From positions 11,913,146 to 11,977,145 of the forward strand of contig NC_060118.1 in the NCBI RefSeq assembly GCF_021155765.1: a DNA stretch of 64,000 bases. Reading direction: 5' to 3'. The notes under the pieces are model-generated. The model had not been told where the DNA came from and made no database searches. It was given only the letters and a program-made list of their open reading frames with translations. The position numbers and the translations under genes were made by a program. This stretch comes from Diprion similis. Taxonomy: Eukaryota > Arthropoda > Insecta > Hymenoptera > Diprionidae. Below, piece after piece: positions 1 to 64,000 of the stretch; positions within the stretch are counted from its first letter, which is position 1, and every line of letters begins with the position of its first letter.

Positions 1-3000
1 AACTATTATTATATGCCGTATATATACTCTCTTCTCAACGTTTGGTCGCATTTCCTTATAGTACAGCATTGACACGGGTCGCCCTCTTTTTATCGAACAG
101 TTTCATGCGATGGTAACGATCTGATAGCGTCAGCTTCAACTTTTTATTTATTTTTTTTTCTTATCTTCAGCTTTACTGCATTCTTACTCTCTATTCTAAT
201 CGTCGTATAATTCATCGTTTAATCATAGTCTTCTCATTACTCTTCGTTAAGAGAACCTCAAACTCCGAGATCTTCTTTAAAGCGTGCGAAAAAGCTCCGG
301 CGCTCACGTCTGGCGACTTCCGGCTTACATTACTAGATTCAATGGAGCCACGCCGCGTGGTCTGACTGACTAGTAGTAACAGTCCGTACTATTTGGCCCC
401 GCCTTAATTCAACGAGGACACCGCGAATTCGGTTGTATTTTAATTATTTTTCCAAGAAAGCTTTTTATTATTTCAAAATTTGTGAGATGTCGATTTTTTC
501 CCTATCATTTTCGTTACTTTTTATCGAAGCCTGAACTTTTTATGCAAAATTCTTTACGTCGGTATCTACGTACTTTGGTTTAATTTGCAAAAAAATGGAG
601 TAACGCGAATGAAAATTGATGCTGGTGTTCAAAAATAACTTTGTGAGAAATAAAAATTCATCCTTACACTTTAAACCGTATTTCAAGTATTGCATCGTGT
701 TTAAAAGCTCAAAGAGTTTCTTAATTAACGCCAGTGTGATTCGTTAAAGCGAATAATAAAGTTGTCTTTATTATTTTACGTAACGTGTAGAAAAAATATA
801 TCTTTTCCTACGCTAGAAATTTTCTCAAGCTGGACAATCAGTCGAAAAAGAATTCCCAACCAAATCGTTTCTGGCTAAATTCAAGACATCAAATCAATAA
901 ATCATATATAAATTCCGACGTCCTCTAGGCTTTCGAATATATTTTTATATACGTTTTGTGGAAAGACAAGGAATGATCAATTAATACAACTGCGAAATAG
1001 TCGTTGTTATGTAAATGAGAGATAAACCCAGAGGAATATTATAATATCTTACATCCATGAATCGTTATCTCAATAAACACATTCAATATAGAACTTGTTT
1101 TTTCATTCATTTCATTTACAGATGAAACATAAGAAATTAGTGTAAATAACTGTACAGTCCCTTCATTTTAACCTTTTTATTTTATTTTTTTTTTTTTTTT
1201 TTATAACGAGCTACTCATTTCTGTCTTATTTTGATTAGATTTCCACTCTTTACCGTAACTGAAAAAGGAAAATTAATTTTCTGGCTGACTAAACAGTATC
1301 AAACTTGTACAAAATTTTTTTTTAACACTATATGTAGAGACTCGTTTTACACTTGACAATATTTGATATTATATTCGTAAATGTATAAAGAAATCCAAAT
1401 CCCTTCTCTGCATTAACGCGATTTTTTTCGATTCACGTTTTCAAAAAACGTAGTGCGTGCACTTGACCCTGTACCCTAAAAGCATGGGGTCTCTTCCTAT
1501 CGATCAGTAACCGGCGTCGTTTAACACGAGCATCGAATTCCTCCGCGTATAAGCAGTGAATCGAGCGCACGCGTCGCGACACCGGCTCTTAATTTTCTTT
1601 TGCTAAAAAATTAAATTTGCGAAATAATTGCCGTATAATTATACCGAAGATTCTTCATTTCACACATTTTATGAATAAAAAGAAATTTTCTCAAAGTATT
1701 ATTATTGTCATCGTTTATAAATACTTTTGCAAGCTAATTGACGATGATTAATAGTTTTATGTTTTTTTTTCTGATTATATCTTTCAACCGCGTTTAGTGC
1801 GATAATATCTTGCTTCTGTTCGTCAACTAATAATTGAAACAGTAATAATACCAACAGTATAAACTATTCTAACGACGATATAATTGTTAAAGCGTGTTTT
1901 ATATGCGATACACGAAGAAGATAGGATAATTAACGAAGTGGCTGAATCATGGCCTAATTTAAAGCCAGACAAATGGACCCGCGTTATCGCCACGAACCAT
2001 ATTAGTATACGTTACGCTATTTAACGAAACAGCATTATTTTTTTTTATACATTCTGTTCACATATTTCAAACCTGCTATTCACTTGCTAACAAAAAAGAA
2101 GTCAATAAACCGGTTTTTGAGGAAAATTTTTGAAAAAAATTTCACCGTCATCACATGTTCTATCCGATGGAATATTTTATCCCCCCCTTTATCCCGAGCA
2201 AAATCACGTGAATTTATTATACAAGTTTCAAGTTTCCGTTAATTCTTTCTCTGATACACACGTGATCGTAAAAGACGATAAATAAAAAGGTCGAACTCGG
2301 TACGAATAAATAAATAAAAACATACACACAAAAAAAAAAAAAAACAAACAAACAAACAAACTTCGGAGGAAGGAAAAAAAGATTATTAAAGTCAACGGCG
2401 TATACAACGTTTGCCACGACGCTCAGTAACTTGGTCGTGAAAAGAAAAAGAAAAAGAAGAAGAAAAAAAAAAAAAAAACCGGCAGTATATTATGCAATCG
2501 TTGAGTTTCTTTTTTTTTCGACTTTTCGGGTGACTGGTTTGATGCTTGAATAAAACGCGTACCTGTACCGTGTAATAAGCTTAAAAAATTTTCACAACGC
2601 GCACAAGAAACTTGACTGATTTTTAATGAACCTCCGAAGCGCATGAAATTAAGCATAACTGTGCGTTGTAAAGAAAGAAAATCGTTAAAAGAAATAGGTT
2701 TGAGTGAGCAATGCAAACAGCGTGTACTACATGATTAATAATTCAAGTTAAGAAAAATGCAAATTTTTTCTCCATACATATATAGAACGAATGCCACGCG
2801 CGAACGAAAGCAACCTTCTGGTGTCAAAGCATTCGGTTCTTACATTTAATTTATTCGCAAATAGCTGTAACATGTTGAATAGGTATATAAATGAATATAT
2901 TCCTACATAACGTTCGTCGAATCATCCGATTAAAGATTTCTACTGATTATTATTATTCGACATTCTTCGAAACGAGACCTCGATCAATTTTGCCAGTTTT

Positions 3001-3667
3001 ATTGTAAGTTGTAAAAATATGCTTGCAAAGAAATTTTATCAGGGAATAAATTAACCCGAATATTTTCAAAACCCCTTTTGTATTGCTAATTGAATGTGAA
3101 AAATTTCAAAGATAAACCTTGGATCTAATCAGCACGAGTGCGGAGAAAATTTACATCTTTCAATGATTCGAATCAAAATTAAAAATGAATGTATACCTAC
3201 TTTGGAGTTTTACGTTTGAATATCGAATGAATTAACGAGTAATAGATTGTCCTGATTACAATTACCAGATAAACTCTCATTTTCAGTTTAGAACCGTGTA
3301 TTTTCACCGTTTACGGTCGTAAAAAGTAGAAAAATCTCGGGCCACGTAGTACTTACCGACCGTTACCGACCGAGCAAATAAACTCTGATTTTTGTTACAT
3401 GTGGTAAAAAAATGACCGAAAAGGGTTAAAATTTCGATAGTGCGTCACCTTTTCGTTGTATACTCCGAGAAAATGATGGAAAAACGTAAACCCAAAAATC
3501 GTAAATAATAAAAAAACTAAGCGTAGTCGGGTAAAGATGAAAATCGCACCTCGAACGAAATGATTTTTTAATCCGTTCATCGAGCAGTGCAGGGTAAAGC
3601 CACGTGTCCAAAGTATCGAAGTCTCGACTCGGTGTGTAGGTGCATACCTAAGTGTACACATAAATAC

Positions 3668-3688
3668 GTGTGTGTGTGTGTGTGTGGG
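3668..3688. repeat. GT/CA microsatellite
   Basis: An uninterrupted GT dinucleotide run of about ten units, visible directly in the sequence. Confidence 0.9.
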
Positions 3689-3777
3689 TGTAATCGATCC
3701 AAGGCCGAGTATACATATATACATATAATCATCGACACCACACGAGGAGTGTTACGATCGTAAGTTCGTTCTCTTTC

Positions 3778-3987
3778 TCACGCCGTTAATATTATTACGT
3801 AAATATACGAACATACGCACACACGTGGGCGATAAGTTTGCGTTATTTTGCGTAATCTTGGCATGATGTCCGAAACGGCGGGTTTATCGGCCCCGTAAAG
3901 CAAACGGATTACTAACAGTATATTCGCGATTCCAGCAATAATTGCAGCATTCCACAGAATGAAGTTTTGAATTTTATTTTTCATCAC
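3778..3987 (-). CDS. Possible small membrane protein or exon, unrecognised
   Basis: A 69-residue frame with tandem Met at its start. A hydrophobic stretch at about residues 10-30 (rich in Ile, Leu, Ala) could span a membrane once. It is followed by a mixed polar segment (GADKPAVSD, then Arg/Lys-rich) that reads more like protein than the neighbouring frames. A plausible splice acceptor (TTGCAG) lies just upstream of the Met. The last ten or so residues come from low-complexity sequence and may really be intron. I do not recognise the family and there is no supporting neighbour. It may be a chance frame. Confidence 0.15.
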   Translation of the reverse strand: MMKNKIQNFILWNAAIIAGIANILLVIRLLYGADKPAVSDIMPRLRKITQTYRPRVCVCSYIYVIILTA

Positions 3988-5483
3988 TCTGCAATCTAAG
4001 TGTTTTCAAAATTTCACGCATTTTCATTTCGCACGTGACCTACGATCGATATCGAAACTTTCCATTCATTTTTTCAAAATATTCAACAACGAGCCAGTAA
4101 TTATGTATAAATAAATTATCACATACACAAACGGATTTGAAAGACTTGTAAAAACTTGCCAACAAAACAAAAAAAAAAAAAAATAAATATCTTGTATCAA
4201 ATCGATCAACGTCACTGTAGTACATACGATTACTAATATGTGTAAAAAAAAAAAAAAAAAAAAAAATTTGTAAATTCAATTATCAACTATTATTTATACA
4301 CATAAAACGAATTTTATTCATCGTCGAAAATCCATCAAAGAATATTAATTAGTGTTCATGTACTGTATACACTTATATAACACTTATTGTCGTTGATGTA
4401 CAACTCGTGGTGTTGACTAGTTTTTATTTTTATTATTTTCATCTTATTTCATTTCATCTCTGATTAAATGATACAATGATATAACATGATATTTTTAATT
4501 AGTTCTTTTTTTTTAATTATTGTTATTATTATTATTCAACCAGTCCCGGGTTTTACTTCCGCAGAAACTCTCCGATAACGAGACAAAGTTCTTTCATCTA
4601 CGGTTTGCAGCAGCCGTGGTGTTATAATATGCCGTCACTTTACGTGGTGAAATCTAATCTCGTTTCCAGGAACGATTCGAATTCTTTCAGGTCGCTGTAC
4701 GTACTTACAATAAATATAGTATAACTAATGAGCAACGGCACGAATGTCAGTGGAATATATATATATTTTTTTTTTTCCTCTTTTTCTTCCATCAATATAC
4801 GGTGATAAATACGTTATACCAGCTTGTATGTATGTATATATCGTTTATACACTTATAATTTATTCATTTGCATGATAGGTACGCGAAGTACTGTAATTGC
4901 GGCCTGCAAACGTAATTATTTATAGTTACATGCGAAAAATGATCGATGTGTAAAACTACACGTACTTACGTACGTCGTATGTATATATGCATGTATGTAT
5001 GCATAGTTTTACTGAATTCGAAGCGATAAAACTACTTGCAATTAAATTTTTACCCGTGATTCTCGTCATTGCAGAAAAACACACTAACAAATTCGAATCA
5101 ATTATTTTCCAATTATTTAGAGATGATTAGACGTAAAGTACGTAACTAAACGAATTGATTATCTCTACTGCTGCAGACGTTACGAGTTAATTTTAGATTT
5201 TTTCCTCCCCCTTTTTTCAATGATTTCTCCATTTCTTTTTTTTTTTTTTTTTTTGGTTTATTTTGTTATTGTTTCAATTAGAAGATTATGTCCTGTAATA
5301 AGCATTGTTATTGTTACTGTTATCGCTATTACTGTGGATTGATTCTGGGAAAATCCCTCCCATGCTTTGCCTTCTCAGAATGTTATTTGTACAGTTTGAA
5401 AATTAAATTATCGCATAAAAATAGCGAAACGTACTTAGATAAGAAGGGGAAAACCTTGGTTCACTTGTTTGATTGCGAGTGGC

Positions 5484-6077
5484 TTTTTTTTTTTTTTTTT
5501 TTTTTAGTTTCGTGTGACAAAATGTTAGTTTTTGATGTTTTAAGAGCCCACTCCAAAGGACAGATCAAAAAAAAAATTTAATAGGGCGCTCCAAATTTTT
5601 TAAAACGTCAAAAATCGTCAAAAAATTAAATTAAAAAAATTGTATTTTCAGTATTTTGTTTGATTTTTAATTCACGTCGTGGTGTATTGTTATCGATTCT
5701 TTCTTACTAAGTTGAAGAAAAAAAATTTATGAAATTTTAATATGAATATTAAAAGGTCGCTCGAAAAGATCTAAAGAAATGCACCAAAAAATTAAAAAAA
5801 AATTATCAGCGACCTTTCAAAATTCAAATTTTTAACTGAAACTTTGGGAAACTTATTTTTTTTTGTCTATAAAATTATACCGTAGCGAGAAAAAAAATTA
5901 GAAAAAAAAATCGATTTTTGACGATTTCTGAAGTTTAAAAAAATGTGGAGCGACCCCTTAAAATTTTTTTTTTTAACTGTCCTTTGGACTGGGCTCTTAA
6001 AACATCAAAAACTAACATTTTGTAACACGAGACTCGAGAAAAAAAAAAAAATATTCGGTTTTTTTTCGCCACCCTAA
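5484..6077. mobile_element. Miniature inverted-repeat element, copy 1 (mariner-like ends)
   Basis: About 590 bp with long inverted arms. Inside the left arm is TTAGTTTTTGATGTTTTAAG and inside the right arm its inverse. The right end reads CGCCACCCTAA followed by TA-rich flank. A second copy lies at 9479-10090. The left terminal bases look worn. It has no coding capacity. Ends of TTAGG type next to TA resemble mariner/Tc1 derivatives; that family assignment is inference. Confidence 0.7.
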
Positions 6078-6916
6078 TATATATGTATGTAAATTTTTGG
6101 GGATCTAATTTGACAAAAAGTGTCGGTAAACTGTAGGCAGGAAACTGCCGGGTTGAGCTTGACGAAAATTGATCACCCGAAGTCAAGCGATTGACCCCAT
6201 AAACACTTCTCTGATTCCCTTCTCAGCTTAACGTGGAAAGTTTATGAACGTAAAATACGCGCAGTTTAGCGAGAGCTAAGCAGGCTGAAAAAAAATAAAA
6301 GAATGCTGTGTCCACGTAAATAATTAATTAATGCGTTTGCGGTTTTGGTCGAGTAAACAACGAGTGACGATGATTATCGTTGAGTACTTCCTTCAATCGA
6401 TAAATATTTGCAACTTTCGGGGATAAATTTGTGATGGTTTTTGATTTCCGGCGGAAAACTTGTTGCTCTACGAATACGAAATAAATGCAGAGTTTTATCA
6501 TTCGGAGGAATTTGAGATTGGGAAAACAGGTATTCGAATTGAATTCTTTTTATTATTCTTTTTAACGAAAAACTATCGAAAGAATAGACTAAATTGGAAA
6601 GAACCAAAAAAGGCAAGGTTAAAAAAAATTTATTTTCCCTTCTTCACGAGTGCTTTGATTCAGTATTAATGAAAAAAAATCAGACCGATTAGCGTATTTC
6701 AAGCATAGAAAAAGAAAAAGAAGAAGAGAAAAAAAAACGAACAAATTGCGAAAATCTGTTATTTTTCAACCCGTCCGCAATTAGTAGCGACGCGATCGAG
6801 AAGCCCTTCGAGTTGTTGTTTTTTTTCTTTTTTTTTCTTTTTTTTTTATGCATCAGCACGTTTCGCGATGTACGAGAAACGCCGATAGGCGAGTAATTGA
6901 ACCGCGTCTAGCTAAG

Positions 6917-6953
6917 AAAGAGAGGTAGAGAGAGAGAGAGGGGGAGAGAGAGA
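6917..6953. repeat. GA-rich microsatellite
   Basis: A run of GA dinucleotides interrupted by a short G run. It lies about 70 bp upstream of the proposed transporter start site, so it could also act as a GAGA-factor type promoter element (inference). Confidence 0.8.
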
Positions 6954-7018
6954 ATGAGGAGAGGGGTAAAATCGCACAGCAAACTGGCCTCGTGGCCTGC
7001 CGGTCCTCCCGCGAGAAC

Positions 7019-7189
7019 TCAGTTTCGGTATAGCGTTCATCAACATCGCAATAGAACCATTCCGCGGAGGTCGTGTGATTCCTCATCTTGGACTCGTTGT
7101 TATAGTGCCAAAACCACCTGCTTAGTTCTTAGATCCAGCATCAAACGGTAGATGCAAACAGGGAATGCTCATCAATCATACCGAGATCG
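7019..7189 (+). promoter_or_regulatory. Putative core promoter and 5' non-coding exon of the transporter gene
   Basis: An arthropod initiator-like TCAGTT lies at 7019-7024. A stretch with no clear long frame follows and ends at a strong splice donor, G|GTAAGT, at 7189/7190. The next exon appears to start after the acceptor at 7974-7975 and holds the start codon at 8049. No TATA box is evident. Placement rests on splice signals only, so the true start site is uncertain. Confidence 0.4.
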
Positions 7190-8048
7190 GTAAGTCCGAA
7201 TCAAAAGCAAACTGAGAATGATTATGACGGTTCATTAGAGATAATTATGTCGTGTAAACAGTCTCTTGCGGTTGTATTTTCCTTTGCGTCAAGTATATGT
7301 ATAAAAGGGGATTTAATGAGAGTGAACAAGACAATTTCACACGTGTGACGATGGCAGTAGACTTTGGCATGAACTTTATGTTCTCGGCAAGGCGTTCACC
7401 TTACAAAAAGTGTTGGAAGATCGATTTTGGTGGTCAAACAACGATTCATGATCAAAGATCGTGGAATTCCCAACCGATCGATGGTACCGATTTTTTTTTT
7501 CTTTCTTTCTTTTTGCACGGCAACACCGTCGGACTACCGAATGGAAAGAACACTATCCAAGGCATACCAAGTTCGGAATTAACATTTGCTTTTTACTGTT
7601 AGGTACTGGGAGTGATGGATCGCTGGTACTAAAAAGACGTTGCCCGGAGGATAGTTTTGTCTGCATGCTGTGTCAGGATTGTACAAGGAATATATATTCA
7701 TATTTATATGCATGTATAATGTGTAATCATATCCATATTGTATATAGTCATGTGGTGAGGTCGATATATCCATTTACACTGGAAGTATATGCGTTTATAT
7801 ATGTCTGACATGCTGAGTTGCAAAATTGTCGTCAGAAACGCTCGTCAGTTTTATATTTGCATAGCAGTTATTTTTCGATTCCTGCACTTTGAACTTCCCG
7901 CTATCACACGCGTTAAACATTCCGTCTCAAGCTTTCAGAGGTAATTGACTATCCAACGTTTTCTACCTGTTACAGCGTCTGAAGTGATAAATCAAGTATC
8001 CGGTCCCGAATTTGGTCCAAGACTGGATACATCAAGGCCAAAGACATC

Positions 8049-11000
8049 ATGGAGAACCCTCAGAGGTGAGACCTTTTCGCGAAAATTAGAATCCGAAAGC
8101 TGCGTGTGTTAATTGAGGGTAAATTGGATTGTGAGACTGTTTCGTTATCTCTCTTTCAGATACCACGATACCACCATTTACAAACAACCGTCACCGTGCA
8201 GTCTGCGAAAGCTTGCAGGTAAGCTAATCAAGTCATCTTACAAGAACCAAGGATGCAGAATTATGGTTTAAATAGGAAATAGGATTTGGATGTAACGATA
8301 AGAAACTAATCCTACTTCCAACCACTTCTCATCTCCATTTTCTATTCCCACAGACATAGTCCCAGCTAGAGTCGTGCTCTACATGCTATCCTTCTCCGGT
8401 TTCCTGGTCTCGTTCATGATGAGGATGGACATAAACCTGACGATGGTCGCCATGGCTAAGTCGGTACCTCCGCCAGCGAGTATTGACGGCAACGAGACTT
8501 CGCCGGGGAAGCCCGTCGCCCATTGTTACATCGCCCAGAACACGACGTGGTCAGAGGAGAACACGACGGTTGTTCCACCTCCGGAGGAACTCGGAGAATT
8601 CGATTGGAGTCCGGCCATCCAATCGGCGATAGTTGGCTCCTTTTACTGGTGCTACATCCTCTCCCAGATAGTCGGAGGGGTCCTGACTCAGTACTTTGGA
8701 ACCAAGACCGTCTTTGGTGGGTCGCAGCTACTCACAGCTATTTGTAGTTTCCTGATGCCAACCGCCGCTGACATTCATTACGGGGCGATGATCGCCCTGA
8801 GGAGCATTCAGGGTGCGGCAAGTGTAAGACCATGTGTTCATCATCTGTTAAAGTCTGGTGTTCGGGTCGAAAGCGTCGATTTTTGGAAGGATTTCTCATT
8901 AAGAGACATTGTTGTATATACATATTGGTGTAACTCTGAATTTCAATGTGAAATCCTTACTATAGATATAACCTCTTGAGATAGATTTCAACTTAATATT
9001 AAACGTGTTTCTTCAGGGCTTGACGTGGCCTGCGATGTACGCCATAGTCGGACACTGGATACCGCCGGCAGAGCGTTCTAGGTTCATGTCATCTTTTCAA
9101 GGTAAGCGATGAACTCGACCCAAAAAAAAAAAGAGAGAAGTCGAGAAAAACTAAAGAAATGTTTTCTTTCTATGTTACAGTGAAACTTCCATACATTTTC
9201 ATATTATCACATTATCTTAAACCTTATATATTACATATACATGATAATATGCATATATATATATATATATATGATATTATTGCGGAAAATCTTGAACACG
9301 GAAGTAATTCTATTTTTACTATCAGCAATTATTCACACGTAACATTATACTATATACGTAATATCATCTTTGTATACATATATATAAATTAATTCTTATT
9401 TCAGTACGGAAAAAGGAAATTCAAACAACATTTCTTTATATACATATATATCTATATATATATATATATATATATATATTAGGATGGTGCAAAAAAAATG
9501 ACTATTTTTTTTTTTTTTTTTTGAGTCTCGTGTCACAAAATGTTAGTTTTTGATGTTTTAAGAGCCCACTCCAAAGGACAGCTCAAAAAAAAAAAAAAAT
9601 TTTAAGAGGTCGCTCCAAATTTTTTAAAATGTCAAAAAATTTGATTAAAAAAATTATATTTTCAGTATTTTGTTTCATTTTTAATTCATGTCGTGGTGTA
9701 TTGTTATCGATTCTTTCTTACTAAATTTGAGAAAAAAAATTTATGAAATTTTAATATGAATATTAAAAGATCGCTCGAAAAGATCTAAAGAAATGCACCA
9801 AAAAATTGAAAAAAATTTATGAGCGACCTTTAAAAATTCAAATTTTCAACTGAAACTTTCGTAAACTTATTTTTTTTTTTGTCTATAAAATTGTACCGTA
9901 AGAGAAAAAAAATTAAAACAAAAAAAAAAATCGATTTTTTACGATTTCTGACGTTTTAAAAAGTGTGGAGCGGCTTCTTAAAAATTTTTTTTCAACTATC
10001 CTTCGGAGTGGGCTCTTAAGACATCAAAAACTAACATTTTGTCACACGAGACTAAAAAAAAAAACAGGTCGGTTTTTTGCGCCAACCTAATATATATATA
10101 ATTATAATATATATAATTATTATCGTAAAATTTCGATTTTAGTTTCTAAAACCCACATATCGTTCCTGTTCAGTTTCAAAGTCGTGCAAAGAAAATGCGA
10201 GTTATCGATAAAAAAAGAAAAAGAGAAAAAAAGTTTAAAAAAAGTTGTCAGAATTTTCTCCCACTTTTCGTAACTGGGTCTCACTTCCTCATTTTTTTTA
10301 ATACATCCGGAAAATGATAACTCGAAGCTTCGATGTGTGGGTGAAGCAATGAACTGTCGAACATATGTGTACATCGCAATGTGATGCTATACCTGTTTTT
10401 CAATTACTTGATTGAAAGAGGCGAAATGGCGATAAGGAATTAATCATGAATCTTGTTGGAATTGGTTTAGCTCGATGGTACCGATTTCATTCTCGGGACC
10501 GCGGGGTATACTCAACAGCGACCGCTCAACAGCATGAGAATGGCCGAGTATACTTCCAGCCTGGCTGAATCAGCCGGACCCAACGATCAGTTTATACATA
10601 CCTTATATACCTAACAATATACATATATACGATGCACCGTATTAATATTACACCGCCACATACATATGCCCGTTCACTATTTGTAAATCCATACGCCGCC
10701 GTCACCAATGCCAAAATATCTTATTTATACTCAGCCATTATACTTTTCGGATCAATGATGTTTGATGTAATGTCGTTCGTCGCTGGGATTCGATGGACGG
10801 ATAATAGCTATTGAAGCTGATTAGCATACAGCTGGTGGAGTTTGTTTTACAATTCACTCGATGATGTCACGAGTCACGACTTCGGTCCATGTCCATTTTA
10901 CTAATCTTTGAACTTATCGCAGTGACACTACTCTCTCGGATATTCGGATGTATTATGGGGCTTCTTTATTCATAGTTTATTTTTTCTCCGTCTCGTGTAC

Positions 11001-14000
11001 AAGACTTTTTGATTATAAATGACGAGAAACTTGTTATTCGATTTTGCACGTGCAGAACGATGTTAATGAGGTACGATGAGAAAGATCGTTATGCTAATTG
11101 ATTTACCAATGTGAATGTGGTACATATACATATCATACATATACGTATGTGTTGTATATACTTAAGACTGCTATAGATAATAGTTTTCAGGTTGAACGGA
11201 TTTCCTTTTTTGTTTCAGTAATATTGTTTTTACAGGTATAGAAGTTTCATTGTCCTACCATAATAGCTCCGCCATAATGACAACCTCATCCTCTCTCATA
11301 CTAAATCGCCAATTGAAATCGCTTTACAGAGTAAACGAGTTCGGGACTTGAGAGCTGTTTGCTGATGTAACGAGAAAAAAGTCACGGATCGTGTGATACG
11401 AGATTGCCGCACCCCATTCGACAAGCGTCATGTTTCAGCTTCTCCTTCCAAACTACGTATCGGGGTGAGCTAACGCCTAAAATTTAGATGATCTATATTC
11501 AGGGTTCAGCATCGGCATCGGGCTCACTTATCCACTCTGCGGTTTTCTCATCGCCCACTTCGGATGGCGAGTCGTCTTCTATACTACCGGCAGTATCGGT
11601 GCTGGATGGTGTGTCTTATGGTACTTCTTTGCCTTTGACACTCCCGCCTGTCATCCAAGGATATCGCCTCAAGAACGACGATACATCGAGGGATGCGTTG
11701 GTGAACAAGTTGTTGGTGGAAACGAGGTGACTATTCGAACAAACCTCGACCTAGTTCCTCTGCCTCTACATGCAATCCTAACTCTTCCGATACACGAAGG
11801 CTTTCAACAATTCTTCGCAATCAACCATCCTTCAAAAGGACCCGTCGAAGTTCAATCGGGAAATGGTTTTAACACCTTGGTGTTCACTTTTAGGGAATGC
11901 CGGTTCCTTGGAGAGCGATTCTCACCTCTTGGCCAGCATGGGCTATCGGGATAACCACATTCGGCAGGATATGGGTCCATTACGTCTTCATAATCCCCGG
12001 ACCGGTGTACATGAAGAGCGTCCTCGGATTCGACATACAGACCGTGAGTTTACAAGAAAATTCTATAGTTTGGCCCGAAGGGTTAATCACTTGGGTAATC
12101 TGGTGAACACTTTTCCGTAAATCTTGTGAAATGTTTCAAATCTTGAAATCCTCTGAAATCTTTGAAATATATAAATTCTTTTGAAATCACAGGAAATCTT
12201 GGAAATGTTTTGAAATCTTTCCAAGTTTTTGAAATTTTACCTTGATACAAAACGTTTGAAATCATTTGAAATACTTGAAATCTTTTGAAGTCTTTTGAAA
12301 TCATCCAAAATCTCTTAGACTCTGTGTAATTTCTGAAATTTTCTTTTGAAAAACCATTTTAAATCCCACGAAGTCTCTTGTAATCTTTTGAAATCCTTTG
12401 AAATCATTGAAATCTGTTAAAATCATTTGAAATCCCTGAAATCTTTTAAAGTCTTTCGAAATCATCTGAAATCTCTTGAACTGACTGAAATTTCTAAAAT
12501 TTTCTTTTGAAAAACCATTTGAAATCCCATAAAGTCTCTTGTAATCTTTTGAAATCCTTTGAAATCATGGAAATTTGTTAAAATCATTTGAAATCCCTGA
12601 AATCTTTTGGTCTTCTGAAATCATCCAAAATCTCTTGAGCCCTTTGAAATTTCTGAAATTTTCTTTTTAAAAACCATTTGAAATCCCATGAAGTCTCTTG
12701 TAATCTTTTGAAATCCTTTGAAATCATTTAAAATCCCTGAAATCTTTTAAATTCTTCTAAAACCATCAAAAATCTCTTGAACTATTTAAAATTTCTGAAA
12801 TTTTCTTTTGAAAAACGATTTGAAATCCCATTAAGTCTCTTGTAATCTTATAAAATTCCTGAAATCTCTCGAAATTCTTGTAACCTTAAAATCAGGTGTA
12901 TATCAAATCGACGAGTGAGTAACTCCTCGGTGTTGCCGATGCGTAAATCGTTATGCAAAAGCCCCAAGCACATGTACATTATGGTTCCAGAACGGCATAC
13001 TGTCCGGGGTTCCGTTCCTTCTGAGCTATCTGGCTTCCGTCGCGTTTTGCTACGTCGCCGACGTCCTCGTCACGAGACAAATACTATCGCTCTTGAACGT
13101 ACGAAGGATATTCACCGCCGTTGGTGAGTCGATGGTTTAATAGTATAATCATCATCGTGTGACCCCTTATCTTGTGCATCCGAATACTAACGACACGTCT
13201 TCACTTCCCAGCGCAAGTTGTTCCTGGAATACTTTTACTGCTGGTCGGATATCTCGGCTGCAATATAGTTCTTGTTCTATTTGTCTGGTTCGTCGCAGTG
13301 ACGCTTATCACAGCTGCTTATGCCGGTGCCATGGCAAACATCGTCGACATCGCGCCAAATCTCGCCGGTAGGTGCCTCTTCTACAGGGTTGAAAAGAGAA
13401 TGTCCCAGCAAATTTTTGGCTTGTTTTAACCATTTTTTAATGTAATAAGCCATAATATTTCAAATTAAATGTTAAAATCACAAAAATTTGTGTCATATTC
13501 ACTAACAGAAATGCAACCATTACCACAAATGTGAAGTGGATCTGCTTGGACGTTATGTATAGTCAAGTTTTTCCAACAGTGTATTATCAGAACAACTTTA
13601 GCCGTCCATTTTCTTCTATTCACTGTAATTGAGTGACCGAATGACTGATTTATGCTTCACTTTTTCTAGGTCCAGTTCTCGCCTTTGCACAAACTATTCA
13701 CATGTCGGCGAGTTTCTTGTCGCCGATAGTAGCCGGCGTTATGACCAAGGACAGTGTGAGTATCGGACCCGATTGACTGAGTAACGCTTTGGTATTTTGG
13801 TTTCGAGTTTTTAAGAGGTTTTACCTAGTCAGGAGACCGCAAAAATCAATTTTTCAAGGATATTTCACGAAGAGACACTTCAATAAATTTATGTACATAT
13901 TGGGGCGAGTGTGAACTTTATTCAGATATTTTTTATTTGTAAAAATAATGATTTTTAAATCTGCTATGAACTGAAACTCCTGCCTAAGTACAACCCCTTA

Positions 14001-14701
14001 ACCCTTTCAAGCATACATTTTTTGGATGATCGTATGATCCGAAAAATTCTCACACGGGGATTCTTGGGGTCACTGATGACGAATCCGTTATCAGATTTTC
14101 AAAATTCAAAATGGCGGATTCGAGATGTCGGCAAAAAATTTGGTAAATTTTGGAATTTTGCTGAAAATGCCACGTAGACGGTTTTTCTGACATTCTTTTC
14201 TTCAGTGACCCTGAAAACTCCTGAGTAAAAACTTTTATGAATATTCTCGAAAATTCAAATTTCGGTATCCGCCATCTTGAATCCGCTATTTTGACTTCTG
14301 AAAGCCTGAGTTCGGATTCGTAATCAGCAATCCGAAAACCCCACTTTCACTAAATTTCAAGTTATTTCTTTGGATAGAATGCTTCAAAAAAGAATTTTTC
14401 CGAAAAAATGGTGGGTTTCCCACCATGCTTCATTAAGGGGTTAAGTAAAATGCACTTTTCTGCATCCCTGCAGCAATCGCTCGAGGCATGGAGAAGAGTC
14501 TTCGGTGTCGCCGTGTGCGTTTCCAGCGGGACTTACGTCGTGTATCAAATATTCGGCAGCGCTGATATTCAGGCGTGGAATTATCCCGATCAAAAATATC
14601 CACAATCCGTCAGAGAGGATTCGCAGCCCTTGAGGGAATCGCCCCAGAAGGAAGGTAAAATCGTCCCGAAACGATCCGGCTCATCTCAGGTACAAGCCTA
14701 A
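8049..14701 (+). CDS. SLC17-type anion/inorganic phosphate cotransporter (major facilitator superfamily)
   Basis: Coding exons 8049-8065, 8160-8218, 8354-8823, 9017-9101, 11503-11726, 11894-12043, 12991-13123, 13212-13367, 13670-13755 and 14474-14701 join in frame to 535 aa, normal for the family. Every junction has GT-AG ends. The first membrane helix (from about residue 31) runs into RMDINLTMVAMA, a family hallmark. A loop with NxT glycosylation sites (NET, NTT, NTT) follows, then GSFYWCYILSQ, the GLTWPAMYAIVGHW segment and further helices to a polar cytoplasmic tail. Members move organic anions, sialic acid, glutamate or urate, or co-transport phosphate with Na+; the substrate here cannot be told. 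The start codon sits in a 17-nt coding exon. Introns 4 and 6 are enlarged by repeats. Nothing links it functionally to the SDR array. Confidence 0.9.
9479..10090. mobile_element. Miniature inverted-repeat element, copy 2 (mariner-like ends)
   Basis: About 610 bp inside transporter intron 4, flanked by TA repeats. The left end reads TTAGGATGGTGCAAAAAAAA and the right end inverts to TTAGGTTGGCGCAAAAAACC. Both arms continue inward with the same about 100-bp sequence as the element at 5484-6077. The complete ends and TA flank support insertion by a mariner/Tc1-type transposase supplied in trans. It contains no coding frame. Confidence 0.8.
12120..12890. repeat. Minisatellite with higher-order structure in transporter intron 6
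   Basis: Dense degenerate repeats of a TTTGAAATC-like 9-11 base unit. On top is a longer period. The phrase ending in CCCA..AAGTCTCTTGTAATC recurs near 12365, 12527, 12685 and 12830, so the higher-order unit is roughly 145-165 bp and present about four times. The repeats vary too much and have no unique spacers, so this is not a CRISPR array. Confidence 0.85.
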
Positions 14702-17204
14702 ATTAATTGATGTATATATACCTAATATATACATAATATTAAATATAGAAGTTTGTAATGTTCACTGAGCGTTTCAAAAAATATTGCGTCGTGCGTAATT
14801 TTCTTTCCCTTAAATTTACTAAACATCGTTCGGGTCATTCCGTCTTTTAAATACTTGGAGTTAGAAGATACGAGAACTGGTGAACAAACTAGATACACAC
14901 CAATATAGAAAAAAAAAATTTTCTTCTACCTTTCAAATCATTTTTTCACACTATGTCTATGGAATCCACGAAGTACACTTGTAATTGTATAATATGAATA
15001 TATATATATATATAATTAAGAAACATTGTAATGTAAACAGAAGAAAATTGAGGCGAGGGGAAAAAGTAGGGAAAAAACGCAGCAAAAGAAAAGAACGAAA
15101 ACAAACAAAAAAAAAAAAAAAAAATTTATTGTAATTACGAAGTTAATTATGTTCATTTGTATAATATTGAGAATAACTATTTTTAGAAAAAAGTATAAAT
15201 GATCTCTCAGGTATGGTTATATTGTGTGTACATATACATATATGTATAAAATAATCGCTCGTCTGATACTATTTGCTCATCGAATTTATACTTATTATAA
15301 ACAAAGTGTTAAACAAAAGTGTGAAGATAACGATGTTTGTATTATTGATAGTAATATTGTGAAAATGAGGAATATATGGGAATAATTGCAAGTTGAAAAA
15401 TTTATTTCGTATCTTGTACATTACGTATAATATTTATATACAGTTAAATTGAAATCAAATTATCAATTAAACATTGACGTGCGTATAAATATAAAAAAAA
15501 CACAAAAAAGTCCAAGTTCGATGTGCAAGTAGTTCACGATTCTTAACAATAACAGTAATGACGGTAACAATAATAATTATAGAAACAAAAAAAATTATTA
15601 ATACAATAATAATAATAATAATAACAATAATATTAAAAATAGCAATCTCGGATGATGGAGTTAATCCGTATACATACTATACCTACGTATATGCATTTAC
15701 AGTTTTGATTATCTCATCCATTATCCAAGTATCATTATCGCTTATCGTAGAATTTATATGTTACGTATCGTTAAACAAAACCTCGTAAAAAGGCAAGAAT
15801 CACGATCATCGATGTTTATCAGTGATCACAACGAAGCAAGAAAAAAAAAGGATAGAAAAAAGATACGAGCTAGATCGCATTCCTTATTTGTTCTATTCTC
15901 CTAGACCAAATTAATTCCAATCGAAGCTTAATCGGATGGTTAGAAAAAAAAAGTAGAGGAAGAAACAAAACAGAAAAAAAAAAAAAAACACGAAAAAATG
16001 TTTATTTCTGTAAAACAGATGAAATTTTCGGTTTCTATTGTTGTGAAAATATCCGATGCATATATTAATAGATAAAATTTTTACAGTTTAATTAAAACCG
16101 CTGCAATCAAGACAGACTAAATGACGAATTCTTTTCATTTCTCACAGTCATGCACAATAAGCTTATATTAAATTATATTCGTAATGTAAACGTTTTTGAA
16201 TAGGTAGGCATATATACGTGACTTTATAACTCAAAACAGGTGTATAAATTGAATTTTAATCAAGCATTATTAACAGAGTACGACACTCTAGCAGGAAACT
16301 TTGATCTTTCTCGTATTTCAATATTTTTAATAATCGGGAATTTATTTTTTCTTTCATTTCTCCGGAAAAAAATTATTCAAAAACTATAACGTTAGATTGC
16401 GAAGATTTGGAAAAACTGATGGTGAAAATTTTTCGTTCAATTTCACAATCTAGGCTATTCAGGAATAGTTTAAAAGAAGAAAATAAGTTGCAAGGAATTT
16501 TTTTAACGAAACTCCAAATCAATAAAAACCGAATGTCACATTACGTAGTTATATTTTTCAAAACTACACTGCCGAACAAATATTTTATATATATTATCTC
16601 GTTTTGCAGGAAACAATTAGTTGATATCATTGTGAAAATTAGAATAATACTGTAATAAATAATGTATGCCTTAAACGGAAATCACTGGTGAAAAACAGTG
16701 TTATAAAAATTTATTCGAAATTTGATGAAAATTTTCGTCCTGTAAAGTAGAAGCAATGATGTAGGTAAGAAAAATGATAGGATTTCTTCGTAAAGAAAGA
16801 AAAAAAAAAAAAAGAAAGAAAGAATAGAAAAGAAAAAGTTCCACACTGTATATTTTTGCCTTCGGGGATGCTTTGTTTCTACTTACATACTAAGGAAATA
16901 AAATTTACCAAAATTAAGAGAAAAATTTAGAAAAAAAAAAATAATAATATTGAATTATAATGTACATAGACAATCTATTCAAGTCGGTCTCGTTATGTGT
17001 ATGTAACAAGATCCTACGTGCCAACCTTGAGGCTGTATGTTAAGTGAAGAGAACGAAAATCGTAGGAATGTTTTGATTCGAAATAATTTGATGGCCAGCT
17101 CTATTAGAGAGTTGAATATTTTCAAGCCTTCGCTTCGCTGTGTAATATATATATGTAATGTATATATATATATATGGAATAACAAGTTTTGGTGAACTTG
17201 CCCT
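14702..17204. other. Intergenic, downstream of transporter
   Basis: AT-rich sequence with A-tracts, TA repeats and an ATA/ATT simple repeat near 15560-15640. It includes the transporter 3' UTR, whose end I cannot place. The open frames here look like chance. Confidence 0.6.
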
Positions 17205-18529
17205 CGTTGAATCGTATATAAATTTGTGTACGTGTAATACTACACATGTAAAGGTGACTTTGAGAGAAAGAAAAAAGAAGTTAAAAGTAAAAATAATAGT
17301 TCAAAATATATATGTATGTATAATTTATTATACATATTAGAATTTTACCTAATCTGGGCATAGATGTATACCTGAAGTATATATTATTGTTTCCAATTCC
17401 ATGTTTACATACCTACCTACGTATAATATAGGCAACCGTACGTTTCGCGTATCTGATATAATGGCGAGGCCGTCAGCCATATTATAACAGATAGAGGAAT
17501 ATTTTTTAAGAATACCGTAGAAGAAAATTATAATATATCTTATCGCCTGGACACGCAACATAAAATATGTTTTTAGTTTATTCGGATAAAATATATAGGA
17601 TAGTATATATACGTACGATATTACAACTCACGCGTTCATGTTGCAACGTCTGACGATATACGTTGTACTATATAACGACGTTCAACATCATTATTCACGT
17701 ACTTTACTACATGACAACGTGAAAAAAAACACTAATAATTAACAATCTTGGATCTACTAAATTATGCAGATCATCCGGCGAGTTCGTTATTATCAGCCTT
17801 ATTACAACAAACTATTGACCCAACACTTGTTTCCAGAGATTGGTATAAAAACTTCGCAAAGTTTGAAAAAACGAGAACGAGAAACAAAATTTTCCCATCA
17901 TTGTAACGGCTTGAACTTGAAATTTATTGCATACTTTTCATTCCTGCGACGCGCGGATTATCTTCTCGCACAGTACAATATATAGAACGTATCTCTGGCG
18001 GAGAGTCAATTTGTTACAATCATACTTTGTCTACATGTTATATCACTGCTATTTTCATATATGTGGACACGTACTTATTTAGTTTAGAATTTAAAATATA
18101 TTATACATATAACATATGTACTTATTTTTATTTCAAACATTCGTAAGTAAATGATTTTTTATATTTACCACTCAGACTCGTACGTACAAATACCTAATAT
18201 TATACCTATAAATACCTTCATTATTATTCTCTGAAATTCCACTACTTCTTAACTGGAGGATTATTACATCCATGTACGAGTATAATTGCACTTTTTTACG
18301 ATGCTACCTATTATTATATCCTTCGAAATTAAGAGTTGTAGAAAATACCAGTTGAACAACAATTTTATAGATCTATGCATAACCGAAGTACTTGCTAATT
18401 AGGTGTAACAATAAGGAGGAATAACGAAAACTCAATTCATATTTCATATAAGTATTTTGTATTCAATTGTTACAAAAATTAAGTCGATACTCAGAAGAAA
18501 GAAATTATTCTGGATTCGTTTGAAACTAT
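17205..18529. repeat. Direct repeat, left copy (about 1.3 kb)
   Basis: Matches 22124-23428 in the same orientation. The stretch from about 17400 to 18480 is nearly identical and the left edge is weaker. It lies downstream of SDR-1, as the right copy lies downstream of SDR-2. A 73-residue frame (17764-17985, +) is shared by both copies but resembles nothing I know and is probably not a gene. Confidence 0.85.
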
Positions 18530-19255
18530 ATATATACGTGTATGTACGTATATATGGTTAGTATATACATATATACTAACGCGACAATTGATTTAAGATC
18601 GATTTCGCCGGGCACCTGCTGGTACGTCGCGACGCTGAACTTGAAGCTAGATCGCAAATGTACGATGTCTTTATTTTCAATAGTGTCACTGATTTGAATG
18701 ACAACCAATCACTGAAACTTTCAAAAATCAAGCTTTCGACGAATTCATCTTTCGCTATTTTATTTTCACGTGTTTGAAATTTCGATGTATCGGCCATTCG
18801 AATTATTCATCCTTCCAAATTTTGACCCCCACCGTCAAAATCGTTTCTATTTGCCATTCCATAAGATCGCTGAGATCATTGTCGACTCTTTGTTTGATGC
18901 CATCGATACTCCAAAATAAAAGAAAAAAGTGTGTCCTTTCGGAATCTGGGATGCGTGATTCCAGTTCTACAGCGCTTATTCGAATACTCGGACAACCGAT
19001 ACCGCAAAAACTCTACTTTGGTTTAAATCACGGAAAACTCGTGACGTTAACGGTTTTCAGACGCGTCGACGCCACGAAGTTACAGCTTTTTAAAGTTCGT
19101 TTCTTTATATTATTCACGCGTTTTCACGATGAACTTACGAAATTATCTTTTCGAAGTCCCTTTCTTAATTCTATATTCCTGTTTTGATGGTAAACTTATA
19201 CCTCGGATCGAGGAAAATTTATATAATTTGAAGCTCGGTGCCATTGTTGATCGTT
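18530..19255. other. Unexplained spacer next to the 3' end of SDR-1
   Basis: Less AT-skewed than its surroundings. It holds modest open frames on both strands (- strand 18576-18797; + strand 18774-19187) with no recognisable domain. It could be a worn transposon fragment. I make no gene call. Confidence 0.4.
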
Positions 19256-20611
19256 TTATTCACCCTTCTTCACGGGGTAGTCAGGGATGTCAACTTCCCA
19301 AGCCGGTTCTCCGCCGTCGACCATCCATACACTTCCACTTTTGCCAACTTTTATGATTTGCATCAAGCCCTTCGCCACGCTCTCTGGTCTGAGGAACGAA
19401 ACGTTGTCGTCAATGAAGATAATCTCAAATTTTTCAATAAATCAACTGTCTGAGATTCTGTTACAAGCGCAAGAACCAAGGAAGCATAAAAACAGAAAGA
19501 ATCTCTTCGAATTTTTACGAAAGAACCGTCGTTAGGAGGGCTCTACTGTGTATACGAACGTTTGACTGGGAATGCTGTCGAGGAGGTCAAAGAGCTCTTG
19601 TTTTTCAACTATATCCAGCATCCGTCCACCAGCCTCCGTTATCAGTTGAGTCTCCGTGGCACCCGGGCACATCGTCAGTACTCGAACTCCCGATCTATCG
19701 TAGTGATAGGGATGCTGTTCGAATCGGAAGAGAGATTAACGGAGAGCCGCATCCGGAGTGCACTTTTGTCAAGAGGCTGAATTTACGTTTTACGGCGAAG
19801 ATCTAATGTGTTTTGGGCATTGCAGAATCTCACTGTAATATTCTTTGTTGTAATCTTACCCCGAACGAGCGACTTATACCAACGACGGCGTGTTTTGTTC
19901 CGTGGTAAATGGGGAAAGGCTGACTCGGAATCAGACCGGCCACGGAGGCAACGTTGACGAGGGTTCCTCCTTTGCCGCCCTTGTCTTTTCCCATATATTG
20001 GAAGGCCAGCAAAGTACCACGCACCACGGCGGTCTAGAAGTTAGAAGGTGAGAATTCAATCGAGAGGAGAGAAATTTTGCTGTCGATTAATGATATTTTA
20101 TGTACACACGTACTATGTTAATGTTGATCATGAGTTCCCACCGCGCGTCGTCCATTATTCCGGCATTGTTGATCACGATGTCGAGCCTCCCGTAATCCTT
20201 GACCACCTTGGCGAAAGCATCTTCGCAAGTTTGATTGATAAATGTTATGGCTTGGTCGGGAGGAGTTATTAATTTTTATAACTATGAGAGAAGAATTTCA
20301 CCTTCCAAATCCTGGGGCTTCGTCACGTCGCAGACGATGAAAATCACCCGGTCGGATCCGAATTCGGCGTTGAGTTTGTTCGCCGATTCGTCCCCCTTCG
20401 AATTCGCTAAATCGAGAATCGCCACGTGCTTTGCGAATGCAAGTTGAACCGTTAATCGACTTCACTCGATGAATTCTATTATTCGTTCTTTGGCCATATT
20501 TTTACTCTCACAACTTACCGCAGCTCCGTTTCGCAATAGTTCCTGGACGTAGGCGAAGCCTATGCCGTTAGCTCCTCCGGTCACCAACGCAATTTTGCCC
20601 TGTATCTCCAT
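19256..20611 (-). CDS. SDR-1: short-chain dehydrogenase, 15-hydroxyprostaglandin dehydrogenase-like
   Basis: Exons in gene order: 20611-20519, 20428-20302, 20220-20114, 20033-19860, 19714-19560, 19388-19256; 262 aa. Classical SDRs of this type are soluble NAD-linked enzymes that oxidise a secondary alcohol to a ketone. Visible motifs are TGGANGIG (11-18), LDL with Asp37 (NAD rather than NADP), Asp65, NNAG (91-94), Asn108, Ser139, Tyr152 and Lys156, so it should be active. Intron phases are 0, 1, 0, 0, 2. The start is the only Met before the Rossmann motif. Its closest relative is SDR-4, with exons 1-3 almost identical including introns. The C terminus is short (ends KKGE). The substrate is unknown; the prostaglandin name is a family label only. 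Confidence 0.93.
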
Positions 20612-20947
20612 GCCTGACAGAATGTATTTCCCTGCAATGTACAATTTGGCAACGGAGTGAAATGGATTCAATACCTGTCTTATCTTCTGTGTACAATTTC
20701 AATCGCCTCTAGATCAAATTGATGTTATCACTTTATCAACGCGAGGTTGCGTAATGAGATTTCGAAACGGATTTGAACCAGTGTAATATTTTTGCTTAAA
20801 GTATATTGAACTGATATCAATAATTATTATCAGTGCACGTCCAATAAAATCTGTGTGACTTAAATTCTGCGCGAAGAAATCAAAAAATGAAAATCAGTTC
20901 GCCAAAAACTGAATGGAATGGGTAATTCGTGAATAATCTGTACTCAC

Positions 20948-21044
20948 TTGTTGTGGCCACACTGCACCCCGTTCAATCAATCAAACTCAACTCAAACGGA
21001 GTCAGCTATTTATAATCTCCCAACTCGTTATCTTCAACCGATAA
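20948..21044 (-). promoter_or_regulatory. SDR-1 promoter and 5' UTR exon
   Basis: Reading leftward, two facing GATA motifs (GATAA at 21040-21044 and its inverse at 21028-21032) precede a TATA-like ATTATAAATAGC at 21005-21016. A short non-coding exon follows and ends at the donor GTGAGTA (20941-20947). The matching acceptor lies just upstream of the ATG at 20611. The same arrangement occurs at SDR-4. Confidence 0.6.
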
Positions 21045-22123
21045 AATATTATGTAAGAGAAGAAACGTTGAATAACTACTGGATCATGGGTTCTACTAAA
21101 TCTTCCAGGTCATTTCTTGGCTTGAGATATCAAGACTGTCGTTCGTCGTTTCATCGCATAGGCCGCTCTTGGCTCCGGGTAAAATTGAACACGAATAAAA
21201 AACACGTGAATTTAGAAAAAAGTAAAAAAAAAAAAAAAAAAAATCGCGAAGTACCAGAATTACCTTAAAATGCAAAACTCATCTTTAGTAAGTAACGTAA
21301 TGCAATCGTCGTAAAATCAGGACGAAAAATCAACTGTTCGAATTGATTCAGAATATCGAGGTTCGATTAGCGATACTATACAAATCAAATAATTGCTGAA
21401 ATCTTTTTTTTAAGGACCTACGTTTCGGTCCTTAATTATTGCCAGCAGGATATCAGTCAAAAGTATGACTTTTTTTCATCTATACCTGTTGCCAATAGCT
21501 ATTTGGGAGTGGCTGTTGTACATGTAAAATAAAATAAGAATACCTATTCAAGTAACAGGTCGGTTCAAATGAAGACTTGAACATCGTTAATCGACTCAAC
21601 GTCGTTATTATGGTTACGAGAAATATCGCCGATTATGAAATGAAACTGCGGTCAAAAAACTAGAGCTTTCATACATTCACATTGAATCAGAGAAGCTATT
21701 CGTAATAGTGGCCATCGTTGTATCCTTATTACACAGCAGTTTCAAGTCGGTTTTCGAATTCACTCGACGACAGCTGTTAGCGTCAATAATGCGATAAAAG
21801 ATTGTTAATTTTGTCGATGAAAATAAAGTTGTGCTATAGATTGTGGTACTTTGCTCTTACAATCAATCCTCAACTTAGGAATGCATCTGTATAGGTATGG
21901 CAATCAATTTGAGTTAATCGCACGAACAGAGATCATTTCTTTAAATTGCATTATCATCATGAATATAATTTTTATAATCAAGCACCACTATAATCAGATT
22001 AATATTTTATTTTAATTTGTATGTATAGGAATCAGACGGTTTGCTTTTAATGATTATAGAGTTGGAAACACAGACTTGTGCTGGTGACGATGCAAGCAGT
22101 TTAAGGTATTTGCCAGGGTTTGA
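21045..22123. other. Intergenic between SDR-1 promoter and repeat
   Basis: AT-rich spacer with a short homopolymer A run near 21227-21242. I see no gene or element in it. Confidence 0.6.
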
Positions 22124-23428
22124 ATCGCTTTTAAATTTATTTACGTATAATACTACATACAGAAAAGTGAATTTGACAAAAAAAAAAAAAAACAAGTAAA
22201 AAGAAAAAACAATATTTCAAAATATATATGTATGTATAATTTTACCTAATCTGGGCATAAATGTACACCTCAAGTATATAGTATTGTTTCCATGTTTACA
22301 TACCTACGTATAATATAGGCAACCGTACGTTTCGCGTATCTGATATAATGGCGAGGCCGTCAGCCATATTATAGAAGATAAAGGAATATTTTTTGAGAAT
22401 ACCGTAAAAGAAAATTATAAAATATCTTATCGCCTGGACACGCAACACAAAATATGTTTTTAGCTTATTCGGATAAAATATATAGGATAGTATATATACG
22501 TACGATATTACAACTCACGCGTTCATGTTGCAACGTCTGACGATATACGTTGTACTATATAACGATGTTCAACATCATTATTCATGTACTTTACTACACG
22601 AAAACGTGAAAAAAAACACTAATAATTAACAATCTTGGATCTACTAAATTATGCAGATCATCCGGCGAGTTCGTTATTATCAGCCTTATTACAACAAACT
22701 ATTGACCCAACACTTGTTTCCAGAGGTTGGTATAAAAACTTCGCAAAGTTTGAAAAAACAAGAACGAGAAACAAAATTTTCTCATCATTGTAACGATTTG
22801 AACTCGAAATTTATAGCATATTTTTCATTCCTGCTACGCGCGGATTATCTTCTCGCACAGTACAATATATAAAACGTATCTCTGGTGGCGCGGGCGAGTC
22901 AATTTGTTACGATCATACTTTGTCTACATGTTATATCACTGCTATTTTCATATATGTGGACACGTACTTATTTAGTTTAGAATTTAAAATATATTATACA
23001 TATAACATATGTACTTATTTTTATTTCAAACATTCGTAAGTAAATGATTTTTTATATTTACCACTCAGACTCGTACGTACAAATACCTAATATTATACCT
23101 ATAAATACCTTCATTATTATTCTCTGAAATTCCACTACTTCTTAACTGGAGGATTATTACATCCATGTACGAGTATAATTGCACTTTTTTACGATGTTAC
23201 CTATTATTATATCCTTCGAAATTAAGAGTTGTAGAAAATACTAGTTGAACAACAATTTTATAGATCTATGCATAACCGAAGTACTTGCCAATTGGGTGTA
23301 ACAAGAAGGAAAAATAACGAAAACTCAATTCATATTTCATGTAAATATTTTGTATTCAATTGTTCCAAAAATTAAGTCGATACTCAGAAGAACGAAATTA
23401 TATTAGGTTCGTTTGAAACTAGAAAATT
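22124..23428. repeat. Direct repeat, right copy (about 1.3 kb)
   Basis: Partner of 17205-18529, offset about 4.9 kb, with only scattered single-base and small indel differences over its core. It ends about 180 bp from the stop codon of SDR-2. Confidence 0.85.
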
Positions 23429-23604
23429 TTATGCAGGTATTTGAATATGAAACTATCAAATGATTTCATTTTCGGTTTGGTTAAAATTTATTTTCACCCA
23501 ATAAGTTCTTCTCTGACGGACTAATTGTCCAGCAGCTTCCTACTCGGATAGATTTATTTTCATTGGGTGAATGGAAATGTGCTGATCAGCTCGAATCGAC
23601 CGAT

Positions 23605-25829
23605 TCACCCTTCGGTCGGGGCCTTCGCGACGGGATAATCGGGAACCTCAGCTTCATAAGGCGGTTTTCCAGCTTCGACGACCCACACGCCGCCATTTTC
23701 TCCCTTTTGGATCACGTGGATCATACCCTTTGCCGCGTCATCGGTCCTGAAGAAACAGCAATGTTTGTAAACTTATAAACATTTCATATCCTTTACAGTA
23801 ACGGTTTAAATACCTTTGAAATCAGAACGAAATACGGTACAACTATCTATTCATCGTGATTATAGTTACCGATCTCGAATTTTTTGCTTATTATACGACG
23901 TTAATTACTTTTGTTCGGTAAACAAAATTTTTTTTTTTTTTGCATCCAAGACCTGAAGTTCAAATTGTCGCAATAGTTTTTGACTAGTTAAAAGTAAGAG
24001 TGAAAGCTATAAAACTGATTTTCATCTTGTATCAAGGATAGGGTGGTCGATATTTTCCAAGATATACTTCCCACCCCTGGAATCGATAGAAAAAAACGAA
24101 AAAAACAGTGTCTGTATTATTTCAGATTTTTATCTTGATAGGAAAGGATGTCGAAATCAATTTGAAGTTGAAAAACAAATTTTTTCATTTTCTTACTCGA
24201 TAATTGAAAAAAAAATTTTTAACTTTAAATTGATTCCAGCACCCTTTCCAATGAAATTAAGAATCTGAAATAATTCAGACACCAGGAGTGGGAAGTATAC
24301 CTTGGATATTAAGCAGCATCCGAATCCATAACCATACTTTTCGTTACGGATAAAAATTAAAAACCGTCAAGAAATGCTTAAAAACCACAATTAGAAACTC
24401 CTCGCGATGGAGTATCGTGAAAATGAGGCACTTGACGAAGAAATACACACGATATTGAAGGGTAGGCGTCCATAATTTGTGTGATCACATCCAAACCGAC
24501 GCAATCCAACGTTCGTCCAGCGCATTGGGTCAGCAGTTGAGTATTCGCAGCACCTGGACAGACGGTCAGCATTCTAACACCAGTCCTGTCGTAGTGATAC
24601 GGTCTCTGGATTGACAGGAAAATCAGTATCAAATTTAAACGAGATACCAAACAATTTTCAACTTTTAGTTTTTACCGCAAACGACCGAGTCAGACCAACG
24701 ACCGCGTGTTTAGTCCCGGTGTAGATGGGAAAAATCTCAATGGGCATCAGGCCCAGAACCGAAGATACGTTAACGATGGTTCCGCCCTTTCCATTCTTGT
24801 CTTTTCCCATGTACTTAAGCCCCAGCAACGTTCCACGAGCCAGAGATGTCTGCATCAGGAAAAGAGAAGAGAAACTTGTCAATGAGATTGGGAAACAAAT
24901 ACTCACAGAATGTTCATTTGTTTATAATATGCCTTCTTATCTCATCCATTGACCTATTCATGACTGAAATCCGTCATGCGAAACGGAACTTGTTCGATAC
25001 TTGTCATTAGTTTTCAGTGTTCACGTGAACTGCGAAGCATCTGAAGTGTACCACCACTTGTGACAATGGCGTCAAAGTGTATCCAATGAGTGTGGCCACG
25101 ACTGGATGGAACGATTGCCAGAACTGTGACTAATAAATGGATCTTCAAGATCGGTACATCTATTCTGAATAATTTTTTATGTTTGTGAAAACAGCGGTGC
25201 CCAATGCTGGTTGATGATTATCGGACCCCTTTTAGACCTGCTTCATGTTTGATTACATCAATCTCGATAAATCGGGATGATTACGTGATCCGTAATTGAT
25301 CACGCAAAAGATAGATCGATTCGGATGATTACAGTGGTTCACAAGCTCACCAAATTGATGTTAATCTCGAGTTCCCATCTCGCGTCGTCCATTATTCCAG
25401 CGTTGTTGATGACGATGTCGAGACCACCGAATTCCTTGACGGTCTTGGCGAACGCAGCTTTGAATGTCAAGTAGAAAAACGTGTCGTTATGTTCAGTCTA
25501 CATTTTTCCATGGTATTGAATAAACGGTTTATAAACTACCTTCCAGTTCCTCGGGTTTCGTCACGTCACAGACGATGAAGAGCGCCTTCCCATTTCCGGA
25601 TAGACTGTTAAGCTTCTTCTCCGCTTCTTCCCCATTCGAGTTCTTCAAATCGAGAATCGCCACTCGCTGTCGGTAGAAAAAATTCACTCGTTTATTATTT
25701 GAGCCACTGAATTTTATCGACATGCATGAAACTCACCGCAGCACCGTTTTGCAGTAGCTCTTTTGCGTAGGCAAATCCAAGCCCGTTAGCACCTCCAGTG
25801 ATCAGCACGGATTTATTCTCGATCCCCAT
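23605..25829 (-). CDS. SDR-2: short-chain dehydrogenase, 15-PGDH-like
   Basis: Exons 25829-25737, 25666-25540, 25457-25351, 24849-24676, 24605-24451, 23746-23605; 265 aa. The cofactor motif is TGGANGLG, and Ser139, Tyr152 (IYTGTK) and Lys156 are present. Exon 4 ends in SFA instead of the usual SFG, a trait shared only with SDR-15. Introns 3 (about 500 bp) and 5 (about 700 bp) are the longest of those positions in the array. Exon 6 has an extended tail ending KAPTEG. It stands apart from its neighbours, so it is an old copy although its 3' flank repeat is young. Confidence 0.92.
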
Positions 25830-25930
25830 CTCTACGTGAAAATAAGATTTAAACGTTTTATGATGAATGCATGATCGCCTCTCGATGATCGGGGCAACCT
25901 GAGGTCACCTGTTCATAATCAACTGAAGTA

Positions 25931-26003
25931 ACTCACTCGTTTTGCTCGCTAATTCCTCTTTGACTTAATAAGCGATTTCGCTTCGATACAACAGACTTTT
26001 ATA
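25931..26003 (-). promoter_or_regulatory. SDR-2 promoter and 5' UTR exon
   Basis: TATAAAAG (inverse at 25996-26003) lies about 60 bp upstream of a splice donor GTGAGT (inverse at 25931-25936). A short non-coding exon of roughly 30 bp between them would be spliced to the exon holding the ATG at 25829. Confidence 0.6.
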
Positions 26004-26324
26004 CTACTGCGGCCTCGAACAGTCTATTTTACGCTATCGTTGAGGCTACTTTGCAATGCGATATGAAACATTAATTTCACTATCTATAACATGCAACAGT
26101 AAACAATTTTTCTAACACCATTACACGGATACAGGCTATATAATCAACTGTGTGAATGCAGATAAAGATCTAGATAATTATTAGGATATTAAAACATACA
26201 TAAGCCGCATTGATACACTTAATCGTGATTGGAAGCCTTTGATATTATCATACGTACTGTGACGTGCAAAGGCAGCGGTAATGGCTGTTGTCTTTTTCAA
26301 CTTTCGAGCTCAGTTGCCGATACC

Positions 26325-27324
26325 CATTAGAAGCTTGGAATGCGATGTTCGCGCTGCCTGGCAGTCAGCCACGGTACTACGCTCACGTGCGTTGTTTACA
26401 TACTTATAACCAAGAAACATACCGCGATCTAATAACAGAAAGAAAAATTCAGTGATAACGATACGCAGAAAAAGAATTAAGAAGTGCTGCACCAATACTA
26501 CTAATAATGTACGCGTTTGTGAATTATTTTATTCGTACTTCGAAATTTCAGGTCCTGAAATTTCAATACCAACCTATACTGCTCCAACTCCGAAGGCTTG
26601 TACTTCTCGGGGAAAAGTAAAAACTATGCTCACACCAAAGACATCACGGCGGCGAGACTTAGTCAAACACGATCACCATTACGAAGATACTCCTCGGACA
26701 AGTAAAAGAAAACTAGATCTTATGCAGCAAAAATATGAATCATCCCAAAAAAAGGTTAAAGCTTTGAAGAGACAAGTCAGTCATCTAAAAACCACAATAT
26801 ATTCCCTGAAAAAAAACAGCGCACCACATGAGGGTCAAGCAAGAGACGAATGGCAGCAATACTGAGATGCTTCGGGGAAATCCCTGAACTATGTTTATTC
26901 TTAGTTTGTTAGTGTATAGAAAATGATTTTGCACATAATCCTGTAAATAAGTAATCAATTTCAATTTCAGCAGCTGCTATTCACTTTTGAAATGATAACA
27001 AACATTTTGAAAGTAATATTTTTATTACTGATTTTAATTTACTAACATCATGTTCAAGATACTAAAAATACTACAATTTGTACATAAATGACACACGTAC
27101 GCATAAATTTAAAATATTTTGAGATACACGTTGTAATAAAATGCCACCTTCAAGTTCCTATTAAAATTGCGTCCCGGTTTATTACTCATATTCTTTCCGA
27201 ATCAAAATGATTCGTCGTTTTCTATTACTGTACTCACTGTTTGTAGTTTTGAACAGGCCGCGCCCTACGTAGTACTGTGGCTGACTGCCAGGCAGCGCGT
27301 ACATCGAATTCCAAGCTTCTAATG
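26325..27324. mobile_element. P-element-like DNA transposon remnant with about 65-bp terminal inverted repeats
   Basis: The left end (26325 to about 26390) and right end (about 27262-27324) are inverted copies. Both begin CATTAGAAGCTTGGAAT and continue through GCGCTGCCTGGCAGTCAGCC with few mismatches. The interior keeps a THAP-protein-like coding fragment (26452-26865). At about 1 kb it is internally deleted and could not move by itself. The 8-bp flanks match only partly (CCGATACC / AGTACACC), so a target duplication is not proven. It sits between SDR-2 and SDR-3. Confidence 0.75.
26452..26865 (+). pseudogene. Fragment of THAP-domain / P-type transposase (linker and coiled coil)
   Basis: A frame of 137 residues. 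About residues 77-81 read HDHHY, fitting the DHxY host-cell-factor binding motif found in THAP proteins. A Lys/Gln-rich heptad coiled coil follows at about 90-130, the usual arrangement after the N-terminal zinc-binding THAP domain. The THAP domain and the catalytic core are missing. An acceptor-like TTTCAG near 26551 suggests the true exon starts inside this frame. It lies within matching inverted repeats, so it is most likely a transposase relic and not a host gene. Confidence 0.55.
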
Positions 27325-27660
27325 AGTACACCAATATCTCCCGCCCGATTCGCTTCGCGCCGCGCGCTCACTCGCCGCCGCGCATGCGCGGTGCGGGCGC
27401 TCGCGGCCGGCTGGCCTCAGGCGCGAATATAGCGCCGCAGCGCTCCGCTCGTGGAGGCGTTGAACTAAGGCGCCAGATGCTTGGCTCGCCTTCGGTGTGT
27501 ATGTATGGTCCCCCGACCGTCTCTTCCACAGGAAGATGCCGAGACCACGCCACACGACGTCTGGCTTACCCCCCGACCGTTTCTCCGACAGGGAGTTCCA
27601 TATGTAATAGCAATCGTCATAACGTAATTGCCACAGCGATGGGTTGGCGACACATACAGA
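27325..27660. other. Abrupt GC- and CpG-rich block
   Basis: In sharp contrast to the AT-rich surroundings, about 27345-27470 is dense in CG dinucleotides and GCGC motifs. Further right, the phrase CCCCGACCGT occurs twice, about 50 bp apart. Frames are open on both strands only because GC-rich sequence lacks stops. It adjoins the right end of the P-like element. I cannot identify it; a nested transposon end or a CpG-island-like regulatory block are both possible. Confidence 0.5.
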
Positions 27661-28050
27661 TATAGAATTTTGTAAAAATATACACCACCACTTTTTTGAT
27701 CTATAAATTTTACCTTGAAAAAATCATAACGATAAATATTTTTACGAAACGAAGTAATGAAACTGATTTTTTCATACTTGAAAGTAGTTAAGCCTCAAGC
27801 TAAATGTAGTGAGGCTTCAGGCGATGTTTTTTTACCGAATTGTTATTAACACTCATGACTCAATCTCTTTATGTTCCCCTTACTTTATACTCAGTCATGT
27901 TAATTTATTCATCTTCCAAGCACCTAGGCGCCAGTGTAAATAATTTATGTAACGCAGCCGTTATATATGGGTAAACAAATGTCTCTTTATTCAAGTAATT
28001 AGACATCATCGAAAATCAATAAGTCAAAGAGCTCCACGAAGAGTCTATAC

Positions 28051-29282
28051 TCAAGCCTTCTTCACAGGCATGTCAGGAATATCGACCTCGTACGCTGGTT
28101 TCCCATCAGCGATTAGCCACGAGCTGCCGTTATTCCCGTTTCGAACCACCTTCATCACTTCATTAGCGACAAATTCAGGCCTGAAGAGGTAAATCAGAGG
28201 TCAGATTATCGAAGTGAATTAGTATCATAGTCTTCGAGTCGAGTAATAGGACAGAATGGATTAGGTACTCACGCTTGATCTCCAAAGTGGGGAAGCATTC
28301 TTGAGTGTTCCTTTTCGTCGACGATACTCTTCAGGATCCTTCCACCGCTTTTGGTTATCAATTGGGTGTTCGTGGCGCTTGGACAAATCGTTACAAATCT
28401 CACACCATTTTTCTCGTAGTGATACGGTTGCTGAATCAGAATTTATACCCATTAAATTAAGACACTCTAATCATGTTTCAACCCCATTTCAATTTCCAAT
28501 GTTTTTCTTCCCATTCTTACCCCGAACGATTTACTCAGACCGATAATGGCGTGTTTGGTAGCAGCATAGATGGGGAAAATAGTTACTGGTAGAAGACCAG
28601 CTATCGAAGCGATGTTGACGATGATTCCTCCTTTTCCACCGTTCTCTTTTCCCATGTACTTCAAACCCAACAGCACTCCATGGACGACGGCGTTCTGCGA
28701 TCATAAAAAATTTATGGTGAAAATTTTACTCCTTGGTAAAAACTGCAACTAATCAAAAGTTACTTCGCCTTTGATATCACTCTCACCAGATTGATGTCGA
28801 TCATGAGTTGCCATCGCGAGTCGTCCATTATACCGGCGTTGTTGAAGACGATGTCCAGTCCACCAAACTCCTTGACAGTCTTTGCGAATCCAGCTTCAGC
28901 AGATAAACGGTACAAATTGTTAGCTTATACCAGTCACTTTTACTTTCCTTAATTTAATAAAACTTAATCACCTTCCAGCTCCTCCGATTTCGTCACGTCG
29001 CAGACGATGAAGATCACTTTACCCTTTCCAAATTCCTCGTTCAGTTTGCTCACCACTTGGTCCCCGTTCGAGGTCGCCAAGTCAAGGACAGCCACGTGCT
29101 ATGGATAGAGAATCGATTCTTGGTTAAATGCCTGACTAGCAACTCGATCCAACCAGCTTTTTATGGCTATACTATATTCTCAAACTTACCGCAACCCCAT
29201 TTCGCAGGAGTGCTTTAACGTATTCCAGGCCAATTCCATTCGCCCCTCCGGTGATCAACGCGATTTTGTTTTCTATGACCAT
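28051..29282 (-). CDS. SDR-3: short-chain dehydrogenase, 15-PGDH-like
   Basis: Exons 29282-29190, 29098-28972, 28893-28787, 28694-28521, 28430-28273, 28180-28051; 262 aa. The catalytic triad is intact (ASIAG serine, IYAATK). Several otherwise fixed positions differ. Exon 3 begins with Ala-Gly instead of Ala-Ala, exon 4 ends GLSKSFG, and exon 5 is one codon longer than in SDR-1 and Lys-rich (RILKSIVDEKEH). It is not close to any neighbour. The transcript probably starts near 30410-30450, where a donor GTGAGTAA (inverse 30401-30408) faces the gene. That makes a 5' UTR intron of about 1.1 kb, longer than in other copies because an inverted-repeat element (29357-30288) sits in it. Confidence 0.92.
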
Positions 29283-29356
29283 TTCTGAAAAATTTATAGC
29301 CTGAATTCATGTTCAATTAAGGGTTAATGTCAAATAGTTGCTGATTTGATTGATTG

Positions 29357-30288
29357 ACGTCTCAGAGTCTCAAGATTTTTTGAGTACATATTCGTTATTT
29401 TTATGAAATCTAATTTTTTAATAAATCCTTTGCATGTATAAAATAATGTAAATGTAAATGTATGATAAAGAGCAAGAAGACATAGTGCGATATGACCGGA
29501 AACATGACACAACATGTACAAACAGGAGTTGCGGTTTTTGTTAGATCATACTGTTGGACTCGATGAATAGAAAAAAAAAGAGCAAAAATATGTCCACGTA
29601 GAGTTATAACTGAACTAATTCTTTACATATATGGGAAAAAATTTCTTGTTCAGTCAAATGTAAATCGTATAACTTCTATAGATAACGAATTTCTCTCGCC
29701 AAAATTTTATCAAATATTTTCATGAGGTGTCTTACAATTTTATCAAATTTTATACTCTCAAGTATTATAGATAAGATTATTCGTAAGCAACTCGTAACGT
29801 TTGCAACTCAATTTTTCACTTCGTTATATTTATACTTTTGAAATTTATTTGATCCTCTTGTGTACATTTTTGTATAAATATTGTCCTAAATTGCGAAGGG
29901 CAAAACAAATGTTGTTATTACTTTAATCATATTTTATTCAGACAAATTCGAAGTATAATTTCAACGAAATTCATGAAATTTTGTCTTTAACAAAATTTGA
30001 ATATATATGGTGTACGCAGGTCTTACTTCACCTCATATGAAGGTACTTATTCATAAATTAGAATAAAAGGAAATGATATTTTGTGACGATTAATCCCATC
30101 TAAGCTCATTTTTCGGATCTTCATCCTCCCACAATCTTCATCATAGAGAGCCTTTAATTTTTCCACGTGTTCGAAAGACCAGCATGAACAATAAATGGAA
30201 TAGAATTTTGAGTATCCTAATTTTTTCAAAAATCGTATTTTCAAAAGCAACGAATATGTGCTCAAAGAATCTTGAGACTCTGAGACGT
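29357..30288. mobile_element. Non-autonomous inverted-repeat element in the SDR-3 5' UTR intron
   Basis: The first about 40 bases (ACGTCTCAGAGTCTCAAGAT onward) and the last about 40 are inverse copies with few mismatches. They bracket about 930 bp of AT-rich sequence. No transposase is recognisable. A 94-residue frame on the - strand (30047-30331) crosses the right repeat and is probably chance. The superfamily is unknown. Confidence 0.65.
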
Positions 30289-30410
30289 TAATTTTTGATG
30301 AAAATAGTAGATAAAAAAAAAGAATTAGCAACTACGTAACATAGTTTCTTCATATGCGATAACCACCTCAATCGAATTTCATTCTATTAATCTGTGTTCG
30401 TTACTCACCG

Positions 30411-31605
30411 ATATTTGCAGTTGTCAGTTCAAGTCTAAGCGAATAACTGCGCAGTAGTTGATAAAGTAAAGAACTGTGAGCAGCTTTCTGTGGTTCACTC
30501 TACTACTGATTATCTTGTCTCAGGATTTATCTACCGAGGTAATATGTGGGGAGTGATGGTCATTTTCCATTGGACCGCCTTCACGTTGAACAATCAATCC
30601 TGTGCGTGTTGAGTATTTCGCATTTTCCCCACCTGCAGGCCATGCGGTGAACGGAACGTGATCAGCCTTCCGGTTAAAAAGGGAAGTTAAAAGACACCGT
30701 TCAAATTTGGAGGGGAAAAAAAACAACACTTGAAGATGATTGATAGTGGCCTGCAGGCGGAACGAAGGTCGGAATACTGCGATTCATTACATCCATTTTT
30801 TAGCCGGTCATTTTTATTCTCCGTCATGAAGCGGATGAACAACAAGTGATTAGCCAATTTCCGTCGCATATTTTTTGCTCAACATTGTGCAATGTCAATT
30901 TCTGAAGAACGCATTCACCCGAATTTTGTCTGAAAAATTTTGGAAAACATAAATTATACGGCGGAATCGGGGTCTAATTGCAGATGACCAAACGACAAGT
31001 CACTGCATGCAATTTGCGATGAATTATCAAGCTAAGAAGGCGAATTTGGTTAATTGAGATTTTTCTTTGTGCAGGAATATTGGCTTGGAAAACTAACGAT
31101 AGTTGATTCGTTGAGACCTGTTACTCGCTGACTTTGACCCAGATGATTGCGGCAGTTATTTACGAACCGATATCTCAACACTTGAAAGGCTAACTACAAA
31201 TCAACTAACGTTTTCAATACAAAAAGTTGTGCATATATGTTGGTATTCAAGTTTCTGTCAATTCATCAAGATAATCGGGTTTGCGATTACGACACGATTA
31301 CTAAGCACGATTTTTTAATACAATTAACGACAAGCACAGCCAGATAAGGCTGGCCTTATCTGAATCCCGCAACTTTAACAATTTTACGTAATATTCTAGT
31401 CATTAAATTATTTATAAATATGATGTACTCGAATCCAAGCGTTGTATTAAAATACTTATCCATCATAGGTTTGTTATTTCGTAAATTATAAACGATGTAA
31501 CAGTGGAGTAGGTCAGGGTTAAAAAATTATACGATCGGTGTCATTGTTGTTTGTTTTATTCGCGAGCATAAATGGCGTGCAGTTGAAGCCAATCAGCTTT
31601 CACCT
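30411..31605. other. Intergenic between SDR-3 and SDR-4
   Basis: This should contain the SDR-3 core promoter at its left edge, although no clear TATA box is seen. The rest shows short chance frames and no recognisable element. Confidence 0.5.
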
Positions 31606-33031
31606 TCACTCCGAAGCCTTCTTCACCGGATATTCAGGAATGTCAACCTCCCAAGCTGGTTCTCCGTTGTCGACCATCCATACACTTCCACTTTTGCCAA
31701 CCTTTATGATGTGCATCATGCCCTTTGCCACACTCTCTGGTCTGAGGAACGTAGGAAAACGTAGTCGTCATTAAATAAGAAAATAATATTTTGCAACGTA
31801 AGTAATTCTGACTGGAATAAATTTGTATACAATAGGGTCGGTCAGTGAGGCAGTGCTTTGATTGGCACGCCTGTGCAGCGCCGCTCACGTGACTAGAATG
31901 ATGGCACCACGCATGCGCAGAAAAGGGGGGGCATCGACCGAACGACTGTCGTTAGCAGGGTTCTACTGTGTATACGAACTTTTGAATGGGAATGCTGCCG
32001 AGAACGTCAAAGACCGCTTGTTGTTCAACCATATTCAGCATCCGTCCACCGGCCTTTGTGACCAGTTGAGTCTCCGTGCCTCCCGGGCACATCGTCAGGA
32101 CTCGAACTTCCGATCTATCGTAGTGATAGGGATGCTGTTCGAATCGGAAGAGAGATTAACGAAGAGCCACATCCGAAGTGCGCTTTTGTCAAGAGGCTAA
32201 ATTTACGTTTTACAGCGAAGATCTAATGTGTTTTGCGCATTGCAGAATCTCATTGTAATATTCTTTGTGGTAATCTTACCCCGAACGAGCGACTTATACC
32301 AACGACGGCGTGTTTGGTGCCACCGTAAATGGGGAAAGGCATTGCCGGCACCAGACCGGCAGCGGAGGCAACGTTGACGAGGGTTCCTCCCTTGCCGCCC
32401 TTGTCTTTTCCCATGTACTGGAAGGCCAGCAAAGTACCACGGACCACGGCGGTCTGGAAGTTAGAAGGTGAGAATTCGATCGAAAGGAAAGAAATTTTGC
32501 TGTCGATTGATGATATTTCATGTACACACGTACTATGTTAATGTTGATCATGAGTTCCCACCGCGCGTCGTCCATTATTCCGGCATTGTTGATCACGATG
32601 TCGAGCCTCCCGTAATCCTTGACCACCTTGGCGAACGCATCTTCGCAAGTTTGATTGATAAATGTTATGGCTTGGTCGGGAGGAGTTATTAATTTTTATA
32701 ACTATGAGAGAAGAATTTCACCTTCCAAATCCTGGGGCTTCGTCACGTCGCAGACGATGAAAATCACCCGGTCGGATCCGAATTCGGCGTTGAGTTTGTT
32801 CGCCGGTTCGTCCCCCTTCGAATTCGCTAAATCGAGAATCGCCACGTGCTTTGCGAATGCAAGTTGAACCGTTAATCGACTTCACTCGATGAATTCTATT
32901 ATTCGTTCTTTGGCCATATTTTTACTCTCACAACTTACCGCAGCTCCGTTTCGCAATAGTTCCTGGACGTAGGCGAAGCCTATGCCGTTAGCTCCTCCGG
33001 TCACCAACGCAATTTTGCCCTGTATCTCCAT
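31606..33031 (-). CDS. SDR-4: short-chain dehydrogenase, 15-PGDH-like, near-twin of SDR-1
   Basis: Exons 33031-32939, 32848-32722, 32640-32534, 32453-32280, 32134-31980, 31741-31606; 263 aa. Exons 1-3 and introns 1-2 match SDR-1 almost base for base at a constant offset of 12,420. Exons 4-6 are clearly more diverged: the loop before Tyr152 is AAGLVPAMPFPIY instead of VAGLIPSQPFPIY. At the exon 5/6 junction Thr is replaced by Lys, and the C terminus is KKASE. Intron 5 carries a small insertion. All catalytic residues are present. Confidence 0.93.
31835..31943. mobile_element. Small insertion in SDR-4 intron 5
   Basis: About 110 bp, relatively GC-rich, absent from the matching intron of SDR-1. 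Its ends are imperfect inverse copies (GGTCGGTCAGTG versus GTTCGGTCGATG). It is probably a miniature DNA element; the family is unknown. Confidence 0.45.
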
Positions 33032-33368
33032 GCCTGACAGAATGTATTTCCCTGCAATGTACAATTTGGCAACGGAGTGAAATGGATTCAATACCTGTCT
33101 TATCTTCTGTGTACAATTTCAATCGCCTCTAGATCAAATTGATGTTATCACTTTATCAACGCGAGGTTGCGTAATGAGATTTCGAAACGGATTTGAACCA
33201 GTGAAATATTTTTGCTTAAAGTATATTGAACTGATATCAATAATTATTATAAATGTACATCTAACAAAAACTGCGTGATTTACATTTTGGGCGAAGAAAT
33301 CAAAAAATCAAAAAATCAAAACTAGTTTACCAAAAACCGAATTGAATGTGTAATTCGTGAATAATCTG

Positions 33369-33466
33369 TACTCACTTGTTACGGTCACACCCCGTTTAAT
33401 CAATTAACTCAACTGAAACGGAGATAGCTATATATATTCTTCCACCTCGTTATCTTCAACCGATAA
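33369..33466 (-). promoter_or_regulatory. SDR-4 promoter and 5' UTR exon
   Basis: Same order as at SDR-1: paired GATA motifs (33450-33466), an AT-rich TATA-like ATATATATAG (inverse near 33427-33438), a short non-coding exon and a donor GTGAGTA (inverse 33369-33375). It is more diverged from SDR-1 than the coding exons 1-3 are. Confidence 0.6.
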
Positions 33467-34231
33467 AATATTATCCAAACGTAGGAACATTGCACTTGAA
33501 CTCCGGCTAACGAAGAGCCTAAAGTATCAAACCTCTGGATCATGGATTCTGCTAAACCTCCAAGGTCATTCCTTGGCCAAAGATATCGAGCCTGTCGTTT
33601 GTCGTTTCATCGCATAAGCCTCTTTTTGTTGCAAGTAAAATTGAATACAGGAACATTACGACGAGTGAAATGCCATAATTTAACAAATTAAACCTGCTAT
33701 GCAAATTGCTTTAAATAATAATATTCGTTGTCCTCCGTTGGATTTTCAATTACACAATCTTAAAGATTGAAATGTAAATGGATTAATTCCTATTTCAGAA
33801 CCATTGTGACAAACTGTAATTAACTTTCAAATCTAGACAGTGTGACCTAGAGATCAGAAGCTACATATTTTGGGCCGAAGAAAAATTTCTACACGTTTTG
33901 GTAGAATTTGTGATTCGTACTTCTGATACTCTGCGTCTTAGATTACTGGCTGGTTCTAGATTGGTTTTCTAGATCAAGCTTTTCAACATTCACCTTCTTT
34001 TTACACGAAAATCATATTATGAGCTATAAGGTGAGCTATAAGCTAAGTACAAATCGTGTTGTTACATCCACTCGCAAATAAGGTCTAACATTGTTCACTG
34101 ATCATCTTTCAGAGTATCCAAATTGTTCAATGAAATTTTGACCGAAAGTTTTCAAATCAAACGCAATTCCAGAAAAATAACTTTATTCGTCAAATCAAAT
34201 CTCTCACAGTTCAATAAAATCATTTTTATCC

Positions 34232-35444
34232 TCAGGCTTTTTGCTTCTTGATAGGGGAATCTGGAACGTCGAGTTCACACACCGGTTCTCCGTCACTCGC
34301 CAGCCACACGCTTCCGTTTTCCCCGACTTTTATGACGTCGATAGCGCCCCGAGCTACGCTTTCCGGTCTGCAAAAAAAATAGCAATTGCAGTAAAGTTTG
34401 CGAAAAGTTTACGCGCTTTACGCGATTTACAAACTCTAACGTAATATTTTACTCACTTTTGCATGTTCGCAGCATTCAAGCGTTTCGAGAAGTATTCCTT
34501 TGTGGTCTCGTCGACTACAGTCCGTTCGGCACTCTTCGTGACCAACTGGGTCTGCGTAATGTGAGGACACAAGGTCAGCACGCGAACTCCTGTTTTTTCA
34601 AAATAGAACGGATGCTGCATGGATGAAAATACGAACACAAATGTGAATCAAGTAATCGAGGGGGAAACCCGCTGCCCTTAAAATCCACCCATATGTCAAT
34701 TTTCCTCAGTATCTCACCCCGAATGATCGGCTCACTCCGATAACCGCATGCTTGGTGCCAGTGTACACTGGGAAATATACAGTCGGTGTTATGCCAGCGA
34801 TCGATGAGATGTTCACCACAACGCCACCCTTGCCACCCTTGTCTTTTCCCATATGCTGGAAGGCCAGCAAAGTTCCGCGCACGACGGCCGTCTATGGAAT
34901 TATATGAATGAGATTGATAATTGATTCGGAAGTGAGATACTCGCCCATAGTTGACGGTTTATAACTTGCCAGGTTGATGTTAATCTCGAGTTCCCATCTC
35001 ACGTCGTCCATTATTCCAGCGTTGTTGATGACGATGTCGAGACCACCGAACTCCTTGACAGTCTTGGTGAACGCGGCTTATGGGTTTCATGGATCAGATA
35101 TTGAGTTGAGGAAGATGGCACGAGAATTCAACTTTCGAGCTTTGAATAATTACCTTCAAATTCTTGGGCCTTCGTCACGTCGCAGACGATGAAAAGCGCC
35201 CGATTCGCTCCGAATTCGTCGTTCAGTTTTCTCGCGGATTCATCGCCGTTCGAGTTTGCCAGATCGAGAAGAGCCACGTGCTGTTAGAGAGAAATTGGAT
35301 CACTTTTTTATCAACCTCTGATCAGCGTTCGTTTTAAATTTCAAAACTTACCGCAGCTCCGTTTTTCAAGAGTTCTTTGACGTAGGCGAAACCTATTCCA
35401 TTCGCACCTCCGGTAACAAGAGCGATTTTATTTTTCACGTCCAT
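34232..35444 (-). CDS. SDR-5: short-chain dehydrogenase, 15-PGDH-like
   Basis: Exons 35444-35352, 35280-35154, 35076-34970, 34891-34718, 34614-34457, 34367-34232; 264 aa. Intron 3 uses a GC donor (CTG|GCAAGT), as in SDR-7. The head (exons 1-2) is very close to SDR-6 and SDR-10; the tail is close to SDR-7 and shares the KKQKA ending. Residue 122, Tyr in nearly all copies, is His (FQHMGK). The exon 5 segment is distinctive (CPHITQTQL, then a Lys/Thr-rich stretch). Active-site residues are intact (SSIAG, VYTGTK). The donor GTGAGTAA facing the gene near 35655 suggests a 5' UTR exon upstream. Confidence 0.92.
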
Positions 35445-37376
35445 GGCTGAAAACTGAATGTCAGGATTCACGATCAAAACTGCCCTGATATAAAATGCTC
35501 CCCACCTGTTTTATTGAGGCGTCATGTTGAAATTTGCCGACGAACGACGATGTTGCGAATTTTTATTTATCAATAATGACAATGGAATAATGTCGATAGC
35601 TGTAGATAAAATATTATACTTCAACATCGTACAACTTTAGGAGTTGCGTAATTTACTCACTTTCTGATCGGATATTTCTACCGACTTTTCAATTTACACA
35701 GGCAAGAGCAAGTAGCATTTCCAATTCAACCTACATTCGGAATTGCGTTCAAGTAAGAGTGTTCAAGTAAATTGTGATTTCTTGAAGAATCGATCTTCGT
35801 GGCGCTAGATTAGTCGATTATTATTCGGTTTTTCAAAGTTCAGATTATTACAGAATCGATTAATTTACGACTTAATGAGTCGTTAATAACAACTTCCTAC
35901 AAAAAACTAATGTTATATCTACTTTGTATTTTGCATTGAGATGAAATATTCTAATAAATAACAACCGACTCTCATAATTCATAAAACAACGTAATCTGCT
36001 ATTCCTGTTATCTGATTACTTGGAAAATATGATGCAAAGCATAAAAATACCGCTTATTTCCTGCCAACAATAGTGCACTGAATAATATTACTAATGCTGT
36101 CAGTAATAGTAGTACACTATTACTAAACCGCGGCCAAGACAATGTAATGTTCATTATGTTCGATCAGCTCATCTGTTTTTTTCAAAATATTATGCCGATT
36201 ATTAAGAATCGATGCTATTTTCATCCTCGATGTATCAATTCTCAGAATCGTAAGAACAAGTATAATAAATCGATTTTTTTATTTTCTCGCATCACTATAG
36301 TATCGCACGCTATGAAAATTAGTTCAACGCGCGACAAATCCGTTTCGAACCCAGGGGGCGCCACCTGCAATCAAAGCGATCGAACCGAAAATCTTGGAAC
36401 GCAAGAGATCAGTTCACCATCAATACCCGAAGTGAGAACTCGCCGCGACAAGATCAGTAATTCGGCTAAGCCGTGACGAAGAGTAGATTCTTCCGATCGA
36501 TGACAGTTGGTTCTACAAAGTATATGTGACGATATCGGTAATGATGTTGTTAGGATTTGAGGTTAGAGGTGCTCAGTTTTCTCCATTATCGCATATTTAT
36601 TTCATGAATCTTTTAGCTTTAATTTTACAATCTAAGAACGTAGTGAGCATAGAGTGTAGAAATACGTGGGTGCTTAACTCGAAACTTATGTCTATCTCTT
36701 ATTGAGTCTAACTTTATTCAGAATAGATGACATTTGCTCGGTCGGTAAGACTGTAACTCTGATAGTATCTTGAAATGGGAGAATTTGAATTTCGTTTCGA
36801 AATCATTCATTTTTGTCAGAAATAATTTAACGATCGTCGTTTGATTTGTGGGAAAAATTGTCAGCTTATAAAATCGTTTTATTTATTCAATTCGCTGAAG
36901 TTTCGCCATTAGTCAACTAATGATAATAATATTTTTACTTTTACATCGGATAAAAACTATGCGACGAGTTGAATTCTGTGCAAAGAAGACAAAGTAAAAA
37001 AATTTGTCTACTGGAAAGGAAAATGAATGGATAATTGACGAATTGTCTCTACTAACTCGACGCAATTACACCCCGATCAATCAAGTGAAAGAAAATCAGA
37101 GAAAAAATTTTTGTCATCATGTATCGGACAATTTATCTTCTTGATTGTATTTTGGCTATTCAAGATTCGCCTTTTTTTGCCGAAACTCTTCTAGATCGTT
37201 GGTTATGAGTTATGGTAATTTTCGCGAAATTGTTAATATAAATTGTGTAGATACATTCGCTCCAGAAGAAGGTATAACACTTATAACTTTTCGTCTATGA
37301 ATTTGAAAAAATTCTTCCATCTGACGAAAGTAATCACTGATATTTCGGAAGAAATGAACGACGAGGATTTCTATCC
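35445..37376. other. Intergenic between SDR-5 and SDR-6
   Basis: The longest gene-free gap in this half of the array. It should hold the SDR-5 promoter (about 35640-35720) and the SDR-6 3' region. A 109-residue frame (36147-36476, +) has no family resemblance. A CTCF-like motif lies at 36351-36368. Confidence 0.5.
36351..36368. promoter_or_regulatory. CTCF-like insulator motif
   Basis: CCAGGGGGCGCCACCTGC. The + strand contains AGGGGGCGC and the - strand AGGTGGCGC, both fitting the known CTCF core, so two overlapping opposed matches occur in 18 bp. It lies mid-array in AT-rich sequence where such a GC-rich word is unexpected. Binding is inference. Confidence 0.35.
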
Positions 37377-39082
37377 TTAGGCCTTTTGCTTCTTGACAGG
37401 AGAGCTGGGAAATTCGAGTTCGTATGCCGGCTCTCCGTCCTTCACCAGCCACACGCTTCCGCTTTCCCCGACGTTTATGATGTCGATAACTCCTTGCGCG
37501 ACGCATTCCGGCCTTAAAAAGTCAGTAATTGCAGTCAAGTTTGCTAAAAATCTGCGTGCTTCTCGCGTTCGCCAAGCTTTGGGATGTATTAGACGTCAAA
37601 TTATACTAACGATTGCTTGGGCATGGTCCTGATGTATCCAGAAAGCCGTTCCTTAGCCTCGTTTCCAATGAGAGCCCGTTGAGCAGCATTGTCGGTTATC
37701 AATGGAGTGGACGTGGTGTCGGGACACATAGTCATCACTCTGACGCCGGTTTTTTCCAAGTGAAACGGTTGCTGTACAAATGAGAAAACGAATAAAAACA
37801 TGAACAAAACAATCGCAGAGGTGAAAAGTACGGCGATTTGAATCTGGAAATAACGACAATTAATCTCACCCCGAATGACCGGCTCATTCCGATAACCGCA
37901 TGCTTGGTGCCACTGTAAATCGGAAAATAAGACGCCGGTCCGAGGCCGGTTGCTGATGAAACGTTCACCACAACACCACCCTTGCCGCCCTTGTCCTTTC
38001 CCATGTACTGGAAAGCTAGCAAAGTTCCGCGAACAACAGCTCCCTGTAAAATTATACGAATGAGATTGATAACAGAGCCACACAAAAAAAAATCGACTTT
38101 CGAGCCGAGAGGTTATGTTTATTGTACGTTTTTTGGGCCGCTGAATGGGAATCCGAGGTCCGTTTAACCCCATAAATCATATGACCTTGAAACTCAGGCT
38201 TCCACCGCTAAATACGATTAACCAAATCCCTTGAACATTTAAACCCATGATATCCCAAGGGAATAGATCATAAGCAATCTGTATTATTGCAAAACATCAC
38301 ATAGCTACGGACAATGAAATTGTGGTTGTGTGAATCGTCGGGTTATGAATTGTAGAGTCATGGGGGTTTTGAGATTCGAGTGCATAGGTTTTCAAACAAT
38401 CCTCACGTCATCACGTTAACGTTTTGCCATGATACAGATTGCCTGTGATTTATTAGTTATGGGACTATGGGGTTATAGGGTTATTGAAGTTTTTGGGTTT
38501 GATTGCTTGGGGTTTCCAAGAGTCCTCAGCTCTGTGATGTTTTGCAACGATATTCGGATTGACTCGGAAGTAAAGTACGCGCCCATAGTTGACAGTTTAT
38601 AACTCACCAGATTGATGTTAATCATGAGTTCCCATCTCGCGTCATCCATTATTCCGGCGTTGTTGATGACGATGTCGAGACCACCGAACTCCTTGACAGT
38701 CTTGGCGAACGCCGCTTATGGGTTTCATGAAGCAAATATCGAGTTGAGAATGATGGCACGAGAATTCAAGTTTCGAGCTTTGAATAATTACCTTCAAAGT
38801 CTTGGGCCTTCGTCACGTCGCAGACGATGAAAAGCGCCCGATTCGCTCCGAATTCGTCGTTCAGTTTTCTCGCGGATTCATCGCCGTTCGAGTTTGCCAG
38901 ATCGAGAAGAGCCACGTACTGTTAGAGAGAAATTGGATCACTTTTTTATCAACCTCTGATCAGCGTTCGTTTTAAATTTCAAAACTTACCGCAGCTCCGT
39001 TTTTCAAGAGTTCTTTGACGCAGGCGAAACCTATTCCATTCGCACCTCCGGTCACAAGAGCACTTTTTCCGTTCACATCCAT
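37377..39082 (-). CDS. SDR-6: short-chain dehydrogenase, 15-PGDH-like
   Basis: Exons 39082-38990, 38918-38792, 38714-38608, 38043-37870, 37771-37611, 37512-37377; 265 aa. It has the longest exon 5 of the array (161 nt). That segment lost the usual TQLIT (reads STPLITDN) and is basic toward its end. Exon 4 begins with Gly instead of Thr (GAVVRG). Residue 32 is Tyr where others have His or Arg, and residue 21 is Cys (FACVKE). Intron 3 is about 560 bp and uses a normal GT donor, unlike SDR-5 and SDR-7. The catalytic triad is intact (SSATG, IYSGTK). A TATA-like CGTATAAG (inverse 39131-39138) lies about 50 bp upstream of the ATG, so a 5' UTR intron is unlikely. Confidence 0.91.
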
Positions 39083-40185
39083 GACTGGCAACGATAGGCA
39101 ACTGGTTCTGAGCTAAAACTGATCCGAAAACTTATACGCGGTAATCAACGAACCAAGACGTCGGATGACAACGTAGGTACTCGTGACATGGAACGCGAAC
39201 CAACTGCTGTCAGCTGAATTGATAAGACTTATTTCAAGCGATATCATGAATATCACGGTAGTGTAGGTAATTCTAAGCTTTGTGAGCCATAATGGGGAAT
39301 CAAGCTAGTCACGATTGTACATAACAATATGCAATACGAAGAAATACACCAATACCTCGAATAAATACTCGCATTAGGTATACCTAGTGGAGCAAAGAAA
39401 AAAAAAAAAATGCAAATTCATATTTATATATCACCTTTCAAAACGTACATACCATTGTAGTGAATTTGAGCGACGAAATTTAAATAATAAAAAATATCTT
39501 GTCCCAACTAACAACAAAAAGAAGAGAAAGGAACAAAGAAATAAAAATACACAGATATTTATGTATATAGATAAAAAAAAAAAACCTCAGATTAGTGTAA
39601 ATAGCAACAGTCAAACAGATATGTTGTAAAAATAAAATCACTTTCACATACACGTTAAAATAACAACAAAACTTTGATAATAATAAATAAGAAAAAAAAA
39701 AAAAAAAAAAGCAACAAGCATTCTATAGAATAATATTGTCGATGACGTATCTTTTAATGTCGTAGAGTCGGTTCTTGATCAGTTTATTTGTGATATTGTA
39801 TGTATTTCCAAACAGGGTCGTTGAAAATGGTGTAGGACATAGATGTAGGTGTAGATATATGTTTACATATGAATTGAAAAAAATATTACACATACTGCAG
39901 ATTGTCGTGAATAAAATTTCTTGGCCCAGTTTCAATGTATATGTATATATATATCGTCTTCTCTATGTCACGTCTGTGGACCGACTGTCTAGGTGAGCGT
40001 ACTCACCACTCAGCTAAGCCTCATACTGTCAGTGTACAATGTACATACATATCGCCCCACCATACCATCACTCGAGGGATACCTTGCTCCGTTACTGGCT
40101 ACAAGCTAACACAGAAACAAACAATTTAGAAGAGGATGGATGGGCCTTGTCGTAATCCAACTGATTGCATGACTCGTCGGTTGCC
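39083..40185. other. Intergenic between SDR-6 and a decayed copy
   Basis: The left part (about 39083-39320) is homologous to the 5' flanks of SDR-7, -8 and -9. The rest is A-rich simple sequence with chance frames. Confidence 0.5.
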
Positions 40186-40472
40186 TTAGGCAGAAACCTT
40201 TTTTGCTGGCTCATCGGCTCGCTGGACTTCGTACGCTGATTCCCCGTTCTTGACACAACTAAGATGCCATTATATTGCCTAAAATTTTGTTGTCGTTGAA
40301 CCATTGGTTGAAGTGAGCGCTGAGAGAGGCCGAAGACTTTGAAAAATACATCTCACGTCTGGAGAGGGAAAGTGGAAAACGATTTGTCGATGAAATCGAT
40401 GTCTGTATCTTGGTTTTAACAACTTGATAACGTTGGAACGAGGATGAGAATCCTTTTTTTCAACATATTATA
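40186..40472 (-). pseudogene. Decayed SDR copy: exon 6 and part of exon 5 only
   Basis: 40186 to about 40260 matches exon 6 of SDR-8/9/10 (ending KKVSA then stop) but is cut short and frame-broken. 40356-40390 matches the 3' part of SDR-10 exon 5. It then jumps directly into sequence like SDR-10 intron 4 (about 40392-40472 against 48937-49010), so roughly 140 bp of exon 5 are gone. Exons 1-4 are absent. A promoter-like region persists upstream (TATA-like ATTTATAATC at 40527-40536; paired GATA at 40550-40566). Confidence 0.75.
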
Positions 40473-40922
40473 CATCGGACCACACCCCGATCAATCAAGT
40501 GAAGGTCTGTCAAGAAAAATTAGGTGATTTATAATCAACTTCTATCTAGTTATCTTCATCTGATAAAATATCATGCAAGATTAGAAGCGTTGTGTTTGAA
40601 ATTGGACTTACTAGATTACTGGCAACTCATAATTTTGATAATATTTCAACTTTTCAAAGTTCGCCTTCAATTTTCACACAACAATCATCTAGATCTTTAA
40701 ATACGTTTCAAGGTATTTTTTGTAGAGTTAAAAATATAAATTATGTTGTTACATTCACTCAAAGAAAAGCTTTGACAAGTGATAGCATTTCGTCTTTGAA
40801 CCTGAACGAATTCTTCGACCTCACTGTATAACGATTTGAGATATTTCGAAAGAAACGAATTACAAGAATCCTTTTATTGATTAGATCAAGTCTCGTACAG
40901 TTCAGTCAAATCATTCTTATTC

Positions 40923-42145
40923 TTAAGCCTTCTGCTTTTTGACAGGTGAGTTGGGAATGTCGAGTTCGCATGCCGGCTCTCCATCAGACACCATCCACAC
41001 GCTTCCATTTTCCCCAACTTTGATGATCTTAATGACACCCCGCGCGACGCTTTCCGGGCTGAAATAATTAAGTAATTACGATGAATTCCGTGAAAAACCT
41101 TTGCTCCTTGCGCGTTTGCCAGTATTAGCGGTAAAGTGCACTTCAAATTATACTAACGTTTGCATGGAGAGAGTCTTCATGTATCCAGAAAGCTGGTCCT
41201 TTGCTTCGTTGTCGATGAGAGCCCGATCGGCACCTTCGGTTATCAATTGAGTGTGCGTGATATGGGGACACATGGTCAGCACTCTAACACCCGATTTTTC
41301 GAAGTGGAACGGATGCTGCGAAGATAAGGAAACGAACGGAAAAATGAGAAAAATGAAATAATCGCAGAGGAAAAGTACAGCGATTCGAATTTGGAAATTG
41401 TGAAAATTAATCTCACCCCGAATGATCGGCTCGCTCCGATAACCGCATTCTTGGTTCCACTGTACACTGGGAAATATACAGCCGGTGTTATGCCAGCGGT
41501 TGATGCGATGTTCACCACAACGCCACCCTTGCCACCCTTGTCTTTTCCCATGTACTGGAAGGCCAGCAAAGTTCCGCGCACGACGGCCGTCTATGGAATT
41601 ACATGAATGAGATTGATAATTGATTCGGAAGTAAGATACTCGCCTACAGTTAACGGTTTATAACTTGCCAGGTTGATGTTAATCTCGAGTTCCCATCTCG
41701 CGTCGTCCATTATTCCAGCGTTGTTGATGACGATGTCGAGACCACCGAACTCCTTGACGGTCTTGGTGAACGCGGCTTATGGGTTTCATGGATCAGATAT
41801 TGAGTTGAGGAAGATGGCACGAGAATTCAAGTTTCGAGCTTTGAATAATTACCTTCAAATTCTTGGGCCTTCGTGACGTCGCAGACGATGAAGATTGCTT
41901 TTCCATTTCCGAATTCTGCGTTCAATTTTTTTGCCGATTCCTCGCCGTTCGAACTTGCCAAGTCGAGAATAGCAACGTGCTGTTGATTTTAAACATCACC
42001 GTGTAAGAATCAAGTTTACCGAAATTACCGTGTCAGTTTGATGAAAGCTCACTTTAGCTCCATTTCTCAAAAGTTCCGTGGCGTAGGCGAAACCTATTCC
42101 GCTGGCGGCACCGGTCACGAGAGCAATTTTTCCTTCCACGTCCAT
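40923..42145 (-). CDS. SDR-7: short-chain dehydrogenase, 15-PGDH-like, mosaic copy
   Basis: Exons 42145-42053, 41979-41853, 41775-41669, 41590-41417, 41315-41158, 41058-40923; 264 aa. The head (cofactor motif TGAASGIG, exon 1 ending NGAK, exon 2 with ASSNGEES) is nearly identical to SDR-8 and SDR-9 including intron 1. From the 3' part of exon 2 onward the gene follows SDR-5: same intron 2, GC donor in intron 3, KKQKA tail. Asn follows the catalytic Lys (TKNAV) where most copies have His. Ser139, Tyr152 and Lys156 are intact. The upstream TATA-like site is degraded (inverse of CATAAG at 42194-42199). Confidence 0.92.
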
Positions 42146-42593
42146 GACTAACAATGAGAAACAAGTGGATTTTAGTTACAATTAAGCCATAGACTTATGC
42201 GTGGTAATCAACAAACTAAGACGCACGATGACTATGTACTCGTGGCAGTGATCGCGGATTCAGTTGATACCGGCGATACTGATAAGATTAAATCTGAAGC
42301 AATGCCACGAGCTGTCACGTTACCGTAAGTAATTATCTTCCCTTTAAACGATAACGCGAGATAAAGCTAGTCAAGATCATACATCATCTTTCGTGAATGT
42401 AATGCTCTCATAAAACCGTCTCGAATTATCGTTCCGATAACTCATAGAAAGTGATGAAATTGCGGTGCAAGTTGAAATTTCTATTACTGTTTTCCGATTT
42501 CTCGTACTCCGCTATCCATGTATTCGAAAATTTCTAGAGTCAGCTTTTGCCGTATCAGCCTAACTTCGCAAAATGTGATGCGTGATTTATGAC

Positions 42594-42687
42594 GATTGAT
42601 CTCGATCATGAGATCCCATCGCGAATTATCCCCATCCATTATACAGCGTTACTTATCATGATATCGTCACCACCAAACTCTGACCGT
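42594..42687 (-). pseudogene. Isolated SDR exon 3 relic
   Basis: On the - strand this reads as a broken exon 3. EFGG is recognisable, then a garbled INNAGIMDD segment with an in-frame stop and indels, then a sequence like WELMIEIN. No other exons are recognisable around it. It lies in the gap between SDR-7 and SDR-8 and marks another lost copy. Confidence 0.65.
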
Positions 42688-43609
42688 TATAAATTCGCAT
42701 ATTGTAGATTAATATTAGCAAATTATTAATTTGCGATTATTATATGGGACATTCAACCAATTCGGATCCAACTTCCAGTATCAGAAAAATTATTCGGTTG
42801 TTATTCTCATATTGATTACCACTTGATGACACTAATCTGTAAGATATCAGCCCTTTCACTATACTGGTTCACTTCGCAAAATTACTCTTCAGTTTTATAG
42901 AAAGCAATTCCGATTTTGTTCAATGATTCTTCAGACCAACAGGTGATTTGTAAGAAGAATTGATTAACTCATTTCAGATCTAAAGGAGTCCCAACTTTTA
43001 TGAAAATTATGTTCTCTTCGTGCACTTTTTGACGAACTGACCATGTACTTTCAGATTCTACAAATCAAAAATCGATATCTACTTCGTCCCTCCCGCCTTT
43101 TATCTAAAGTTTCTTTCTTGCTTTGGGTAAGACAGAATTTCCTAAATTAGCGGGTTTCGGAAAGGATGACTATCAAAGAAATTTGACAAAATGAGGATTC
43201 AAGTTTTTTAATTGATCCTGAAAGTAGATGAAATGCGGTATTGTGACCAAAAACCACAATTTGTTCTAAATTTCTCCTGGGTACCGGCAACACAATATTT
43301 TTTCTCCAAAAGTATTCACGAACATTTTTGAAGCATTCAAGCTTATCCGTGATTTTTTTGGACATTATATAATTTATTATAGATAATTACACAAGTACAG
43401 TTGTTCAAAAGTGACCATCTAAAGCTGTAACCACTTAGTGTGTACTCAACGTTAGAAAAACTTAGCCTGTACTTGAAGGATCAATGACTATTTATAGAGT
43501 ACAATAGTGGATCTTTATGTTTCAAGTTTCGGATCGACTTGATCTAGTACAGAAGCAAGCAATTTAAAAAAATGTGGAAAGTTCTTTTGTCACTGATTTA
43601 TCGCTGACT
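42688..43609. other. Intergenic upstream of the exon 3 relic
   Basis: Spacer that shares stretches with the gaps at 45760-46000 and 48050-48250 (for example TTTGACAAAAT.A.GATTCA near 43190, 45945 and 48215). The intergenic DNA was therefore duplicated along with the genes. No gene is seen. Confidence 0.55.
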
Positions 43610-45209
43610 TCAGGCAGAAACCTTTTTCACTGGTTGATCGGCTAGCTGGACTTCATATGCCGGTTCCCCATTCTCGACAACCCAGATGCTGCCATTCTCG
43701 CCGACACGTATTATGTGCAGAACACCTTCAGCGACGCTCTCCGGCCTGCGGCATGAAACAATGTGATCGTCATTGAACGGTTGGTTGAAGTAGGTGATAA
43801 GAGATGTAACACTTACGTTTGCGCAGGAACGGAGCTAAGCACTTTGTCGATGTGATCCTGCTCCACGCTGTCCAGGGTCCTTCCAACGCATTCCGTTATC
43901 AGTTGTGTGTTGGTGAAGGATGGGCACATCGAGATTACGCGAACACCCGTCTTCTCGAAGTGATAAGGCAGCTGTACGGATAGGAAACGCATCGTAAGTT
44001 CAACCGATTTTTATGTGCGTTGTTTTATCCTGGCTTGTAAAGACCTGAGCACTTTGCAGAGTGAGGGTGAAAATGGTTTTTTACCGCATGGGCATTGAAA
44101 AGTCCACTTTTTGTGGCAGTTTTCGTTCCGTAAAGTGACGCTTTATACGGCAGCGAACAAAGTTGCGGAATAAAGTCTTTATTCCGTAGTTTTGATGCGC
44201 AGTTCGAAGTGCGCATCCCAAACTGGCGAATAAAGTAGCTTCGTCGAACAGATCGCGACATAACCTCACTCTTCGTTTTGCTTTTCAATACCCATACCGT
44301 GAAAAATATTGTATGTGGCATGCCCGTAGACCGTTTTTTGGTTCGGATAATTTCAGTACTCGCTTCTGGCTCGCCTTCAGCTCGTCCTGAAATCTTTATC
44401 CTTGCTAAAAAAACAGGCGGTTTACGGGCATGCTACATAAATAGCTATTGTGAAGACATTACCCCGAATGATCGAGTCAGACCGATGACTGCGTGCTTCG
44501 TAGCGATGTAAACAGGAAAACTTGGACCCGTTACTAGTCCTGCGACCGATGATATGTTGACGATGACGCCCCCTTTGTGCCCTTTGTCCTTACCCATGTA
44601 CTGGAAGCCAAGCATAGTTCCGCGCACGACGGCAGTCTGTGAAATGGAGATGGTTGTGGTTAAACCGTTAGATGATTCGGGTGAAATTCTCTTGTACTGT
44701 TTGTCCAAATCCCTACGGTTTAACAACTCACGAAGTTTATCCCGATTTCAAGCTCCCATCTCGCGTCGTCCATTATTCCAGCGTTGTTGATGACGATGTC
44801 GAGACTACCAAACTCTTTGACAGTCTTGGCGAATGCAGCTTATGGGTTTGATTAAGCAGATAATTGAGTTGAGGAAAACAGCCCTAGAATTGAAGTTTAG
44901 ATCTTTGTGTAATTACCTTCCAATTCCTGGGCCTTCGTCACGTCGCAGACGATGAAGATTGCTTTTCCATTTCCGAATTCTGCGTTCAATTTTTTCGCCG
45001 ATTCCTCGCCGTTCGAACTTGCCAAGTCGAGAATAGCAACGTGCTGTTGATTTTGAACATCACCGTGTAAGAATCAAGTTTACCGATATTACCGTGTCAG
45101 TTTAATGAAAGCTCACTTTAGCTCCATTTCTCAAAAGTTCCGTGGCGTAGGCGAAACCTATTCCGCTGGCGGCACCGGTCACAAGAGCAATTTTTCCTCC
45201 CACATCCAT
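43610..45209 (-). CDS. SDR-8: short-chain dehydrogenase, 15-PGDH-like
   Basis: Exons 45209-45117, 45043-44917, 44838-44732, 44636-44463, 43971-43817, 43745-43610; 263 aa. The cofactor motif is TGAASGIG. The loop before Tyr152 is SSVAGLVTGPSFPVYIATK, and residues 128-131 read GHKG instead of GGKG, a marker of SDR-8/9/10. Exon 5 is acidic near its end (SVEQDHIDK). Intron 4 is swollen to about 490 bp by foldback insertions. A TATA-like inverse CTTATA at 45258-45263 lies about 50 bp upstream of the ATG with no sign of a 5' UTR intron. Confidence 0.93.
44081..44449. mobile_element. Foldback insertions in SDR-8 intron 4
   Basis: Comparison with SDR-9 intron 4 shows about 370 extra bases here. Two inverted pairs are visible. 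The first is 44083-44102 with 44281-44300 (CCGCATGGGCATTGAAAAG and its inverse with few changes). The second is 44312-44333 with 44418-44439 (TATGTGGCATGCCCGTAGACCG and its inverse). These are probably two adjacent or nested miniature elements. No coding frame is credible. Confidence 0.65.
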
Positions 45210-46309
45210 GACTAACAATGAGAGACAAATGGCTTTGTGTTACAATCAAGCCGTAGACTTATACGTGGTAATCAACAAACTAAGACGCACGATGACTACG
45301 TACTCGTGACAGAGAACGCGGATTTGGTTGATATCGGCGATGTTGATAAGATTAAATTGGAAGCAATGCCACGAGCTGTCACGTTACCGTTAGTAATTAT
45401 CCTCCCTTTAAACGATAACGCGAGATACAGCTAGTCAAGATTATACATCATCTTTCGTGAATGTAATGTTCTCATAAAACCGTCTCGAATTATCGTTCCT
45501 ATAACTTATAAAAAGTGGTGAAATTGCGGCGTAAGTTGAAATTTCTATTCTTGGTGCTATCACGGCTGGCACAATGAAGAGAAACTTGTCCATGCCATCG
45601 AGCTATTTTTTCCAGCACTGGAATATCACTATAATTTTGAGTTTGCCGATTTCTCGTTCTCCGCCATCCATATGTTCGAAAATTTCACAGGTGACTTGCC
45701 AGTACAAATGGAAACAACAGTTCAATTGTAAAAGTGTCCACACGCTCACAAAGATTACGAACTTTTCTGTACAGTGAGATATTAACCCCAAGGAACTTAC
45801 TCTCTGACGAAGTGACCGTGTGTTTTCAGATCCCATAGATCGGAGTTTAATTCTTACCGTTACTCGCGAAATTTGATGTCCTGCTATCAGCATGAGGGAA
45901 TTTCGTAAGTTAGTGTATTTTGGAAAAGATGGCTATGAAATAAATTTGACAAAATTACGATTCATTTTTTTATTCGATTCTGGAAGTCCGGAAAATGCGG
46001 ATATCTTTCGAAGTTAAACAACTCTTCTATTCAACTTGGCGATGACAAAGCAATTATACACTATTCGCCTAATCCGTTCATTTGCTTATTGAGTTACTAG
46101 AAAATGGAAATAAGTTATCTTGGTCGGTACCTTAAGTTAGAGATTGCTACATGGTCTTAAATGGCTACAGAGCAAAGTACCTACATAGAACTTCACTTGA
46201 TCAATCCTGATGACGACTCATAGAGTACGACAGTGTTGCTTTGTTTTCAAAAAAAAAGATTCACGATTTTTTGTCGTAATCTACCTGATCACACGATTTG
46301 TCGCTGACC
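45210..46309. other. Intergenic between SDR-8 and SDR-9
   Basis: Homologous over much of its length to the gap at 47563-48521 and partly to 42146-42500. This shows that the tandem duplications carried about 1 kb of flank with each gene. No additional gene is seen. Confidence 0.6.
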
Positions 46310-47562
46310 TCAGGCAGAAACCTTTTTCACTGGCTCATCGGCTAACTGGACTTCGTACCCCGGTTCCCCCTTCTCGACAACCCAGATGCTGCCATTATTT
46401 CCAACGCGTATGATGTGCAGAACACCTACAGCGACGCTCTCCGGTCTGCCTCATGAAATGTGATTGTTAATGCATTAATAGGAATTAGTTTATGTGGGTC
46501 CAAAGAGAGATACAGCAATGTAAAAACTGCTACTGACTTTTGCAGAGTGAAAGTGGAAACCAATTCGTCGACTTCTTCTTGCTCCACGATGTCTAGAGTC
46601 CGTCCAACGCATTCTGTTATCTGTTTTGTGTTGGTGAAGGATGGGCATATCGAGATTATACGAACACCCGTCTTTTCGAAGTGATAAGGCAGCTGTATGA
46701 ATAGGAAAAGCATCGTTAGTTCAAGCGATTTATATGTGCGTAAATATGTCCTGGCTTGTAAAGACCTAAGGATTTTGCAGAGTGAGGGTGAAAATGGTTT
46801 TGTGAAGAGACATTACCCCGAATGATCGAGTCAGACCGATGACTGCATGCTTCGTACCGATGTAAACAGGAAAACTTGGACCCGTGATTAGGCCTGCGAC
46901 CGATGATATGTTGACGATGACGCCCCCTTTGTGCCCTTTGTCCTTACCCATGTACTGGTAGCCCAAAATAGTTCCGCGCACGACGGAAGTCTGCGAAATG
47001 GAGATCGTTGTCGTTAAATTACGAAGTGATTTGGGTGAAATTCTCTTGTGTGCTTTATCCAAATCGCTACGGTTCAACAACTCACGTAGTTTATAGCAAT
47101 TTCAAGCTCCCACCTAGCGTCGTCCATTATTCCAGCGTTATTGATGACGATGTCGAGACCACCGAACTCTTTTTCAGTCTTGGAGAACGCGGCTTATGGG
47201 TTTCATGGATCAGATATTGAGTCGATGAAGATGGCACTAGAATTCAAGTTTAGATCTTTGAATAATTACCTTCAAATTCTTGGGCCTTCGTCACGTCGCA
47301 GACGATGAAGATTGCTTTTCCATTTCCGAATTCTGCGTTCAATTTTTTCGCCGATTCCTCGCCGTTCGAACTTGCCAAGTCGAGAATAGCAACGTGCTGT
47401 TGATTTTGAACATCACCGTGTAAGAATCAAGTTTACCGATATTACCGTGTCAGTTTAATGAAAGCTCACTTTAGCTCCATTTCTCAAAAGTTCCGTGGCG
47501 TAGGCGAAACCTATTCCACTGGCGGCGCCGGTCACAAGAGCAATTTTTCCTTCCACATCCAT
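46310..47562 (-). CDS. SDR-9: short-chain dehydrogenase, 15-PGDH-like
   Basis: Exons 47562-47470, 47396-47270, 47192-47086, 46990-46817, 46692-46538, 46445-46310; 263 aa. The head is almost identical to SDR-7 and SDR-8. The tail is closest to SDR-8, but the substrate segment reads NTKQIT where others have NTQLIT, and later exon 5 is acidic (EQEEVDEL). Exon 3 has EKEFGG where most copies have VKEFGG and ends in IAINY instead of a Phe. Residue 120 is Tyr (GYQYMGK). Active-site residues are intact. The promoter TATA position reads CTTGTA (47611-47616, inverse), so it is weakened compared with SDR-8. Confidence 0.92.
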
Positions 47563-48521
47563 GACTAACAATGAGAGACAAGTGGTTTTGAGTTACAACC
47601 GAGCCATAGACTTGTACGCGGTAATCAACGAACCAAGGCGCACGCGGATTCAGTTGATATCGACGATATTGATAAGATTAAATTCGAAGCAATGCCACGA
47701 GTTGTCGTCACGTTACCGTAAGTTATTATCGTCTCTTTAGATGACATCGCGAGATAAAGCTAGTTTAAATTATACATGATCTTTCGTGAATTTAATGATC
47801 TTATGAAATCGTCTGGAATTATCGATCCTATGACTTATCGAAAATTTCTATTTTTTTCCTCGCTGGAATTTCTCTATAATTTTGAGTTTTCCAATTTCTC
47901 GTTCTCCGCCCTCTATATGTTCAAAAATTTCTAGACTTGGGTTTCGCCGTATCGACAGCTGACTTCCCAGTACAAATAGAAAAACAGTTAAGATCTAAAA
48001 GAGTCCGAAAATTTATAAAGATTACGAACTTTTCCTTGCGGTGAGGTTTTACCCCCGAGAAACTTACTTTCTGACGAAGTGACCGTGTATTTTCAGATCC
48101 CACCGATCGGAGTTTAATTCTTACCGTTACTCGCGAAATTTGATGTCCTGCTGTCAGCATGACGGAATTTCGTAAGTTAGTGTATTTTGGAGAAGATGGC
48201 TATGAAATAAATTTGACAAAATTACGATTCATTTTTTTATTCGACTCTGGAAGTGCAGAAAATGCGGACAACTATCGAAGTTAAACAATCCTTTTATTCA
48301 ACTTGGCGATGACAAAGCAATGATAAACTATTTGTGTTTGAGTCTAATCCGTTCATTTGCTTATTGAATTACTAGAAAATGGAAATAAGTTATCTTGGTC
48401 GGTACCTTAAGTTAGGGATTACTACATGGTCTCAAATGGCTACAGAGCAAAGTACCTACGAAAAAAGAAGATGTACGATTTTTTGTCGTAATCTACCTGA
48501 TCATACGATTTGTCGCTGAAC
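47563..48521. other. Intergenic between SDR-9 and SDR-10
   Basis: Duplicate of the SDR-8/SDR-9 gap with local deletions. No separate gene is seen. Confidence 0.6.
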
Positions 48522-49757
48522 TTAGGCAGAAACCTTTTTCACTGGCTCATCGGCTAGCTCGACTTCATAGGCCGGTTCCCCATTCTCGACAACCCAGGTG
48601 CTGCCATTATTTCCAACGCGTATGATGTGCAGAACACCTTCAGCGACGCTCTCCGGCCTACGTTATAAAATTTTATTGTCGTTGAACCATCGGTTGAAGT
48701 GAGCGCTGAGAGAGGCCTGAGACTTTGAAAAATACAACTCACGTCTGCAGAGGGAAAGTGGAAAACGATTTGTCGATGAAATTCTGCTCCACAGTGTCAA
48801 GAGTTCGTCCGACGCATGCCGTGATCAGTTGCGTGTTGGTGAAGAAGGGGCACATCGAGACTACTCGAACGCCTGTTCTGTCAAAGTGATAAGGCAGCTG
48901 TTTGGAAAGCGGAAAATGATTGTCAAGCACGACTCTCGATGTTCGTATCTTGGTTTTGACAACTTGATGACATTGGAACGAGGATGAGAATGCTTTGTTT
49001 CAACATATTACCCCGAATGATCGAGTCAGGCCGACGACCGCGTGCTTCGTAGCGATGTAAACAGGAAAAGTTGGAGCTGCAACTAGTCCTGCGACTGATG
49101 ATATGTTGACGATGACGCCACCTTTGTGTCCTTTGTCCTTACCCATGTACTGGAAGCCAAGCATAGTTCCGCGCACGACGGCAGTCTGTGAAATGGAGAT
49201 CGTTGTGGTTAAACTGTTAGGTGATTCGAGTGATATTCTTTCTTACGGTTTGTCCAAATTGCTACGGTTTAACAACTCACGAAGTTTATAGCGATTTCTA
49301 GCTCCCATCTCGCGTCGTCCATGATTCCAGCGTTGTTGATGACGATGTCGAGACCACCGAACTCTTTGACAGTCTTGGCGAACGCGGCTAATTGAGAATT
49401 TAATTGGATAGATTTTAGAGTCGATTATGATCCGAGACTCGTTTCGCTTATTGTGCAGTAAATTACCTTCGAAGTCCGCCGACTTCGTCACGTCACAGAC
49501 GATGAAAAGCGCTCGATCCGCTCCGAATTCGTCGTTCAATTTTCTCGCGGATTCATCGCCGTTCGAGTTTGCCAGATCTAGAAGAGCCACGTGCTGATGG
49601 ACAGAAATTGGATCACTTTTTTATCACCCTCTAATCAGTGTTCATTTCAAACTTCAAAACTTACCGCAACTCCATTTTTCAAGAGTTCTTTGACGTAGGC
49701 GAAACCTATTCCATTTGCACCTCCGGTAACCAAAGCGATTTTATTTTTTACATCCAT
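48522..49757 (-). CDS. SDR-10: short-chain dehydrogenase, 15-PGDH-like, mosaic copy
   Basis: Exons 49757-49665, 49593-49467, 49387-49281, 49185-49012, 48897-48743, 48657-48522; 263 aa. The head resembles SDR-5 and SDR-6 (TGGANGIG, exon 1 ending NGVA, exon 2 LANSNGDES and GADRALF). The tail belongs with SDR-8/9 (GHKG marker, VYIATK, KKVSA ending). It differs from them in the pre-Tyr loop (VAAPTFPVY) and in exon 5 (FDRTGVRVVS, CPFFTNT, AC in place of EC). Intron 2 differs from all relatives. Active-site residues are intact. Confidence 0.93.
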
Positions 49758-50080
49758 GTCTGAAAAACGAAGAACTGGCTCTACTATCGATATTTTTCTA
49801 TTACATATTTTCTTCGATACCGTTCGAGGCAAAATTTGATATTGTTTAAACGTACTCGTCAATCGTATCACTGGAATTTCCTAGATAACTAACGATCAAT
49901 AAGGTATATCTCAACATTGTAGATACTCAGTGACTTCTTTAATATGTTTACCTATTGATCGGCTGGCTTGATAATCTTTTTCAATTTTCAAATTTTCTGT
50001 GGAAAAGTTGATTCATTCACGAGAAGAATTCGAGTAGCCAAATTGTCCGTCTATAGAATTAATTGTTCCAAAATTTTATC

Positions 50081-50215
50081 TACTCACTTGCTGTAGTCAA
50101 GTCCGAGCTGGCCAATCCGCCGATCTGTGATTGGATGTAGTAATGCTGGGCCTCTAATTTATACTTGGAGATATCAATGACGATATCTTGAGATAAGAGG
50201 TACGATAAACTTTCG
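50081..50215 (-). promoter_or_regulatory. SDR-10 promoter and 5' UTR exon
   Basis: A cluster of GATA words (four in either orientation between about 50165 and 50215) precedes a TATA-like GTATAAATT (inverse 50156-50164). A non-coding exon follows, ending at donor GTGAGTA (inverse 50081-50087). Confidence 0.6.
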
Positions 50216-50326
50216 CATCAACAGAAGTATATCAGCGTATAAAACGTAAGTTTTATTTATTCAATCCAAGTGGGATACAATTCAGCTGATGATTATTATT
50301 TATATAAGTAAAATACTTAGTGACAG

Positions 50327-51749
50327 TCATTCCCCGCTTTTTATCGGAACTTTCTTCATTACTTCATCCGGAATTTCAACCTCGAACGCCGGTTCCCCGT
50401 TTTCGACAAGCCAAACGCTGCCGCTCTTTGCATCGCGTAAAATTTGTGTCATGCCTCTAGCAACGCTCTCCGTCCTGTTGGTCAAAACATGATTCCCGTT
50501 ATTGAAACAGAGGTGACGATACTATATTAGAAAATATACTAACGTTTGCGATGGATAGGTCTTCACTATTTCTATTACAGTCTCTGGGGCGACAGCGTCC
50601 AACGTTCGTTTCGGGGCCCCCGTTACGAGCTGCGTGTTGGTGCCACTTGGGCACATCGCCAAAACTCGAACGCCAGTTTTTTCGTGGTGATACGAATGCT
50701 GGAAGGATTGGAAATAGACCGTGAAGTCGGACCGTTCGTCCAAGCTTTGAACAAGTGTGCGGTTAACGCTTGCAATAAACAAGAACCGCTTTATGTGATC
50801 ACGACTTGAAGTGCCGGGCAACAAGGTGCATCGAGGACTCTCTTCTTACCCCGAATGATCGAGTCAAGCCGATGACCGCGCACTTGGTGCCCACGTAGAT
50901 CGGGAACATTGGAGCATGGATAAATCCAGCTATGGAAGCGATGTTCACTATGGTCCCCCCCTTTCCGCCCTTGTCCTTTCCCATGTACTGGAAACCAAGC
51001 AGCGTTCCACGCACTAGGCCGATCTGTCGAAAAGTTTGTAATTAGAGAAAAATTGTGCAATGAGAAAATGGGGTCTGACGTAGACAATGTAGAGATAAAA
51101 ATCTGATGACAACATTCCTGAGTTGTAATTCCAAAAGCTTAGTTACCGATGCCGAAATACGTTGGGTGATGCTAGAGGACGAAGTATTCCTGTTTTTTGA
51201 ATCAGGGTAAAAAAATTCAAGTTCAAGGTTCACGTCAGCTGCTTAATCATCGCGTGTAATTGAATATACTTACGTAATTGATGTTGACCTCTAACTCCCA
51301 ACGCGAATCGTCCATTATGCCAGCGTTGTTGATAACGATATCGAGCCCACCAAATTCCTTGACAGTCCGGGCGAACGCAACTGCACAGTTTGGGATATAT
51401 AGTTAACATCAACTATAGTTACTTGCACCGTCGATTTTCATTATGATACAAAGTATTACCTTCAATTTCCTCAGACTTTGTCACGTCACAGACGATGAAG
51501 ATCACTTTGTCCTTTCCGAATTCTTCGTTCAGTTTTCTCGTTGATTCATCGCCGTTTGAGTTTCTTAGATCTAGAAGAGCCACGTGCTGTTGGATAAAAA
51601 TTGGATTATTTTTTATCTGCCACCGATCGGCGTTCATTTTCAATTTCGAAACTTACCGCAGCTCCGTTTTTCAAGAGTTCTCTGACGTATGCGAAACCTA
51701 TTCCATTTGCGCCTCCGGTGACCAGAGCGATTTTATTTTTCACTTCCAT
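50327..51749 (-). CDS. SDR-11: short-chain dehydrogenase, 15-PGDH-like
   Basis: Exons 51749-51657, 51586-51460, 51380-51274, 51023-50850, 50698-50544, 50474-50327; 267 aa, the longest product because exon 6 has an added tail (ends KVPIKSGE). Exon 4 begins IGLVRG, where most have TAVVRG, and Cys follows the catalytic Lys (TKCAV). Exon 5 opens HSYHHEKT and carries a basic GAPKRTLD. Exon 3 starts with Val. SDR-12 shares these tail features. The head resembles SDR-5 and SDR-10 (LRNSNGDES). The catalytic triad is present (ASIAG, IYVGTK). Confidence 0.92.
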
Positions 51750-52121
51750 GGCTGAAAAGCGAACAACAAAGCTCACAATATTTCAATATTTCTTTGACGT
51801 ATTCTTTCTTCCAGATCTATCTACGCAAAATTTTAGGTACTCCGTCAGTTGCGTAATGTGTTCATCTATTGATCAGATACTTTGATCGCACTTTTCAATT
51901 CACATAAGGAGGGAAAATTATTCCTCAATCATTAAGCATTCAAATTGAAAACTTTACTCCCAAAAAACTAAATTCGTTGGCCAGAGAATTTCAGCGTGGA
52001 AATCGTTCCCCAGGGAATTGACTGATGAAATATTTGATCTACTCATTTATCTGCAGTCCCGTTCAAAGCTGAATGAACCACTGAACCCTCTGCAGATAAC
52101 TACATAACGCTGGGTCTCCAA

Positions 52122-52180
52122 TTTATATTAAAGATGTCGATGACGAGATCTCGAGATAAAAAGTAAGATAAATTTCCGCA
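52122..52180 (-). promoter_or_regulatory. SDR-11 promoter elements
   Basis: A TATA-like TATAAA (inverse 52122-52127) with GATA words just upstream (near 52155 and 52167). The arrangement matches SDR-10, but the expected downstream splice donor is altered (reads ATGAGT near 52046), so the 5' UTR structure is unclear. Confidence 0.5.
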
Positions 52181-52902
52181 TCTTTAGTGAGAGAGTGTGA
52201 ATTTTATCGCGTAAAAATTTATGCTGTAATAGTGATAACGTTAAATTCATTAATAGTCACTTCAAACTTGAGGTGATTAATTTCTGATCTTTGAATCCTA
52301 AAGTTTAACCATGAAAAGAGTTTATCTCAAGACCATATTCTGTGGTATCAAGTTGTGTTAATTCCTCCAGATTGTTGTTAAGTTGTTGTCTGTATTAATT
52401 CCCCTAGACTTAGGTTATAATGATCGTCATGTTTATGTAAAAATACATATTTTAGATATCAGGTATACCGATAGGTTCCATTGAAAGGACTTGCTCGTAT
52501 CGCGTGCGATTCAACTTGCTTGAATTTGATTGGCTAACGTCCATTATCTAAGTCTGAAGCAACTTTTCACTGGCAGCAAAAAAATTCCCTAGAATCCACC
52601 GGTCGACAACTGACAGTTGAACAAGCTCCCTCAGTTTTGCCAGCCAAAATTGATTGTTTAAATATTGTAAAAAATCGATAAAGTCAAGGTACTAAGGAAC
52701 TTTACGGGAGTTTGATTAATGCTTGGGGTGATATTCACCCCAAATGATCAATCAGGGTGAAGAGAACCTCTGGGTATATTTCTCGCATATTTTTCGATAT
52801 GGGATTGTGTCATTTATTGAGTTCAGTTCAAGTACAATTGAAGTACATTCACTTTATAATTTTTGCTGACTATTGAAATGGTAATAATCTTTATTGCCTT
52901 AT
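52181..52902. other. Intergenic between SDR-11 promoter and SDR-12
   Basis: Spacer without recognisable gene or repeat. Confidence 0.5.
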
Positions 52903-54403
52903 TTACAAAGCTTTCCTGATCACCTCATCGGGAATGTCAACTTCGAACGCCGGTTCTCCATTTTCAACAAGCCAAACGCTGCCGCTCTTTCCGTCACGTA
53001 TAATTTGGACCATGCCATGCGCCACGCTGTCTGCCCTGATGGTCAAACTTGATTATCGTCATTGAAACAAAGATGATTTAACAATATTCTGGAATATACT
53101 AACGTTTGCGATGAATAAGTGCTCAATATTTCCGTCACAGCCTCTGGGCTGACGGCGTCCAGGGTTCTCTTTGGGGCCCCCGTTACGAGCTGCGTGTCCG
53201 TGACGCTTGGGCACATCGCCAAAACTCGAACACCAGTTTTTTCGTAGTGATACGAATGCTGAAAGGATTGGAAATAGACCGTGAAATCGGACCGTTCGTC
53301 CAAGCTTTGAAGAAGTGTGCGGTTAACGCTTGCAATGAACGAGAACCACTTGATGTGATCTCGACTTGAAGTGCCGGGCAACAAGGTGCATCGAGGACTC
53401 TCTTCTTACCCCGAATGATCGAGTCAAGCCGATGACCGCGCACTTGGTGCCCACGTAGATCGGGAACATTGGAGCATGGATAATTCCAGCTATGGAAGAG
53501 ATGTTCACTATGGTCCCCCCCTTTCCGCCCTTGTCCTTTCCCATGTACTGGAAACCAAGCAGCGTTCCACGCACTAGGCCGATCTGTGGAAAGGTTTGTA
53601 ATTAGAGAAAAATTGTGCAATGAGAAAATGGGGTCTGACGTAGAAAATGTAGAGATAAAAATCTGATGGCAACATTCCTGAGTTGTAACTCCAAAAGCTT
53701 AGTTACCGATGCCGAAATACGTTGGGTGACGCTAGAGGACGTAGTATTCCTGTTTTTTGAATCAGGGTAAAAAAAATTCAAGTTCAAGGTTCACGTCAGC
53801 TGCTTAATCATCGCGTGTAATTGAATATACTTACGTAATTGATGTTGACCTCTAACTCCCAACGCGAATCGTCCATTATGCCAGCGTTGTTGATAACGAT
53901 ATCAAGCCCACCAAATTTCTTGACAATCTTTGCGAAAGCAACTGCACAGTTTGTAACAAATAAATGTTTTCAGAGACCCGTTATTTGCAGTGTAAAGTTT
54001 CAATATGACACAAGGTATTACCTTCCAGTTCCTCAGACTTTGTCACATCGCAGACGACGAATATCGCTCGACCATCTCCGAATTCCTCGTTCAATTTTTT
54101 CACCGATTCTTCACCTTTCGAATTAGGCAAATCGAGAACCGCCACGTGCTGTACGGATTGAAATTTAACCATCGTGACACTTTGTGCTTTCCGAATTTTT
54201 TTAATACTCACATCAAAGCATCGAGAATATTTGCTTGGTCATAATTTTTCAGTTCCAACAAATTATTCATAAGTCAAATTAAAAAAGTACTTTTTACTGG
54301 GATAACTTACCGAAGCTCCGTTTCGCAAGAATTCCTTGGCATATGAAAAGCCGATTCCATTGGCGGCGCCGGTGATCAAAGCAATTTTATTTCTCACATC
54401 CAT
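52903..54403 (-). CDS. SDR-12: short-chain dehydrogenase, 15-PGDH-like
   Basis: Exons 54403-54311, 54148-54022, 53941-53835, 53583-53410, 53258-53104, 53035-52903; 262 aa. From exon 3 to exon 5, including introns 3 and 4, it is nearly identical to SDR-11 at an offset of about 2560. Exons 1-2 differ: TGAANGIG, FSYAKEFLRNGAS, LPNSKGEES. The start of exon 1 is shared with SDR-13. The tail ends early (IRKAL). Exon 5 has VTDTQL where SDR-11 has GTNTQL. Active-site residues are intact (SSIAG, IYVGTK). Confidence 0.92.
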
Positions 54404-54977
54404 TTCTACAAAATTCACGCCAGGCTTGCGATTAAAATTCGGATCTATTCAGTGACCGATTGAGTTCCATCCAAACAAAATATGATATAAATTACCTCAG
54501 TTTGTATTCGAATCGCCAAGATTTTTTTGTTCTCACTTGATAGGCTTGCTCCGGATCTATCTAAGCCACCGAACAAGTCGTAATGAAATAATTTGATTAG
54601 TCAATTCACGAATACGTTCTTCCGAACTTATCTGGAGCACGATAAACTGAGACCTCGTCTGACTAAAAACAAAAAGGTTATCCACTTTGAACCGATTCAT
54701 TGATTTATCATCCACAGAAGGAGTAGCTAGTCTCTTTTTTCTGCACTGTAGAAGCCTCGTCATATCCAATGGGTGGTAAGCCATGACTCTGTTTTGGGTT
54801 TGCCAATAATACGGCACAGTTTTATTGACACAGTAATTGTACAACGTGCTTTTTATTCTTCTGTAAAAACGATCATATAGGTTTATTCATCCATAAATTT
54901 TCACACCCAACGCGCTTCACCAGCTTTTCCAGTTGGATCAGATTCCTACAGGCAGTTCAATTCTTCTTCTCCTCGGC

Positions 54978-56351
54978 TTAGGTTTTCGTCACGGGTTCAT
55001 CAGGAATGACGAGCAGCTCTGGCTGTTTTTCTTTCTCAACAAGCCAGGAAGTACCGGGTTCAGCGACACGTAAAATGTACAAGAGGCCTCTGGCCACGTT
55101 CTCGACACTGAGGAACGGTAATCGCGTTATTAGCACTTACGACTATTTTAGCATTAGCTGCGACTCACGAACATCATTAAAATCGTCCCGTACAGACATA
55201 CTTTCGAATCTTGGCTATGGATCGAAAAACAATACTAACGATTGCAGGGGCAGCAAAGCCTTGTCTGCAGGAATCACATCCACGGTTATGCCGTCGAGTT
55301 TTCGATCTTCAGCCTCGGTCATCAATTGCGTATTCGTGACGCTCGGACAGATCGCGATGACTCTGACGTTGGTTTTCTCGTAGTGATAAGGTTGCTGTAT
55401 GGATCAGAAGAAACGGGTCCAATGAGACCAAAGATCCGTTAAAGACGGTTAACCTATTGATGGTGTAATCCGGTTGCTAATTTACTGATAAAATCTTTCT
55501 GGTAGCGAATTTCCTCATCAAATCTTACCCCGAATGATCGAGTTAGACCAATGACTGCGTGTTTCGTAGCGCAGTAAACCGGGAATATCAGCAATGGGAT
55601 TACGCCAGCGATCGAAGAGACGTTCACAATCGTTCCTCCCTTGCCTCCGTTGTCTATTCCCATGTACTTCAGGCCCAGCAACGTTCCACGAACCAGTGCA
55701 GTCTGTCGTGAGGGTAAAGGGTACGTTAACAAACATGGGTTCAAAATGGTCGACTCGATGGAAAATGGTGGAATTAGCGAATGAATTGAGTTCGTACTAT
55801 CTAGAAGTCGAGTGGAACGAGTGCAAATCGGTTTACTCATTATATTTCATTTGTAGTTCGACTTACGACGTTGATGTTTATCTCAAGTTCCCATCGACTA
55901 TCGTCCATTATGCCAGCGTTGTTCACGACTATGTCAAGTCCCCCAAAGTCCTTGACAGTCTTGGCGAATGCATCTTCACGTGTTGAACAAGTAAAAGTAT
56001 CATGATACCGCACTTTGTGGGACGTTGTGAGTAGTTTTGCACCTCTACATCATTCTCTTATTTCTAACTACCTTCAAGCTGCTGTGCCTTCGTCACGTCG
56101 CAGACGATGAACATCGCTTTTCCATTTCCGAATTCCTTCTCTAATTTTTTCACCGCTTCGTCGCCGTTCGAATTTGCAAGATCCAAAATTGCCACACGCT
56201 AATAATTAATTAATAATGAATCATTAATATCTGAAACATACGTGCTTCAATCACTCACCGTAACTCCATTGCGCAATAATTCCACAGCGTAGGCAAAGCC
56301 GATCCCATTGGCCCCGCCGGTGATCAGAGCAACTTTATTTCTCACATCCAT
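54978..56351 (-). CDS. SDR-13: short-chain dehydrogenase, 15-PGDH-like, tandem twin of SDR-14
   Basis: Exons 56351-56259, 56198-56072, 55973-55867, 55702-55529, 55394-55240, 55107-54978; 261 aa. The pre-Tyr loop is VIPLLIFPVYCATK, with Cys next to the catalytic Tyr. Exon 5 reads EKTNVRV where others have EKTGVRV and contains an acidic EAEDRKLD. Exon 6 starts with Val-Glu-Asn where most have Pro-Glu-Ser, and the tail is shortened (PVTKT). Exon 1 follows the SDR-12 style at its start (MDVRNKVAL) but ends like SDR-14 (AVELLRNGVT). The promoter derives from the SDR-12 type. The triad is intact. Confidence 0.92.
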
Positions 56352-56923
56352 TTCTACAAAATTCATGCCAGGCTTGCGATTAAAATTCGGATCTATTCAG
56401 TGACCGATTGAGTTCCATCCAGACAAAATATGAAATAAATTACCTCAGCTTGTATTCGAATCGCCAAGATTTTTTCTTCTCACTTGATACGCTTGCTCCG
56501 AATCTATCTAAGCCACCGAACAAGTCGCAATGAAATAATTTGATTAGTTAATTCACGAATACGTACCTCCGAACTTATCTGTAGCACGATAAACTGTGAC
56601 ATTGCCAAACTAAAACCAGAAGGTTATCCACTTTGAACCGATTCATTAATTTATCATCCACAGAAGGGGTAGCTAGTCTCTTTTTTCTGCACTGTAGAAG
56701 CCTCGTCATATCCAATGAGTGGTAAGCCATGACTCTGTTTTGGGTTTGCCAATGATGCGGCACAGTTTTATTTACACAGTAATTGTACAACGTTCTTTTG
56801 GTTCTTTTGTAGAACTGTTCATACAGATTCATTCATCCATAAATTTTCACACCCAACGCGCTTCACCAGCTTTTCCAGTTGGATCAGGTTCCTACAAGCA
56901 GTCCGATTCTTCTTCTCCTCGGC

Positions 56924-58268
56924 TTAGGTCTGCGTCACGGGTTCATCAGGAATGACGATCAGCTCTGGCTGTTTTTCCTTCTCAACAAGCCAGGAAGTAC
57001 CGGGTTCAGCGACACGTAAAATGTACAAGAGGCCTCTGGCCACGTTCTCGACACTGAGGAACGGTAATCGCGTTATTAGCACTTACTACTATTTTAGCAT
57101 TAGCTGCGACTCACGAACATCATTAAAATCGTCCCGTACAGACATACTTTCGAATCTTGGCTATGGATCGAAAAACAATACTAACGATTGCAGGGGCAGC
57201 AAAGCCTTGTCTGCAGGAATCACATCCACGGTTATGCCGTCGAGTTTTCGATCTTCAGCCTCGGTCATCAATTGCGTATTCGTGACGCTCGGACAGATCG
57301 CGATGACTCTGACGTTGGTTTTCTCGTAGTGATAAGGTTGCTGTATGGATCAGAAGAAACGGGTCCAATGAGACCAAAGGTCCGTTAAAGACGGTTAACC
57401 CATTGATCGTGTAATCTGGTTGCGAATTTCCTCATTAAATCTTACCCCGAATGATCGAGTTAGACCAATGACGGCGTGTTTCGTAGCGCAGTAAACCGGG
57501 AATATCAGCAATGGGATTACGCCAGCGATCGAAGAGACGTTCACAATCGTTCCTCCCTTGCCTCCGTTGTCTATTCCCATGTACTTCAGGCCCAGCAACG
57601 TTCCACGAACCAGTGCAGTCTGTCGTGAGGGTAAAGGGTACGTTAACAAACATGAGTTCAAAATGGTCGACTCGATAGAAAATGGTGGAATTAGCGAATG
57701 AATTGAGTTCGTACTATCTAGAAGTCGAGTGGAACGAGTGCAAATCGGTTTACTCATTATATTTCATTTGTAGTTCGACTTACGACGTTGATGTTTATCT
57801 CAAGTTCCCATCGATTATCGTCCATTATGCCAGCGTTGTTCACGACTATGTCAAGTCCCCCAAAGTCCTCGATAATCTTGGCGAACGCATCTTTAAGTGT
57901 TGAACAAGCAAAAGTATCACGATACCGCACTTTGTGGGACGTTGTGAGTAGTCTTGCACCTCTACATCATTCTCTTATTTCTAACTACCTTCAAGCTGCT
58001 GTGCCTTCGTCACGTCGCAGACGATGAACATCGCCTTCCCATTTCCGAATTGATTCTCCAATTTTCTCACCGCTTTATCGCCGTTCGAGTTTGCAAGATC
58101 CAAAATCGCCACACGCTAATAATTAATTAGTAATTAATCATTAACATCTGAAACATACGTGCTTCAATCACTCACCGCAACTCCATTGCGCAATAATTCC
58201 ACAGCGTAGGCGAAGCCTATTCCATTGGCCCCGCCGGTGATGAGCGCAGTTTTTCCTTTGACGTCCAT
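56924..58268 (-). CDS. SDR-14: short-chain dehydrogenase, 15-PGDH-like
   Basis: Exons 58268-58176, 58115-57989, 57890-57784, 57619-57446, 57340-57186, 57053-56924; 261 aa. Exon 5 encodes exactly the same residues as in SDR-13, and intron 5 is almost identical, so the copies split recently. Differences cluster at the 5' side. Exon 1 begins MDVKGKTAL. Exon 2 has LENQFG against LEKEFG. Exon 3 has KIIEDFGG and a DNRWE stretch, and reads IVVNNAG as in SDR-13. The C terminus is PVTQT. It keeps its own promoter with a TATA box. Confidence 0.92.
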
Positions 58269-58389
58269 ATCGGTATAAGCTATAAGAAATTATGAAAACC
58301 GGTAAATTGATTTTTGGAAAAACTTTCACTCCTCTCCCGAACAATTTGCTAATTTCCCTTTACTTTTATGTGGATTTAACACTTCCAGA

Positions 58390-58452
58390 ACTCACCTTAC
58401 CCTACGGTCACGCCTAACTAAACTAATCAGCTAGAAATCTCGTCGTTTTATA
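58390..58452 (-). promoter_or_regulatory. SDR-14 promoter and 5' UTR exon
   Basis: TATAAAAC (inverse 58445-58452) lies about 55 bp upstream of a splice donor AAG|GTGAGT (inverse 58390-58395). The short exon between them would be non-coding and spliced to the exon starting near the ATG at 58268. Confidence 0.6.
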
Positions 58453-60055
58453 CGCCTCTGTTCTAATGCGTATATTACTAAAATATGATCTGTCATATAG
58501 ATAACAATCGAATGTGTACATGTTGATAAAACGGTTTATAAACTACACGGATATCGTAACTACTTGTTGATAATTTTAACTTGGCCCCTGGAGCTATTAT
58601 TCGTTGATTCTAAGCCTTGCTTAAGGGCTAACGCCGCTGTAAAAACAAAAGAAATCGCTTTTGTGACCACTTTCTTTTTGGATGGAAGAAAAGCTGGTAC
58701 GATAATAATAATTTGAGGAAGTTATTAAGGCAAATGTTAAAATATTATACAAATAATTATTATCAACATATATTAAATTGATTGTAGAAAAAAATATCTT
58801 CTTAGTTAATTAATAATGTTTAAATTATCTGAATTGAAAATCGCTTACGTATTTCTGCCGCTATTGATACGTAGATTGAGTGATTTTTTTTTCAAATTCA
58901 AATTTCCATCAGTTACACTGTGTGCCGCATGTCCAGCGAGGATCACTCAAGTGTCACAATTTTTTAATATTTGTAAGCGTAATAACTTTCTCAAATATTA
59001 TTATTTTATTGCCCCCCCCCTCCCCCCCCCCCCCCCCAAAAAAAAAACAACGTGTTTTTTTTTTAAGGTTCTTAAATTGGTGTTACTTCTTAAGGGTTAG
59101 ACAAAAACTTCTGAAATAACCAATAAAATTAACACAAAAAAAAAAAAACGCAAGCCAGTCTTAAAATCTGATTTCAATCTCACTATCAGTTGCCTGTCCG
59201 AAAGTACGTGGTTTCTATCTGAAGTCGTAAAGCGATTTGAATCGACCGAATTGTATTTTTTTTAATCCCAAGGTAACCGCTCGGGAGTCTCACATAATTG
59301 TCATCTTCAAGTAACGTAAACAACCAACTCCCGATAATAAACTCCAGTTTGTTATATCAAGATCCCGAACCACTGATAACCATAATACAAATAGTATAGG
59401 ATAACATGGGATTTGGTTTGCGAAAAATTTTGCCATTCCAACAAGTAGGTACCAATTGAAGGTTATCGATCTCATCTAAGAAATTTGATCGAGGATAAAA
59501 TCTTGTTACAAAGTAACAATCGCTTGTCGGTGGTATTAAAATGTATCGATTATTGTAATCCGTTAACGGTGAAAAAGATAAGAACATTCCTCTGGTGAGT
59601 GTTTTTTTTTACTTTCTTTTCTTTTTTTTTTTTTTTTTCTTTTTGTTCTCGGTAGTCTCGAACCTTTCAAACTTGCGTTATTGATCTAGCAATGATATTA
59701 ATTATTATTTTCTAAGATATTGACCAAGAGTACCTTATGGGTTCTCTGCGGTGAATAACTCTCAGTTGATGATAATCCATTTAGCAAAATCTGCCCCTCC
59801 CGGAATTGAAAAATTTCAGAAAAATAGCCTGAATCAACTTTCTAACACTTTTACTTGCTAGATATTTGCGTCAATACGTAATGAGGTTGTGTTGAATGTA
59901 TAGGCGAATAATTGAGCGAGTTATAAACTTTTATTCATTTCCTTAAACAATTATGCGACACAATCACAGTTTTTGGTCTAAAACAAGACGATAAATGGTT
60001 TAAGGGTACTACAAACCGTTTCGAAATTTTTCGGCGGTTCGATTAAATTATTCTC
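58453..60055. other. Intergenic between SDR-14 and SDR-15
   Basis: AT-rich spacer with several T-tracts (near 59612-59640). A notable poly-C run at about 59012-59037 runs straight into poly-A. No gene is seen. Confidence 0.55.
59012..59047. repeat. Poly-C followed by poly-A tract
   Basis: About 25 C with a single T interruption, then about ten A. This is a strand-asymmetric homopurine/homopyrimidine tract and a likely site of length polymorphism or assembly error. Confidence 0.9.
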
Positions 60056-61874
60056 TTAAGATTTAACCTTTCGCACAACCTTGTCAGGAATGTCGACCTC
60101 GCAGGGTGGTTCAGCATTCGTCACCAGCCAAGAACTGCCGTTTTCTCCTTCGCGAATAATCTGCATCATAGCTTTGGCGACGCTTTCCGTTCTGAAAAAT
60201 GATCAGATCAGAATTTTATCAAAAAATCATTGATCAGAAATCATGAAAAGTTATGTAGGACGTATACAAACGATTGCATTTCGCTGAAGGTTTCTGTCAC
60301 CGAATTCGTGTTTATTATGCTCAGCGACCGTCCGACACTCTTGGTTATAAGTTGGGTTTCGGTAACGTCCGGACATATTGCTAGTAATCGAACGCCTGTG
60401 TTGTTGTAGTTTTCTGGTGCCTGTATGGGAAGAATTTGAATAAAAAAGATTTTGTGTTCAAATTAGCCTCTGTGAACTTTTTTGGGACACATATTGTGGC
60501 CAATTTGGTGGTCAAAACACCGTAGAATCCTCATGGAAATTGGCTTCCGGTCGAAATGGCTGGATTTCTGGCCTATATTATAGTAAATATCATCCCGATC
60601 CGAAAGTTTTTTTTACACAACACAAGTCCCAAAAATTACTAGATCCTGAGATTATACAAACTTCGGAAGAAGGTGGATGGATATTTTGATATATATGGAT
60701 TTCAGGATTGTCATGAATTATAAAGCTTCGAGAGGACTTGAAATCAAACGAATCGGTTGTGCAGTTTTTTACCGATATATTTGGTTTCAAGTCCTTCTTG
60801 AAGCTTTGTAATCCTTGAAAGTCGCGCAATCCATAGATATCAAAAAATCCATCCACCCCTCTTCCGAAGACTGTATCTCGTAAGCTACAGATTCTTGGGA
60901 CTTGTGTCCATGAGAAATAAAATACCGAAAATCCAGCCCATTCTAACGGGACCCAAGTTCCATATGGACTCAGCGGGATCCTTTAGCACGCAGACATAGC
61001 GTTAGATTGATATGAGATATTGTTCAAGTAGCACCAAATTACAGTCAGAAAAATCGACACCAAAATTTTTCTTGCACTTGCAAAGAAATGCTCTTCCATG
61101 GTGAACGAAAATAGGCAAAAGCTCACCGCGAATGATCGGGTGAGACCGATAACGGCGTATTTGGTCCCAGCATAAATGGGGAAAATGGGAGACGGCTGGC
61201 AGCCTACGATTGAAGATACGTTGACAATGGTTCCTCCCTTGCCGCCCATGTTTTTCCCCATGTATTTCAGACCCAGCAAAGTTCCGCGCACAACTCCGTT
61301 CTGCAAACGATTAAAGATCGGAGAAATGTTGCAGGTTATGATTCACTATTTAACGCTAGTTCAACACTCACGTAGTTAATATCGACCATGAGCTCCCATT
61401 TCGTGTCGTCCATTATCCCGGCATTGTTTATCACGATATCGAGTCCACCGCATTCTTCGAACGCCTTGGCGAATCCGGCTTCGAATGTTAAATAAACATA
61501 GTATTGCTTCTTACACATTTTGGAAATTGGTTAAATGATTATTTTAGTTCGCGTAATTTCATTCCGAATTACCTTCGAACTCCTTGGTTTTCGTCACGTC
61601 ACTGGCGACGAAGATCACCTTTCCATGTCCGAATTCGGAGTTCAGATTTTTCGCCACTTCCATGCCATTTGAGGTCGCCAAATCAAGAATGGCCACTTTC
61701 TGTGTGAAAGTTAAAAATTTGGTCGAAATCAAGGTTCGTTCTTAAGTGAGACGGTTTGTGTAATGTCTTTTTTAATCTTACTGCGGCTCCGTTACGTAAG
61801 AGTTCCTTAACGTAGGCAAAACCTATGCCGTTGGCTCCTCCTGTTACGAGTGCGATTTTACCCTTAATATCCAT
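60056..61874 (-). CDS. SDR-15: short-chain dehydrogenase, 15-PGDH-like, divergent copy
   Basis: Exons 61874-61782, 61699-61573, 61478-61372, 61300-61127, 60420-60272, 60191-60056; 261 aa. It has the shortest exon 5 (149 nt) and an unusual opening (APENYNNTGVR instead of xPYHYEKTGVR). The otherwise constant Cys64 before Asp65 is Ser (VASDVT). The pre-Tyr loop reads SSIVGCQPSPIFPIYAGTK. Tyr follows the catalytic Lys+1 (TKYAV), and exon 4 ends SFA as in SDR-2. Residue 126 is Asn (GKNMGGKGG, where others have GKDKGGKGG). The catalytic set is complete. Intron 4 (about 700 bp) contains a long foldback. Confidence 0.91.
60520..60980. mobile_element. Long imperfect foldback in SDR-15 intron 4
   Basis: Two arms of about 200 bp each. 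For example ACAAGTCCC (60622-60630) pairs with 60897-60905, CTTCGGAAGA.GGTGGATGGA pairs across about 60661-60680 and 60843-60868, and GGCTGGATTT near 60558 pairs near 60930. The loop is around 60750-60780. It would form a strong stem in RNA or single-stranded DNA. An 88-residue frame on the - strand (60590-60856) is a by-product. Most likely a foldback/MITE-type element. Confidence 0.75.
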
Positions 61875-63095
61875 ATCTGAAGGGGTTAATACTCGATTAT
61901 TTCCTAGAAAAAAACCATCTTCGTTTTTACAAGGATGTGGAATACTTGCGTGCGTTTACCGAGTTGAAGTCAACTAGTTTACATACACTTGGGAACTAAA
62001 CGAGTGGTCAATTTTTGTTAAATAAATACTCACTTGAGCGCAATCTATTTAGCTCGGTGGCCACTGTGCTATTAAGATATTATAAAACAAGATAACTGGA
62101 CCACGTATTTTCGAGTAATATGATAAGATACGCAGTGCATACGAAAGTGTTATCCATTCTTCGCCTTAAGCCGCAGATATAAAAATTCACATGGAATTGG
62201 GTTTTTTTTGTGTCGTTTTATGATCCATCGAACGCTACTTATCAGTGATTTCGAAAACCACTAATACGGACTTTATCGCGTTCTTTCGAGATCAGAGAGG
62301 TAATATATAAATCTTGGATTCGTCCATTGTGTCCAGAAGTCCTATTTTTCTTTCAAAATTCGAAAGATGAGTAACTGGCAGAAGATTCGACACAAGTCTT
62401 CTATAATTCTAGAACAATTGTTTTGGGTTAGCCAAAAACCAGAGATCTCGAATGCTGTCAAAATGGTTCACTAGGGAGCAGAAGTGTGATCCGGTTGAAC
62501 CAGAATCTTCCATAAATGCTTATGAATCCTTATCGAAATCTGTGCCATGTGTGATGTGACAAAACGTCACGCAGATCAAGTATGAAGCCAATAGTAAGGT
62601 TGGAGATAAAAATCGTTATACACAGTGAACATAACCTTTGGTACGTTATCGCCTTCCGCTCTTGTTATCGTTTCAATTATCACACACCTTCGATAAAATC
62701 ATTTGCAAATATTACAGGTACAATTGGGACTTGAGGTGATTAACCTGAGTAATTAATCTCGAAACTTCTATTTTATAAGCATCCAATACCATCACTGGAT
62801 AGCGTAAAACTTTTGCGTCAGAATTATCATGAATTATTTTTATTCGTTCATTTATTTATCAGCCGAACCAAAATACAGTAAATATATAAAATCTGGTTTT
62901 TTGTTGATCTGGCATTTCAGTATAGCTCTAAAGGTCGAGATTCTCTTCACTGTCTTATCTAGGCTTCAACAGCCTAAAAACAGAATCAGCACAGATTCAA
63001 ACCTAGAATCGTTTCGAACAAAACGTTTATCAATCATGCGAAACACTTTTACCGACAGTCTCGGGTCTCGACACGTTGTGGAATCCACTGTCCCC
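61875..63095. other. Intergenic between SDR-15 and SDR-16
   Basis: The left part holds the probable SDR-15 5' UTR exon (donor GTGAGTA, inverse 62028-62034) and an AT-rich/GATA-containing promoter around 62075-62125. The rest shows no gene. Confidence 0.5.
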
Positions 63096-64000
63096 TCAGC
63101 CCTTGACTTTCTCCACTGCCTGATCAAGCATCTGAGCTTCATAGGGTGGTTTTCCTGCCTGAACCACCCAGACACTGCCGTTATCCCCGTCTCTGATCAT
63201 CTGCATCATCCCATCGGCTACCGCTTCCGGTCTAAGATATAAAAACGTCACGTGACAATGATCGTTGTGATTTATGTGGAGTAAAAGCCGAAGATGATAG
63301 GAACTTTATACGAACTTTTGGATTGGGAAATCGGCCAGAGCTTCCCTAACGTTATCCGGAGTCAGACAGTCCAGCGTACTTTCTGGGTTGTTGGTCATCA
63401 GTTGGGTAGCCGTGGCGCTTGGACACATCACCATTATTCGGACGGCTGTTTTACCGAAGTGATGCGGGTGCTGAGTGAACAAAAAACGTAACCATCAATC
63501 GAACAACCTTCTTTACAAAAAAAAAAAAAACTTGCCCAACTTACTCCGAACGAACGACTTAGACCAATGACCGCGTGTTTGGTACTCGAGTAAACTGGGA
63601 AAGTCCAAATTGGGACGATGCCCAATATCGAAGAGACGTTCACTATGGTTCCACCCTTACCACCTTTGTCTTTTCCCATGTACTCGAAGCCCAGTAGCGT
63701 TCCGCGCACTACGGCAGTCTGAAATTGCGTATCTTACAATTGGGACTAAAAAGTCTTGGAGACGTGCAATCGTCGGCGCTTTTTACACACTTACGATGTT
63801 TAAATTTATCTCCATTTCCCACCGCGAGTCGTCCATTATTCCAGCGTTGTTGATCACGATGTCAAGTCCGCCGAATTCTTTCACTGTCTTAGCGAATCCA
63901 CCTTCAAGTGTTGAATTAGCGTCAGTATCTTACTTTCTTACTAGTGAATAATTCTTTCCCGGTTTCGCTTTATGTCTTTTCATGCAAATCACCCTCAAAA
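63096..64000 (-). CDS. SDR-16: short-chain dehydrogenase, 15-PGDH-like (5' end beyond window)
   Basis: Visible exons are 63901-63795 (exon 3), 63718-63545 (exon 4), 63470-63316 (exon 5) and 63231-63096 (exon 6). Exons 1-2 lie past the right edge. NNAG, the active-site Ser (SSILG), Tyr and Lys (VYSSTK) are visible. Exon 3 begins with Gly-Gly-Phe. Exon 5 is distinctive: HPHHFGKTAVR without the usual Tyr, then CPSATATQLMTNN. The tail (QAVEKVKG) and exon 6 (VQAGKPPYEAQ) recall SDR-2, which ends its body AGKPPYEAE. This is the outermost visible member, and the array may continue. Confidence 0.9.

Follow-up and report, generated by a model that had tools for sequence, protein, structure and literature searches.

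The window considered here, a stretch of 64,000 nucleotides of Diprion similis DNA, carries a head-to-tail run of SDR genes. This locus raises the question of what kind of enzyme these genes encode, how the copies have come to resemble and to differ from one another, and what such an array may serve for.

Array layout and gene integrity

The sixteen SDR copies reported on one strand by a first-pass annotation were all recovered, head to tail on the minus strand, between positions 19265 and 64000 (Table 1). The six coding exons attributed to every copy were found in 15 of the 16; the right-most, g01, is cut by the window edge and retains inside it exons 3-6 and just 8 nt of exon 2. The identical lengths described for exons 1-4 apply likewise to the 15 complete copies (93/127/107/174 nt), and exon 1 of g01, located beyond the window, is 96 nt long. 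The array does run off the right edge as had been stated; the remainder consists only of the 5' end of g01 and of one further gene, g00. Extension of the locus to the right, which had been proposed as a check, gives a full array of 17 genes spanning about 48 kb.

Table 1. Genes and relics of the SDR array, in window coordinates (positions beyond the right edge are window-equivalent)
Feature	Position	Strand	Remarks
g00	66225-67505		SDR gene beyond the right edge, last of the array
g01	63102..64000	-	SDR, exons 3-6 and 8 nt of exon 2 in the window; exon 1 at 64319-64414
g02	60059..61874	-	Intact six-exon SDR, 261 aa; intron 4 of 706 nt
g03	56936..58268	-	Intact six-exon SDR; exons 4-6 98-100% and exon 1 85% identical to g04
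g04	54984..56351	-	Intact six-exon SDR; 250 nt upstream 95% identical to those of g05
g05	52912..54403	-	Intact six-exon SDR; exon 3 through intron 4 93-99% identical to g06
g06	50348..51749	-	Intact six-exon SDR; exons 1-2 with g07/g11/g12, exons 3-4 and 5-6 with g05
g07	48525..49757	-	Intact six-exon SDR; exons 1-2 of g11/g12 type, exons 3-6 of g08/g09 type
g08	46313..47562	-	Intact six-exon SDR, 263 aa; numbering reference
g09	43613..45209	-	Intact six-exon SDR; repeat element in intron 4 (44133-44450)
Relic	42595..42680	-	Exon-3 piece with frameshift, between g10 and g09; score 60
g10	40926..42145	-	Intact mosaic SDR; exons 1-2 of g08/g09 type, 3-4 of g12 type, 5-6 nearest g11; GC donor in intron 3
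Relic	40189..40254	-	Exon-6 piece, between g11 and g10; score 78
g11	37380..39082	-	Intact six-exon SDR, 265 aa; intron 3 of 564 nt
g12	34235..35444	-	Intact six-exon SDR; GC donor of intron 3 common to g10
g13	31612..33031	-	Intact six-exon SDR; exon 1 through intron 2 99-100% identical to g16
g14	28057..29282	-	Intact six-exon SDR
g15	23623..25829	-	Intact six-exon SDR; introns 3 and 5 of 501 and 704 nt
g16	19265..20611	-	Intact six-exon SDR; left end of the array

Neither frameshifts nor internal stops were found in any of the 17 genes, and the introns are of the GT-AG type throughout, with the exception of the GC-AG intron 3 of g10 and g12. The exon 3/4 lengths of 111/170 returned by the aligner for g11 were due to a wrong donor and acceptor and were discarded, as inspection of the splice sites gives 107/174. 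Two relics, the number given by the first-pass annotation, are present, an exon-3 piece and an exon-6 piece, each with a score above the threshold of 45 in a scan of the masked array that kept only the best match per 2-kb stretch. A chance or simple-repeat origin of the array was rejected because open spliced frames and conserved motifs are present in 16/16 copies.

Scanning of the flanks yielded two copies, L1 and L2; the only other match, with a score of 47, was at chance level. Neither the stretch from g00 to C14:12,010,000 nor the one separating g16, at the left end, from the diverged copy L2 gave any score above 47 in the flank scan or any exon match in the genome search. The same contig also bears smaller clusters of this SDR family. 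The open-frame models of the family number 24, array genes included, and one of them (L2, outside the array) lacks the catalytic Ser. The fixed exon architecture, which had been presented as a trait of the array, did not prove specific to it: copies located outside share its intron phases and differ little from it in exon lengths, including the C5 copy, whose identity to the array genes is 40-45%. The architecture is therefore ancestral.

Elsewhere in this genome, contig C45 is mitochondrial, with COX1 recognised by its Pfam profile and a GC content of 16% over 14,279 of its 25,279 bases. As read from its frames, one strand carries COX1, COX2, ATP6, COX3, ND3, ND6 and CYTB and the opposite strand ND5, ND4, ND1 and ND2. 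TTAGG repeats occur close to the end of C14; they are absent from the first 600 bases of C5 and C12, and the corresponding bases of C4 are N. These features suggest a hymenopteran of another type than Nasonia.

Family assignment and age of the copies

The description of the locus as an intact, tandemly expanded set of classical NAD-type SDRs is borne out, with the N-S-Y-K tetrad of the active site and the NAD-selecting Asp (Asp37) conserved in 17/17 genes. The encoded enzymes are about 260 aa each, and the TGxxxGxG cofactor loop, read by eye from the alignment, is present in all 17, mostly as TGGANGIG and elsewhere as TGAASGIG or close variants. The sole array gene searched against Pfam, g08, matches adh_short with an E-value of 2.4e-47 and 161.4 bits, for a cut-off of 26.6. 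The comparison with solved relatives covered g08 and g12 among the 17 copies: the best match of g08 is human 15-PGDH (E 7.9e-50, over residues 1-240) and that of g12 is the Drosophila photoreceptor dehydrogenase (5ilg, E 4e-48). Sequence similarity assigns the array genes to the 15-hydroxyprostaglandin-dehydrogenase/photoreceptor-dehydrogenase branch of the classical SDRs.

The median pairwise dS among the copies is 1.59, and a recent burst was for this reason rejected for most of them. The closest pairs are g03/g04 (dS 0.10), g13/g16 (0.15) and g08/g09 (0.21). Counting estimates of dN/dS are below 1 throughout, with medians of 0.12-0.32, and give no sign of positive selection. Among five close pairs, the value is 0.41 for the lid versus 0.25 for exons 1-3.

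Exchange of segments between neighbouring genes

The less ordinary result of the array, missed by the first-pass annotation, is the exchange of exons between copies. In the tree of exons 1-2, g08, g09 and g10 are grouped together (support 99/99), as are g06, g07, g11 and g12 (96/97). The trees of exons 3-4 and 5-6 both group g07 with g08 and g09 (100/99 and 100/100, respectively) and g10 with g11 and g12 (97/97 and 100/99). Of eight groupings picked after the trees of other exons were seen, two already occurred in the tree; the AU test, applied to the other six, rejected that of g05 with g06 in exons 1-2 at p 0.039 and the remaining five at p of about 1e-4 or less. The introns behave in a similarly discontinuous manner, those of 99-100% identity adjoining unalignable ones within gene pairs. 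Between g10 and g12, identity amounts to 46% in intron 1, 99% in intron 2, 98% in exon 3, 94% in intron 3 and in exon 4, and 60% in intron 4. A permutation test for exchange gave a global P <=0.05 in 17 of 136 pairs; its null takes all sites to evolve at the same rate and is biased towards runs in conserved exons. As controls, introns at least 85% identical occur in 0/119 pairs of an array gene and an outside copy, introns 1-5 being comparable (long enough alike) in only 6, 27, 14, 22 and 7 of these pairs, and 0/2720 comparisons of non-homologous introns reach 85%.

The conflict between well-supported exon trees, together with the breaks in intron identity, therefore indicates that neighbours exchanged segments, mostly exons 1-4. 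The sequence pattern identifies gene conversion as a source of this exchange, and unequal crossing-over probably lies behind it as well. The 5' bias is not clean, as g03 and g04 are near-identical in exons 4-6 and unlike in exon 1; the counts scaled to comparable intron pairs, which are not independent, are 8/50, 8/93, 6/36, 2/30 and 1/31.

The assembly itself has to be considered as a source of such patterns. Duplication during assembly is unlikely as the origin of the copies, because the window contains no N and even the closest pair, g03/g04, diverges toward its 5' end, down to 47% identity upstream. An assembly or haplotype artefact is also a highly improbable cause of the mosaic pattern: near-identical blocks such as those of g03/g04 and g13/g16 are places where assemblers err, but in addition to the absence of N, the break points are private to each pair, most shared blocks are a few percent apart (though some short introns are 100% identical), and the introns and flanks beyond the shared blocks are mostly unalignable.

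Diversity of the substrate pocket and lid

The residues lining the 15-PGDH substrate pocket, as mapped by alignment to this enzyme, vary across the copies. Entropy is 2.17 bits at 14 pocket columns versus 0.96 elsewhere (P 1.4e-5) and, for the lid, whose alignment to human 15-PGDH is uncertain, 2.04 versus 0.89 (P 3.5e-9); both tests assume independent columns and take related genes for a sample. Sixteen distinct eight-residue pocket signatures are present among the 17 genes, g03 and g04 sharing one. Within the conserved exon 4, the mean for pocket columns is 1.92 versus 0.72 when the invariant column 149 is included (P 0.017) and 2.40 versus 0.71 when it is not (P 0.0012); the P value is 0.058 when the test is restricted to the columns named for 15-PGDH, that is without the Nasonia-derived column 148. 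Residues 140-148, situated before the active-site Tyr, and residues 186-215 of the lid, all encoded by exon 5, vary between most copies. Relaxed constraint would also be expected to give a variable lid, given that this loop varies among SDRs in general.

Functional interpretation

The array is, in our opinion, rather likely to consist of insect-type 15-PGDH-like classical SDRs which have exchanged segments and whose copies would act on different hydrophobic substrates. Neighbouring copies have traded segments mostly within exons 1-4, corresponding to the cofactor-binding and catalytic half. Different copies would oxidise a hydroxyl on different hydrophobic substrates, and may also reduce or epimerise that hydroxyl reversibly. 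Exchange would hold the common engine uniform and selection would keep the lids private. The likeliest roles would be the modification of pheromones or other semiochemicals, by analogy with the Nasonia relatives, and the removal of hydroxy compounds of lipid or host origin. It is more doubtful whether the array works as a lid-diversity system, in which frequent exchange keeps exons 1-4 concerted and moves promoters between copies, exchange of the lid exon being selected against. If this were true, each gene would retain its own substrate and stereochemistry, new combinations of engine, lid and promoter would form again and again, and the array would act as a lasting reservoir of new hydroxylated signals.

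Three narrower roles were weighed against this interpretation. A gut or fat-body role in processing a variety of alcohols from the diet or the host appears rather unlikely: many pockets with a single chemistry would suit detoxification or digestion, other SDR clusters are present in this genome and the array holds both old and young copies, a mixture typical of tandem arrays of detoxification families, but dN/dS bears no sign of rapid pocket change. Inactivation of eicosanoids by true 15-hydroxyprostaglandin dehydrogenases, suggested by the best solved match of g08, is very improbable. According to the study of the human enzyme, a hydrogen-bonding residue (Gln, or Glu/His/Asn) is required at position 148, the Gln148 Ala mutant loses all PGE2 activity and an Ala mutant of the lid hinge Phe185 is inactive on PGE2 (PMC9922282). 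All 17 array copies carry Phe in place of Gln148, the residue on which PGE2 oxidation depends, and are therefore not plain 15-PGDHs; the equivalent of Phe185 is kept as Phe in only 4/17 and that of the other hinge, Tyr217, as Tyr in 3/17, within the uncertain lid alignment.

A strict pheromone or semiochemical function, in which several copies would oxidise, reduce or epimerise hydroxylated lipid-derived gland signals, may be put forward tentatively by analogy. The Nasonia genes NV10127-NV10129 form a three-gene array of NAD-dependent SDRs that act in the stereochemistry of the male pheromone, a hydroxylactone which they epimerise; the stereoselectivity of NV10129 is shifted by exchanges at its residues 147 and 154 (PMC5050451, PMC6344473). 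QTL mapping and RNAi have linked tandem 15-PGDH-like SDRs to a sex pheromone change in Nasonia, as recounted in PMC5050451. The array equivalents of residues 147 and 154 are positions 140 and 148, at which 4 and 7 different residues occur across the 17 copies. The former was counted from Ser146 and the latter from Tyr158, and the mapping is unsure because this Ser is numbered 146 in PMC5050451 and 152 in PMC6344473. In the Nasonia OGS2 paper, six paralogues in two groups are described as an expansion specific to the lineage and connected with the male pheromone (PMC5000498). Against such a role, the Nasonia genes are expressed in females too (PMC5050451, PMC6344473), and their NAD-selecting acid, cofactor loop and Ser-Tyr spacing differ from those of the array.

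Comparison with known systems

The array genes, which we regard as 15-PGDH-like, have in common with human 15-PGDH (8fd8, 2gdz) the tetrad, the Asp selecting NAD (Asp36), the pocket loop and the layout of the lid. The Drosophila photoreceptor dehydrogenase is, like them, an insect member of the branch, and has a retinoid role. Genes of this kind, and their expansion in tandem, have been described before, so that the surprise is moderate. Among titles and abstract openings of the SDR/15-PGDH literature, no comparable array or exon exchange was encountered apart from the Nasonia papers.

The Nasonia pheromone SDRs are the nearest functional precedent, which the first-pass annotation missed; NV10127-NV10129 are likened here to the array by their published description. 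The proteins, 264-266 aa long, are likewise classical NAD-dependent SDRs encoded by a gene array, in a wasp; they are highly similar to 15-PGDH and keep the tetrad, and the positions at which NV10127 differs from NV10128 are concentrated in the active site, in the part that follows it and at the C-terminal end. Their array comprises three genes versus 17 in Diprion similis. The NAD-selecting acid is Glu45 in the published proteins and Asp here, the cofactor loop is TGGTSGIG there and mostly TGGANGIG here, and the Ser-Tyr spacing is 12 (Ser146-Tyr158) versus 13. The OGS2 expansion concerns the same named kind of enzyme, a hydroxyprostaglandin dehydrogenase (printed as 5-hydroxyprostaglandin dehydrogenase in PMC5000498), also in a hymenopteran, with six paralogues versus the 24 open-frame models counted here. 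Relative to these systems, the 17-gene array offers many natural variants at the two positions which, subject to the mapping given above, shift stereoselectivity in Nasonia, and it permits testing whether the exon that binds the substrate escapes gene conversion.

Gene models and extent of the array

The genes of the array were modelled by splice-aware protein-to-genome alignment, and sixteen SDR genes (g01 to g16, numbered from right to left) were resolved in the window. The count of sixteen in the first-pass annotation stands, with the amendment that the six coding exons claimed for every copy are seen in 15 complete genes, g01 being cut by the edge and represented inside it by exons 3 to 6 plus 8 nt of exon 2. 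The 15 complete genes share intron phases 0, 1, 0, 0, 2 and exons 1-4 of 93, 127, 107 and 174 nt (g11 with a corrected intron 3), as the uniform architecture described earlier had it. GC donors occur in intron 3 of g10 and of g12; every other intron is bounded by GT-AG. Once masked, the window was scanned on both strands, retaining the best hit per 2-kb stretch with a score >45; the two relics already noticed were recovered and no plus-strand SDR copy was found.

A protein search of the genome (269 Mb, 60 contigs), in which the window occupies C14:11913146-11977145, returned at least 144 matches, counts being lower bounds as 145 of 155 candidates were scored. This search and the flank models place the first exon of g01, a further gene (g00) and then the end of the array to the right of the window. 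The array does run past the right edge as had been announced, by this exon and this gene only, and comprises in full 17 genes over ~48 kb. The right-end gene g00 clusters with the copies at 8.87 and 9.66 Mb, apart from the other sixteen (100/99). In the distant copy on contig C5 (40-45% identity), intron phases match those of the array genes and exon lengths differ little from theirs; the common architecture therefore predates the array. Judging from its sequence, the left-hand copy L2 is possibly a non-enzymatic paralogue.

Features of the window, its flanks and other contigs of the genome (bare coordinates are positions in the window; C14 is the contig of the window)
Feature	Location	Strand	Description
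SDR genes g01-g16	19265-64000	minus	sixteen genes
Relic	42595-42680
Relic	40189-40254
Repeat element	44133-44450		within intron 4 of g09; weak inverted self-similarity
Inverted copy of repeat element	65417-65744 (window-equivalent)		92.7%
Transporter frames	8302-13127	plus	probable major-facilitator gene; PF07690 E 2.5e-11 for frame 8302-8979 only, later frames by reading
Tandem repeat array	12249-12871		161-bp unit; inside the transporter-gene stretch
Duplicated segment	17207-18528 and 22120-23421		1.3 kb, 92%, without SDR exons; downstream of g16 and g15
Inverted repeats	5489-6069 and 9489-10064		80-130 nt, 88-91%; longer pairs span ~3.4-4.3 kb
L1	C14, ~63-64 kb left of window	plus	intact copy
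L2	C14:11872166-11874501		diverged family member, open frame, Gln replacing catalytic Ser
Cluster	C14, 8.87 Mb		1 intact copy, 1 degraded, 1 exon relic
Cluster	C14, 9.66 Mb		3 copies with intact frames, 1 with in-frame stop
Single distant copy	C5
SDR match cluster	C4:26.513-26.525 Mb		genome search matches
SDR match cluster	C11:2.668-2.692 Mb		genome search matches
SDR match cluster	C6:16.798-16.817 Mb		genome search matches

All 40 scored places of the repeat element within g09 (itself included, from 682 first-look candidates) match at ≥96% over nearly the full length. The element resembles a short inverted-repeat transposon that was active recently.

Enzyme class and substrate pocket

The reference copy g08, the one submitted to Pfam, belongs to adh_short. 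Two of the 17 copies were searched against solved structures: g08 comes closest to human 15-hydroxyprostaglandin dehydrogenase (15-PGDH), and g12 to Drosophila photoreceptor dehydrogenase. The N-S-Y-K tetrad and the NAD-type Asp are present in all 17 genes, and the intact active sites of the first-pass annotation are confirmed. The position of human Gln148 is occupied by Phe in 17/17 copies and the lid residue Phe185 is retained in four of them. Since the human Q148A and F185A mutants display no activity on PGE2 (PMC9922282), the array enzymes are unlikely to perform ordinary prostaglandin oxidation.

Variability was measured as mean column entropy, which is lowest in exons 1-4 (0.56-0.79 bits) and higher in exon 5 (1.67) and exon 6 (1.40). 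The lid (residues 186-215 of g08), located entirely within exon 5, reaches 2.04 versus 0.89 elsewhere (P 3.5e-9) and also exceeds the remainder of exons 5-6 (1.32, P 4.3e-5). The pocket columns of exon 4 give 2.40 versus 0.71 when the invariant column 149 is omitted (P 0.0012), 1.92 versus 0.72 when it is counted (P 0.017) and 1.73 versus 0.76 when it is kept and the Nasonia-derived column 148 is dropped (P 0.058). Sixteen distinct eight-residue pocket signatures are found among the 17 genes, g03 and g04 being the same. Residues 140 and 148, with four and seven residue types respectively, correspond by counting to positions 147 and 154 of Nasonia NV10129, where exchanges shift the stereoselectivity of a pheromone SDR (PMC6344473). 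The dN/dS ratio in five close pairs is 0.41 in the lid and 0.25-0.34 elsewhere, with medians of 0.12-0.32 over pairs with dS <2; being below 1 in every class, it argues for diversification under constraint and does not demonstrate positive selection.

Exchange between copies

The trees of exons 1-2, 3-4 and 5-6 are in strongly supported mutual conflict. Using groups picked after the trees of the other exons had been seen, the AU test rejects, for exons 1-2, g10+g11+g12 (p 5.8e-6), g07+g08+g09 (p 5e-5) and g05+g06 (p 0.039); for exons 3-4, g08+g09+g10 (p 4e-7); and for exons 5-6, g08+g09+g10 (p 1e-4) and g07+g11+g12 (p 1e-52). Two other groupings were already present in the tree.

Segment identity profiles were established for ten gene pairs. 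Between g10 and g12, identity is 46% in intron 1, rises to 99% in intron 2, 98% in exon 3 and 94% in both intron 3 and exon 4, and falls to 60% in intron 4; their common GC donor lies within this tract. For g08 and g10, a stretch of 94-98% reaching from exon 1 through intron 2 gives way to 83% in exon 3 and then to 50% in intron 3. Introns 1-5 reach ≥85% identity in 8, 8, 6, 2 and 1 of the 136 array pairs (50, 93, 36, 30 and 31 comparable), in none of 119 pairs of an array copy with an outside copy (only 6, 27, 14, 22 and 7 comparable) and in none of 2720 non-homologous comparisons. A run-length permutation test, whose null takes no account of exon rate differences, yields a global P ≤0.05 in 17 of 136 pairs. 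Trees, introns and run lengths thus agree in showing, at the level of sequence, segment exchange among the array copies. The two-ended tracts fit gene conversion and the one-ended tracts unequal crossing-over. Exchange tends to be more frequent in the 5' half, with g03/g04 as a clear exception. The upstream regions of g04 and g05 (250 nt each, from 56352 and 54404 respectively) are 95% identical despite differing coding parts, which suggests that promoters may also be swapped.

Median dS is 1.59 over the 136 pairs, exceeding 2 in 23%, and the youngest pairs are g03/g04 (0.10), g13/g16 (0.15) and g08/g09 (0.21). The array is old as a cluster, and its copies are still turning over.

Discussion

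The enzyme class and the exchange of segments are established by these results. In the explanation that we favor, and which as a whole we regard as fairly probable, every gene would encode an NAD-dependent dehydrogenase combining a shared engine (the cofactor-binding and catalytic half, exons 1-4) with, mostly, a lid of its own. Swaps among neighbours would renew the engine and at times the promoter, and substrate choice would be located in exon 5 and the stretch preceding Tyr152. By analogy with 15-PGDH structures and with Nasonia (PMC5050451, PMC5000498), the copies may act on distinct substrates, in semiochemistry or clearance. Gene arrays of this kind are already known and the present observation is well supported; compared with the published Nasonia expansion, this array is larger and displays clear mosaic evolution.
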